DNA from: Pedinophyceae sp. YPF-701
Taxonomy: Eukaryota; Chlorophyta; Pedinophyceae
DNA: 64,000 nt
Direction of reading: 5' to 3'
Assembly: GCA_916048055.1 (NCBI GenBank)
Contig: CAJZHL010000030.1
Span: 1,168,796 to 1,232,795 of the forward strand
This document shows positions 1-64,000 of the stretch, one piece after another. Below the pieces are notes generated by a model. The model searched no databases. It was not told the DNA's origin and was given only the letters and a program-made list of their open reading frames with translations. Numbering within the stretch: the stretch's first letter is position 1; each line of letters starts with the position of its first letter. The translations under genes and the position numbers were made by a program.

Positions 1-2
1 AC

Positions 3-2222
3 GGCCGCGGCACGGAGACGACGGTATACACTCTGCCGTGGTCGCCGCTGGCCGGCGCGCAGCGACCTGCGCGGCTCCCGGCGGACGCGGTGGGGGGGAC
101 TGACGTGGTGACGGGCCTCTCACTCCTCCCCTGCGGCACTGGCAGGGCGCGGGGCGAGGTGCTGCTGGTCGCGCGCGGCGACGGCTCGGTGACATCCTGC
201 GCGCTCGACGCAGCGCCCGCGCCCCGCGTCACGGGCCGCGTCGTGGTCGGGCAGGGCCCCGTCACCGCAGTCAGCATCCCTGACTCAGGCGACGGCGCGG
301 TGCTCGCCGTGAGCGCGGGCGCCCCGCCCCGCTGCGCGCTGCTCCGCGCTACCCGGGACGGCAGCCTCGAGGCCACCCCGGTTGCGTCGGACCTGGCGGT
401 AGGGGGGGTGTCAGTCTGCCCCCAGACCGACCCTGCCCACGTGCCTTGCGTAGTCACAACGCCGGCCGGCCGGGCGGTCTGCGCCTCCCTGCGCACGGCG
501 GCGGCGCTCACGTGGAACGTCGCGCTCCCGGGCGAGGAATGCATCGCCCTGACGCACCACGGAGCCTCACGCTGCATCGTTGCGGCCACAGTCACGCCTC
601 GCGGCGCCGCGAGCCTCGTGTTCGTGGACGACGCGACGCTGCAGCCGCTCCTGCGGATCGCGCTGTCCTCGGGCCACGCAGTGACGCGGCTTCGCTCCCT
701 GCACATCCCGCGGGCCGCGGCGGGACCGGGCGAGGCGCTGGGCACTGTGGAGGTGGTCGTTATCTGCTCGGTGGCGGTGCGGACGGCGCGCGCAGCGGCG
801 GGCGCGCTGCCGCACACGCAGGGCCTGCTGTCGCTGGTCGGCGCCGAGCGCGAGGACGCGAGCTTACGCGCGTGCGTGCACGGTGTGCTGCCGGTGGCGG
901 GCGCGCCGTGCGACGCTGCGACGGTCGCGACGCCGCTGGCTCCCGCACCGGTCGGCCACGGTCGCCTGTCGCAGCCGGGAGGTGTCGCCGTGGATCTCGA
1001 CCTCGGGGACGGGTGGCACGACGCGGGGAGCGCGGTGCCGCAGCACGACGCAAACAGGCCGCGGGGAGTCGCGGGGGGGGTCCAGACGGTCGCGTGCGTG
1101 GGCGCGGAAGGCGGCGAGAGCGACAGCGACGAGGAGGACCCGCCGCGGGAGTTCGCGGGGGAGCACGTGATCCCGCGGGGGAGTGTCGCAGTCCCCCTCC
1201 CGCTGTCGGCGGCAGACGCGGCCGACGGCGACCACGCCGGCGCCGACGCGGACCGCGAGGACGGCCGCGAGCTGCTCCTTGCCGTCGCCGTCGACCGCGA
1301 GGTCCTGCTTACGCGCACCACGATCGACGTGGCCGGCGCGGCGGCCTGGGCTTCCGCAGAGTCCGCGCACAGCAACCTCAAGCAGGAGGCACGCGCCGCG
1401 ACGGACGAGGAGCTCGACCTCACGGCGCTGCTCAACCAGACCGACAACCAGCCCACCGACGGCACGCCGCCGCCGATCCGCGACGCCGGGCCCGCGCAAC
1501 GCGTGGTGTCTACGCCGCTCTGCAGAACGGCCCTGGGCGGCCACGGAGCCGTCACCGCGCTCGCCGCGTGCCCCGACAGCGCGTCTGTCATCGCGTGGGG
1601 CCCTGTGCAGCCCCCTGTGCGCCTCGTCGCGGCGGTGGCCTCGGGGGCGCGGCCTGTACTGGTCTCCTGTCAGACAGCGCCATCACCGGCGCACGTGGGC
1701 GCGTGTCTGCGCGTCGGGCCGGGACAGGACAGCAGCTGCGCGCGGCCCAGGTACGCATTCGTATCGGACGGCGCGGCGCTGAAGGGACACTCGGATACAC
1801 CCCCGGGGCCTGCCGTGGCAGTGTGGGGGGGCTTTGACGGCGTCGGCGCTGCGGCGCGCGCTGGGTGCCTGGCGTTCCTGAGCGAGACAGACGCCCGCGA
1901 GCTCGCGGTGGCGCTGGAGGTGCTCGCGGCTGCGCACGAGGCGGGGTGGACGTGGGGGGGGTCCGCAGCGGGTCGGTCGGTGCCTGACACAGGGCGGGGC
2001 GCGTTGCGCGATCTGGCGGCGGAGCTCGGCTTCGGCAGGGACGTCGCGGACGCTCCTCCAGCGGCAGAGGACGTCCGTGCCGTTGCGGGGCCTGCATTCG
2101 CGGTCGGGGCAAGCATGGGGGCCCACCGCGGGGCGCTGTTCGTGGACGGCGGAGGGGGCGTCTGGAGGGTGGAGGGGCGCGCGGTGGCCGGGCGCGCAGA
2201 TTCGCGCACTTCCCGGGTGTGA
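3..2222 (+). CDS. 3' part of a large unrecognised protein, 5' end outside the window
   Basis: The frame is open from base 3 to the stop at 2220-2222 (739 codons) with no ATG near its start, so the gene begins upstream of the window. I do not recognise it. The sequence is rich in short alternating hydrophobic/polar stretches with Gly, Asp and Ser turns (for example TVYTLPW near the start and GAVTALAACPDS further on), which looks like beta-propeller or WD40-type sequence, but no clean WD repeat can be counted. A strongly acidic patch (ESDSDEED, roughly residue 370) and Asp/Glu-rich neighbours suggest a disordered loop. No membrane segment is seen. Codon use (G/C-ending) matches neighbouring genes. 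Long overlapping ORFs on both strands at 446-2497 are shadows of this frame. Confidence 0.55.
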   Translation, partial: GRGTETTVYTLPWSPLAGAQRPARLPADAVGGTDVVTGLSLLPCGTGRARGEVLLVARGDGSVTSCALDAAPAPRVTGRVVVGQGPVTAVSIPDSGDGAVLAVSAGAPPRCALLRATRDGSLEATPVASDLAVGGVSVCPQTDPAHVPCVVTTPAGRAVCASLRTAAALTWNVALPGEECIALTHHGASRCIVAATVTPRGAASLVFVDDATLQPLLRIALSSGHAVTRLRSLHIPRAAAGPGEALGTVEVVVICSVAVRTARAAAGALPHTQGLLSLVGAEREDASLRACVHGVLPVAGAPCDAATVATPLAPAPVGHGRLSQPGGVAVDLDLGDGWHDAGSAVPQHDANRPRGVAGGVQTVACVGAEGGESDSDEEDPPREFAGEHVIPRGSVAVPLPLSAADAADGDHAGADADREDGRELLLAVAVDREVLLTRTTIDVAGAAAWASAESAHSNLKQEARAATDEELDLTALLNQTDNQPTDGTPPPIRDAGPAQRVVSTPLCRTALGGHGAVTALAACPDSASVIAWGPVQPPVRLVAAVASGARPVLVSCQTAPSPAHVGACLRVGPGQDSSCARPRYAFVSDGAALKGHSDTPPGPAVAVWGGFDGVGAAARAGCLAFLSETDARELAVALEVLAAAHEAGWTWGGSAAGRSVPDTGRGALRDLAAELGFGRDVADAPPAAEDVRAVAGPAFAVGASMGAHRGALFVDGGGGVWRVEGRAVAGRADSRTSRV

Positions 2223-2813
2223 CGAAGCGGTGACGATGCGGTGTGAGTGATGCGGTGTGCCGCAGTGACATGCGCAGCCTTCGCGCAGCCCTCGAGAACG
2301 CAGAAGACTGGGTCACTCGCTGCGAATGATCGCGCCTTCCCTTTCGCGATGGGTGTCGTCGCGAGCACTGCCCCGAATGCGGGGACGCGGGCGCCCAAGA
2401 CGTGTTGCACGAACTCTACGCACGAGCGCGCTCGTTTCTTCGAATCTAGATCCCACAACGGCGTCCACGGAGCAGTTACATCGCTGTGGTCCAGCACACG
2501 GGCTCTTGTCCAGCGGCGTTGCTGACAACGCCGCCACCGCCGCAGAGCTCAGATGCGAAACACGTGCCCTTTGCGCGCACGTTGCGAGCTTCAATCGACG
2601 TTTCGCGCTCACTGAAACTCCCTCCCACAGCGCCATAACCCCTCCTGTGTATACGCGGTTCAAATGCCTCGTGAGCGCGCGCAGGTACAACACGGGGGTC
2701 TGTAGACACGCGGCGGCCTGCGCGGCCGAACGCGGATCACTTCGGCCCCGCCGGCGCGCACACCTCCGCACTGCAGCGTCGGAAGTCGTTTCCGCTGCGC
2801 CATCTCAGTCGCG
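2223..2813. other. intergenic region between two + genes
   Basis: No supported gene. It is less GC-biased than the flanking coding DNA and has short ORFs without protein-like features. It should hold the 3' end of the upstream gene and the promoter/5' UTR of the FG-GAP gene starting at 2814. Confidence 0.5.
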
Positions 2814-5800
2814 ATGGCTCGATTCGCGGCCGCAGCCATCGCCCCCTTGTGGGTCTTTGTCCTCGCGGCCGCGCTCCTCATCGCACGCGCAGAGTCCGAC
2901 ATCAGCGCATTCGCAAGGTGAGACACCGCCCGTTCCACCCCGCCGCTGCGGGTCCGCGTTAGCGCGTCTCGAGACGGCCACGGCGCAGCGCAAACCACAC
3001 ACGCACCATTGCGTCCAGAGCCGCGCCGGGAACGTTCCGTAACATCATTCATTGCCGCCCAGAAGCGCATCATGCGTAAAATATCCTCCTCGGGACGCAG
3101 GTCTCTCCAAACACAGCTGACGGACGTCACGCTGAGCCCTCCAAGCCCGGTGGTGGGAGACGCCCATGGCACCGACGTGGCGCTTTCCGGGGACGGTCTC
3201 GTCGCCGTCGTCGGCGCTCCCCTCCGCGACGGAAACGCCACCGCGGCGGCGGGCCAGTCAGGCGCCCCCGAAGCCTGTGTCCCCGGCTCGCTCTGCAACA
3301 CCGGACAGGTGCGCGCGGCGAGCGCTCCATGCGCAGAACTCCGCATCGGCCCGCGCTCGCCCCCTCACTCATTGCGCGCATCCGCGCACGCCCACCGCCG
3401 CGTCCGTTCGCCCGCGCGAACGGCGCGTTCCAGCGACGTAGGCACCCTGCCAGGGCAACAAGGCCGCGCTATTTCGCCTCGCGGCGGTCGCCCACTCGCG
3501 TCGCGGCGCCGCCCCGCGCCGCGTATCGCGCGCGGAAGCGGGCGGCGCGGGGCGCCGGGCGCGCCGCCACGCGTCCATGCGGGGCCGTGCAGCATTGTGC
3601 ATCTCCCTACGTTTTTCGACCCCACGCGCTGTCCAGCCGCGAATCACGGGCTCATTCGCCCCGCGCCCGGCTCCGTAGACGCTGAGAGGCGCGTTCCGCT
3701 CCCCCGCGTCGCAGGCCGCCGTGTTCCTGAAGAGCAACGGCACCTGGTCGCTTGCGAGCCTTCTGAACGAAACCGTCGACCTGACGGCGCGCGGGTTCAC
3801 GCGCGGGCACTTCGGGGCGAGCGTCGCCGTCAGCAGCGACGGCAGCACCGTCGCCGTGGGCGCCCCGGCGCCGCTGAACGCCACCGCCGCCGGGAATCGC
3901 GCGGGAGTGGTCTACCTGTTTGGCCGGCAGGCGAGTGCCCGTTGTTTGCGCGCGGCGCGGTCCCGCGGGGGGGAATCCGCTCCCAGAACGACGCGTGGGC
4001 GAAATGGACGGGGCGCGTGCGTGCGCGGCCGCGGCGCGCCGTGGCGGCGCGCAGGGCACCGCGCCTGGCCCAGCCATCAGCGGCGGCGGGAATCTCAACG
4101 ACGTGTCCCGATTCCCGCCACCACGAAAAGACCACTCACCCTTGAGCCTTTTCCTGGCCCTGTGCGCGCAGAACTCCACCTGGACGCGCACGGTCGCGCT
4201 CCAGGCCACCACGAACGTGCCGGCCGCCGGCGCCGCCGACGCCTTCGGGGCCGACGTGTCTATCAACGGGGCGGGAACCACCGTCGTCGTAGGCGCGCCC
4301 TCCGCCACCGTGTCCGGCCAGGCCGCCGCCGGCGCGGCGTACATCTTCGCGCTCTCCAACGGCGTCTGGAACATCTCGGCCACGCTGACCGCCGCGACGC
4401 CCGCGAGCGACGCGTCCTTCGGGTCGTCGGTCGCGATCTCTACGGACGGCAACACGATCGCTGTCGGGCAGCCGGGCGCCGCCGGGGCGCCCGCCGGCAC
4501 CGGGAAGGTGCTCGTCTACAAGCAGGTGTCGTCGTCCTGGACGCTCGTCGCGACCGCGACCAGCCTGGGCGCGCGAGGCTTCGGGAACAGCGTGGCCCTC
4601 GACGCGAGTGCCACGCTGCTGATTGTCGGGGCACCGGACACGCCGGAGGGCCTCGTGGCCGGCGCGGGGCGCGCGGAGGTGTTCGCGCTCGGCAGTTCGA
4701 ACTCGCAGACGGTCGCGGTGCCCGTGTTCCACATCGTGCTGCCGTTTGGCAGCACCGCGCTTGGTCTGGGGGACCACGTGGCGGTGTCTGGCGACGGCAA
4801 GGTGCTCGCGGCGGGCGCGCCGGGTGGCACGGGCGCGCTGCTGCTGTTCCGGGAGCACACCGCGACGCGGGGTGTCTGGGCGAGGCTGGACGAGCAGCAG
4901 CCGCCGTCTGGCGGCGGGGCAGCGACCAGGTTCGGAGACAGCGTGTCGCTGAGCGCGGACGGGTCCGACGTGCTGACGGGCGCGCCTGGGTGGACGCCGT
5001 CTTCGTCGCTGACGAGCTCCGGCACCGCGACGGTGCGGAATGTGGCGTCCCTGAGCAGCGTCAACATCACCGCGTTCGCGAAGCCTTTCGACGGCGCTCC
5101 GCTCGCGCTGGGCGGCACGGCGCGTGGCGACCTCGGCCTGTCGATCGCGACGGACGCCTTGGGGGACAGGATCGCCATCGGCTCGGACGTCGGCGTTTAC
5201 ATGTTGCAGAAAACCAACACGTCGGTGTCGTACCTCGGCCGCTTCGACCGCCCCGTCGAGGCCGGCGACGAGTACCGCGTGTGGGCGCTGGAGGCCACGG
5301 CGAACATGGAGTCGCTGTTCGTGGGGTCGAACCTGCTCGACAGCACGGGCGCGGCCACGAACGGGTCGAAGGTGTCGCTGTCGGGGTACGTGGACGTGTG
5401 GCGGTCGCAGGCGAACGGGACGCTGGCGCTGCACCAGAAGATCACGAACGAGGACCTGCGGACGCAGAGCTTCAGGGTGTCGGGCGGGAACCAGGTGCTG
5501 TCGGGCGAGAGGCTGGGCGCGAGCGTGGGCGTGTCGCGGGACGGGGCGTGCTTTGCGGCGGGCGCGCCGGGCTTCCGGACGGCGACGGGGATCCAGGGGC
5601 GCGTGTACGTGTACGCGCTGAACACGACGACGGACGCGTACGTGCGGAGCGCGGTGATCGAGTCGCCGGACCCGTCGGACCGGATGCAGTTTGGCGGGGT
5701 GTGGGCCGGGAGCACGGCGGTGACGACGGGGTGCGGCCGCGTGGCGACGGGGGCGTACTTCCGGACGTTTAACGGGACGCGGTCGGGGTCGGTGTTTGTG

Positions 5801-8800
5801 TACGAGCGCGACGCGACGACGGGCGCGTACGGGAACGCGACGGAGGTGGTGTATCCTGATGCGCAGGCGAACTCGTGGTTTGGGTACGCGGTGGCGCTGG
5901 ACGGCGAGGACCTGTACGCGTCGGCGCTGCGTGTGGACGACGGGGCGACGCCGTCGGCGGGCGCGGTGTACTGGTTTAGGCGCGACAGCGGGACGGGGGC
6001 GTGGACGCTGGTGCGCAACATCACGGCGTCGCCGGGGAGCGCGTCGGGGGAGTTTGGGTCGCGGATCGTGATATCATCGAACCGGCTGCGGATGGTGGTG
6101 GGCGCGAAGAACTACGCGGAGGCGACGAACGGCGACGACAACGGCGCGGCGTTTGTGTTTGAGCGCACGTCGGTGACGGCAGACTGGGTGCAGGTCACGC
6201 GGCTGCAGGCGGGGGCGCCGGAGGACGGGAGCGAGTTTGGGACGGCGGTGGCGATGTCGCTGGACGGCGGGCAGGTGTACGTCGGGGCGTCGTGGTCGGA
6301 CACGGCGGGCATCAACGCCGGCGCCGCCTACGCTTTCGACCGTCGCACCGTGCAGCCTGCGTCCTCCATCACGGACTTCACCCTCCCCATCCCGTTCCCC
6401 CAGAAGCGGGACTTCGCCGGCTACTCGGTTGCGATCTCGAGCGACGGCGCGACGGCCTTCGTTTCCGCGATTCAGGCCGACGGCCTGTTCACCATCGACC
6501 CCTATGCCGACGACATCCTCAGCCGAGGCAGCGCCGATGCCTGCCCCGCCGGCTCCCCGGAGTGCAACCGCGGCCTCGTGTACGTCTTCAGCCTCGTCGG
6601 CGGGCACTGGACGCTCGCGTCCGTCCTCTCCGAGAGAGACGACCTTGTGGCGCGCAACCAGGCCGACGGCGAGTACGGCGTCGGTCTGCGGTGCAGCGCC
6701 GACGCAAGCGTTCTGGCGATCGGGACGCTGCCGGCGAACGTCAGCACGAGATCCGCGATCCCGGGACAGATCTACGTGTACGCCCGGCAGTCGGTCGCGC
6801 CGGCGACGTACGCCCGCACGTCCGTCGTGGAGCCCGGGTCGTACCCGTCCGGATTCGTCGTCACGACCGACTCGGGGAGGGTGTTCGACATCAGCGACGA
6901 CGGGAAGGTCGTCGTCGTGGGCGTGCCTCTCGCGGAGGTGTCCGGCACGGCGAACGCCGGGGGGGTGTTTGTCTACGAGCTGACGGGGGGGGTCTGGAAC
7001 AGGACGACGGCGCTGGCGAGCCCGACGGGCTCCTCGGTCCTGTTCTACGGGTCCTCGGTGGCGATCTCGGACGACGGGAGCACGATCGTGGTGGGCATGA
7101 CGGGCGGCTCCGGATCCGCGGTTGGCGTCGGACGTGTGTTCGCCTACCGCAAGGTGTCCTCGGTGTGGACGCTGGTGGCGACGATGGCGAACGATGCGGC
7201 GCAGGACTTTGGGCGGGCCGTGGCTCTGGATGCGACGGGCAGCCGGGTGGCGATCGGCGCGCCGCTCACGAGCTCTGGTGTTGGTTCCGTGGACGTCTTT
7301 GCTCTGTTGAGCTCGAACTCGCAGACGGTGGCAGTTCGGCTGGCGACGCTGACGGCGTCCACGTCGGCGATCCGCAACCTCGGAGAGGCTGTGTCGATGT
7401 CGACCGACGGGAAGGTGATTGCGTGTGGCGCTCCGGGCGGCTTCGGAGCCTTCGTGGTGTTCCGAGAGTACGACGCAGTCCGCGGACTGTTCGCGCGGGT
7501 CGAGGAGCAGCCCGTCACGGACCCCGGCGCCGACGCGGGCGAGTTCGGCCGTGCTGTGGCTCTGTCCGGCGACGGCAACCATGTGGTGGTTGGCGAGCCT
7601 GGGAGGGTGCAGACGCTGTTGATGGGCAGCGCCGGTGCTGCGTCCGTGCGCGTCGTCGGGCGGCTGTCGACGCCGAACACCTTTGCGCTGCCCAGCAGGG
7701 GAGCGCCGCTGGCCCTCGGCGCATCGCCTCGCAACGACCTCGGTCTGTCGGTCGCCACGAACAGCTTCGGTGACAGAATCGCCATCGGCTCGGACGTCGG
7801 GATCCAGCTCCTGCAGAAGGCCGGCAACACTGTGTCGTACCTCGGCCGCTTCAACCGCCCCGTCGAGGCCGGCGACGAGTACCGCGTGTGGGCGCTGGAG
7901 GCTACGGCGAACATGGAGTCGCTGTTCGTGGGGTCGAACCTCCTCGACAGCACGGGCGCGGCCACGAACGGGTCGAAGGTGTCGCTGTCGGGGTACGTGG
8001 ACGTGTGGCGGTCGCAGGCGAACGGGACGCTGGCGCTGCACCAGAAGATCACGAACGAGGACCTGCGGACGCAGAGCTTCAGGGTGTCGGGCGGGAACCA
8101 GGTGCTGTCGGGCGAGAGGCTGGGCGCGAGCGTGGGCGTGTCGCGGGACGGGGCGTGCTTTGCGGCGGGCGCGCCGGGCTTCCGGACGGCGACGGGGAGC
8201 CAGGGGCGCGTGTACGTGTACGCGCTGAACACGACGACGGACGCGTACGTGCGGAGCGCGGTGATCGAGTCGCCGGACCCGTCGGACCGGATGCAGTTTG
8301 GCGGGGTGTGGGCCGGGAGCACGGCGGTGACGACGGGGTGCGGCCGCGTGGCGACGGGGGCGTACTTCCGGACGTTTAACGGGACGCGGTCGGGGTCGGT
8401 GTTTGTGTACGAGCGCGACGCGACGACGGGCGCGTACGGGAACGCGACGGAGGTGGTGTATCCTGATGCGCAGGCGAACTCGTGGTTTGGGTACGCGGTG
8501 GCGCTGGACGGCGAGGACCTGTACGCGTCGGCGCTGCGTGTGGACGACGGGGCGACGCCGTCGGCGGGCGCGGTGTACTGGTTTAGGCGCGACAGCGGGA
8601 CGGGGACGTGGACGCTGGTGCGCAACATCACGGCGTCGCCGGGGAGCGCGTCGGGGGAGTTTGGGTCGCGGATCGTGATATCATCGAACCGGCTGCGGAT
8701 GGTGGTGGGCGCGAAGAACTACGCGGAGGCGACGAACGGCGACGACAACGGCGCGGCGTTTGTGTTTGAGCGCACGTCGGTGACGGCAGACTGGGTGCAG

Positions 8801-10236
8801 GTCACGCGGCTGCAGGCGGGGGCGCCGGAGGACGGGAGCGAGTTTGGGACGGCGGTGGCGATGTCGCTGGACGGCGGGCAGGTGTACGTCGGGGCGTCGT
8901 GGTCGGACACGGCGGGCATCAACGCCGGCGCCGCCTACGCTTTCGACGAGCGCGCCTCTCTCCCGGTCACCACCGGCCCCCCCACGACCGTTGGCCCCGT
9001 ACCGACGACCGTCGCCACCAACCCTCCTTCCGCAACCAACGCCCCTGGCAGCGCGGCGACGCAGGCGCCTGCCGTCGCCACCACTGCGCCGCCCACCTCT
9101 CGCATTGAGGTTACCATCGGCCTGTCCTCGCCAACCGACGTATCCGCAGCCACCCTGACGTCAATCGAACAAGAGATCTCCGGGAGACTCGGCATCGCGT
9201 CTAGCCGCGTCAGCGCCCGCGTCCAGGCGCGGCGCCGCCGCGTCAGCGAGAGCGCCCGCGCCCTGCTGGTCGTCGGCACGGCGATCATTGCCACGGTCCA
9301 GGCGGAGAGCACCGCGCAGGCCCAGACCCTCAACACGCAGCTGCAGTCTGCCGTCGACAACGGGGCCCTCAGGACCGCCGTCGAGGCCCTCGGCCTGCCC
9401 GTTGCCAACATCGGCACGACCGTCGTCGCGCCCACGAACGTCGGCACGGCCGCACCGGCCGGTGGCGACGGGCTGAGCACCGGCGCGGTGGCCGGCATCG
9501 TGGTGGCGGCGGTGATCGGCAGCGTGGTCATCATCGGCGTCATCGTCGCTGTGGTGGTTGTGTCGTCGCGGAAGAAGAAGGATGCGTTCGCCAAGGAGGA
9601 CAACTTCGACACGCTCAGCGCGGGCCTCCCGAAGCTGGACTGGGTGATGGAGAAGGACGCGAGGGCCAGCACCGACCAGGAGGGGAAGTTCACGGAGAGC
9701 GCTTCGGGCTTCGGAACGTCGCTGCCGCCGGCCGTCTCGGAGTACGCGGCTACCGACAACGTCACGGCCAGCATCGTGCCCCGCCCGGAGTTGGCGTTCC
9801 TCAAGGTGAGCCCGTTGTGTACCTGCCCGGCCCACCAAACTGCACAGGTGTTGGTTTAGCGACCTTGCCGCCGCCCGCGGTGGTATATAGCAGCCGCGCA
9901 GACACGTCTGTGCACAGCATGTGGAGGGCCGCGCCTGGTTGCGACCTGGCTGATTTGCCGGCAAGTTGACTCCCCCCCCTCACCACTGCGAGCGCTCCAC
10001 CGTGCCCCCCACAGGAGAAAGCACGGGCACAGGAAGCCCGGCTCGCAGCTGGAGGCGGAACCCCAGGCAAAGACGGCAGGATACAGGCCTCTGCGGCTCA
10101 GAACAAGCCCAACGACGGGTCGGCCACGGGCAGCGGGGCCACGAACCAGGGCACCGCGACGGTGCAAGGCTCCTCGGCGGGGGGGTCGGGCACGACTGGG
10201 CCAAGCACAGAGGCGCACGCCCAGCCCGACGCGTGA
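2814..10236 (+). CDS. giant FG-GAP (integrin-alpha-like) type I membrane protein, five exons
   Basis: Exons 2814-2917, 3101-3308, 3715-3930, 4172-9805 and 10015-10236 join in phase to 2127 residues. The ATG at 2814 opens a classical signal peptide (MARFAAAAIAPLWVFVLAAA). The ectodomain is a long array of FG-GAP repeats, seen as recurring FG-S-V-A-I-S-x-DG and VGAP motifs ending in VY-V/I-F, the blades of integrin-type beta-propellers. Residues ~182-899 and ~1051-1768 are two copies of an 869-residue unit. A Thr/Pro stalk (~1769-1821), a globular juxtamembrane domain (~1822-1936), a transmembrane helix (~1948-1975: GIVVAAVIGSVVIIGVIVAV) followed by SSRKKK, and a ~150-residue Gly/Ser/Thr-rich cytoplasmic tail complete it. 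Many N-x-S/T sites fit secretion. Intron 3 starts with GC. By family, such proteins bind surface or matrix ligands; the ligand here is unknown. Confidence 0.85.
3931..4171 (+). other. GC-AG intron (FG-GAP gene, intron 3)
   Basis: Donor CAG|GCGAGT and acceptor GCGCAG|AAC, phase 0 on both sides. The join gives YLFGRQ-NSTWTR, restoring the repeat pattern seen in the other FG-GAP blades. No GT donor in the region keeps the frame. Confidence 0.8.
5225..6340 (+). repeat. homogenised block, copy 1 of the internal tandem duplication
   Basis: This 1116-bp stretch recurs at 7832-8947 with a constant offset of 2607 bp (869 codons) and no indels. I find five substitutions by eye (5246, 5296, 5335, 5592, 5999). 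Outside the block the two units still align as proteins but are strongly diverged. Confidence 0.93.
7832..8947 (+). repeat. homogenised block, copy 2 of the internal tandem duplication
   Basis: Partner of 5225-6340, about 99.5% identical. The edges are sharp: left of 7832 the copies differ in many codons, and right of 8947 the sequence moves at once into the Thr/Pro stalk, while copy 1 continues into another FG-GAP blade. Confidence 0.93.
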
Positions 10237-11075
10237 GCGCGAGCGCGAGCGCGCGCCACTCCCGCAGGCCCCATCTCCTACCCCCCACGTCGCCCAAGAG
10301 ACACCCTGTGTTCCAGAGCAAACAGCGCTCGAGCGTCCAAGACTTGGCGCGCAGGCGACCCTATTTCCCCGACGGGCTTCGCAGCGCGCCCCGCCCGTGC
10401 GCCATCTGCGCATGCGGATCATCCCCGGCTCCTTGTTGCCCCGCCCACCTATTTGACCCTTCAGATAGGAGGGCAGCGAGCCGCCGCGACGTACGTGCCG
10501 CGCCGTGGTGCCTCGCTGCCCAGGACACAAGCAGCCACGACGGGACCAGTCCTTTGCGCTCGATGAACTCGACTAGTTTCCCGTCTTAATGCAGTCTAGC
10601 GAATGTATGTCCTCGCATCTGTTCTAGAATTCGTCGAGGTGTTGTGACACGCTACAGCAGCTTGACGCCTCACAGTCTCCGCGCGGCTCTCAACTGGTCT
10701 CAGCGCATGGCTCGAGCTGGCGCAATGTCGGGGCCGCGGGCATCCTTTCACGAGCACTTCGCGGCTGTCGCTGCTCATGGCCACCCCGTTTCTTGGCTGT
10801 TGTGCTGGACAATCAGCCTGACGAAACGTGTCAAGCCGGAGGTCACGTTGAGCGAGGAAAGGGGTGGCCGAGAGCAACGACGCGGTCGAGACCTTCGTGA
10901 CACCAACGTCCTGTCCCAACTTCCGCGCCAGGACACGCACCCCCGCTACGTACCAGTCGGCGACCACTCGCGCTCCCTCTCGCGCCGAGCTACGGAGCGC
11001 ACACAAGCCGCGCAGCGTCGGACACGCCGCGACAATGTTTGCACCGACTCTCAGGTCACAGCGCTCCTCCGCGCA
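10237..11075. other. convergent intergenic region
   Basis: Lies between the 3' ends of the FG-GAP gene (+) and the ciliary-type gene (-). No supported gene. It contains a dispersed repeat at 10803-10878 that recurs inverted at 28862-28938. Confidence 0.55.
10803..10878 (-). repeat. dispersed repeat A, copy 1
   Basis: The reverse complement of this ~76-bp stretch matches 28862-28938 with a few small differences, sharing CTCTCGGCCACCCCT at one end and GTCAGGCTGATTGTCCAG at the other. Both copies are intergenic. Confidence 0.8.
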
Positions 11076-13731
11076 TCACGCGTCGTCGTCCGAGTCCCAC
11101 GCCATCTTCAACTTCTCCGACGTGCCCCCCGCCTGCCCCTGGATCGCATCCAGCTGCTGCTGCAGGCTCTCCAGCAGCCCCGACGCGCCCTTGCCCTGCG
11201 CCGCCGCTCCCCCCGCGGGACCCGCCGTTGCCGCCACGTCCGCCACCGCCGCATCCACCCCCTCCAGCGTCCCCACGATGTCGTCCACAGGGAACCCGCG
11301 CAGCGAAATCACCTTCCCGGGCGCGTTCGGCCCCCCGCCGAGCTTGGCGCGGTCCAGCGCCTCCAGCACCTCGGCCTCAATGTCTCCGTACGCGCCGCTG
11401 CCGTCGCCGTCCATCGGCACGGCGTCGCTCGGCCCGCCCGTGCGGCGCGCGCGCGCCGCCGCCTCCTTGAACGCGCGGCCCTCCTTGCTCCTGTTCTCGT
11501 TGAGCTTGGGAGCAAACGTGCAGTCCTTCATCCGAGACTGTTGAATCTCCTCCTCCCGGGCCTTCGCCCGCGCGTTCCGCAGCTTCTGCTCGTCCGTGAG
11601 CAGGTCCTCGAGCCGCGCGCCGACGGGCCGCCGCGCCTCCGCCATCTCCTTGCTCCGCGGGTTGATGCGCGGGCGAAAGGTGAGGTTCTCGTCCGTGGCG
11701 CGCTGCCGCGACACAGGGAGCAGGTACGTCCGCGACTTGATCGTGCTCGTCGCGATCACCTCCTGCATCAGCGCCGTGAACACCTCCTCCGTCGCCAGCG
11801 GCCGGGGGGCCTTCTTCGGACTCCTCCCCTTGACCGGGCTCCGCCCCTTCGCCAGCAGCAGCTGCGCCGCCGCCTCGACGTCCGCGCGGACCTCGCCGTC
11901 CATGCTCTCCATCACCGGGTTCCCGGGCACCAGCAGCGGGTCCATGTCGATCGCCGGCGCGCCCTTCGCGCCGCTCGCCGGGCCCAGGTTCTGCAGCAGG
12001 TAAAAAAACACCTGCTTGAAGCGGCGCCCGCGCAGCGCCTCGAGGTACCGCTGCGAGGACGCGTTCGGGCGGCGCGACGCCACGGCCTGCCGCCGCGCCT
12101 CGGTGTCCTTGGCGAGCACCTCCATCTTCTGCCGCCGCTCCAGCTCCTTCTGGTACAAGTAGTCGCCAATGGGCAGACCGCCCTTCTCGAGCTCGCGGCC
12201 GACGTTCGCGCGGCCGGTCTCGGGCTTGAAGAGCGGCTTGCCGGTCTTGGCGTCGATCTTCTGCAGCGCCTCCATCTCCTCCTTCACCCGCGCCATGCGG
12301 GAGACCTGACTCTTGCCCAGCGGACCCTTCTGCGGGGAGCCGCCCTCCGAGGCGCCCTCGCTCTTCGACGCCGTCGGCGACGCGCCCTCCTTCACGGCCT
12401 GCATCACCACGCTCGCCATCACCTTGCTGCGGTCGTTGATCTCCGGTGCGAAGGTCGCCTCCGGCGGCATGTAGAGGCTGAACTCCTCCTGCCGCATCCG
12501 CCGCCGGTCGGCGTCCTGCGCGAGCTGGTCGAACACGGTGATCTTGTTCGTCCGCAGCGCGGCCACGCGCGCGTTGCTCATCGCCTTGCTCTTCGCGTCG
12601 ATGTTCGGGCGAAACGTGCAGTCGCTCGACACCGCCTGCTCCTCCTCCTCGCGCCGCCGCTTCTCCAGCTGCTCGCGCTTCGCGCGCTGCTGCTGCGCGT
12701 TGTCCCACAGCCGCTCGAACGCCGTCCCCGGCAGCGCGAGCGGCTTCGACTTCGCGTTCACCACCGGCCGGAACGTGCACTGCGCCAGCGCCTGGTCGGC
12801 GCGCTCCGCCGTCCGCGCCTCGTTCGCCTTGCGCCGCGCGATCATCTGGTCCATCGCCTGCAGGTACAGCCGATCCTGCTGCCCCGCGGCGTCGCCGCTC
12901 CCGGCGGGCTCCCGCCCGCGGCCCCCGCCGCGCGCCTGGCTCTCCTCAAGAGCCTCCTCCTGCTTCCGCACGCGCTCCTGGTGCTTCGCGCGCATCGCCT
13001 CGGCCTGCGCGTACAGCCGCTCGTGGATCTTCCCGCCCGCCGCCGCGGACGCCGGCCGCGCGCGCCGCGCCTTGGGCTTCGGCGGCGACGCCTGCTTGGC
13101 GCGCGCCGCGGCGGGGGGGGACTTTGCCTTGGGGGCCGGAGCGGCGCTCTGGGGCACGGGCGCGCGGCGGCGGGCCGCTCGAGGCGCGCGCGCGGGCGGG
13201 TTGGGTAGCCCCCTGCCGCACGGGGCCCGCCGCGGGCTTCGCCGCGGGCTGCTCGGCGGGCGCGGGCGCCGCGGCCTCGGGCGGCTGCTTGCGCGGCGTC
13301 CACATGTTGTCCTCGTCCGGCATCGCGGTGCGCGCGATCTCCTCGAGCGCCGACGCCGTGCTCTCGTGCCCGCCGGTCTCCGGCGCGGCCGGCTCGCCGT
13401 TGGGCGCGGCGGGGGGGGTCTCCGGCGCCGCGGGGGGGCCCTCGACCTCCTCGCCGCCCGGGGTCGCGGCGGCGTCCGCGGACGCGCTCACGCCCTCGGT
13501 GTCCGCCTTCGCGAGCTGCTCCTGGACGTGCGCGACGAGGTGCGGCACCACGGCCTGGTCCATCCCGTGCGTGCGGCAGAACTCAGCGGCCTTGTCGTCG
13601 ATGCGGTCGCCCTCGTAGAGCACGAAGTCGGTGCTGAGCTCCTCGATGCGCGTGATGAGGCGGATGGCGCGGCCGCCGGCCGACGGGGGCTGCCCCGCGG
13701 GGGTGATTTCGGGGTCCGCCGTGCCGCTCAT
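11076..13731 (-). CDS. ciliary-type protein with repeated F-x-P-x-I/V-N motifs
   Basis: Exons 13222-13731 and 11076-13148 join in phase 0 across a 73-nt intron (donor GTGCGG, acceptor CCCCAG) into 860 residues. The N-terminal part has a segment of the form ...VLYEGDRIDDKAAEFCRTHG, as often seen at the start of such proteins. A disordered Pro/Ala linker leads to a basic/coiled-coil body with motifs CTFRPVVNAKSK (~314), CTFRPNIDAKSK (~367), ATFAPEINDRSK (~422), LTFRPRINPRSKEM (~690) and CTFAPKLNENRSKE (~742), between long charged helices. From family knowledge, this F-x-P-x-I-N-x-x-SK pattern is widespread in proteins of flagellated protists and algae, so an axonemal or basal-body role is inferred. 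The ATG at 13731 is the only in-frame one; open, protein-like sequence continues upstream to an acceptor-like site at 14046, so an earlier exon may exist. The end (DSDDDA) is acidic. Confidence 0.75.
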
Positions 13732-15571
13732 GGTGAGGGATGGCGCGCTGCTGGTCCGGCTGGGGTCGTCGTGGCGCGGGGTGGGCGCCGCGTCGTTGGA
13801 GGGGGCGCGGTGGAGCGTGGGGGTGCCGCGCGGGGACGCCTCGCGCGCCGGGACGCTGGGGAGGTCCGAGGGCGGGCGCGGCGTGTGCTCTCGCGGGGTG
13901 CTGCGGCCGCTGGAGCGGTCCTCGGCGTCGGAGACGTGCTCGAGGACGTTCTTGCGCGTCTGCGCGTTGTCCTCGGTCGGCTTGGGCTTCGCGGAGCCGC
14001 CCAGGGAGCCGTCGTCGCGCTCTGAGCTGGCGGTGGGAACTGGGACCTGACGGTCTTCCTGGCCTGCGGGGCGCGAGGACGGGGAGGCGAGGAGACTGAG
14101 AATGGAGCACGTGTTGCTGGAGGGGGTGCGGTGGGGGCGCGCGCGGCGGGGCGCGGACGGGGGCGCGGTCCGAGTGGAAAACCAACAAAGGGAGGAAAAG
14201 GGCCGGCCTGGGGGCGGGAGCCGGCGCTGCACGGGCGGCGCAGCGGCCCGGCGGGTGGAGGGGAGCGCGTTCGTGCGCTGGAGGCGCGGAAACGTGCCCT
14301 GCGTGGTGCTGGAAGGGAGCTGGGGGTGCGGGAGGGTGCGGCGTGGAAGTTTGCCCGCGCGCGCTCGCCGCGCCGAGGGAACGGGGAGGCCTCGGCGCGG
14401 CTGGGGGCGCAGGCAAGTCAGGGGCGCGGATCGCGCGCGCGAAGCGAGAATGGCGCGGGGGCCGCGCGCACGGCGAGGTTGAACCGATGGACAGGGCGGA
14501 GGGCTTTGGGAGTTCCGCGTGGCCGCGCAGCGGCGTTGCAACTCGCACGGGCGGCGACGTGCGTATGTTTCGGACATTCGAAGGGCGTTCCGGGGAGGGG
14601 GCGTGAGGCGGGCGGGCGTGAACGCGGGGGCATCTACCGTCGGGGACGGCTCCCAGGCTCCGCCGGGAGGGCCTTCCGCAGCACAACATGCGGTCGGTGG
14701 GCGAGAGATACGTGAGGCGCCGCTCGCACGGGACAAGCCGGGCAGCGGTCTCCGAGCGGCACGATAGGCTCGGTCGGGCTTCGGTGACAACAAGAGACGC
14801 AGCCGAACGCGTCCGATCGACAGTATTCGGGCGGTCGTGCAGCGGCCGGTGCGAGGAGTGCGCGCGTGTCGCGGTTGGGCGGGCGCAAAGCCGCCACGGG
14901 GCCGGCGCGGCTGCGCACTTACTTGGCGCTCCGCAGCGAAGCCACCTGGCAGTCCCGAATACCCAGCGAAGATCCTTCCTAAGCAGCCGGGCTCTTCTAA
15001 TTCGGCCTTCTGCCCCCGCCCCGTGCCGCGCGGCCTCCTTGTCGCACGAGGCAAAGCGCGGGGCTCAGTCTGTCAACCGATTTCGCGGGCGCCCCACGCC
15101 CCGTCCCCCGCCCAAACGCCACCTCGCGACCGCCAGCGCCATGCTCGGGGCGTGTCCGGGCACCCTGGCCGCGCAAGCGTCCCGCGCGCGCCGAGCACGG
15201 GAGCTCGCCGGCCGGGCCACACCACTCCGGGCAGCACATGGCCTTGCTCGACCTCCCCGCGAGGCATGATCTCCCGCTGCCGGCGCCGACGCTCCGCGCC
15301 CCGCATGCACTCGCCACGCCGCGCCCTGCGCGCACACGGCGCACACGGACCTCCGGCCGAGCGCCCCCCGCCGCAACTCCAACCAACACCTCGACATCCC
15401 TAATCGCGCTAGCAGCGCGCCAGGCTGCCCAACGACCGGGACCGGCTGGTCCACAGCACGAAGCAGCATGTATCCACCGTTACAGGCGAGTGCGGTGCCG
15501 CGCAGGTCCCACCTTGGCACCGGGCGCGTCACTGAAAGATGGGATGTATGTTCGCCGTGATGCTTCGCCGC
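13732..15571. other. spacer upstream of the ciliary-type gene
   Basis: The first ~315 bp (13732-14046) stays open in frame with the gene at 11076-13731 and reads as Ser/Pro/Arg-rich disordered protein, so it may be coding. The rest, G-rich on the + strand up to ~14640, shows no supported gene and should hold the promoter of that gene and the 3' end of the CKAP2-like gene. Confidence 0.45.
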
Positions 15572-18323
15572 CTAGTCCTTGCGCAGCCGGCGAGAGCGCC
15601 GCACGGCGCGCGCACGCTCCGGACCGCCCTGCCCGGCCCCGCGCCGGGCCCTGCCGCCGCTGCCGCGCCCGCTGCTGTCGCCGACGCCGTCGTCTCCGCC
15701 CGCCTCCGGGGAGGCCCCAGAGACGGCGAGCTCGACGAGCTCCGCCTTCCTCGCGCGCGCGCTGAACTTGACGCCGCGCTCCTTCAGCTCGGCCTTCAGA
15801 GCGGCCACCGTCAGCGACTGGGCGTGCTCCCGCGACATCGGTCTTGCACTCTGGTCTCCCGTCGGCGGCGACGCGCGCTCCTCGGGCTCCCGCACCGCCG
15901 GGGGCTTGCTCTCTGTGACGGCTTTGTTCGGGACGTACGCGTAGTTCGCGCTCTCCATCAGCGACGACAGGTCGGTGCGAACACTGCCGTCTGCGTCGCC
16001 GGCCTGCAGGACGCGTGCGGAGCGCCGGCAGGGCGTCACGGCGTTCGGCGATCCGAGGAACTCCGCCGCGGCTCTGCGCGAGCGCACCGCAGACAGCACC
16101 TTGACGCAGCCGAGAGCCCCCGGGGGGACCTCCGCCCCGACACCAATGCGCGCGTGCACGGCCGCGGAAGCGCCGCCGCGCGCCACGTTGGCCCCTGCAG
16201 GGACGCGCTGCGCCTTGCCGCGCGCCGTGAGCGGCGTGCGCGGCATGCGCGGCCCCGCCTCCGCCCCGGCGTCGCCGCCGGGCGCGGCATCCGCCGCCGC
16301 CGTCGTCCCCGACGCCCCCGCCTCCGCCGGCGACGCGTCGTACACGGGGTTCGCGGTCAGGATCACGTTGTCGGAGTCCGTGCCCTCCGAGCCGCTCGCG
16401 TCTCCGCCCTCCGTCTCAGCGCTTGCGTCCTCAGCGCCGTTCGTCGTCGTGGCCGTCGACGGGGCCTCGGCGTCCGCCGCACGCGCCTCCAAGACGGCCT
16501 CGAGCGGGCTGGGACCGCCAGCGATCGTCGTGTTTGCGCCGAACACCCGCCAGCGCGCCCCCATCGTCGTGACGGCCGGCTGTTGACACACCGTCAGCGA
16601 CGGCAGCCTCAGCCCGAGCCCAGGGGTCTCTCCGTACCTCGCCGCGCTGTACAGACCGAGCGCCGGCGTCCCAAGGTCGCCGATCGGCGCCGAGTCCGAG
16701 CGCGCAGCGCCGCTCGAGGGGCCCTCCGCGACACCCCCCCCGCGCGACGCGCCGTCAGTCGGCGCCGCGGGAGGGGAGGCGCAGTCGGACAGGCTGATCG
16801 CGCCTGGCGACGCTGCGTCGGGCGACGCCGTCGCCAGCGCCGCGGCCGCCTCGTCGTGACCGGGCCTGCCACCGCCGTCCCCCCCCGCCGACTCCGCCTC
16901 GTCGTCAGAACCCCCCCGCCCGAGCTCGTCGTACAGGTCGGCGTACGCCGCGTCGAGCGCGGGGATCTGCGCCGGCACCGGCGCCGGCATCACCGCCCCG
17001 TCCGCCGCCACCTCCCCCTGCATCGTCAGGTCTTGCTCGAGACCCCCCCCCTCGCGGGACTTCGCGAGCTCCTCTGCGGCGGCCGCGGCCGCGCGCGGGG
17101 CCTTGCGGATCAGCGCTGCCGCGAGCGCCCGGGCCAGGCGCTCCGGCGAGACGCTCTCGGCGTCCGCGCGGGCAACCCCCCTGCTCGTCCGGGCGCTGGC
17201 GTGCACACGCCGGCGCCCGCGCGCCCGGCGCGAGCGACCGCAGCGGCGCGGGCAGGTCCGCGGCGCCTGCTTCCGCGCGCGGCCGGCGCCCTTCGCCCTT
17301 GACCCGGGAGGCTGGCGTGCGGAGCCGCGCGGCCTCGGCGCGCGCGAGGCCGCGCGGCGAGAGCGGCGCGGCGAGCTCCGGCGTCGCGGGCTCGCGGTCC
17401 TCGGCGGCGCATGCACGGCCCGCCGCGCCGGCTGCGGGACCGGCGGGGGTCTCGGGGGTCTTCGGGTCACTCCCCCCCGCCGCCGCCGCCCCAAGCGGCG
17501 CCCACGGCGTCCCGAAGAACCCGGTGGGCTCGTCGAGCTCCTGGAGACCCGCGGCCGCGAACGAGAAGCCGTCTCCGCCCGCGCATGGCGGCTCCGCGGC
17601 CGCGCCGGCCCCGCTCGTCTCCGCCAATGCCCGCGGGTGTTCTTGCGCGGCCAAGTTGCCGCGCGCGTCCAGCAGCTGCTGCCTCGGCTTCGCGCCGCGG
17701 GCGAGCCCTTCCTCGATGGCCGCGAGCGCGTCGTCGACGGACCCCGCCGCCGCGCGGCTGTTGGCCCGCCGAATCCAGAACACGGCTTGTGTTGCGTTCG
17801 GGAGGTTGCGAAGCGGGGATTTGCCGCAGCGGGCGCCCCCGGGGCTCGAGGGCGTGAACCAGGGGGACGCGGGGGCGATGACGGCGCGCGCGTGTGCGCG
17901 GACCGGGTCGGCGACGCGCACGGCGCCGCCCAGAGAGCCACCACCCTGCGTGGGCGGGGCGCGCAGCCCTAGCCCGCCCTGCACGACGGGAACGAGGTGC
18001 GCGAGTATCACGGAGCTGCTGTGACGAGATTTGCGAGGTGCGGGTCGCCGCGGGGCGCCCGAAGGGGAGCTGCGTGTCTGGCGGAGGATGCGTGGCGTCT
18101 CGTGGGTTCCACGGCGTGCACGTGGGACGAGCTCGCGCTGGCTCACCCTGGCTGGTCTGTTCTGGTCAGACGTCGTGTGGGTACGGTGCTGGGAGGGTCC
18201 GGTGATCGCGGCCCGCAGCTTGGGTGACAATCGCGCTGGGGACGTTGGCGAGTCCGCGGCATCGGGCGCGTCTGCGTTGACGTCGAGCCGCCCGAGCGCC
18301 CGCCTCGGACTCGTGGGATCCAT
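15572..18323 (-). CDS. CKAP2-like (C-terminal domain) protein with a terminal SAP domain
   Basis: Exon 1 is 18147-18323 (ATG at 18323, donor AGG|GTGAGC, phase 0). Exon 2 starts at 17978, or at 17945 with the next in-phase acceptor. It carries AVFWIRRANSRAAAGSVDDA followed by an AIEEGLARGAKP helix, which resembles the YWICLARLE...IYEKAI-AGA segment of vertebrate CKAP2. Near 17170-17230 the coding frame moves by one base; a very short intron or an indel is possible and the join is unresolved. The C-terminal half holds VTPCRRSARV and then NYAYVPNKAV, matching the TPVRRSRRL and FVCRPNAAL signatures of the CKAP2 C-terminal family, then a SAP-type helix pair (LTVAALKAELKERGVKFSAR, with KAELVELAV following) just before the stop. 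CKAP2 proteins bind spindle microtubules in mitosis; SAP domains bind DNA. Family assignment is by motif recall, not by a search. Confidence 0.65.
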
Positions 18324-19126
18324 GGCTGTCGCGCGCGACGGCTGCCTGCGGGTCTCAGAGCGCAGGGGCGTGGTCTGAGGCGCAGCAGGGACCAGGCATC
18401 CGGCCGCGCCGGCCTCGTGCGCGCCGGACGCGGCCCTCGCGACGCCTCGTTCCGGGAATCTAATCTAGTCTCCGCGATTGCGTTCGGTGTTCGTCGCGCA
18501 CGCGGCCACATCGGACCCTGTCGCGGAGCTGTCGCCCCAGGCCTTGGAAAGCACCGCGCGGCACGCGATTTCCGGGCCTCCCGCGAAGCGACGTCGCGCT
18601 CACAGCTAGGTACCGTCAGTGAACGTACCTGTGGTCCGAGGAACCTCGCGAAACCGACGCGTGTGCGGCGGCAGCGCAGTGCTTGCTTGTTAGCTGGGTG
18701 CGGGTGCGTGCAGCGTGGCACCGCCAGCCGGCGTCGCGTAGCGTCGGGAGCGATGCTCTGGACGGTCACGTGCGAAGGAAGTCGCAGGTGGCGCTCGCGG
18801 CGGCGACGAGGCGCAATGGGGCCGCGGCCAGCCGTGGGACAGCCGCTGTCACAGCGCCCGCTGATGCTAGCTGGAGGTGTTTCTGTTCTACCTGCGGCGC
18901 TGTGCTGGTGGTGCCGGTACGAGGGCCGGCGCGCACGGACGCTGGGACCACAGTCTCGCATTGGACGGTGATTCGACGTCGGAAGCTGGCAGACACGGCC
19001 GGGCGGGGTCACTGAGTGCTTTCGCGCAGTCCTCGCGGCGTTTTCCGGGGGAGGCCACCGTCGCACGGCACGGCGTTCGCCGGAGTCACGTGGCTGTCGT
19101 CGCGTGAGGTGGTAGTTTCGGCGAAT
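18324..19126. promoter_or_regulatory. shared upstream region of two divergent genes
   Basis: This 0.8-kb stretch separates the start codons of the CKAP2-like gene (-) and the TEX264-like gene (+), so both promoters should lie here. No supported gene and no recognisable TATA box; composition is less GC-extreme than the coding DNA. Confidence 0.45.
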
Positions 19127-20860
19127 ATGGGGATGTGGGACGCGTATTTGCGTTACAGCGAATGGCTGGCCCGCAAGATGGTCGCTCTCCCGTTTCCGGA
19201 GTGGCTGACCAAGTTGTCGTACGGCATCGGGCACACCCTCAACAATGCCTTCCAGTGAGTCCGAACCCCGCCCCTCTCGAGCCCGCCCGCGCCCCACCCA
19301 GGCCGTTGGTTGGCCCGCCTCTGCGTGCCCGGCACGCGCGCTGCGCGAGATCGGCGCCCCCGGCAGGCAAGCCCACGGTGCGAGGACCGAGCCGCGTGGC
19401 CCGGGCGCGCGTTTCCGTGCAGGCTGACTCAGGACGAGAGCACTGGGAGGCGGTACATCATGCTCTACTTCCTCGTCCTGACTCTGGGCATGGTGCTGCT
19501 CATTGCGCACCAGATCGGCGCCCTCTCTCCGGTCAAGCTCAAGGAGACCTGGATCGGGCCGTGGGTGTTCATCTACAAGGAGGTCACGGTGCGGCCGCCC
19601 CTGTTGTTGGCGGGGGCAGTTGACCGCCGGCGGGGCCCGCGCCGTCAACGAAACCGCGGTTATCGTCCGTCGGATCCCGCTCAAGTTGTGTAGCTGCGAC
19701 TCTGATGCGTCCGGAACGATCGCGCAGGCCCCGCTGCCACGCGACTCCCCCCCATCGATCCTGCTGAGGCTCTTTGGTCGCGCAGGGGCCGTACAAGAAG
19801 ACCGCCAAGGTGATGGACGAGGTCATGAACGACTACCGCGAGTGGTACAACAACGAAGACGCGCTCAGGCGCAGCAGGCGCGAGGGAGAGACAGAGGAGG
19901 AGGCCGCGGAGCTACGCGCAGCCGAGCTCGCCGAGACCGACCCCGACACCGACAAATTCGGTGCGCGCCGCGCACCCACCACGCGCACCAGCCCCACGAC
20001 CCGTCGCGAGCCGACACCGCCGTGCAGCGCCGCTTCGCGCCACGCGCTGCGCTGTTGTTGTCGTGTGCACACAACGCGTCGTTTCTGCCGCCTTGGTGGC
20101 CGGTTGCGCCGCTGCTGTCGGCGGGCGGAGCGCGTGACCGTTTGGGCGCGTTCGGGCGCGCTGGCGCTCCGCAGGGCTGTATTTCGACAACCCCCGGGAG
20201 GTGAAGAACCCGGGGCGGCTGCGGTCGCTCGCGGGCGTGGCGGTGAACCTGAACGCGATCGAGCTGAAGCGCGAGGCGCGGGAGAACAAAGTGACCGTCG
20301 AGGAGGTCCTGGAGGACATGCGCAAGCTCCACAGGCACGCCCCCGCACGCATTAACCCCCCTCCCCCCCGCGGCGCGCGTCGGGGCGCCACCGCGCCAGC
20401 CCACCGCACGCGCCGTCCGGCGCCGCCTGAAGCGGGCGCTGGAAACGCCGGCAGCTCCGAGCCAGCCGGCGCGGCCCGGCGCGCCACGTCAACGCGCACC
20501 CGCTCACTGCTTGTGCGCGCGCGCTCGCCGCGTCGCCCGCGCAGGCGGCCCGCGTACATCAAGGAGAAGGGGTACAAGGTCCGCGCGCTCGGCATGACCA
20601 AGGTCACGAAGGTCGACTTCCCGATCTTCTGGCTGCCGGTCTCCGCGTTCCTCGGAATGCTAAAGGTTTACCCGCGGCTGGCGCCCGAGGCGCAGCGCGT
20701 GATGAAGACGCCGGGGATCTTCGAGTTCTACTGCACGCACCCGGACAAGAACGTGATTGTGTACGCCGTGCCGCACGAGGAGCGCAAGAGCATGACGCCC
20801 TTCGCCATCCCCGTGGAACACCACGAGGGCGAGCAGATGGAGAGCCGCAAGGACAGGTGA
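19127..20860 (+). CDS. TEX264: TEX264-like ER membrane protein (GyrI-like domain)
   Basis: Exons 19127-19254, 19423-19588, 19786-19960, 20175-20334 and 20545-20860 join in phase to 314 residues. After a short amphipathic N-terminus comes one membrane helix (~54-72, YIMLYFLVLTLGMVLLIAHQ). An acidic linker leads to FGLYFDNP (~156), equivalent to the YYDNP motif of human TEX264, then KEKGYKVRALGMTKVTKVDF and ...LKVYPRL...PGIFEFY, which follow the order of the TEX264 GyrI-like domain (KFGFKVFSFP, RRVHPAL, YPRLEIY). TEX264 is an ER-phagy receptor and adaptor at the ER surface in animals. The C-terminal tail here is short and basic/acidic without a clear W/F/Y-x-x-L LC3-binding motif, so the autophagy role is uncertain. 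Intron 4 starts with GC. Exon 2 could end at 19582 instead (also in phase). Confidence 0.8.
20335..20544 (+). other. GC-AG intron (TEX264-like gene, intron 4)
   Basis: Donor CACAG|GCACGC, acceptor CGCGCAG|GCGG, phase 2. Removing 210 nt (70 codons, frame stays open if unspliced) joins MRKLHR to RPAYIKEKGYKV. The removed stretch is Pro/Arg/Ala junk with no counterpart in the family. Confidence 0.75.
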
Positions 20861-21136
20861 CGCGGGCGCGGGCGCGGCGCGGCGCTGTGATACGCGAAGC
20901 GCGGAGCGCGCGTCTGCGAGCCGTCGCTGCTGACACCTATACACGTGCACGCTTGTGGGTTTGTACCTCGCTGACCTACAAGCACCCTCACCGCGAGGAT
21001 GCTTGAGCGACCGAAATCGTACGGCAGGCGAGGCTTGTTGATCTGGGTGCGTTAGCAGCAGTGTGTGCGTGGCAGCGAAGCGTTTGGCAGATGGGCGCAG
21101 GCGCCGGTCCCGCGTCACCGCGCTCCCGATCGTCGC
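20861..21136. other. short convergent spacer with repeat B
   Basis: Separates the stops of the TEX264-like (+) and methyltransferase (-) genes by 276 bp. Holds one inverted copy of 32-bp repeat B (20968-20999). Confidence 0.55.
20968..20999 (-). repeat. dispersed repeat B, copy 1
   Basis: The reverse complement matches 28713-28744 and 28763-28794 over 32 bp, with the shared core GTGCTTG(T)AGGTCAGCGA and TCCTCGCGG at the other end. All copies are intergenic. Confidence 0.8.
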
Positions 21137-23202
21137 TCACAGCACGACGCGCTCCGAGCCGCCCCCCGTCGACGTCCGGCGCCCCCCGCGCGCTGCAGGA
21201 TTCCGGGTCGCTGCGCGTCGCGCGGAGGCCTCCGCGGCCTTCTCCGCGGCCCGCGGGATGTTCTCGAAGAGGTAGTGGCTCACGCCCCACTGGTTCCCGT
21301 TGTCGTACTTGAAGAGCTCCGCGCAGGCCATGTAGAACAGCCTCCACCGCACCATCCACTTGAGGGCGTTTTCTTCTCCGTAGGTCTTCGCGAAGATGTC
21401 GAGGACGGAGCTCTGGACCTGGTCCTGGCGGCGGAGCCAGTCCTCGAGCGTCCAGGCGTAGTGCCGGCCGTTCACGCGCCAGTGCTTGGCGCAGGTCAGA
21501 TGCTGTTGGAAGTGCAGCAGGAGGTCGTGCGAGGCCATGGTGCCGCCGGAGAAGAAGTAGCGCGTCATCCAGTCGTCGGGGCCGTTGTCTTCGAAGTGGT
21601 AGTTGAAGTCCTTGTGCGTAAACATGTGCACGAAGAGCTTGCCGCCCGGACGCAGCCACTTGGAGATGCGGCCCAGCAACTCCCTGCGACGCAGCAGGCC
21701 CCGGCGCGCAGCCGTCGCGAACGGCCCCCGCGCACGCGCAGACAAACGCCCCAGCATGCGCGGCAACAGACGGCGCAGGCCGCATGTCACGAGTGACATT
21801 TCTTTCTTTCTTTAGTCATAAATATAGTCGTGATTAAATCTAATTGATTATATCTAATTGAATAAATATGGTGATAGGTTCGCACCTGTAGTTCTTCATG
21901 TGCTCGAACATCTCGACCGACACGACGCGGTCGTACCCGCCGTCGCTCGCGGGCGGCTCGAAGTGCGTCACGTCGTCCGTGATGATCTTCACGTTCGTCA
22001 GTCCCCTCTCAATTGCGCGCCCCTCAATGAACTCCCGCTGCGTGCGCGAGTTGCTCACCGCCGTGATCGTCGCGGACGGGAAGCTCTCCGCCATGAAGAG
22101 CGTCAGCGAGCCCCACCCGCACCCGAGCTCCAGGATGTCCATTCCGTTCTTCAGCTCCGCGCGATCGCAACACATTTGCAGCATCGCCTCCTCGGCGATG
22201 TCGAGCTGCGTGCTCGGATCGAGCCCGGGGTAGTACCCGGACGAGTACTTCAGTTGCGGGCCGAGCACGGCCAGAAAGTACTCCGTCGGCAGCTCGTAGT
22301 GTTGCTCGTTGGCGTCGGCGGTGTTGATGGCGACCGGCAGCGACTTGAGCTCCTCAACGAACTCCTGCGCGCCCGCGGCGTCGCGTCCGGGATGTTTGGG
22401 ACTGGCGGCGCCGCGCGCGGGCTCGCGTTGGAGCGGGGCGATCGCGTATCGTGGGCTGAGGGGAGCGGTGCGCAGTGTGTGGGGCCGCTGGGGGCGTGGA
22501 GCGGGCGGGCGGCGCGGGCGGAGCGCGGGCGGGGGCGTGCCTGTTTCGCGGCGATCTGCTTGTCGACGTCGCCCCCGTGCGAGCACTCCTCGAGCCGCTT
22601 CGCCAGCAGGTACCTGGGAGCATCACAGGCGGGAATGTGGGCAATTACGCGACGGCTTGCACAGAACGCGCGCATCAGAGCATGTATGGTGCATATAGAG
22701 GCCTGGAAGGGCGGCGAAACTCCGCGAGATGCGGTGTGCTGGGCGCACGGACGGATTGACCGTGCTGGGAATAGGGGCGCCGCGGGCGCTGGTGGGGCCC
22801 CTGGTGCGGGCACGAGGGATCTGAGACGCTTCTCCGCGATGAAGCGACGACGATGACGTGCTGCACCGAGGAGAAAAACGGCGCGGCGGCGCCCGTCGCG
22901 GCCGGTGTTCACTCTAGCGTGTGACCACGGCCGCCAGGGCGTGCGACACGCGTCCCTGGCGACCACAATCACCCCAGGGCTACCGCCGCTACACTAACAT
23001 ACACTGCCGGCGGAACGGGCCGCCGCCTCGCGGCGCGTCGCCGCCCCTGGTCCATGCGGTGTGCTGGCAGACATGAATTGGTGTATCGCGGCGCGATGTC
23101 CGGGTCGCACCTGATGCCGCGGCGCACGATGAAGTCTGGCACGACGTTCTTCTCCACCAGCTCGACGCTCTTCGCGAACACGGCATCGTATAGGGACCCC
23201 AT
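21137..23202 (-). CDS. coclaurine N-methyltransferase-like / cyclopropane-fatty-acid-synthase family enzyme
   Basis: Exons 23111-23202, 22541-22613, 21886-22364 and 21137-21683 join in phase to 396 residues. The class I SAM-binding motif is LELGCGWGS (~133-141). Family hallmarks follow in order: QHYELP...YSSGYY, AMLQMCCDRA, VISVEMFEHMKNY-like VVSVEMFEHMKNY, LRPGGKLFVH, DDWMTRYFFSGGTM and KHWRVNGRHYAWTLEDW. These match the plant coclaurine N-methyltransferase-like branch, which uses SAM to methylate amines; the related bacterial enzymes cyclopropanate phospholipid acyl chains. The real substrate cannot be told from sequence, and an alga need not make benzylisoquinoline alkaloids. The C-terminus carries a ~30-residue basic Ala/Arg extension. 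Intron 2 starts with GC, and intron 3 holds an AT-rich patch. Confidence 0.87.
22365..22540 (-). other. GC-AG intron (methyltransferase gene, intron 2)
   Basis: Donor AAACAG|GCACGC, acceptor GCGCAG|GAGTTC, phase 0. The join gives QIAAKQ-EFVEELKSLPVAI, continuous with the family; no GT donor nearby keeps the frame. Confidence 0.82.
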
Positions 23203-23986
23203 ACTGGCTCCACCTCTCCAGGCAGGGCGGCGCCGTGCGTCTCGCTGCCCCGTCGTCACGCGCCCGGCCGCCTCTCGAGGACAGAAACAGACCCTCAGCG
23301 CGGCCCGCGGCCGCCCGCGCCACCAATGCCGCCCGGGAGCGCGCAGGATCGCCACACGTCTGTCGGACTAGTGCTTCTACTTCTCCCGCACAGTAACCCC
23401 CCCCGACACCGCGCCGTCCACGGGGCTGCCCCCGGCAACCGGCACGCCCGGCGGCCGGCCAAGCCGTCGCGTGAGGTGCGGTGCGGTGTCGCATTCTTCG
23501 CGTCGTCAGCCATAAGGCTTTGGGACCTGAAAAGATCATTCGACCAGGCGGCGAGTCGTGCTAGCCCCCCACCGTTATCGTAGCGACAGGTTCGGCAGCG
23601 TGCGGGCAGCGAAGCGTCAGGGGCGGCGCACGCATAGCGAGCCGCCGCTAGGCACAGGCTTTCACACACGCACGCACCCACACGTCACCCGCACACAGGG
23701 GCGGAACGCGGCCGCTACGCGTGGCGCGTGGCTCGGGGAGCCCGGCGCAACCGGCGCTCGCACAGCGCGGGCGCGTGTTGCGCGTGAGGGGGAGGAGTCT
23801 CACAGCACAGGGGGCCGAGGGGTGTCGCGCTGACGTCCAGGCGCTGGCGGCGCCCGAGGCGGCGGCGCCGCGAGTCGGCATGCCGGTGGTGCGGCGGAGC
23901 CGACTCGAGAGGGCGCTGTGTCGCGGAGATCGAGAACTAGGGTCTGCAATTCCACTTTTAAGTCTCAAGTCTTTTCTTCTTCTTCT
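23203..23986. other. spacer between two - strand genes
   Basis: Lies between the 3' end of NDUFS8 and the start of the methyltransferase gene. No supported gene. A pyrimidine-rich run (TTTTCTTCTTCTTCTTCAG, ~23971-23989) overlaps the NDUFS8 stop region. Confidence 0.45.
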
Positions 23987-25235
<1,249 letters not shown>

Positions 25236-25586
25236 CCCTACAACACTCTCTCGCGCGAAGCAACCGGTCTCCGGGCGAGGACGTCGCGCAGGCGCCCTGT
25301 CTGCTCGACCAAGCCCTGCTCTCTCGCAACTCACGCAAGATTCCCCCGCAGCGCGGTGCGCACACGACCTCTCCGCGCTTGCCCGACGCACAACAGCCTG
25401 CGCTTCGCGCTCGGGAAGGCCTTGGCGGCCGGAGGCCCCGCCGGGCACGCCGCACGTCGCCCCGGACCCTGCCCGGAGTACAAGTGGCCTCGTGTCGCGG
25501 GCCTAGAGGCCGGGGCGGCGCGGCTGCGCGGCACATCCGGCCGGGGGCGTTCCACCTGGGGCTGAGGAACCGGAGGAGAGCCAACC
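25236..25586. promoter_or_regulatory. shared upstream region of NDUFS8 (-) and PPM1G-like (+)
   Basis: Only 351 bp separates the two start codons, so both promoters must fit here or overlap the 5' ends. No clear TATA box or repeated element was seen. Confidence 0.45.
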
Positions 25587-28087
25587 ATGGGGGCGTATCT
25601 CTCGCAGCCGGTCACGGAGAAGGAGAGTGGGAACCGAAGGGATGCGCGCTTCGACGGAGGATACTCGGCCATGCAAGGCGAGACCGCCCGCCCAGGCGCC
25701 CGAGCACCAAAAATCCCGCCGAGCGATCCGCGCCGGCCGGCGTCGACGCTCCGGCCCGCGACGCACGCGGCCACTTGCAGCCTGCCCCACCAGCGCGCTC
25801 GCGCCGGGGGCGCCTGGAGCCGGCGTTCCGCGGCGCTCGCGCCCCCACGGCCCGCCTCTCATCGCCTCGGCCTCCTCCCGTTCACCCCCCCCTCCTCTCC
25901 CCACCCGCTGCGATCCTGACCGCCCCTAACCGAAAAGCTGGGGCCGCAGCCCTCCACTGCGCCCTGCCCTACTCGCCCTGAGTAGGAGCGATCCCGAGCC
26001 CCGCCCCGCGCAGCCGCCCCGCCGCACCGCACGCTGCGCGCCGGCGCGCTCGCGCCCCCGGCGCGGCGGCTGCGCTCGTTGCCTGCAGTGCCAGCGAAAC
26101 ACGAGAGGCGCGCTCGTACGGCCTCCGCCGCGCCGCGCCCGGGCGCCCGCACCGGTCCTCGCACGACCGCCCTTCCCGATCCGCGCGCGAACGTCCAGAC
26201 CGGGCCCCCAGCGCCGCGTGAGGCCGCACAGGCGCTTTGCCTGCCCACCTGCCGCGCCGCGCGCTGCGGGCCCGTGCGGGGCCGCAGCGGCCCCCCAGCC
26301 GCTGTACGTAGGTAGAGGACATCGAACCACCCCGGCCGCGCCCGTTTCTCGCCCCTCGTGGCCGGGCTCGCCCAGCCCGCGCCTGGCCCGGTGCCCTCGC
26401 ACCTCCGCCGCCGCCACGCCGCGCATGCGGGCGCTTCCGCGGCGCCCGCGCTGCAACCCGGACCCTCTAGATCCCGGCCACCGTTCACGCGCGCCCGCAC
26501 TCCGCGTCCGCCTCCGTGCGGCTCGGATTCGGGCCATTGCGCTCGATCTGCGCCGTTCAGCACCTTGGCAACCCCTCCGCGCCGCGCCGCGCGCGTCCCC
26601 GCGCGCCCCCTCGCTCCGCATCGACCGCGCGCCCCCTCGCGGCCCCCCCCGCGCCGCCTCGCGGCCGCAGGCCGCCTCCACCGCCCCCCGCGCGCCCGCT
26701 CCCCCACCGCCGACCCCTCCGCCTCCCCGCGCCGCCCTCCGCAGGCTGGCGAACCAACATGGAGGACCAGCACCTCCTCGAGCTCAACATCGACGACCGC
26801 GGGACGGCCGTGTTCGGCGTCTTCGACGGCCACGGCGGCCAGGAAGTAGCACATTTCGTGGAGCGACACCTGGTGGAGGAGCTGCGGGCGACGCCGGGGT
26901 ACGGGAAGGGGGAGTTCGACGCGGCGCTGAGGGACGCGTTCGTGCGGCTGGACCAGCGGATGTGCACGCGCGAGGGCTGCAAGGAATTAATGACCTACAG
27001 GTGCGTGTGTGTGTGTGTGTGTGTGTGGGTGTGCAGCCTGCGGTGCTGCGCGTGCGGTGTTGGGCGCGCGCGCGCGGCGGGGGTCGCCTGGGACGGCGTC
27101 GGCGGCACGGGGGGTGTTTTTGGCGAGTCAGACAGAGACGGTGGTGTCAGTGTGTGTGTGGTTGAGGGTGTGTGCAGGGCCAAGGAGGACTCGGAGACGG
27201 AGGGGTCCGGGGGCGGGCCGCGCGAGAACCAGCTGATGGCGCTGATCAAGCAGCAGCTGGGCGCGAAGAGGGCGGCGGGGGGGGAGGACCAGGACGGCGA
27301 CGGGAAGTACGTCATCACCCTGGGGCAGGGCGGGCAGGGGGGGCTGCAGCTGACGGCGGTGCGGGACCTGGGGGAGGGCGCGGGGGGCATGGACGACGAC
27401 GACGACGACGAGCGCGGCACGGACGTGACGCTCGAGGCGCCCGGCGGCGGCGGCGGCGGCGGCGGGGGGGACATGGACCTGGGGGGCGGGCGGTTCGTGG
27501 GCATGACGGACCCGGACGACGGGCCGCCGGGGGAGGTCGAGCCGCCGAGCGCGGCGGGGTGCACGGCGGTCGTGGCCATGGTCACGCCCGAGAACGTGCT
27601 CTACGTCGCCAACGCGGGCGACTCCCGGGCGGTGCTGTCGCGCAACGGCGTCGCCGTGGCGCTCTCGGTCGACCACAAGCCGGACGACGAGGAGGAGCAC
27701 AGCCGCATCATCGCGGCGGGCGGCGGCGTCATCGACGGCCGCGTCAACGGAAGCCTCAACCTCTCGCGCGCGATCGGGGATCTGGAGTACAAGCGCAACC
27801 GCCGGCTGCCCGCGGACAAGCAGATCGTGACCGCGGTGCCGGACATCCGCCGCGAGCAGCTCACGGCGCAGGACGAGTTCATCATCGTGGCATGCGACGG
27901 CATCTGGGACATTCTGGAGAACCAGGATGCTGTGGACTTCGTGCGGGAGCGCCTGCAGCGCGGAGTGGACACGGAGACGATCTGCAAGGAGATGTGCGAC
28001 CGCTGCCTCGCGCCGGACACGCAGGGGACGGGCAAGGGCTGCGACAACATGACGGTGGTCGTCGTCAAGCTCAATATCAAGACCTGA
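25587..28087 (+). CDS. PPM1G: PPM1G-like protein phosphatase 2C
   Basis: Exons 25587-25677, 26745-27000 and 27178-28087 join in phase to 418 residues. The N-terminus MGAYLSQPVTEK keeps the MGAYLSQP signature and the Gly-2 of PPM1G/plant PP2C proteins (myristoylation is possible). Metal and catalytic motifs are complete: GWRTNMEDQH (E37/D38), FDGHGG (~57-62), NAGDSRAVLS, DGRVNGSLNLSRAIGD, ACDGIWD and GCDNMTVVVV. A Gly/Asp-rich acidic insertion (including a poly-Asp and a poly-Gly run) sits between the first catalytic block and TAVVAMV, the same place as the acidic insertion of animal PPM1G. The family removes phosphate from Ser/Thr using Mn/Mg; PPM1G works on nuclear splicing and histone substrates, which is inference here. 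Intron 1 is GC-AG and unusually long (1067 nt); intron 2 begins with a (GT)n run. Confidence 0.9.
25678..26744 (+). other. GC-AG intron (PPM1G-like gene, intron 1), 1067 nt
   Basis: Donor ATGCAAG|GCGAGA, acceptor CTCCGCAG|GCTGG, phase 1. The join SAMQ-GWRTNMED reproduces the conserved SMQGWR-x-MEDAH block, fixing both sites. The intron is C-rich with no gene inside. Confidence 0.92.
27001..27029 (+). repeat. GT microsatellite at a donor site
   Basis: Run of GT dinucleotides directly after donor CAG|GTGCGT of PPM1G-like intron 2; the rest of that intron is also GT-rich. Confidence 0.7.
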
Positions 28088-28712
28088 GTCGAGGGGGGCG
28101 TTCAAGCGGCCTGGCGGCGCGCCCGCGCGCGGAACGGACGGGGCGTCCTGCCGCCCGCGAACCCACCCACGTGGCCGGGCGTGATGCTGCACACCGCGAT
28201 CCGACCGGCGACGCTCCCACCGCCCGCATGGGTGGCCGGACGCCTCTGCTGCACACACGGCACCTTCCCTTGCCCCCCTAGCCTCCCCCCCCCCTGCATT
28301 TCAAAACCCCACCCCCCGGACTCCCCCCATGTCCAGCAGCCCAAAGTTCGAGAGGCACGCGCGCTCTTCCGCGCGTGCGCTATCCCACCTACACTGACGC
28401 GGCCTACCGACGTCCTTGCGCCATTGCAATACTCCAGCGACGCGTCAAGCTGCTACCTAGGACCCGCATGCGACAGCCTCGGGGCTGCGCGGCGCCCCGG
28501 CCAGCCAGCCGCACGCACACACACACAGCGAGCGCCTTGCGCGCCCGGGAGGGCCGCGCTCGGCGCCGGCGTGGATCTGGGCGGACGCGACGCGCAGGCA
28601 TGCGGCGCGACTCTTGTGAGTAAAGTTCTTGCAGCCCGGTCCTACGTGCGCCGACTGCTGCTTATACAAGCGCGCGAGTCTCGCCTGCCGTGCCATTTCG
28701 GTCGCTCGAGCG

Positions 28713-28794
28713 TCCTCGCGGCAAGCGTGCTTGTAGGTCAGCGAAGAACTAGCGAAGAACTGTCCTCGCGGCGAGGGTGCTTGTTGGTCAGCGA
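28713..28794 (+). repeat. dispersed repeat B, copies 2 and 3 (direct, 50-bp spacing)
   Basis: Copies at 28713-28744 and 28763-28794, both TCCTCGCGG...GTGCTTG...GGTCAGCGA; GCGAAGAACT and a shorter relative follow them. The inverted copy is at 20968-20999. Confidence 0.8.
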
Positions 28795-28861
28795 AGTAAC
28801 TAACCCCCGACGTCTGTTGCTGCCACTTGCTCATCCTGCGTGCGGGTACTCCGCCACGTCG

Positions 28862-28938
28862 CTGCTCTCGGCCACCCCTCTCCTTGGTCACTGTGACCTC
28901 TAGTTTGACGTTTCACGCTTGTCAGGCTGATTGTCCAG
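28862..28938 (+). repeat. dispersed repeat A, copy 2
   Basis: Matches the reverse complement of 10803-10878 over ~76 bp; lies 67 bp after the last repeat B copy. Confidence 0.8.
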
Positions 28939-29409
28939 TACAAACACACGTCGCATGAGCTGGGGTGCCCCAACGGCGGCGTCGCCGCTCTCGGGCGCCT
29001 CTTTGCGTCGTTTCATTTGCCCTCGCGCGAGGGTAGGCACGTGTCCCCTGCTGCGCCTCCCTCATGTCTGAGACCGTCGCGGTGCTTCAGGTGTTGTACC
29101 TGACAGCATGTTTGGGGTTGGGAGAGGGGGGCTGGTGTCTCCTTTGCGCCGGCTGCCCGGCCGCGGTGTCAAGCTGGCCGCGGTGTCGCGTGTGCGCGAG
29201 GCGTGGCCCGTGAGACGGCCTAGTGATCGATTCCTGCGAGTTTCAAGCAACCTGTGTTTGTATTTGTGTATCAGAGGCTATCCTTTGCCGTGCAAGGAGT
29301 CGTACGACCTCTGGCTGCGCTGGCTCGCGCCAGCAGATGAGGACGCGTGTTCGGGACGCACTGGAACGGCGGAGCGCGGCCGTCCCGACCGTCCGTGGCG
29401 CATAGAGGA

Positions 29410-32400
29410 ATGTCTGCAATTCAGCGCATCAAGCGCGCCCGGCACGGAGGCGATTCGCAGGAGGACGTGCGCGCACGTGGGACGGAGAGTCATGTGCGAC
29501 CTGATGCGGCGGACGCGCGGGAGTTTTCGGCCCGACCCGCGGCAGGCGGGAGGAAACAAGTTGCAGCGAGACTAGGCGTGGACGGTGCAGAGGTCCGCGG
29601 GCCTGGCCCCGGGGCCGCCGAGGCTCGAGCTTGCGACGTTGGCACCGTGCCGCCGCCGCGGCGCGACGGGGGCGGGTTTTCGCTGATCAACCGCATCAAG
29701 CAGCAGCGCGGCAATGGAGCGTCCGTCCCGCCGCGACACGCCGGCGTGGACACGCAGGAGCCGGGAGACCAAAGAGGCTCGTCTGAGGATCACAGATTCT
29801 TGCCAAAGGGCCTCGTCGCAGCGGCGCTCGTGCCCGACCAAGCACCTCCCAGCGCCCCTCGGCACCCACCCTCCGGGCCCGCCAGCGTCGCCAAGACAGA
29901 GCGGCCGGACGACTGGTTCCAGCAAACCGTCCTCGCTGGGCTGAAGTACCGCGGGAAGCGTCTGAACGTTCCAGCAGCCCCCGCAGGCGACAACGACGTG
30001 ACTCGTCATACGCCTGCACCTCCACGCGGCACGGACGACCTCCCGAGGTGCGCGGCGCCGAATCCAGCCACGCGGTCGCGTCCGGCACCTCCAGCCCGCT
30101 CGCGTCGCCTGATTTCTTGGCATCTTCCGCGCGTCGCAGGGGCCTGGACATTGCGCAAGTGAGCAGCGAGGTCGTTGTGCGGCCCGAGCACGGTGCGCGC
30201 CGGCGCCCGCGCGAGAGCCCCGGCAGCGACCTCGAGAGCGACGAGCCCGGCAGCGACGCGGACAGCGACCACGACGGCGCAGCGCTCGCGCCGCCCTCGC
30301 CGCTTGCGGGCCTTGTGGCGACGTCCGACACGGCCGACGTGACGCTGCACGGCCCCGAGGGCCGCTCGGTCAACGCGGGCGACGTGCTGTACGACCTCCC
30401 GCCGGCGGTGGCCAAGCACGCACGCCCCTACCAACTCACAGGTGCGCTTTGCTTGACTTGAATAGTAAATAGTAAATAGTAAATGCGTCCTCCTTCTTTC
30501 TAGACTAGATGTGCGCACCGTGTACGTCGCGTGGTCTCCTGCGGGCGCCCCACCGCCGGCATTGCAGGGTCGCGGCCGCACCGTGCACTAGCTAGCGAGG
30601 TAGAGGTCGTCGTCGAAGTGAATTGATCGACAAATCGTATGTGTCGATTCGCAGGGATTCGGTGGATGTTGGAGCGCGCGTCGGCGGACGAGGGGGGCAT
30701 CCTCGCGGATGACATGGGCCTGGGCAAGACCCTCCAGGCCGTCGCGTTCCTCTCCGCGGTCATCGCGCACCAGCGGAAGGTCCGCGAGCTGTCGTGCTCG
30801 CCGGCGGCGCTGGCGTCGCAGTCGCAGGACCCCGCGGTGCCCGTGAACCCCGACGCGGCGCTCGCGCTCGTCGTCGCGCCGGCGGGCACGCTCGGGAACT
30901 GGGCGGCGGAGGTCAACACGTGGGGCGGGGGTCTGACGTGCGCAGTCGCGCAGGGTGCGGACGCGGCGCTCGCGGTGTCGCGGGCGGCGTCGGGGGGCGC
31001 CGACGTGCTGCTCATCGGGCCCGAGGGCTTCCGCTCCGGCCTCGGCGGCGTCGCGACGGTCCCGTGGCGCGTCTGCGTCGTCGACGAGGTCCACAGAATC
31101 CGCAACCCGAAATCGCAACTCCACGTTGCGCTCCAGAAGGTGCTCACGCCGCTCCGGTTCGGTCTGACCGGCACGCTCATGCCGAACAAGTACCGCGACC
31201 TCTTCCTCGTCGTCTCCTGGGCCGTCCCGAACAAGCTCGGGCCCTGGAAAGCCTTTAACAAGAACTTCGCAAAAGTGCTCAGAGCCGGGGAGGACGCGCG
31301 GTCGACGCGGGCGCAGCGCGAGGCCGCGCAGGCCGCGCAGCACCGCCTCGTCGCGCTGCTCGCGACGTGCGTCCTGCAGCGCACCAAGGCCGGCGTGCTG
31401 CCCTCGGAGCTGCCGCGGAAGACCGAGCACGTCGTCTTCTGCGAACTCACGCCGCTGCAGCAGCGGGCGTACGCGCGGGTCCTCGCGTCGCGCGACGTCC
31501 AGCTCGTGCTCGCCGCGCACGGCGCGCGCGGCCGCCAGCCGCCCGGAGAGTTAGATACCCCGAAACCGTGGACCGTGGAACAAGGATTCGTGTTCTGGCC
31601 GCTATACCACATGTGCGAGTGCGGGTGGGAGCCGGGGGGCGGCGGGGACGTCGGGTGCGGCGGCGCGTTCCACTCGTGGCCGCCGGGGCACGAGCACGTG
31701 CTCCCCAGCGACCCCCCTGGGTGTCCGGGGTGTATGACGCTGCCGTTGGTGAATCTCTTGGGCCGGATTGCCAACCACGCGGGGCTCGTGAAGGCGCGGC
31801 CTGCGCAGCAGGAGCCGTGGGCGGCGGAGCGGGACCGCACGGTCGCGGCGTGGGTGTACGGGGAGGACGCGGAGGCGGCGGGGGGGGTTGACGAGGACGT
31901 GGGCGCTGGGCGGTGGCTGGCGGGCGGCGAGAGGATGTGCGGGAAGCTGCCGGCGCTGATGGCGCTGCTGCGGCACTTCCACGAGGGCGGGCACCGCTGC
32001 CTGCTGTTCTCGCAGTCCACGCGCGTGCTCGATCTGCTGCAGGTAAAGTCCACGAACACTTTTTATATTAAATAAACATGCTCGAACTACAACTATGATT
32101 TCTCGACTCAGATGCACTTGCGAAGAGCGACGACGCACGCCGCGCGCGCGTCGTCGTCGGTGCAGGCGGTTGTGGAGGTCGAGGGTTGGGCGCACCGTCG
32201 TCTCGACGGCAAGACACCCCCCCGCGCGCGCAAGCAGCTCGCAGACGAGTTCAACCACAGCGAGGCCATCTTCCTCATGCTGGTCAGCACCGGGGCCGGC
32301 GGCGAGGTACGCGCAGCGCCCACGCACCGGCAGTGCACGAGCTATTACCCCCCCCTCAGCAGCTTGAATGCGGCACTGCGCTGCTCGCGGGCCCTCTCCA

Positions 32401-33144
32401 GGTTGCCGCCCGTGTCTGCTGTCTGCTCGCGCTGCAACGCACGTGCTCCGCACTCAGGCGCGGTCAGGTGCCCACCGGCCCCCCTGCGCGCTGCACTGCA
32501 ACTGTCACTGCAGGGTTTGAATTTGATCGGGGCGGACCGCGTCGTGGTGTTCGACCCGTCGTGGAACCCCGCGGCGGACGCGCAGGCCTTCGACCGCGCG
32601 TTCCGGATCGGGCAGCAACGCGACGTGCAGGTGTTCCGCCTCGTGGCACGCGGCACTGTAGAGGAGGCGCGGTACGCCAGGCAGGCAGGTGCCCCTGCGC
32701 TGCGCGCTGCGCGCCGCACTCGCGACCCTCTGCGCTGTCAGCGGCGCGTGGAGCGGGGGTCGCTGTAGGCCGCGTGGTTGCGTTGCGTATTGCGCGGTTC
32801 CTTCTTCTTCGCCGCGAGCGCGCAGCGGCTCGTTCATCTGCGCGCGCGTGGCTTCGTGGACGCAGATATCCAAGTCGAGGCACGCGGCGATCGCGATGCC
32901 CGGCGCCGGCCCCGCCGGCCAGGGCGGCGAGTACGCGCCCGCGGGGCTGTTCGCGGGGCAGGCGCCCGAGGAGCGCTTCGACGCGACGGACAAGGGCGAT
33001 CTGTACGGCTTGGCCTCGCTGCTCAGGGAGGCGCGCGACCGGGCGTGGGAGGGCATCAGGGGGGGTGTGTTGCGCCACGCGGAGCAGGCGGGCGAGGGGG
33101 CGCTGCAAGTGACGGGCGCGGGGTGGACGCAGCGGAAGACGTAG
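29410..33144 (+). CDS. ERCC6L2: SNF2-family DNA-dependent ATPase, ERCC6L2-like
   Basis: Exons 29410-30047, 30140-30441, 30655-32042, 32166-32306, 32514-32684 and 32866-33144 join in phase to 972 residues. The N-terminal ~300 residues are disordered with two short repeats ([26 protein letters not shown]) and an acidic Ser/Asp patch. The helicase core starts at [12 protein letters not shown]; Walker A is DDMGLGKT (~332-339), the DEVH box is [12 protein letters not shown] (~455), and LTGTLMPN is motif III. Lobe 2 has [27 protein letters not shown] and [13 protein letters not shown] (motifs V and VI). After it, [12 protein letters not shown]...[16 protein letters not shown] matches the post-helicase segment of ERCC6L2 (YLRQIYKQQ...GELFGIHNLF). 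ERCC6L2 acts in repair of DNA breaks and transcription-linked damage. A Cys/His-rich insertion (HMCECGW ... CPGC) in lobe 1-2 linker may bind metal. Intron 5 starts with GC. Confidence 0.85.
32685..32865 (+). other. GC-AG intron (ERCC6L2-like gene, intron 5)
   Basis: Donor AGGCAG|GCAGGT, acceptor GACGCAG|ATATCC, phase 0. The join [12 protein letters not shown] matches the Q-I-x-K of ERCC6L2. The nearby GT (GCAG|GTGCCC, 4 nt later) would put the next exon out of frame. Confidence 0.7.
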
Positions 33145-33397
33145 CGTGCGGCCGGGGGGAGAGGAGCACGCGTGGTGTGATGTGGAGCCGGCTAACATTG
33201 AGAGGCACGTGTGGTTGTCCCAAATACGCCAAATGCGCCACCTGGCAACGAGGTCTCTGGCCAGGATTCGAGGGGCGAGGCAGCTCAGCGGAGCGCCGGG
33301 TCACAGGGGCGAGTCTGGTGCTGGCGGCGGCGTCGCGTTCTCTCGTCCCTGGTGCCAGCACTGTCGTTGACAAAAACACTCGAGTTTTGCTATCTAT
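33145..33397. other. convergent spacer, SNF2 gene to kinesin gene
   Basis: 253 bp between the two stop codons; no feature seen. Confidence 0.4.
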
Positions 33398-36300
33398 CTA
33401 CTTCTTCTTGAGAGGGGTTCCGGCGCTCTTCTTCACGTTCTTGCTCGCCGTCTTCATCTGGCAGCCGTTCACCTTCTCCCCGAACCTCAAACTCGACAGC
33501 GTCTCCGGCGCCGACTCCGCCTCCGAGCTCACGTTCAAGAACCTGCAATGCAAACATATATCATATTATATCACTATAATATCAAACAAATAGATTATCC
33601 TAGCACGCCAGCACCCTTGCACGACCGTCCCGCGGCGGCACGATCGAGGCGTGGGACGCCACGCGCGGTGACCGCTCGAGCGCATCATAGTCGACGCAAC
33701 GAGGGACGTAGTGCTGTCAGCAGACAATTGTCTGCGAAACGTCCTGCGGTCGTGCGTCGTGGCGATCCGCGAGCGGTGCGGGGGCGCACATGAGCGTCTT
33801 GCTGTCCCCGCCGAGCGCCGGCATCAAGAGGTGCGTCAGCTTGCTGTTCCGGTACGGCACGTGCGCCCGCTTCTCCGCCAGCGCCGTGATCACGTCCCCG
33901 AGCGCCGACAGCGACTTGTTGATGTTCTGCGTCTCCGTCAGCGTCGACCCCGTCGCGCCGGACCGCGCCAGGCGCTCCGAGCCCGCCAGATCCACCAAAT
34001 TGAGACACCCATGCACTTCTTGTCCAAGACTCGGGTTCTTCCCAACGAGCTTGACCATGAAGACGCAGTGCGAACGCGACGACTGGTCGTTCATGTTGGT
34101 GCTCGCGACCGCGCGCGCGCGCATGGCCCGCCCCACGAGGTCCTCGGCCTGCTCCGGGGAGCGCACCGACACTTGCGTCATGTTGGTGACCGTGGTCAGG
34201 CCCGTGGTGTCGTCGTGGACCACCTTGGCGTCCCCGAGCTTCACCTCCGCGCCCTTGCGCGCCAGGAGGTCCCTGCGCACCACGCCAGCGCAACACGCAC
34301 GTCGTTGAGTCCATGCCACGGGAAATAACCAAGACCTGGGTTCGTTACGCCATCTCGGCCGCGACGTCCGCGCGCCGCGCACCTGTACTGCTCGTTGTAG
34401 ACCTCGAGCATCATCGCCGACACGTCGTACGACCAGCCCTGCTCCGCCAGCACCTGGCTCTGCGCGAACACCTGACGCATGGCGCGCGGGACCATCCCCG
34501 GGTCCTCCTCCGTCCCAAGCATCGTGTGCGTCTTCCCGGACCCCGTCTGCCCGTACGCGAACACGCAGACCTTGTACCCGTCCAGGCTGCTCTGCACCAG
34601 CTGACCGATCTCGTCATACACCTCCCCCTGACTCGACCCCGGCCCAAACACCTTGTCGAAGTCGAACCTGCGAAACCGAACACGGAACACACCCAAAATT
34701 TCTCGCATCTGTGCAGCCACGACCCCGCCGCCGTCGCCGTCGCGTGGGGCGGCGAGCGCGCACTCACTTGTGGGTCTGCCCGCGATACTTGGCGTCCGTC
34801 GTCGGCATGCTGATGTCGATCCCGGCCTCGGCGCGCTCCGTGTTCGCCGGGAACGCCAGCGTCGGCCGCGCCCCGTCCACCTCCATCCCGTCCGCCGCCG
34901 GCCGCGCACGGCAGTACACGCGGATGTTTCCCTTCAGCTCCTGGATCGTGTTGTGCAGCCGCCGCCGCACCGCCTCGCCCTCCTGCACGCGTCCCTGCAG
35001 CCGCGCGACCTCCTCTTCCAGCGACCCCGCGCGCGCCTCGAGCGTCCGCACCGCGCCGGCCTTCATGCCCACCTCCTGCTCCGACATGAGCTGCCGCTGC
35101 TGCAGGACCTGGAGCTCCTCCTTGAGGCTCGCGACGACCGAGGCGTTGTCCTGGGACTCGGCCTCGAGGGCCTCGCGCCGCGTGCGCATGCGCTCGAGCT
35201 CCTGCTGGGTCTGACTCGAGGCGTTCCGCCAGCGCAAGAGCTCCTCGTCCAGCGACGCCAGCTTCGCGTCGGCCGCCGCCTTGCCCTGCACGCGGTGAGC
35301 GATCGAACCGATGTCTCCTCGGAGAGCGATTCGTCGCCGTCGTCGACGACGGCGCGCTGGTGGTTGACGGGGCGCGGCGGCGAGCTGCGGACGATCAAAC
35401 GCAAATGCGCAACGCAGCGTGTGTTGCGCTCTCGCGCCGCCGCCCCTGTCCAGCGGCCCGGCCCCGGCGCTCAGTGCACGCCAGGGACATCGCCGATTAC
35501 GACATGGCGACTTCTACTTCATCGCAGACGCGAAAGTAGAAGTCGCCATGTCGTAGTCGGCAATGTCCCAGGCGTACTCTGAACGCCGGGGCCGGGCCGC
35601 TTGGGCTGCTGCCGCTGCGGCGGCACTGGTGCGTCGGAGCACGACAGCACGGCCAGCAGGAAAGCAGCGGCGCAGCGACGTCCGGTCTGACCAGTAGTAG
35701 TGCCACAAAACACACACCCCCCCCCCGCTCTCTTACCTTCGTGAGCGCGAGCACCTCCTGCTTCGCCGCCTCGCACTCCGCCTGCACGCCCGCCCGCGAC
35801 GTCTCCAGCATCGCCTTCTGGTCCCGCAGCTCCGACACGATGCCCCCGAGCTCCTCCTCGCGCGCCGCCGCCGCCGCCGCCTCCCTCGCCGCCTGCGCGC
35901 GCGCCCGCTCGCCGCCCGCGCGCTCCTCCCGCAGCGCGTCCTCCGCGCGCGCCCTCCCCTCGCTGCTCACCCTCAGCGCCGCCTCCACCTCCAGCAGCCG
36001 CGCCTTGGCGCCGGACAGCTCGGCGCTCACCGCCTCGAGGCGCGCCGCCGCCCCCGACGCCGCACTCGCCGCCGCCGCCCCTCCTGCGCCGCGCTCCAGC
36101 GCCCGCGCCTGCTCCCGCAGCTCGACCTCCTCCTGCGCCGCCGCGCCCCCGCGCCCTCCAGCGCCGCGCTCGCCGCCGCGCACTCCGACCGCGCCGCCGC
36201 CGCGCCGCCCTTCAGCTCCGCCGCCTCCTCGATCAGCGCGCCCTTCTCCGACTGCAGCCGCGCCAGCTCCCGCTGCAGCTGCGCGTTCTCCGACTGGAGA

Positions 36301-37650
36301 CGCGCCGCGAGGTCCTGCAACGACGTGGCGTACTCCTGCGTCTTGTGCCCGGCGGCGCGCGCCTCCGCCAGCGCCGCCTGCGCCGCCGTGGCGTCCTGCT
36401 GCGCGCGCTCGCGCTCCGCCGCGACGCGCTCGATCTGCGCGGCGAGGTCCGCCTTCGCGCGGTCGCGGTCCGCGACGTCGGCGATCAGGGCCGCGCCGCG
36501 GCGCTCCGCGGCCTCCGCGCGGGCGGTGGCGTCGCTCAGCGCGCGCTGCAGCGCCGCGGCTTCGCTCTTGAGCGCCCCGAGCGCGCGCTCGGCGGCCTCC
36601 TGCTGTTCGGCGCGGTGGCGCATCGCGTCGGTCTCGCGGGCCTCGGCGCTGTCGGCGCGCTCCTCCGCGAACGCGAGGCGGTCGTAGTGGTACCGCGTGC
36701 AGGCGCGGAGCTGCCGGATGTAGTCCATTTGCTGCGTGATCTTGCCCTTGAGGTCGAACTTGCTTTTGCCCGTCATCTTCAGCGCGAGCAGGTCCGGAAC
36801 GGTCATGCCTGCGCCCGGAGGTTGTGTGCGAGAGGGGCGTCGTGTGTGTGCCGCGGCGCGCGCGTCAGGTGCCTGCGTGTGTGTGTGTGTGCTGGCGTGC
36901 CTGTGATCGCAACGATGTCCTCCCAGGAGTCGCCCCTGCGCTCCTCCGCTGCGGCGGTGGGCTTGGTGGCTGTGACGACCGCGGCGGTGCGCTTGGAGCG
37001 CGTGGACCGCGGCGTCGGTCCGGGTGGGGGGCCGCTGGGGCTCTTTCGCTTCGCCCCGACCGGCGAGCGGTCCGCGGCCTCGCCCTGCGCGTAGCGAGAC
37101 AGAGATTCCGTCGAGGTGGGCCCGTAGGCGGGGAATTGCGCGGGAAGTAAGCGGAGAAAAGCGGCCGCACTGCAGCGGTGAGTGAAGGAGCCTCCTTGCG
37201 CTGAGACGGCGCGTTCGAGGACGGATGCGATCTCGAAAGGCACTGAAAAGCACGCTGATCACTAGTACATGCGTTCCGCGGTGCGTGGTGAGCGCTGCGG
37301 GCGCTGGAGGGGCCGGTGCGGGGGGCGCGGCTGCGCTGGCTCGTCGCGCCAGGTGGCCACGTACGCGCCCGGTGCAGCGCTGCGGGACCGTCATCGCGGG
37401 CGCGGACTGTGCACTACGACGTTGTCCAGAGAAAGAGCGTTTTATTTCGGGGCGAGGCGCCCTTTCGTGCCAGCATTCCGCGGCAGAAGCGCGTTGTTGA
37501 GTGCCCAGGCATCTTCCGCGGCGCGCCCGCGCACGCGTCGCAGTTCGGCCGACTCACGTTGACGTCCTTGAGTTTGAGAGGAGACGGTCCTGCGAAACGT
37601 GGAATCCGGGATCCACGGACCCCAGAGCCGGGCCCGTCCCCGGTGTTCAT
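33398..37650 (-). CDS. kinesin-14 (C-terminal motor kinesin)
   Basis: Exons 37558-37650, 36901-37084, 35737-36808, 34768-35285, 34383-34667, 33790-34272 and 33398-33542. The protein (~926 residues) starts [19 protein letters not shown], has a basic disordered tail, a long Ala/Glu/Arg coiled coil, and then the motor at the C-terminus, the order that defines minus-end-directed kinesin-14. The neck [13 protein letters not shown] leads into the motor; P-loop [11 protein letters not shown], switch [14 protein letters not shown] and switch [10 protein letters not shown] are intact, as are [10 protein letters not shown] and [21 protein letters not shown] basic tail ([13 protein letters not shown]) ends it. 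The role in spindle or cargo movement is by family. Within exon 3 the frame breaks by one missing base near the C-run at 36146-36150 (exon length 1072; 1071+2 would fit), so the annotated exon contains a frameshift. Intron 2 is GC-AG; intron 3 holds a large hairpin. Confidence 0.88.
35453..35600 (-). repeat. long inverted repeat (hairpin) inside kinesin intron 3
   Basis: Arms 35453-35519 and 35534-35600 are both 67 nt, with a 14-nt loop and no gaps; I count 61 of 67 complementary positions. On the transcribed (minus) strand three of the six mismatches become G-U pairs. Weaker complementarity continues outside both arms. Confidence 0.88.
36809..36900 (-). other. GC-AG intron (kinesin-14 gene, intron 2)
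   Basis: Donor ATCACAG|GCACGC, acceptor GGCGCAG|GCATG, phase 1, joining SWEDIVAIT to [16 protein letters not shown]-rich, with (GT)n runs. Less constrained than the others because the N-terminus is poorly conserved. Confidence 0.65.
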
Positions 37651-38088
37651 CACGCAGTATCTCAAGACACCGGAGCGCGCTCAAATAGGTAGCCAGGCGC
37701 GACAATGGACGTCCCGAACGCCTTTCCCGGGACAGAACGTCGAGGGCGAGTGCGGCACGACGTCGCTCCCGGCCTCCAAAGCGCTGGAGGAGCTCCCGCG
37801 GGCTGTCGGCGCGAGTTCTTGCACCGTCTGTCATCCCGGTTTGAGCAATTAAAGGACCTGAATTAGATCATCGATCCAACGAACTTCGAAATTACTGCTC
37901 GACGAACTTGCTCCTGGCAGGAAAGTCGGAAATTCGCCACATTCGGCGCAAAAAGGGCCCAAAACCTGCTCCTGCAGCCCACACGTGGATCGTTCCGCCT
38001 CCGCGCGCGACGTGCGGCGCGACCGGTCCGCGTCACCGCACGCGAACGCCCGAACACGCCTCCGCAGACGCAGTGCGGCGCCGGACGC
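37651..38088. other. spacer between kinesin-14 start and PRC-barrel gene stop
   Basis: No supported gene; should hold the kinesin promoter. Moderately AT-richer than surroundings near 37850-37930. Confidence 0.4.
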
Positions 38089-39871
38089 TCACATCCCGCG
38101 ACCGCTCCCCGCGTCACCGCACCCCTCACCGCCCGCCAGCCTCCCGCCGCCGCGGCGGCCCCCAGCCGTCGTCCCCGTCCAGCACCACCTCCCGCCGCGG
38201 CTCCTGCGCGTCCAGGAAGTCGTCGAACCGCCTCCCGCCCACGCGCTCCCTCGCGGCCGCCGCCGGCGCCTCCCGGCGCTGCGGCGCAGCCCGCGCCCCG
38301 CCCCCGACCGCGTCCGCGAAGCTCCGCCCGCCGGCGGCGGCAGCGCGGCCGCACGCCGCCCCGGCGCGCGCCGTGCCGCGACCGCCGCCTCGACCGCCGC
38401 GCGCATGTCAGGCGGCAGCGGACGCCCGTAGTACATGCGCTCATACGCCTCCAGGTCCGAACCCGACGCGTCCATCCAGTCCAGGAGCGACGCGACCCAC
38501 GCCTGCTGCTCCGGCGACAGCTGCCGCGGCGCGCGCCCCGTCAGGCCGGCGGCGAACTCCGTGGTCGCGGGGTCCTCGACACCGGCCGAAGCCGTCCACC
38601 ACGCCCCGAGGGCCTCGAGGATGCCTTGCGTGATCTGCGCGGAGGCGGGGGGCGCGGGACGTTCGGGCCGCGAGCCGCACGCGGAGGGGGGGGAGTAGCA
38701 CGCGTTGCGCGCGCCACCACGTGGGCTGGTGCGGCTTCGAGCACGTGGGCTGGTGCTGCTTCGAGGGCCGGGCGCGCGCGGTGCGGGGACGCGAGAAGAC
38801 AGGCAGGGCGACGTGCTGGTGCGCGGTCTCTCGCGCGCGCTGCTGCGGTCGGTTGGCCGGGGCCACGCAGCGTGTGTGTGTGATGTGACGTCGTCACGCG
38901 CGCACCTGTTCCTGGTAAAGCGCGCCGTCGTCGTCGACGATCACCGACTGCGCCTCGACGCGCAGGACGTCCGTCGCCGGCAGCCGGTACACCCCGAACA
39001 CCTCCTTCGGGATCGCGGGGATCCCGAGGGGGTCAAACAACACTCCCCTCACCATGCCGTCGTCCGGCGAGAACTCGACGCTCCGGACCCTCCCGAGCGT
39101 CAGCGCCGACCGCGTCATCACCGCGCGGCCCTCGAGCACCTCCTCGCGCCCCGGCCGCGGCACCCACCCGCGCAGCACGTCGTCATCGCTGTCCACAAGA
39201 ACCACGTCGCCGACCTGGCGCACCGCGTCCCACGGAACCCAGCTCGCCGGCGGCGCGCGCACGTCGAGTGCGGCGGCGACGCCGGAGGGTTTGAGGCCGA
39301 GGGCGCGGACGCGGAGGGACCGGGGGTCGATCCGCAGTTCCGTGACGGTGCCGAGCTTGCGGCCGGTGCGGCGCGTGACGACCTCCTTCCCGGCGACGTC
39401 GTCGCGCTTGAGGGTGACGGCGGTGTCGCCGCGGGCCGGCCGCGCGGGGCGCCGCGACTGCACGGGCCAGAACGCAGCGCAGCTGCTTTGTGGCGGGGGG
39501 AGGCGCTGGGCTGCGCGCGGGACGGCGCGGCGAGCGACGCGTGGGTGGGCGCTTACCTGGCCTGGAGCGCGCACGAGCGCGGTGGTTGTGCCGTTGCGTG
39601 GCGCGGGTCCAGGGCTCCTGGTCCTAGTGGTTGTTGTCCGGGGAGGGGGAGTGCCGTTGTACGTGCCCGGTGCGCGGCGGGCGCGCGTGGCCCGCCCGCT
39701 GCCGGGGCGCTCGGTGGCTCCTGCGGGAGGAGGGCGGGGGGGGACGCCTGGTTCGCGGAGCCGCGGAGGCCGGGGGGTGCAGGATGAATTTCCTCGCTGC
39801 TCGGGCGGTGTGGCCGTGACTGGACAGTAATGTGTCCCCGGCGGCGTGTTACGTAGATCTTCTGCTGCCAT
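38089..39871 (-). CDS. PRC-barrel domain protein, possibly plastid-targeted
   Basis: Exons 39557-39871, 38906-39457 and 38089-38634 join in phase to 470 residues. The middle exon holds two PRC-barrel-type repeats: DDVAGKEVVTRRTGRKLGTV ... ELRIDPRSLRV and the second with RAVMTRSALTLGRVRSVEF ... GVLFDPLGIP, both small beta-barrels as in photosynthetic reaction-centre H subunits and in cyanobacterial/plastid proteins. The first exon is Arg/Pro/Ser/Thr-rich without acidic residues, as a transit peptide would be; its ATG (39871) is the best available but not certain. The last exon begins ITQGILEALGAWW and has an amphipathic helical region ending DLEAYERMYYGRPLPP. Beyond that the annotated frame turns into Arg/Gly/Trp junk while another frame reads RRFDDFLDAQEPRREVVLDG and stops at 38126, so a one-base frame break near 38330-38380 is likely. 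Confidence 0.65.
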
Positions 39872-41223
39872 GCGCGACCGGAACGATCGCTGGGGCCGCA
39901 GGGAGCGCGCTCGTGCCCGCGACTGCGTGCGGCTCCAACGCTGCCGGAGACGCTGGCATTGGCGCGGAAACGCTGCGTTCGTGCCCCGGAAGGCGGGTTC
40001 GCTGTGGTGTGCGGAGCTCGCCGCAACGCGGCGGGCAACAACGGGCCGGGCAGCCCCTGGGCGACCGCACGGAAGCGGTGGGTGCAATCGTGGGTGCTTG
40101 CCTGGTGTCGACGCGGGTGAGGCGAACTGTTCCCGCAACCGCGCCTCTGGGGGCATGGACGTACTCCTGCGCGCCGGCGCGCCGGTCGGGTCCGGCCCTG
40201 CACGCGCCAGGACCGTTCTGGTGACTGGCTGCTGCAGCCGAGCGCCCGCGCACCGTGCAGGGGCCTGCCCGGCCACGAACGGCCGCATGATCCGTCCCTG
40301 CTCAGTGAGCTCGAGCACTCCAGTCAACTACACGCGTGCTCCTGCTTTCCCGGACTACAGGGGCGGAAGCCCAGCCCTGCCACCAAAGACCCGCCCAAGC
40401 ACCTCAATGCGGTATGTTGGGGGAATTTCTTGTAACAGGCAGGCCGGAGACAACCTCTACGTCCCAGCGGCCGCCTCGCGCGGCACCGAGCGCCCCGGCA
40501 TCGACCGCACGGGACACCCCGAGGTAGTGTCCCCAGGCCACACTGAATCTCCGCAGGGCGCCCGTCATCGCCCGAGCGGCCCGGTTTCGGGCCGTAGAAG
40601 TTGTTCCCCGCGCCGCTTTCTTTCACAGCTGCGCCGCAATCTGCTCGAAATTCGTCACAGCGACGCCCAGCGCCCCCCTCGTGCACCGCGACGCGACTAG
40701 GCATCGCCCCGCGACGGACGGGACCGCGGTCCTGGACTCGCGCCGGGAAGAGCCGTGGTACGCAATGCGTGCTTCACGGTGCCGCGGACGCGCGGGCTCC
40801 GCGGTCGCGGCGCAGGACGACGAGGGGCGCGGCGGTGCATCGGTGGCGCGGGCCGAGGCGGGCGGTGACGCCGCGGTCGCGGCGCAGGACGACGAGGGGC
40901 GCGGCGGTGCATCGGTGGCGCGGGCCGAGGCGGGCGGTGACGCCGCGGCCGACCGCGAGGCAGGCTGCAGGTGGCGCAGCGCGTTTGCGTGCGCGTCGTG
41001 GGCCGACGGGGCCGACGTGGTGAAAGCGATGATGTGTCCCTGGCTGGTGCGTGGCGGATCGGTGCCAGTGTGGAACCCAGATGGCCAGCTCGGGGGGAGT
41101 GAGGTCCAGCACGATGACGCACACGGTGAACGTGCGTGCGGTGTCGACAGCGTCCGCGCCGTGCCGCAACGCAACCGCCGCGCTCGCTTGCCCCCTGTCA
41201 ACCCGCAGATATTCGGGGCCACG
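39872..41223. other. intergenic region with a 72-bp tandem repeat
   Basis: No confident gene. An open + frame from 40681 runs through the tandem repeat into the ORF at 41224, so part of it could be an N-terminal extension of that ORF, but it lacks protein-like features. Confidence 0.4.
40801..40944 (+). repeat. perfect tandem duplication, 2 x 72 bp
   Basis: Units 40801-40872 and 40873-40944 are identical. The unit is 24 codons long and stays open in all + frames used by the surrounding ORF (repeating AVAAQDDEGRGGASVARAEA). Confidence 0.95.
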
Positions 41224-41876
41224 ATGAACCGGGTGCTGGGGGGGTATTGGCGTCAGGAGGCGTCGATCTTCGCGCTGTTGATTTTCCTACCTCTGGGGCT
41301 GACAGCGGTCACCGAGGCGGTCTGCCGCCCCCCCGCCGTCCCCGACGCGGCGCACACCCTCCCTGCACCCGTCGAACCCACGCAGCTGGAGCCGTGCGAC
41401 CGCGCGAGGGCGTTCAAGGACGTCGTTGTGTTGACGCTCCTGGTCACGTGGCCGCTGTACGGCGCGTACCGCAGGACGCGCCTCGCGAGCAAGTGCGTGT
41501 TCGATGGCGCGACCCTGTCACGCGCCGGCGCGACGATCCGCCTCGTCTCGGCGCCGCGAGCAAGACGCAAGCTAGGCTGTGTGTATCTTTGTGTGTGTGC
41601 AGGCTCGGGATTCGAGGGAGCGCGGCGTTGGGGTGCCTGATGTGGCTGTGCTGCCCCGTGATAGCGCTGCTACAGGAGAGCAGGACCGCGCGGCTCGGTC
41701 CCCGGCGAAGAACAACAACGCGGCGCGGGCGACTGGCAACGGCACTGATTGCGTCGCAGCCCGCGCGGCGCAGCCCCGCTCAGGCACCGGACCCGGTCGC
41801 CATGCGGTCGCTCGCTGGAGAGCTCGGGGCGCCGCTGCTGGGCCGGGACGACTGTGGAGGCGCCTCGCCTGTGTGA
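41224..41876 (+). CDS. possible small multi-pass membrane protein
   Basis: Not recognised. The ATG at 41224 opens MNRVLGGYWRQEASIFALLI with a first membrane helix (IFALLIFLPLGLTAVTEAV), a Pro-rich loop, and a second (VVVLTLLVTWPLYGAYRRTR). A T/G-rich acceptor (GTGTGTGTGCAG at ~41591-41602) is followed in another frame by a third hydrophobic helix (SAALGCLMWLCCPVIALL) and a basic Arg/Ala tail to the stop at 41876, so an intron of about 50 nt is likely; the phase-compatible donors are weak (GCGAGC at ~41555 or a GT upstream). Unspliced, the first frame stops at 41640. No homolog comes to mind; the call rests on the helices alone. Confidence 0.35.
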
Positions 41877-43117
41877 CGGCGCGGCGAGCCCGCTGCTGCG
41901 CGATTCGGCCGAGGCACGTGGCTCCCGGCACACCCGCGGTGCGCCACAGCACGAGATGGGGTGCTCAAGGCGCACGGTAGGTGCCGGCACGGCTCGACAC
42001 GGGTGCGCATGGCATCAAGAGGGTTTGTGCGCTGTGTGCACGTGCGGCCCGCATGAGGACGAGCACCTCGGGTGACGCAGAATGAGTGAACCTCGGTGCC
42101 GCGAACCACGATACGTTGCATCCTCGCCCTGCGCCTGGGAGCGAGGGCTGTGGGCACTTCGGCGTGCTGCGGCCGCAAATCGCGCGCCCGTTCGCGAACC
42201 GCGTGCGCACGAGAAGGATGTGTTGTCCTCTGACGATGTGACTGCCCTGGAGGACGAATAGGCTGCACGCCCTCGCGCCCTCCCACTCCCGAGTAGGTTC
42301 ACACGCAACCGCAGCCGCTCTGTGCGCAGAAACGACGCCCGTGCCCTGCAACACTGCTCCTCCTGTCGTCTGGCTCTCGCCCACGGCGCCTCCCTGGCTG
42401 CACCGATCGGCACCGGCCGAGCGGACTGTGACTAGGCGCCCGCAGCACCCTCCCCGTCGCCCGCCTGCGACGGTGCCGGCGAGCCGCCTGAGACGCGAGG
42501 CTCGCGACTGCTCGTCGTCGAGCCGCAGGCCGGCGCAACGACCGCAGGTTGTGCGGGAGTCGAACTGACGTGGCAAGCACCCTCGGAGAGTCGTCCGACC
42601 CGCGCCTGCGGTTTCCCGGCCACCTGGGGCCCGCACCGCGCTCGCTTCGCACTCACGAACCTCTAGGCTCGATGCAGACGCGATCCAAGACCGCTCTGCG
42701 GCGGGTAAGGCCCCTGCTGCGTCTCGCGTGGTTGTTCGGCACGCTCGTTCTCCGCGCAAAGTCCGCGCAGACCGCAGGCGGCGACGCTGATGTGCTCTCT
42801 TGGTCCTGTGCGACACGCGTGTCGCGCTCGAAGCCGCGGAGCGGCCGCACTGACCTGGCTGCAGCGCTCGGAGACACGAAGGCAGAGAGCCACGCTGGGC
42901 CTGGCCCGATTCCGCAGCGACGCGCCCGCCTGACCCGTGTGACGCATTGTTTCCCGGCCGCAGAGTGAGGAAAATGTCCCTTCGGAGCAGCGGGGAACCT
43001 CCAAGAAGCCGGTAAACAAGCGTGCGCGAGGTTCGTTCTGAATCCCCATGCACCCGGCACCGCTGCGCGCCCGCCCGCCCGCAACGCGCCTCCCGCGCAC
43101 ACCCCGCCTGCACACAG
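41877..43117. other. region upstream of the LRR gene
   Basis: No confident gene. A candidate first exon, ATG at 42672 reading MQTRSKTALRR to a GTAAGG donor at 42705, could supply the missing start of the LRR gene, but its phase does not match the obvious acceptors. Confidence 0.35.
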
Positions 43118-45315
43118 CCCCCGCTCGCCGTCGCGACGCCCCGCAGGCGATGACCGCGACGGCGCAAGCCCGCGGCCTGCGAAGCGACTCACCCGAGCAC
43201 GCACAGCACGGAGGGGCGCAGAAGCCGCGGATGCGCCGGCCGCGGCCCGCCGAGGCGACCCCGAGCCCTCGCCCTCCCCAGAAGCTCCGCGCCCGACGCT
43301 CCTCGACATCGTCGCGGTGCTCCCCGACGCCATTCTGGGCGCCATCCGCCCGACGCAGGCCCAGCTCAACGCCCAGGGCGCGAGCTGCCGCGAGCCAGAG
43401 AGCGTGCAAGTCCGCAACCTCCTCGCCTTCGCAGCGTGCTCCTCGGAGACCCTCGCGGTCCTGCTCACGCGCTATCCGTGCGCGGTGACCACCCGACCCA
43501 ACAGCGTGCTTCTCCGGCGCATGGCCGGCATGGCCACGGAGCTCGGACGCGTGCCGCGGCCCGTCGGACAGGTCCGGTGCTGCGGCGTCGGGGTCCGCCC
43601 GGACGGCGCCGCCAGCCTGCACCGCGCCGTCCAGGTGTCGCGCGACCGCAGCAGCGACGTCGTGGCGGCCCTCGCAGAGGCCACGCCGGGCGGCCGCGAC
43701 ACCGCGGCCGGCGTGGTCTGGATGGCGCCCGAGGCGGCCGACCACGTCGGCTTCCCGATCTTCGCCCGCGTGTCCCTCCCGGACCTGACGTCGCTCGACC
43801 TGACGCGCGCCGGGAGTCTCGACCTGTCGGCGTGCGGGGCGCGGCTGCCCGCGCTCAACACGGTGCTCATGCGCGAGGACGTCCAGAACGTGCGGCTCCC
43901 CGCAGAGCTCCCCGCGCTCAGCCAGGTGTCGTTCGGCAGGCGCGCGCCCAGCACGCTGTCGGCGCCGTTTGGGGGCATGTATGCGGATCGCAAGCCGCTG
44001 GCCGAGGGGTTCCTGCCGCCGAGCTCCGCGCGGAACGTGCGGCGCCTGGAGCTCACGAACCGCCGGTTCGAGGCCGTGCCGGCCGGGTGCGCGGAGCTGA
44101 CGCACCTGGTGATTGCGCGGGCCGCGGGGCTGCGGCCGGGGGCCGCGTGGCTGCCGCCGTGCTCGTCGGGGAAGCTCACGCACATCCTCGCGTCGGACAC
44201 GAACCTCGAGCGCATCCCGGAGGGCCTCACGCAGCTCAAGTACCTCAAGGTCGACTGGTGCCGGTGCGCAAACCCACAACCCCACACACACACATGATGA
44301 CGCAGCCAGACTGACTCGTTCGCCGCCGCTGGGCTCGCCGGCGACGCTCGACGCGGCAGCGGGCGCGTCGCGCGCGTCGCACCCTGCCTGCTGCGGCTCC
44401 AAGCGACGCCGGTGGTGCGCTGACGTCGCCGTGGTTCCTCCGGCGCTGCCGCGCAGAAACCTGAAGCCGGACTTCCTCCCGGAGTCCTCCGCGGGGAAGA
44501 TCGTCATGCTCTCCGCCGCGCACACCCCGTTCGTCAAGCTGCCCCCCAACATGCACGCTCTCACGGAGCTGTGCATCATCGAGACGCGCGCCGAGGTCCG
44601 CGCGACGCACTGGCTCCCGGCGACGTCCGCGACGCAGCTGCGCATCCTCCGCGCCGACGCCTGCGGCCTCGAGCGCCTCCCCGAGGGCTGCGCCGCGCTC
44701 GAGGAGCTCTCGGTGTCGTGCAACCCCGTGCGCCAGAACTGGCTCCCGGCGAGCAGCGCGGGGAAGCTGCGCATCCTGCGCGCGCGCGGGTGCCCGCAGC
44801 ACCCGCTCCCGGCCGCGCCGCACCTCGTAACGCACGAGGAGGGGCCTATCGGGCCGTTCCCGGGGGTGTTTTCCGGGGAGGGCCCCATCCCGGCGGGGGG
44901 TGCTGGCGGCGCGAACCCGTTCGGCCTCCCCGCGGGGCTCGCGAACTTCATCGCGATGGCGATCTTCGGCGAGCTGTTCGGAGGCCCGGGCGACGACGGC
45001 GACGGCGACGGCGCTGACGCTGACGCTGACGGCGACGGCGACGGCGACGGCCCTGGCGGGAACGGTCCCACGGCGGTGGAGGGTCCCCCGGGCACGCTGA
45101 CGATCGAGGTGCCTGGGATGCCGTTTCTGGTGTCGATCGGGGCGGCGCCGCCGGGGCTGGTCGGGATGCCCCCGCCCGCGTTCATGACGATTGGATACGG
45201 GTCGGATTCGGAGTCGGAGTCGGAGTCGTCGCTGATTGAGGAGCATCAGTTTGACGTGAATCATCCTTTTGCGCACGAGGAGGAGTACTACTCTTCGGAG
45301 GAGGAGTACTACTAA
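43118..45315 (+). CDS. leucine-rich-repeat protein with acidic Asp/Gly and Glu/Tyr C-terminus
   Basis: Exons ~43118-44263 and 44457-45315 join at donor TGCCG|GTGCGC to give VDWCR-NLKPDFLPESS. No in-frame ATG exists before the first LRR region, so the true start is in an upstream exon; the given start is an acceptor-like site (CACACAG). After a Pro/Arg/Ser-rich stretch, TLLDIVAVLPDAILGAI resembles an F-box-type helix only loosely. Degenerate repeats follow with the pattern WLP-x-SSAGKL-x-IL-x-A-x-x-x-x-LE-x-LPEGC-x-x-L-x-L (for example WLPPCSSGKLTHILAS, SSAGKLRILRARGC). The repeats should form a solenoid for protein binding. The C-terminal region is a low-complexity (Asp-Gly/Ala)n run coded by GAC repeats, then a SDSESESES acidic run, and ends EEEYYSSEEEYY from an 18-bp repeat. 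Function unknown. Confidence 0.6.
44990..45053 (+). repeat. GAC/GGC triplet microsatellite in the LRR coding region
   Basis: In-frame GACGGC/GCTGAC repeats code for an alternating Asp-Gly/Ala tract. Confidence 0.8.
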
Positions 45316-45602
45316 CAAGGGGGGACTATTGTAGATATGAGCGGGCGAGGGGGGGGGTTTCGAAGATAGCAGAGTGGGCATGGGAGAGGCTTAGTCTCGA
45401 CAGGTATGATTCATAGGGAGTGGTTCTTTTCCGGATGGACGGATCGTTCAGGGACGTACGAGGTGGCGGGGGGGGGGGGGGGTAGTAGCAACAGGGGGGG
45501 CCCCGCAACACCCCCCCCGCGCACAGAGGCGGTCAGACGGGGGGCAGATCGATCTATCACACGTGCGGGGCGCGGGACGGGGGCAATGGACCCGGCGCTT
45601 CG
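45316..45602. other. convergent spacer with a poly-G run
   Basis: 287 bp between the LRR and phosphatase stops. Includes a G-run of about 14 at 45468-45481 and a second G-run near 45495. Confidence 0.5.
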
Positions 45603-47199
45603 TTACAGGCCCCGTGTGATGTCGGCGATGGAGTCGAGCACGACGTCGGGGAGCTCGCTGTCAGACATGTGGCGCAAGTCCTCAGCACGCGTGACGCCAG
45701 TCAGAGTCAGGATGGTCCGGAGCCCGCCGTCCTTCCCGAGCGCGATATCGGTGTCCATGCGGTCGCCGACGATGCAGGCCTGCGAGGACACGACGCCACG
45801 GCATGTATATGCACGGCCAGGAGATGCAGCGTGGGCACACGCGCTGCGCGTGCGAATCGAGTCGTTACCGTGCACGCACGTTTGCTGGGTCGACGCCCAT
45901 CTGTCCGCACAGGAAGGGCAACAGCCACGGGCCGCCCTTGCCCACGATGTGCGCCGTGCGCCCCGACGCCACCTCGACCGCCGCGACGAGGCCGCCCGTA
46001 CCAGCCATCATGCGCTCGTCGTCGATGCGGTCGGCGGCGTCGCCGTTCGTGCCGACCAGGCGGACGGAAGGGTCGCTGCGCAGGTAGAGGTTGGCTGTGG
46101 CAATCTTCCGATACGTGAAGTGCGCGTCGTATCCGATGAGGACTGCGCGGACGGACGGGTCCAGGTCAAACGCGAGCATCTCCTCGACTGCACGAGAAGG
46201 AGCGATGGAGGGCGCACAAACACCAGCGGTGTGAAAGAACAATTAATAGATGAAGGATCGAAAGACGAGGTTCGCGGTCGCGACGGACCGTGCCCAGGGG
46301 CCCGCACGGGCGCCCGAGACCCCGTTGGCTGCTTCAGCACACCGCGAGGGCGTCCGACGGCCCACGCGCGACACAAATAGATGCGAGAGACGCAGCTCAC
46401 CCGACATGTCGGCCGGGTCCGACGCGGCGGCAACGCCGCCCACGAACGGGATCCCGTGGTGCTCCAGCTCCGTCTCGACGCCGCGGCCGCCGATCAGGTA
46501 CACGCGGCCGCCGTCGCGCGCCACCCCGACGCTGTCAAGATACGCCGCCGCCGCGTACGACGCCGGAACGACCTCCTCGGGCGCAACCTCCATGCCGAGC
46601 GACGCGAACTTCTCCGCGTACTGCCTGCACGCGGGAGAGGGCGCGAACGCCGCGGAATTCAGCGGCAGCACTTCGCAGTCGAGGATTTCCCATCTACGCA
46701 CTCTTGCAGGGGTTGCTCGCGGTGGTTGGGGCTGGAGAGGCGTGCTGTGGAGCGGCTGCGTGCGTCAGGGTAGCCCGGGGCTTCGGGTTGCTCTTGCGCA
46801 CCAGCGGCTCTTGGACGCGTTGTTTGTCACGAAAAGAAGCTGCTTGCCAGCGTCTCTCATCTTCCTGATTGCTTCCACGGCCCCCGGAATGACCTGGTCT
46901 CCGCGCCACAGGACCCCGTCGCAGTCAAGGATCACCGTCGAGCATCCCTGCAGCGGTACGTGCGTGTCGGAGTCCGCTACGCCGCGCGCACTGGCAGCGC
47001 AAAGCAGAGCAAGCCGACAGCGGGATGGCCTTGGGGTGAGGTGTCCGCAGGACCGCCTCGATGGCCGCCGCGACCGATCGAGAGCGCGCAGCGCCGGTCG
47101 GCGTAGCATATGCCGCGCTACCGTCTCTCGTGGACCACACGCGCAAGCCGCTGGCATCTGCGCGGAATGCGACGCATTGCGTGAACAAACGAAAGGCAT
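45603..47199 (-). CDS. HAD-superfamily phosphatase, phosphoglycolate/4-nitrophenyl phosphatase family
   Basis: Exons 46802-47199, 46401-46624, 45880-46187 and 45603-45779 join in phase to 368 residues. Motif I is LDCDGVLWRGD (nucleophile Asp and general acid Asp, ~92-94), motif II includes LLFVTNNASKSR, and motif IV is CIVGDRMDTDI, the HAD signature for Mg binding. Between them lies the C2-type cap, with KFASLGMEVAPEEV, YLIGGRG, IGYDAHFTY and GTNGDAADRIDDERMM, which is the order of eukaryotic phosphoglycolate phosphatase (PGP) and pyridoxal phosphatase. Plants and algae use plastid PGP to remove 2-phosphoglycolate in photorespiration; the basic Arg/Ser-rich first ~70 residues fit organelle targeting, so this role is likely but not proved. 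The start could be a later ATG in the same frame (residues 15 or 31). Confidence 0.85.
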
Positions 47200-48752
47200 G
47201 GGACCGCGTACGGCGTGTCGTATACGCGGTCAAGCGCAGGAAGTGGTCCAATGTGACTGTGAATCGCTCGTAGTGGCCGTACGCGGAGGCCACCCCTGGA
47301 ATGAGAACCTCCTCGCCGCTACCTGACTCCGGTGGCACGCGCCGCCCCCGACCGGCGCCCCCGCGCGTCCCCGCGCTCTCCCGTCCGCCGTCCCCCTCCT
47401 GCCTCGCACTGCGACCCGCGCCCGCCCCGCTTTCGCGCGCCCCCGGGCCCTCCCCGCGCCGTTCCGCGCGCCCTGCCCCCCGGTGCCCGCTGGCGGTTTC
47501 TCCTGCCGCGCGCGCGCCTGCGCCTCCCTCCCGCCCCGCGCCGCGCCCGACCGCCTCCTCCGCCCCCTGCCCGCCCGCCCGCCCTGCGCGCCCCCTCGGT
47601 CGCCCCCGGCGCCCCCTCGCCCCGTTTTCCTGCCTCCTCTGGGGCTCCTCGGACCGCCTCCGCCGCCCGTCCCCGCTTCCGCGCTCCGCGCCGCTCCCCG
47701 CGTTCCTTGCGCCGTCCTGCCCCTGCCGTTTTCGATCTCCCGCGCCCGCGGTCCCTCCTCTCGCGCCCGCGCGCCTCTCTTCCCGGGCCCCTACCGGGGA
47801 TCGTTTTTTTCGTGCACCGGCTCTCCCGGCGCCGCGCCGCGCGCGCCGGCCGGCCCTCCGCCTTCCACGTGCGCCGGTGCGCCCAGCGCGCCCGTCCGCG
47901 ACGTCCTTTCGGCCCAGGAATGTACGTGCGGCGCAACCTTCTCCCTGCTAGGCACGCTGTGATGGATGCCGTGGAAGTACCGCAAGTCGACATGAAGACG
48001 CACCCGAAGAGGTCACATCGCGCTCTAAAATACATGCCCCGTCATTTCGGCTCGTCATGCGCGATGGACCGGCCCTCGGCACCACCGCGACGCGCTCCTC
48101 AGGGCCTCCAGTGGTTGCCTCGTAAACCCGGCCCCTCCAAGCTCACAGCAGTGTGACGCGTGCTTCGACGCATGCCGAAGCCCCATACAGTGGTTTCCCG
48201 CCCGGGCTCGCGCTTCGTCTCTGTGCGCGCACCCCTACATGCGAGCCTTCCTGCACGGAAGGGCGGCGATTCTCTGTAACACACCACGTTACCACGAGCG
48301 CGACCACTCCGAGTCCCACCCTGCCTATGGACGGAGCGTTCCTCGGGCCGTGGCCGGCCCGTTGTCTCGATTTGACAGCTTGGAGTCACTCCGAGTGAGG
48401 CCGACAGCGGGGGCGGTCCGCGCCGTGTCAGACGCGCATGGGGGCGTCACTTGCGGCGCGAGAAGCCAGTCCGCTACATTCTCCGCGCGACAACGGTGAC
48501 ACTAGCGTCCAGACGCCCGCAGCGCTGCGTGAAACACGTCGCAAAGCTAGTCCGGGGCAACAAGGTGCCTGATTGCAGCCTGATAGCGGGCATCGCGGGG
48601 CTCCCCGGTGGCGGGCACAGTTCGAGAGCCGCTCGCTCGCTCCCGCAGAGCACTCGCGTCGGCGTTTCCGCCCGGCGCGCGGCCTGCCCGACGCGCGCAA
48701 GGGAACAGTATCCTTCAAGAGCCAATAGCGGGGCTGCAGGGCAGTCGATCCG
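47200..48752. promoter_or_regulatory. shared upstream region of two divergent genes, with a C-rich block
   Basis: Separates the starts of the phosphatase (-) and the SAP30BP-like gene (+). The block ~47330-47800 is strongly C-rich on the + strand with few A, which makes ORFs of Pro/Arg/Ala with no protein character. The rest is balanced in composition. No gene supported. Confidence 0.5.
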
Positions 48753-49721
48753 ATGTCGGGGGGACTCGGGGGACTCCTCGGTGACTACGGCACGGATTCC
48801 GACGAAGAACACGCCCAGGACCAGCAGGACACGCACCACCAGAGCCCCCCACCAGGCACGATCAATCAGTGCTCGCACGGCGTCCCCTGCCGCGCTGAAC
48901 CCCCCCCTGCGGCCCCAGCACAGAGACCACGTCCGAGGCTTTGTCACACGGAGCCGGGAGCCGCCTTTCGTGCTCCTGCAGGTCCCCAGCTGCCAGCCCC
49001 AAGCAACGCATCTTCTGCAAGGCCACCCGGGCCGTCAGCCCCCGGGCCAAGCGCGGTCCGAGAAGGCAGCGCCGCGTCGCCCGGTCCAGCGCCCGGCCCG
49101 CAGCTCCCCGCCGCGCCCGCGCGCCCGGACACCCCCCCGCACCCCCACACACTCCCCCCGGCCGCGGACCGCCACGGCGGCGCGCGCGGCCCCGACGACG
49201 ACGCCGACCCCGTCGCCATGCCCCTCCTCGACGCCGTCCTCCCGCAGCACGCCCCCGCCTGCAGCCCCGAGCTCGAGGAGCGCCTCGCGCGGCTCGTGAC
49301 AATATCGCGGGAGAGGGGCATCACCCTCGGGGAGCAGATGCGCGGGAAGCGCGAGGCGCGGAACCCGAACCTGATGTCGTCGCTCGTGGAGCGCGCCGGG
49401 CTGCTGGAGCGCGGGTCCGCGCTGCCGCACAGTGTGTTTGATCCGCTGCATCCGCGGGCAGAGGACTTTGTGGAGGCTCTGGCGAACGAGGCGGCGCAAA
49501 TGCGGGCGCAGAAGGAGCGGGAGCGGCGGGAGCGCGCTGCGCCGCAGTTCGTGAGCGGGGGGCTGCAGACGGACGTGACGGGGATGGGGGGTGTGGTGGG
49601 GGGGGTGAGCGGGGGCGTGGGGTCCGGGGCGATGCAGGCGGCGATCGCGGCGGCGCAGGCGAAGGCGCGGGAGGCGTCGATGAGCGGCGCGGAGAGGCTG
49701 AAGAAGGCGAGGCTCGGCTGA
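48753..49721 (+). CDS. SAP30BP: SAP30BP/HCNGP-like protein
   Basis: Read as a single exon this is 322 residues. The start MSGGLGGLLGDYGTDSDEE keeps the L-x-x-YGDDSDEE-type acidic opening of the family. The conserved HCNGP domain is in the C-terminal half: RNPNLMSSLVERAGLLERGS, then VFDPLHPRAEDFVEALANEA and KERERRER...FVSGG, equivalent to NP-x-x-x-x-KLIEY...IFDPHGWSEDSYYEALAK...EFVTG in human SAP30BP. The human protein works in pre-mRNA splicing and was found as a SAP30-binding transcription regulator in the nucleus. The Pro/Ala-rich middle lacks counterparts; nucleotides 48856-48981 look like a skipped in-phase GC-AG intron (CAG|GCACGA ... CTGCAG|GT), which would leave 280 residues. Confidence 0.75.
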   Translation: MSGGLGGLLGDYGTDSDEEHAQDQQDTHHQSPPPGTINQCSHGVPCRAEPPPAAPAQRPRPRLCHTEPGAAFRAPAGPQLPAPSNASSARPPGPSAPGPSAVREGSAASPGPAPGPQLPAAPARPDTPPHPHTLPPAADRHGGARGPDDDADPVAMPLLDAVLPQHAPACSPELEERLARLVTISRERGITLGEQMRGKREARNPNLMSSLVERAGLLERGSALPHSVFDPLHPRAEDFVEALANEAAQMRAQKERERRERAAPQFVSGGLQTDVTGMGGVVGGVSGGVGSGAMQAAIAAAQAKAREASMSGAERLKKARLG

Positions 49722-49972
49722 GCGGACGTGGCGACTGTCTCGGGCAACGTGCACGTGCGTGCGCAACGTGGGCGGGTCGCGTGTCGGCATCAAGCGTCAC
49801 ACGGCGCCGCGAGATGCGCTGCGGTATGGTCCGTCTTCGGCAAGCGCGCAAGGGCGCATGTGACCTGGTTCATCTACTTGCGCACCTCCGAATATACATT
49901 TCCTATGTTACGTGTCTTGCTAGTGCTATGCGAACGGCCCCGCGAACAGACGCCCCCCTGCGCCAGCAGCGG
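49722..49972. other. convergent spacer, SAP30BP-like to ASNSD1
   Basis: 251 bp with a short AT-rich stretch (GAATATACATTTCCTATG, ~49890-49907); nothing else seen. Confidence 0.4.
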
Positions 49973-51682
49973 TCACTCGCGGCCTCCCTCGGCCGGGAGG
50001 GACCCCGCGTGCAGTCGGTTCGCCCTCCGGTTGCTTCCAAAGTCCCTTCGGTTGGCGAGCTTGCCGATGCGCGAGCCGAACTGAATGGCGCGCTTCGCCC
50101 GTGCGGCCGCCCGCGGAAGCCCGAGGGAGCGCAGCGCCGCGCGCAGGGGCAGCTTGTCGCCCTCCCCCGGCGGCTTCGTCAGGTCTGCCAGCTCAGGCAG
50201 GGGGGTGTTCAGGGCCTGCAGGACCACGTCTTCGTCGAGGAAGGGGTGCCGCGCCTCGCGCGAGGTGTCGGCGACCAGCCGGTCGTCCCTGCCGCAGTTG
50301 CGGATCCACATTCGGCGAATGTCGACTCCAAGTTCGTCCGAGAGACCCTGCCACCCGCCCTCGCGGAACCGCGTCCTGTGGCGCCCGTAGCCCGCGAACA
50401 GCTCGTCGGCGCCGTGCCCGAGCAGCGCCACACGCGCGCCCGACGTGTACGCCGCCTCTCCCGCCCCGTCGCATCCCGCCGCCAGCCGCCCCTGCCCGCG
50501 CGCGGCCAGCCACAGCGCCACGCCGATGTTCGCGTCCATCACGGTATGCGCGGGCGCGAGCAGCGCCGCAAGGTGATCCCGCGCGTCGTCCGCGTCCTGC
50601 AGCGTCGCGTCCGCGAGAACGAGCCGCCACTGCCGCCTCGGAAACACCCCCCGCAACTCCCCCAGCGCGTCGAGCGCGGCCAAACGGTCCGGCGAGGCCC
50701 CGCCGTCGAAGCAGACATTGCACAGGTCGATCGGCTCGTGCTCCGGGAGCGCCAGCGCGGCCAGCGCGGCGATCAGCGTCGAATCCACGCCGCCGCTGAA
50801 CAGCACCAGCACGCGCGCCTCCGCGGCCCCGGACCGCCGCATCCGCGCCCCGAAGTCCGTCTGCATGCAGCGGACCTCGACCGCCTTCCGGAGCGCGCGG
50901 AGCACCGCGTCCGAGACGTCGCCCGCGGGGACGCCGTGGCGCGGGGACACCAGCGATGACGGGCGATCGAAAGCTGCGATGCGGGCCGGGACGGTCGACT
51001 CCCAGGGGTGTTCCTGCACGCGCACGTCCGTTGGATTGTCGAGGTCCATGCTGTAGAGGCCCGGCGGGAGCTCGACGGCGCGTCCGGACCCCCCCGGGGC
51101 AACCGACGTCAGGATCATCACTCCCCCCGTCTCGCGCTGCGGAGGCAGCAGGAGCAGGCTCCTGCGGCCGAGGACGTCGCGCCCGAACCACACGCGCCGC
51201 CGCGGCGCGTCCCAGAACACCACCGCCCACGGCCCGCGCAGGCCCGACATCAGCGCCGCCACTGAGTCAGTCTCTGCTGCCGCGGTCAGGTCGCGGAGGA
51301 GGACGTCCCCGTCGTTGCTCTGCGGGTCCGCGCGGGACAGTCCAGCGTAGACCTCGCCGTTGAAGAGCAGCGCTGCGCCGCGGGCGCCGCGCCGAATCGG
51401 AGAGGTGCGCGTCGTACCGCGGAGCTGGAGGAGCCAGGCCGTGGCGCTGGCCGAGATCGGCGGGCCGTCGGGCGAGGCGGGGGCGCAGGCGAAGGCGAGG
51501 GCTTCCTCGCCGTCGGGCCCGCGCCGGCGCATGAGCGCGCCCGTGCCATCGGAGCATGTGAGCTGCGGCAGTGCTGTGGTTGTGGGCCAGTCTGACTGCG
51601 ACGGGGCGTCCGAGCCGTCCGGCAGGATGCAGGCGGGAAAGTGACATGCGAAAGGCCCGATCGCGAGGTAGATTCCGCACAT
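49973..51682 (-). CDS. ASNSD1: asparagine synthetase domain-containing protein 1
   Basis: A single exon of 569 residues. The start MCGIYLAIG puts the catalytic Cys right after Met, as in class II glutamine amidotransferases (N-terminal Ntn hydrolase domain, ~1-235, with RRRGPDG and FNGEVYAG). The second domain is an asparagine-synthetase-type ATP pyrophosphatase: PP-loop LFSGGVDSTLIAA (~294-306) and GHGADELFAGYGRH (~421-434). Spacing and length fit ASNSD1 (human ~643), a conserved paralog of asparagine synthetase whose own reaction is not established. Genes on both sides are transcribed away from its ends: convergent downstream, divergent upstream. No introns, unlike nearly all neighbours. 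Confidence 0.9.
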   Translation of the reverse strand: MCGIYLAIGPFACHFPACILPDGSDAPSQSDWPTTTALPQLTCSDGTGALMRRRGPDGEEALAFACAPASPDGPPISASATAWLLQLRGTTRTSPIRRGARGAALLFNGEVYAGLSRADPQSNDGDVLLRDLTAAAETDSVAALMSGLRGPWAVVFWDAPRRRVWFGRDVLGRRSLLLLPPQRETGGVMILTSVAPGGSGRAVELPPGLYSMDLDNPTDVRVQEHPWESTVPARIAAFDRPSSLVSPRHGVPAGDVSDAVLRALRKAVEVRCMQTDFGARMRRSGAAEARVLVLFSGGVDSTLIAALAALALPEHEPIDLCNVCFDGGASPDRLAALDALGELRGVFPRRQWRLVLADATLQDADDARDHLAALLAPAHTVMDANIGVALWLAARGQGRLAAGCDGAGEAAYTSGARVALLGHGADELFAGYGRHRTRFREGGWQGLSDELGVDIRRMWIRNCGRDDRLVADTSREARHPFLDEDVVLQALNTPLPELADLTKPPGEGDKLPLRAALRSLGLPRAAARAKRAIQFGSRIGKLANRRDFGSNRRANRLHAGSLPAEGGRE

Positions 51683-52260
51683 ACTGCGTGCTTGCCCGCA
51701 CGCGGGCGTGGGACGCGCAACTAGAGCGCTGGCAGCCCCGGCCGCTTCGTGCTGCGCGTCACGCAGCCGCCGGAGCACGGACCACGCTGGTTCACGGCGC
51801 GCGGTGGCATTTTCACGCGCGGAGAGCGCGTGGAGGTCGCTCTGCTGCCGTGCGGGGTCACGCGGTGCGCTGCCGCAGCCGACCCGCGCAGGGCCCGTAA
51901 TCGCCTCGGGCGCAGCAGCGCAGGCGCTGAGCTCGATGCCCGGCCCGTGGGCTGCGCTCTCGCGCGTGCAAACCGCGGGCCACGCCCTTGGCTGCGTGCT
52001 GAACCCCAGTTGAGGTGTTTTGATGACCGAGGGGGGGAGGTGGGGGCCAAGGGCGGCGACAGGGGCTCCCGCGCGGCTCCGATGCCGCCGAGGCGGGCCG
52101 TGCGGCGCCAGTGACGCGACCGGGCTCAACTTCGCGCAGCCAGCGCTTGAGTTCCGGGTCTTCTCGACCCGCACGTAGTCTCTGAAAAGGGTCTGTGCGT
52201 CCATCGTTCGAAAGCCGGCCCTGAACCGGGGTTTCGGAGCCCGCCGGTCGGCGCACTAGG
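51683..52260. promoter_or_regulatory. shared upstream region of ASNSD1 (-) and YIF1 (+)
   Basis: 578 bp between start codons. The ASNSD1 frame stays open upstream to ~52204 without another ATG of note, so it is treated as 5' UTR. No promoter element recognised. Confidence 0.4.
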
Positions 52261-54089
52261 ATGTCTGGCGGCGCACCGGGGTCCTTCGGCCCCAGCTGGG
52301 CCGACCAGGCCCCCCGGGGACCGTCCGGAGCGATGCCAGCACCCTCGACAACCGGGTACCCCCCCGCGCACTCGAGTCAGGGACAGGTACGCCCGCGCGC
52401 ACGCCGCGACCAGCCCCTCGTGCTCCCGTTTGCGCCGTTCGTCCGGTCCGTGGGCCGTGTGCCCCTTCCGCGCGCTCCAGCGGACGGGAGCTACCGGTGC
52501 ACACTCTGACGCCGCCTGCGACGCCGGAAAGCCGTCCGAGCCGTTGCTCCCCCGCCCACGACCTCCCTCGTTCGCCATTCTGTCCGCACCCCCGCGGCTG
52601 TCCGCTAAAGCGCGCTCTAAGGCGCGCTGTGGCCGCCCGCGGTTCGTCTGCTCTTGCGTGCCCCAACGCGCTGCCTCACGCCCGCGTGCGCGCTCCGCAG
52701 CCCGTTTACGGACAGCCAGGGCACGGGGGGATGCCGGAGCAGCAGCCCGCGCCAAGCATGGGCTTCGGCGGCCCGCCTGGCGGCTACGGCGGCCCGCAGG
52801 GCCCCCCTGCTTCGACGGGGCCGACCATTCCGGACCCGACGGGCGGCGCGGCTGGTGCGTTCCCGCCCTGAACGCCCCCCACGGGCCCTCACCAGCTCTC
52901 AATCTCCACGTTCGTCGCGTTTCCGCCGCCGCAACCCTCGCCCCGCGCTCGCACGCGGCGCGCCAATGCCGTACGTTCGCGCTCCGGGCTCTGCAGGGGT
53001 CCTGGCGGGGGTGTACGGCTCGCAGTTCCTCAACCGCGGGCAGCAGCTCGTGCAGGGCGGCGTCGGGTACTTCTCCGGCGACATCTTCCTCTCGCTCTTC
53101 GCCGTCGACCACCGCTACTGTCGAAACAAACTCAAGGTCCTGCTGTGGCCGTTCGGGGCCAACCTGCACCGCAAACACGAGCAGGTCGCGGTCCAGGGCG
53201 GCCCGCGCTTCCGCGCCCCGCGGCACGACGTCGCGGCGCCGGATCTGTACATTCCGCTGTGCGCGGTGGCGACGTACGTGGTGCTGTGCTCGCTTGCGAG
53301 CGAGGCGCGGCACGGGTTCTCGACGGACGTGGTGTTCCTGCGGACGTCGCGCGCGGCGCTCGCGTGGGCCTTCCTCGCCGCGGTGTACCGCGCCGTGGTC
53401 TATTTAGGGCACGGCAGGTCGGCAGGGCCCTCGCATGCCGGCAACATGCAGACGCACGGAACGACGGTGCCGCTGATGGAGCTCGTGGCGTACGCGGGGT
53501 ACCTCTTCGTGCTCCTCGACGTGGCCATCGCCGTCGGGCTGCTCCTCGCCTGGCCGGCGGCGTACTGGGCGGCTCTGTGTTACGGCACGGCGTGCCTGGT
53601 CGTCTTCCACAAGAACGTGCTGCAGAACCTCCGGATCGACATGCACAGCGTGGGCTCGCAGGTGCGCGTCTGCGCGCGACCGCTCGCGCCCGCCGCGGCA
53701 CGAGAACTGTCCGCGGTGGTGCGCGCGCGTTTGTTTGTTTCTCCGACAGGCGCTCGACGTCGGGACCGCCTGGCCCGTGTGGCTGGCTCGCTCTGGTGCG
53801 GGCCAGGCGGGGCGCTGCGAGGGTCGTCGCGCTCGGCGTCTGATTCCGTCAGCGAGGGACGCAACAACAACAACAAGAAGTGTTCAGTGTCTCTTGTTTT
53901 GTGTGGTGCTGCGTGCAGGGTCAGAACTACGCCATGTTCGGGCTGCTCATCATGCAGCTCCCGGTGATGTGGCTCCTCGGCATCGCCCCGGCCAAGGTTG
54001 CGGAGGCAGCGGCGACAGTGGCGTCCAAGGCGGCAGCGGGCGCGGGATCGCTCGGCGTGATGGACGGTGCCGGGGGCGGGGCGTCGTGA
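52261..54089 (+). CDS. YIF1: YIF1 (Yip1-interacting factor), ER-Golgi membrane protein
   Basis: Exons 52261-52386, 52701-52854, 52997-53661 and 53919-54089 join in phase to 371 residues. The N-terminal ~90 residues are cytosolic, Gly/Pro/Gln-rich (MSGGAPGSFGPSW ... GFGGPPGGYGGP). The conserved core starts GVYGSQFLNRGQQLVQGGVG, then LLWPFG...HDVAAPDLYIPLCAVATYV, which corresponds to the [20 protein letters not shown] block of animal YIF1. Five hydrophobic segments follow, ending NYAMFGLLIMQLPVMWLLG. YIF1 forms a complex with YIP1 at the ER-Golgi interface in COPII vesicle traffic. The Ala/Gly-rich C-terminal tail is not conserved. Donors are GTACGC, GTGCGT and GTGCGC. Confidence 0.9.
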
Positions 54090-55759
54090 CGGCCGCGCGT
54101 GTGACAGCGCGTCGTGCGTGCAGGCGACATGCGGCGATCGTTGCGGCGCTGCATCATCAATGGATCCACAATCACTTGCGTCGCCGCGAGTGGGACAGGG
54201 GGCACACCCGTTTACACGCGCTGCGAGCGGAGGCACTTAGGCCCTCGCTGCTGCACGCGCGCTGCCGCGCGTGCGCCCTTGCGGGACGGCGAATGACAGG
54301 TGGGGGGGGAGTCGTCATCTTTCTACTACTTCTTACTTCTGGTCTTTGCCCGCGAACCCGGGGTGTTGTTTGGATCGCGGGGTTTAAACTGTCCGCACGT
54401 GAGGGGGACAGGTTCTTGGTCGCTGGCACGGGCTGCTAGGCGTCGGACCGGCCAGCCACACCGTCCGGCATGGGTGCGTCGTACGGCGCTGGCAGCTGAT
54501 CTGCGGTGAGAGCAGCGTGCACGAGCGGGGGTTTGCGCATCGGGTCGTGCTCAGGAGCACTTTTGGCCGCGCGTGTGCGCAGGCCTCAGCTGCTGCGCAA
54601 GCGCAGCTGGGCTGTTCCTGCGGGCCGGGGGTTGGTCGCTGTCGGGGTCGGGGGGGTCAACGGTGGGTACTCCAGCAGCGGGTACAGAGCGGGGAGGGTG
54701 CGGCGGGGAAACCAAAGGAGTGGCGTCTTGGTTCGACTGCGTGAGGGGAGGCGGGGGTCTGCTGCGTACAGCGTGTGTGCAAATGGACAAAGTGCAGTCG
54801 AAAGGCGAGGGCCTGGCGGCTCTGGTGCGCTCAATCGCGTAGCGGTGGGCGATCGCGACGGGGAACGGCCTCCCGAGGTCTGCGAGGCGGGAATGTCGCT
54901 CCCAGTCGCGACCTGGGCACTTGCGTGCCGTCGCGTTTCGCTTGATCGGCGAGGAGGTTGCCGGCCAGGGAATGCCCGAGATCTTCGGAGGACGTGGGTG
55001 TGCGTGGTCTTGGCACCCGAGCGCGCAAGGCAGTCGTGGCTGCCTGTTGGAGTAGGCGCATTCATTCATGAGTCATTTCATATCATATCATATCGTACAT
55101 GTTTGCACAACAGGTTTTGGTGTTTGAACGCGGTGGGCGGCGCGGGGCCGCGCAGACCTGCGACGTGGGTCGCGTGGGGGGCTTCTGTCAAACGACTGGT
55201 CAAAAGCGGCCAGGGAACACGCAGTGTCTGCATACGACGCGGCGTGCTTCAATGTGCGGAGAGAAGGTCAGGCGCGGTAGGCGGCTCGGGCGAGGGCGCA
55301 GCGGCGCTCGCCCGGGGCCGCACTTCGGGAGCAACCTGGACACGTGCGCGATGACCACCGGCGAGGTGCACGTCCTCTTGTACAAGGGGCAGGGCTGAGT
55401 GGCGAGGGAAGCTGGCCGGGTTGCGGCTAGCGCAAGAACATTTCAGTCGATACGAGGGCAACAGCGGGAACGAAATGTTCTTGACAAGTGTAGGGGCTGG
55501 GCTGCGTGGACACAGGTGCGCACGCGTGGAACACACCGCCGCGCGAGGGCGACGGGGGTTACTGTCGAGGGACGACAAGGCGAGGGAGAGCGGGCCGGAG
55601 ACTGGTACACTGGTCGAGTGCTCGTCCCGAACGCTGCCGCAGCGGCTAGCGTTGCAAGACGCGAACCCTTTGTGCAGGCAAAGGGGGGCTTGGAGGCGGG
55701 GAGGGGGGTGTTGGCGTGCGGGCGCGGTTCGATGGCCTCACGATGGACGGGGGCCGGCC
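54090..55759. other. convergent intergenic region
   Basis: 1.67 kb between the YIF1 stop and the stop of the EF-hand-like gene. No supported gene. It holds an AT-rich tract with TCATATCATATCATATC (~55077-55093) and a 12-bp-arm hairpin at 55433-55483. Confidence 0.5.
55433..55483. repeat. perfect 12-bp inverted repeat
   Basis: Arms CAAGAACATTTC (55433-55444) and GAAATGTTCTTG (55472-55483), 27-nt loop. The arms are AT-rich in GC-rich surroundings. Confidence 0.85.
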
Positions 55760-57740
55760 TTAGACGCCCTGCACGGAGCCCCGGACGGGGTAGCTGGGGC
55801 ATCTGTGGCACGCAGCGGGCGCCACGGAGTGGGAGCGCCTGGACAGGCGCTCAGCGACGGCGCTGGACACGCGCGGCGCGACCTGCGTCGCCACGGACTT
55901 CATCGTAGCGCGCAGGACCTCGACGTCCCCGCCGATGCGCCGGACGTCGTCCAGGGTGAGCGGCGCGCCGGAGTAGCCATTCATGTTTTTCCACCAGTCC
56001 ACGACGCCGAAGAAGTCGAGACGCCCCCCCGCGTGGCGCCTCTCGAGCGTGCGCACGCGCTGCCGGAGGACGCGGATGTGCGCGCTGTCGTGCAGGTCGT
56101 GCACGGCCAGCGCAATGTCCGCGAGGGCGCACGCAGGCACCCCGGTGTCGCCGTGGCGCAGGGCGTCCCGCGTCTCGCGCTCCAGCGCAGCGTAGAAGTA
56201 CGCCAGCGCCTTGAACTCCTCGCTCGTGAGGCCTGCGCGCCGGGAGCGGGGGCAGCATGCGTCGGTCTGACAGAATGACGAGCTGACGTGGCTGCGCCGG
56301 GGTCGCGCGGCGGGGACGGGCCGCGGGCGAGACCGCGGACGTACCGAGCTGCCTTTCGCCCAGGGACGCCCCGAGGCACTCGCAGCTCAGCAGAGCCAGC
56401 TCCGTAGGCGTGGCGGGGTGGAACGCGGCGGCGAGCAGCTCGCGCAGCGTCACGGACGGCCGCGCCTCGCCCAGCGCCGACGTCGGCTCCGCGATGGCCC
56501 GCTTCAGGACCCCCGCGGCCATGCCGAGGTGCTTCGCGCCTTGCCGCTGCGCGAGACCCACCAGCATCGCCCGCGACACCGTGCCGTCGCGCCGCTGCTC
56601 CGCGTTGACCGCCGCGTAGAACAGCCGCGCGAGGCCGCGCACGTCCGACAGCAGCACGCGCCGTTTCGGCCCGACTAGGAAATACGCATTGCGCGTGTCG
56701 TAGCGGCCGCACCCCTCGCCGAGCTGCACGTGCACGCCGCGGATCGCCGACAGCCACGAGCGCTTCTTCGCCTCCGCCGCGGACTCCGCCGGGGCCGGCA
56801 GCGCGGCGTCAGCGGCCATCTGGCGCAGCGCGGCGAGGAGCGCGCTGCGCGACACCTCAAGAGCCACGGAGGGGGCGTGTTTGCTGCCGCTCGCGGCGCG
56901 CTGCAGCGCGACTTCCGTGGAGCCGGCGGGGGAGACGGTGCCGGTCTTCTGCGTCGAGGAGCGGCGGCTCGTGGACGTGCTGAGTGCCCGCAGAGTCGAC
57001 AGCGAGCGCCGGTCCAGGGAGGTGCGCGGGGCCGTGAAGGACCGACCGAAGGAGCCGAGAACGCCCGAAGCGTCGGGCCGCAGCGTCGCGGCCTTCGCTT
57101 CCGCAGCGACCCGCGACCCGGGCTGCCCGCCACGCGGCGACAGCGCATCGCCGTGGCACATCACGACGGCCGAGCGCGGCGCGCCGCCGCCGACGCGAGG
57201 GGCCGCAGGGAGCCCGTCTTCGGGGCCGCGCACGCCGCGCGCCGCCGCAGGGCTGCCGTGCGGCTCAAACATCAAGCCGTCGACTCCGAGCGCAGCCGCT
57301 TCCGGCGGCGCCGGTCCCGCCGCGGCGGCCTTGCCGGCGAACGACGCAGACGCGCGGCGCGACGCGCTCGGCGGCGGGGGACCGCCGTCGATGCCGTGCG
57401 AGGGCGCGTCGGCCCCAGCGTCGTCGTTTTGCGCGGTGCGAGCGTCGGGGCGGCCCCGCTGCTGGCGCCCGCCGCGCTGGGACCGGTCCGCGAAGCGCAG
57501 GCGGTCCTGGGAGGACCGGCGGCCCTGCGAGCGGTCGACGAGCGCCGCGCCGGCGGGGGGAGGGGCGCCCTGGGTGGCTGCGGCGCACGGCAGTTGGGAC
57601 AAGCGCAGGGCGGCAGCGGGGGCGCCGGCTGCGTTGGTGGCGCCTGCGAAGGCGGTGGCCTTGTGCGTGGCTGGCACCGAGGAGCTGGTTCGCGGGGGCG
57701 TGGACTGCTCCGGGAGCGCGTGATCCCGTCGATGACTCAT
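55760..57740 (-). CDS. unrecognised protein with degenerate EF-hand-like segments
   Basis: Exons 56345-57740 and 55760-56232 join in phase 1 (donor GTACGT) to 622 residues. The first ~300 residues are disordered, rich in Ala, Gly, Pro, Ser and Arg, with Ser/Arg patches (SLDRRSLSTLRAL). A folded part starts near ~355 (SALLAALRQMAADAALP, GRYDTRNAYFLVGP). Segments such as NAEQRRDGTVSRAMLVGLAQ and later GGRLDFFGVVDWWKNMNG have the shape of EF-hand helices and loops in flagellar EF-hand proteins, but the calcium ligands at the loop positions are mostly missing. No membrane segment. It may be a ciliary calcium-response type protein that lost binding, but this is a guess; the gene is real by exon continuity and amino-acid composition. 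Confidence 0.6.
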
Positions 57741-59005
57741 CTGAGCTCTCTGCGGGTCGCAGGCGGTCGCGGGGTGCGTAGGCCGTGATCGGGGCGCGGA
57801 GGCGAGAAGGCTGTAGTATGTGTGGGCGGAATTTGCGGAAATCACGGAAAATCGCGCGCGAGGGACCGCGTGGCGCTCGGCGGCGACGGGGGGGCACGTC
57901 GCGATTCCGTCCTGCAGGAAAGGCGGCCGCGCGGCCTCGCACGCACCTCGGCTCCGTCAGTTCTCGCGCCATCCGTTCCGCCGCTTGGATGTATCGCGCG
58001 CGCGCAACGTTCCGCCGTCTCGCGAAGTCGTCGCACGGCGCCTGGAAGCCGCGGGGAGGGGGGGGCAGAGCCTCCAATTCGACGCAAACGATGGTCGAGC
58101 AGGCTCTCAGCTTGAAGTGCGCCCTGGGCCGCACGTCAGGGGCGCAATCGCGGCTTCCAGGCCGCGCGCGGGGGCCTGGCAGTGCCCACCCCCAGGCTTA
58201 TGTAACGCCGCCCGCGCAGGCGGCACAAGTCGGACCGCGACGCGCAGCTGGTAGAGAAACACAGCGTTCACCGCCGCGTGCGCTTTGCGCGCCCAGAACG
58301 CGAGCGAGCGATGACGGCGAGCCTCAGTGCTACAGCAGCTGTGACTCATGCGCGCATCGCATGCGCAGTGGGGGTCGGCGTGGAGTGCCGTGCCGCCCAC
58401 TCGACCTGCGCCTGATGGGGGCATCGAGCGGGCACGTCCTTTGCGGGGGGGAGGTCCGGCAGGGAGGCCGCGCTGCCTCATACCATTGCTGTCGTCAACT
58501 GCCCCGGGACACGTCGCGAGCGGTCCACTTCGGGCGACGCGGTGCGTGTACGCGCGAAATTCCGTCTGAGAGAAATCTCCGTCGACCACAACAAGGCTAG
58601 TTGGCGGCTGTTCGGAGCCACGCGCGCTGTTGCCGCGACGGCCTGCAGTTTATGGTGACTCACCGCACGCGCTGCGTGGCGCGTACGTAGGTGCGAACGA
58701 GCTGCCCAACGCGCCTCTTTGCCCGCCCGCGATGTGTATTCCGCGCGTTGACTCTTAGATTCGCGCATCTGTGGCCCGCAAACCCCGCGACGACTTTCAG
58801 TGCCAGTGATGCTGAAACGCGGCGCCTTGCTCCGCGCGCCGGGCCCGGTCCGACCAGCGCGCGCTCTCGTGCGTTGCGCTGAGCTCGGAGGGCGCCTGCG
58901 AGGGCCCGCGCGGCCAGACTGTCCGGGCCGGACGAGCGGCGACGTCACGTTCCACAACTACGGCGAGGAGCGGTCGCCCTCTGCGCAGGAGATGCGAGCG
59001 TTTCG
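57741..59005. promoter_or_regulatory. shared upstream region of two divergent genes
   Basis: 1.27 kb separating the start codons of the EF-hand-like gene (-) and the multi-PAS gene (+). No supported gene and no repeated element seen. Confidence 0.4.
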
Positions 59006-62000
59006 ATGAGCGGCTTCGGGGACGCGGGAGAGGACGCCCCGCATGCGGACGGGATCCCCAGGCCCGGGGCCGCGCAGCCCGAGGCCGGACAGCTCGCAAG
59101 GGAGCTGCACCAGTGCTTGCTGCGCGGCCTGACGAAGGTCGAACGGCTCGCGAGCTTGCGGCACGAAGAGAGCCTCGACGTACTCGATCGGCTCGAGTGC
59201 CTGGAGGTGCGTCAAGGCCCGGCAACGCGCCCGGACGCTCTCTTGCTGGCCCAGCCGCTCCCGCCCACCGCGATTGCGGCCTGCAGAGCCCGAATCCTCG
59301 CAATCCGCGTGCTTCTTTGCCATACTGCGGATCCTGTGCCTCGCTTTGCGGCATCTTTTCATGACTTTCGGCCGCGATGGAGAGGTCCCTTGGGGCAAGA
59401 CTGGCACCCAGGCTGCCCCGGCTGTCGCGCAACGCCAGCGCCGCCCCGCGACGTCGCGATGGGCCCATCGTCGCGGCCTGGCGCCCAGGGCGGCGCCAGG
59501 CAGCTACCTCGCCCGGACCAGCCGCCAGTGGGGCCCCAGCTTTCCTCTGGCGGTCGTTCTCAACCCGGAGGCTGGCGCCGTCACGCTCGGCCGCCGCGTG
59601 CCCGTGCCGCGTGCAGAAGCTTCCGTCGCAACTCTTCATCCTCACGGAGCTCGACGGACGCATCATCTATGCCTCTCCGTCGGCGCCAATCGTCCTCGGG
59701 CAGTCGGCTGCGTCCCTGCGCGGGCGGCCCGTACACTCCCTCCTCCTCCTCAACGACGGCATCGAGGTAATTCCCCGCTTTTTCCCGCATCGCCGACGAC
59801 CGCGACGGTCCTCCCGCGCACACACGCGCCCGCGGCGGTCCTTTCCCAGACGTGCTAGGCAAGGGTCCACTCCCCGCCGCGAACGTCCAACCGCGCAACG
59901 TGCAACCGGCCTCGCCCCGCCCCCCGCGCGCGCAGCTCGCCCACCGCTACATCCACAACAGGCAGCTCCTCGGGGAGGGCTCGCATCCAGATGGTCTCAC
60001 CGACTGGCCTCTTGACGTCACGCTGCCCCCCACCTCCCCCGTCGACACCGACGTCAACGTGCACAGGTGCGGCGCTGCGGCTCCGTGCCGGCGCTCACGC
60101 GCCCAGACGGCGCCGCGAGCCCGCGGCCGAGGCTGCGTCCGCCGCACACGCGCGATGCCGGCGGCCGACGACGCAACCGCTGCTGGCCGTGCGCGCAGGG
60201 TCGAGCTGTCGGCGCAGTGGGTGCCGTGCGATGCGTCGATGCGACAGGACTGGGACTCCGTGGGCACGGCGCCGCAGCGCGGCGCCGCGAAGCGCCTCGG
60301 CTCGCCCTGGCGTGTGTGCGTAGTGATCTCACTGCGGTTCGACCGCATCGAGGACGCAGCGGGGCAGGACTGCGTGGGCAGCCCAGGCATCATCAGGGCG
60401 TGCAGGTGCGCGCGAGGACGCCCCGCGCGGCCTCACCCGACGCACACCGCTTCTGCCGCGCGCCGCACAGCCTGAAGGCGCCGCGTGGGGTTGACGCGGT
60501 CCGCGCCCTCTTCCGGCCCCCCTCCGTGTCGTCGCAGGGACTTCCCGATCACTCCGGTGGTCGATCCGACGGCCCCGAGGCGGGAGGAGGTGGCGAAAGC
60601 GAGTATGTATCGCATGCGGGACCTGCCGGCGGACAGGGAGGGCGAGGCGGCCCAGGAAGCGCCGTGGGTGTACCCGCGCGGGGACCCGCGCGGCGAGCCG
60701 CCGCAGGACACGCTGGTCGACCAGATCGCGCGCGCTGCGTGTCCGGGGCTGCTGCTCGACGCCGACGGCACGGTGCTCGCCGCCACGCAGCTGCACCCGG
60801 CGCTCCGCGAGGACGTGGTGGGGAAGCGGCTGGAGGTCGTCGTCGCGGAGAGCGACAGAGAGGCCGTGCGCGGGATGCTGGGTGGGGGGACTGATTCGAG
60901 CCCAGTCTTCCTGACGCTGTCGCTGTGCTGTCCGGGACGGCGCAGGACCGCGTCGGGCGCCGCGGAGGAGTGGCAGCCGTTCGAGTGCCTGGTGTTCGCG
61001 GTGCCGCAGGGGGCGCGGGGCGCGGGCCGGCTCGTGGCGGCGGTGGCGCCCCGAGGACACCACAACTCTGCGGTGCGACTTGGGACGCGTCTCGCAGCGC
61101 TGATGGCCACGGTGCCGGCGTACGTGTTCCGGACTGACACGTTCCTCAACGTCCGGTCGGCCTCCGCCTCGTATTACCACGCCTGCTGCTTCGAAGGTGC
61201 GCCCCCGACCACTGAAACATATTACTTTTATTATTATAAATACACACAGTCCACTCATAGAACTGTACATCAACACACACACGACTCATCGGTCCCTGTC
61301 CGCGCAATGGCTCCCGCCGCAGCTCTTTCCAGTTGCCGGCCGCGGCCTGCCATGCTCCCACCCCGCGCCCCGGACCCGCGTCCCCCGCAGAGCAAGACGT
61401 GGTCGGGCTCCCGGTGACCGCGGGCCTGCTCCAGGACGACCAGCCCGTCCTGCGGACCGCAGTCACAAACCTCATGCGGCAGGCATACGAGCAGCTGTCG
61501 AGCCGCGTGTCGCAGGCCAGCGCCGACGACGCGACGGTGCGGATGTCCAGCGGGGGCGGCGAGTGGGCCGAGGACGAGATGCCGCTTCCCGACGGCGCGC
61601 TCCCGCCACGCGCGGCGCACGCCAGCGTGCGCCTGACGTCAGCGGTGTCCTACCGGCGGAGGGTCCGTGGCATGGTGAGCGCGCAGCCCCGCTTGGCGCG
61701 TCGCCGCGGAGACCACGCACGTGGCCCGTGCGTCCGCGGTCCACGCCCTCGCGCGCGCCGTGCCTCGATGAACGGCACGAAACGCGCGCTGGTGTTGACG
61801 ATGTGTCAAACTGGTTTGCGTTTCATTGCAGCTGGTGCGCGTGGACGCGACGGTCGTGGTGATCAGCCCCGCGAGCTACCACTTGGATATCGTGGTGTTC
61901 GAGGTGCCGAAGCTCGACGACGACACGAGGGCGTTCCTCCCCACGTGTCCCGACGGCCTCGAGGCGGTGGCCTGCGACGCCGGCGCCGACGCAACCCGCG

Positions 62001-64000
62001 GCGACGACCGCGCGGAGGCCGGCGGTGACCGCGACGACAGCGACGGGGCGGATGCGGCGGCGGTGGCGCGCGAGGGGCCCATGCACGCCCTGAAGCGGCA
62101 GCTTGAAACCACCGTGCAACAGCTCGAGGGCGCGATGGCGAACATCCTCGAGCGCGAGGGCCCTGCGGCGTGCCAGATACTGGCGGGCCTCGATCGCCTG
62201 AGCTGTGCGTCCCCGGCCCCTATCTGCATCATATACGGCGTGATGTCGCTCGCTTCTTGATTGCGGCGGTGCGGATGTCGTTGCGAGCGTTGCGTTTGCT
62301 CGCGCTGCATCTGTGTGCGTCCGGCGCCTCATTCGGGCCGCCTCCGCTCTCGTCCGCGCCGCAGCGGCCGCGTTCTTCGTCACGGACGCGGCCACCGAGC
62401 TCCGGCACGCCAGCGTCGGCATGAAGCGCATGTGGGGAGTCGGACCGGATAAAGTGCGGTCGCTGCACGAGCTCGTCACGGGGCAGGCGGCCGAGGCCGG
62501 CGCGGAGGTCTACAAGGTCGACGTCAAGTCCGTGCGCGCGGGGCTCCTGCCCTACAACGTCCTCAGCACGTGCTGGTGGAGCGCGGCGCGCGACGGCGCG
62601 GCGTTCCCGGTGGCGACGGGCGTGGCGCTCAGCGTGGGCGCGCGCGGGGACATCCGCGTCGGCGCGTACGCGCGCGAGGCAGGGGACTTCGCGCTCGGCC
62701 TGCCCTGGGCGGCCCCGCCGCCGTACACGGCCGGGTGCGGCGTCGACACCGTAACGCTGACCGTCAGCAAGGCGGGCTCCGTGCAGCGGTGCTCCGGGAA
62801 CGCGGCCCCGCTGCTCGGCAGGAAGATGCGCGAGGTCGTCGCCTCGCTTTTCCTCGACCTCGTCCACAAGTCGGACCGCAGCCGCATCGCCTCTGCCTTT
62901 GCCAGTGTCGCGATGGCTCCCGACCCCACGCACGTCTCCGCGCGGCTCCTCGTGCGCGTCCGGCGCGCGCTGATGCTCGACCGCCGCGTCCACGGCAGCT
63001 CGAGCGGCACGGGCGCGACGGACAGCCCGGTCGGCGCGCAGCCGCGGTGGGCGACCGCCACCACGGCGCGCACGTCGTCGAGCGCGGGAGGGCTGACGCG
63101 GAGCTCGGGCGCGGGCGTGGAGTCCGCGGAGGGGTCGGGCCGGTCGCGCGGGTTCCAGCACCAGGTGCAGAAGGTCGCGCTCGTCGACATCACCGCGGCT
63201 CCGGGCGACGCCGGGCGCGGAGCCGTCGTGATACAGATGTCTGACGTTACGCGCGCCGTGGACTGCCTCGCGCTCCGGGCGGTGGTGGAGGCGATCGAGG
63301 ACGTCTGTCCGACGCCGATCCTCTCGCTCGACGCGGACGGCAACGTCGTGCGGGCGTCCGCGAACAGCGTCGCGTGGCTCGGGGGGCAGGCCGCAAGCGC
63401 GCTGCTTCAGAGAGTCGCGCCCGAGGTGGCGGGCGGGATCCGCGCGATGGACGAGTCCGCGAAGCGCGCCCTCGCGTCGCCGCGCAGCGGCGCGGACCTG
63501 ATCGGCCCGCCCCGGGGTGGCGGGGGGGGTTGGAGGGGGTGTCGGTACCCCCTGGTCAGCCCCTGCTGCGAGGTCCAGCGGCTGTGGCTGCGGAACGCGG
63601 ACGGCGACCGCACGAGCCCGCGCGAAGGTCTCGCGGTGATTCGGCCGTGCAGCGACGCTGCCGCCGGCGCCGCGTCCAGCCAGCCGCACCACATCAGCGC
63701 CGGCAACATCATCGCGCTGCGCGACATTTTGAAGAGGATGCCGGGCGTCAGCCTGCACTCGCTGCTCGCAGCGACGCCCGCGCAGCAGGGCTCGCCCACG
63801 CCGGGCAGGGTCCCGCCCGGGCACCCCCCCGCGCAGCACCACAACGCACCAAGCGCTCCCGCGGCCCGTCCTGGCGCGGTGCCTCGCGACGACGCGCCGC
63901 TGCTGCCGCCGGCGCGCGGCCCGCACGCAGCGCGCGGGCCGGACGCGCCCGCGCGGCCCCTGCGGCCGCGGCCCAGCGGCGAGAGGCTGGTCGGCCGCCT
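59006..64000 (+). CDS. large multi-PAS-domain protein, 3' end outside the window
   Basis: Exons 59006-59206, 59617-59766, 59936-60066, 60199-60405, 60538-61196, 61391-61674, 61832-62204 and 62365-64000+ join in phase (seven introns) and the frame is still open at the window end (over 1200 residues). The start is MSGFGDAGEDAPHADGIPRP. PAS-type sensor modules recur: QLFILTELDGRIIYASPSAP then LGQSAASLRGRPVHSLL (exon 2), ACPGLLLDADGTVLAATQLH (exon 5), FFVTDAATELRHASVGMKRM (exon 8 start) and DVCPTPILSLDADGNVVRAS (near 63300). Each has the typical I-x-x-x-DG-x-I/V-x-x-A/S pattern. No kinase, cyclase or cofactor Cys (LOV GXNCRFLQ) is seen in this part. PAS domains sense light, redox or small ligands; effector and signal are unknown since the 3' end is missing. 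Intron 5 holds an AT-rich patch. Confidence 0.75.

What the first reader, a model, noticed from the sequence alone, without database searches (positions are those of the whole stretch)
3931..36900. GC-AG introns are unusually common (7 of about 46 placed introns)
Seven introns in seven genes begin with GC: 3931-4171, 20335-20544, 22365-22540, 24405-24498, 25678-26744, 32685-32865 and 36809-36900. Each keeps the frame, and in NDUFS8, the PPM1G-like gene, the methyltransferase and the ERCC6L2-like gene the join falls inside a conserved protein block, so the sites are fixed. About 15% against roughly 1% in most studied genomes suggests relaxed or altered 5' splice-site recognition. Standard gene finders that force GT would mis-model these genes.
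Basis: partly seen in the sequence, partly recalled or inferred. Interest (0 to 1): 0.85.

Follow-up and report, generated by a model that had tools for sequence, protein, structure and literature searches.

The report
Frequent GC-AG introns in a pedinophyte
In this very GC-rich green alga roughly one intron in eight appears to start with the letters GC instead of the usual GT; the flagged sites hold up, but the effect is already known from other GC-rich algae and appears to need no altered splicing machinery.

Summary
The window (71% GC) ends contig C30 of a 27.9-Mb genome. One window protein matches, at 100%, a protein of Pedinophyceae sp. YPF-701 (= Akinorimonas japonica) on a contig of the same length. 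The deposited proteins of three window genes use the GC-AG introns at 22365-22540, 32685-32865 and 36809-36900 (3 of their 14 introns). Solved homologues or Pfam support 24405-24498, 25678-26744 and 3931-4171. Only 20335-20544 rests on coding signal alone. A gene finder run with GC, or any of 11 decoy dinucleotides, beside GT on the window plus 20 ten-kb stretches kept 20 GC donors against 112 GT and 2-6 per decoy (mean 3.9). Outside the window: 14 of 107, 11-16% after decoy correction by threshold. A 71-kb hold-out gave 2 GC of 27, one duplicated intron, no better than its best decoy (3).

The one U1 found has the canonical 5' end, U6 keeps ACAGAGA, and no U12 was found. GC donors are stricter than GT donors (-2A 20 of 20; +3A 10 of 20 v 14 of 112). 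Likely mechanism: T-to-C drift at +2, tolerated where the rest of the site is strong. Aureococcus, Micromonas pusilla and Emiliania show more. New member of a known kind.

The parts
3931..4171 (+). GC-AG intron in an FG-GAP repeat gene (CAG|GCGAGTGCC)
   Evidence: loss 7.5 when forbidden; FG-GAP_2 43.1 bits spliced at GC versus 30.0 in the GT-only model
20335..20544 (+). GC-AG intron in an unidentified gene (CACAG|GCACGCC)
   Evidence: coding signal only, loss 6.9 when forbidden; no Pfam family; weakest of the seven
22365..22540 (-). GC-AG intron in a cyclopropane-fatty-acyl-phospholipid-synthase-like methyltransferase gene
   Evidence: deposited protein P0001 (396 aa, 100% identical) needs this join; loss 9.0 when forbidden
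24405..24498 (-). GC-AG intron in the NDUFS8 (complex I 23-kDa subunit) gene
   Evidence: join inside an ungapped conserved block in solved homologues; Fer4 55.5 bits in 2 stretches versus 37.2 in 1 with GT-only splicing
25678..26744 (+). GC-AG intron in a PP2C-type phosphatase gene (CAAG|GCGAGACC)
   Evidence: join inside an ungapped conserved block; PP2C 36.0 versus 30.6 bits
32685..32865 (+).
   Evidence: deposited protein P0121 (972 aa, PF00176 and PF00271) needs this join; my gene finder had missed it
36809..36900 (-). GC-AG intron in a kinesin gene (CACAG|GCACGCC)
   Evidence: deposited protein P0241 (PF00225) uses the same join, in a different frame from my model; loss 8.4 when forbidden

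Best explanation
These are ordinary U2-type introns of a green alga whose sampled DNA is about 70% GC. Mutation pressure turns T into C at donor position +2. The unchanged U1/U6 machinery tolerates the +2 mismatch where the rest of the donor is strong (AG before the join, R at +3 with A enriched, G at +5), so about one intron in eight now carries GC. Shown: the joins (six of the seven with support beyond coding signal), their share against decoys in the sample, the canonical U1 and U6, and the stricter flanks of GC donors. Inferred: that splicing occurs in the cell at these sites, and that base-composition pressure with weak selection, rather than selection for GC, set the share.
For: Junctions: deposited proteins, PDB alignments, Pfam scores for GC versus GT-only splicing (BMT5 115.1 v 88.5, kinase 66.1 v 44.1, ferritin 62.1 v 51.9). 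Share: 20 GC and 112 GT at net evidence 4 or more, 11 decoys 2-6 each, mean 3.9; outside the window 14 GC of 107, Wilson 8-21%, decoy mean 2.7, max 5. Flanks: -2A 20 of 20 v 89 of 112 (p 0.02), +3A 10 of 20 v 14 of 112 (p 4e-4); mean Watson-Crick pairs with U1 excluding +2: 5.80 v 4.96 (p 8e-4); mean duplex energy -4.6 for GC donors, -6.6 for GT donors, -3.7 for GT donors with +2 set to C in silico. Canonical U1 and U6; no U12 found. No family of repeated GC introns. Intron interiors are 39% C against 16% T. Known precedent in GC-rich genomes (PMC3033335, passages).
Against: No RNA reads were available, and what evidence the deposited annotation rests on was not seen. The hold-out of 22 loci gave only 2 GC of 27 at net evidence 4, both the same duplicated intron, while one decoy (GG) reached 3: on its own it does not show an excess. 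Genome GC content alone does not predict the share: Micromonas RCC299 (64.1% GC) has 1.5-2.7%. The ab initio set contains false calls: homology contradicts one weak GC call (L018:9136-9212, Prenyltrans 122.7 bits with GC v 137.5 without), and L018:8347-8754 looks like two fused genes. -1G, +5G and +4A did not differ significantly between GC and GT donors. The causal claim about mutation pressure was not tested directly.
Confidence: 0.8

Rival explanations
1. The GC donors are carried by repetitive introns (introner elements) that spread with a GC donor, as in Micromonas pusilla.
For: In M. pusilla CCMP1545, 79% of GC donors lie in D-IE1 introns (PMC4815162, passages). Four of the seven window donors share CAG|GCACGCC, and 5 of 7 occurrences of CAGGCACGCC in 264 kb are called donors.
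Against: All-against-all blastn of 183 introns gave 13 hits. The strongest are among three GT introns of one stretch (89.6% over 125 bases, the other two pairs 72-73%); GC introns share only weak or short stretches (69% over about 130 bases, 79.5% over 44, 100% over 18). The likeness of the window donors ends 7 to 12 bases into the intron. Only this sample was compared, not the whole genome.
Confidence: 0.05
2. Altered 5' splice-site recognition: a changed or second U1, or changed U1-C/U6 partners, reads GC as well as GT.
For: A GC share well above 1% with a partly distinct donor motif (ACGC at +3 to +6: 6 of 20 GC v 5 of 112 GT, p 0.002).
Against: One U1 above cut-off, with canonical 5' end; next match 13.6 bits. 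U6 ACAGAGA intact. GC donors have extra U1 pairing elsewhere, which a GC-matched U1 would make unnecessary. Residue-level changes in U1-C, Prp8 or LUC7 were not examined, and only 41 of 363 U1 candidates were scored.
Confidence: 0.08
3. Many of the GC introns are modelling artefacts: coding read-through, other frames, assembly indels or misplaced GT introns.
For: Decoy dinucleotides also attract 24-43 calls when allowed, and the 48 raw GC calls include weak ones. In the hold-out GC (2) does not exceed the best decoy (3). 20335-20544 is 210 bases long, open in frame and without homologue support. In the kinesin gene my 62-base GC candidate 36133-36194 is read through in P0241.
Against: Six of the seven reported sites have support from homology or deposited proteins. 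In the main sample well-supported GC calls exceed every decoy by more than threefold (20 v at most 6).
Confidence: 0.07

Closest known systems
GC-AG introns of Micromonas pusilla CCMP1545 (regular spliceosomal introns)
   Same: GC-rich green alga; 9.7% GC donors in regular introns, 25.6% overall (PMC4815162, passages); donor consensus AG|GTGCGT (PMC3879977, passages), close to CAG|GTGCGC here.
   Different: Most of its GC donors sit in introner elements; no such family was seen in the sample here. It belongs to another class, Mamiellophyceae.
GC-AG introns of Aureococcus anophagefferens and Emiliania huxleyi
   Same: A very high GC-donor share: 39.6% in Aureococcus, genome 69.5% GC (PMC3033335, passages), and 50% in E. 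huxleyi (as cited in PMC4815162), whose assembly is 65.67% GC (PMC8379373, passages).
   Different: Not green algae (recalled), and a higher share than here.
Rare GC-AG U2-type introns of mammals and plants
   Same: The rest of the donor adheres more closely to consensus, apparently compensating the +2 change (said of GC donors in PMC2490688, passages).
   Different: About 1% of introns there, against roughly 11-16% in the sample here; the consensus here has C rather than A at +4.

Membership tests
U2-type GC-AG introns | GC at +1/+2 and AG at the 3' end, with the join fixed by protein | tested here: met
   six of the seven sites, not 20335-20544
U2-type GC-AG introns | Stricter consensus at the other donor positions than in GT introns | tested here: met
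   -2A 20 of 20 v 89 of 112; +3A 10 of 20 v 14 of 112; more U1 pairs excluding +2; -1G, +4A and +5G not significantly different
U2-type GC-AG introns | Handled by the major spliceosome | tested here: inconclusive
   U1, U2 and U6 found, no U12 found; no splicing assay
U2-type GC-AG introns | Spliced in RNA at the GC donor | not testable with these tools
   no transcript reads; deposited proteins are indirect support
GC-donor-rich, GC-rich algal genomes | High genomic GC and a GC-AG share several times above 1% | tested here: met
   GC 71.3% in the window, 69.5% in the 20 stretches; 14 GC of 107 outside the window, decoy mean 2.7; the small hold-out alone does not show it
Introner elements (Micromonas type) | Many introns with high sequence identity to each other | tested here: not met
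   13 hits among 183 sampled introns, none a near-identical pair involving a GC intron
Altered U1 recognition | U1 5' end complementary to GC | tested here: not met
   one U1 above cut-off, canonical AUACUUACCUG
U12-type introns | U12 snRNA present and RTATCCTT-like donors (donor motif recalled) | tested here: not met
   no U12 match at E 10, 42 of 72 candidates scored; the 20 well-supported GC donors read AG|GC[AG][AC]G with one exception at -1

The most novel reading that the evidence does not exclude
The GC donors are not only decayed GT donors but a partly separate functional class with its own motif (CAG|GCACGCC), read by a protein or regulatory factor in this lineage, and so kept rather than merely tolerated.
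Probability: 0.06. Interest if true: 0.6.

Novelty: new member of a known kind. Interest (0 to 1): 0.33.

Why it matters
It adds a core-chlorophyte lineage to the short list of eukaryotes with many GC-AG introns, and here, as far as sampled, without introner elements. That makes pedinophytes a cleaner case for asking whether base composition alone can push +2 from T to C and how the rest of the donor compensates. It also warns that GT-only gene models of such genomes drop conserved protein segments; the deposited annotation of this alga already allows for it in the three genes checked.

Tried and rejected
Tried: an unsupervised intron model with free dinucleotides and no anchor slipped three bases and reported CG-type donors; I dropped it and re-anchored on GT. 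Leave-one-out with all 16 dinucleotides open gave small losses for most introns, I think because neighbouring registers substitute; there GC fell from 28 calls to 6 at loss 4 and to none at loss 8 (GT 209 to 133 and 35), and the script ended in a division error after its main table. I replaced it by one extra dinucleotide at a time. The raw EM share (44 GC of 271) is inflated by false calls and is not used as the estimate.

Rejected or weak GC calls: L018:9136-9212 (prenyltransferase score is higher without it); L018:8347-8754 (joins a prenyltransferase-like segment to what reads to me as a complex-I subunit, probably two genes, the second label from recall); window 36133-36194, 37085-37470, 39562-40101, 38322-38371, 41860-43281, 1490-1750, 2192-2684, 17074-17224, 48856-49089 and 57525-57969 (net evidence below 4). 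P0241 places a GT intron, 37085-37557, where my model had the GC candidate 37085-37470. Two pairs (L024 and L022, YIPF5-like and topoisomerase-VI-B-like by recall) gave no usable Pfam comparison. In the PRP1_N pair the two segments differ in length, so only profile coverage (from 2 v from 52) is informative, not bits.

Organism guesses from memory (Prasinoderma and others) were dropped once named the source. An SSU rRNA search was tried twice and not answered.

Literature limits: the nuclear genome paper of YPF-701 (recalled: Repetti and colleagues, New Phytologist 2022) did not come up and was not read; whether it mentions GC donors is unknown. Searches for GC donors in algae. Ten papers were seen as passages only (PMC7072748, PMC4815162, PMC3033335, PMC8379373, PMC7455551, PMC12574857, PMC2490688, PMC10581693, PMC3879977, PMC2483917); others only as search listings.
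Full report
What the window is. The window is C30:1168796-1232795, the end of a contig in a 27.9-Mb genome of 32 contigs. It is 71.3% GC; 20 stretches from other contigs are 69.5%. A window protein is 100% identical to a deposited protein of Pedinophyceae sp. YPF-701 on a contig of 1,232,795 bases, the length of C30. NCBI places it in the green algae, core chlorophytes, class Pedinophyceae; the strain was recently described as Akinorimonas japonica (PMC12574857, passages).

The seven introns. All seven intervals start with GC and end with AG on the coding strand. Three are used by the deposited annotation: the proteins P0001, P0121 and P0241 need joins whose only GT/GC-AG solutions are 22365-22540, 32685-32865 and 36809-36900, all GC-AG; these three proteins need 14 introns, 11 GT and 3 GC. 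These genes were chosen because they held a reported GC intron, so 3 of 14 is not an estimate of the share. P0241 uses the kinesin join in a different reading frame from mine, which suggests that the join came from transcript evidence rather than protein matching (inference). Two more are fixed by solved homologues: the NDUFS8 join lies in an ungapped block, as does the PP2C join. The FG-GAP join raises FG-GAP_2 from 30.0 to 43.1 bits. The join at 20335-20544 has only coding signal; the intron is 210 bases long and open in frame.

How common GC donors are. I wrote a simple gene finder (coding and non-coding Markov models, donor and acceptor matrices, explicit intron lengths) and ran it on the window plus 20 ten-kb stretches from six other contigs, 264 kb in all. 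With a uniform prior over all 16 dinucleotides and flanks learnt from GT introns, it chose GT 153, GC 32, then CC 11, of 271. Because such a finder makes false calls, I allowed GC or one of 11 decoy dinucleotides beside GT, one at a time, and asked how much score is lost when each called donor is forbidden, net of its prior. At net evidence of 4 or more: GT 112, GC 20, decoys 2-6 (mean 3.9). Outside the window: GT 93, GC 14, decoy mean 2.7 and maximum 5, that is 13% raw (Wilson 8-21%) and 11% after subtracting the decoy mean; at the other thresholds tried 13-16% after subtraction. A hold-out of 22 loci (71 kb; L035 left out as the same gene as L034) gave GT 25 and GC 2, the two GC being the same intron in a duplicated light-harvesting gene; one decoy, GG, reached 3 there, so this small set alone shows no excess. 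So 'about 15%' is of the right order; 8-16% is my range.

Homology outside the window. Splicing at the GC donor rather than the best GT-only alternative raises Pfam scores for ferritin (62.1 v 51.9), BMT5-like (115.1 v 88.5, two GC introns) and protein kinase (66.1 v 44.1), and extends PRP1_N coverage from profile position 52 back to 2. The kinase join lies in a nearly ungapped block against a chain that includes a NEK-type kinase, with a single one-residue gap some ten residues upstream of the join. One weak GC call is contradicted: L018:9136-9212 lowers the prenyltransferase score (122.7 v 137.5). Two pairs gave no usable comparison.

How it most likely works. One U1 match passes the Rfam cut-off, starting AUACUUACCUG; the next match has 13.6 bits (41 of 363 candidates were scored). 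U6 has the ACAGAGA box, U2 is present, U12 was not found (42 of 72 candidates scored), and U1-C, SNRNP27 and a Methyltransf_10 gene are present. Hence no sign of changed recognition by RNA. Among the well-supported donors, GC sites have -2A in 20 of 20 (GT 89 of 112, p 0.02), +5G in 20 of 20 (GT 106 of 112, no significant difference), and +3A in 10 of 20 (GT 14 of 112, p 4e-4); leaving out +2 they form more Watson-Crick pairs with U1 (5.80 v 4.96, p 8e-4). The matrix used to find them favours +3G, so the +3A excess is not produced by the method. In silico, GT donors with +2 turned to C pair with U1 at -3.7 kcal/mol on average, true GC donors at -4.6, true GT donors at -6.6. This resembles the compensation described for GC donors in PMC2490688 (passages). 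Intron interiors are 39% C and 16% T, so drift at +2 would run from T to C. Mutation pressure with tolerated, compensated +2C is the simplest reading; that composition is the cause is inferred.

Rivals. Repetitive introns, the main source of GC donors in Micromonas pusilla, are not seen: 183 sampled introns gave 13 mutual hits, the strongest an 89.6% identical pair of GT introns, none a near-identical pair involving a GC intron. A partly distinct motif exists: ACGC at +3 to +6 in 6 of 20 GC and 5 of 112 GT donors (p 0.002), and CAGGCACGCC occurs 7 times in the 264 kb, 5 of them as called donors. With 20 sites this cannot be told apart from compensation at +3 plus C-rich composition.

Known context. 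GC-AG introns are 39.6% in Aureococcus and 22.2% in M. pusilla, both GC-rich; Chlorella 7.7%; Micromonas RCC299 2.7% (PMC3033335, passages). M. pusilla has 25.6% overall, 9.7% in regular introns, and E. huxleyi 50% is cited there (PMC4815162, passages). The GTGCG donor consensus with C at +4 is also known from Micromonas and Ostreococcus (PMC3879977, PMC2483917, passages). The finding is therefore real and was well observed, but is a new member of a known kind. Whether the paper on this genome already reports it could not be checked: it did not come up in the search.

Noticed in passing
window 36133-37557 (kinesin gene, - strand): The deposited protein P0241 reads the first exons in a frame different from the one with coding signal and joins my frame near 36133; an annotation error, a missed short intron or an assembly indel could explain it.
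   Followed up: partly
window 5128-6340 and 7735-8947: Two 1.2-kb segments, 97.5% identical, inside the same FG-GAP repeat gene, as from a fairly recent internal duplication or gene conversion.
   Followed up: partly
G000 C2:736444-736989 and C5:1110392-1110937 (L039, L040): What looks like the same light-harvesting gene, with matching intron ends including a GC donor, lies 23 and 16 kb from the ends of two contigs in opposite orientation, suggesting a duplicated contig-end segment.
   Followed up: partly
G000 C3:2163957, 2167104 and 2169455: Three equally scoring Chloroa_b-bind matches within 6 kb, probably a young tandem array.
   Followed up: no
donors of the 264-kb sample: Donor position +4 is C in 85 of 112 well-supported GT introns although a Methyltransf_10 gene (a broad family that, by recall, includes METTL16) and SNRNP27 are present; in yeasts METTL16 goes with +4A over +4U.
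   Followed up: partly
L027:+ donor-like site at 8113: A further CAG|GCACGCCCC occurrence that is not among my called GC donors.
   Followed up: no
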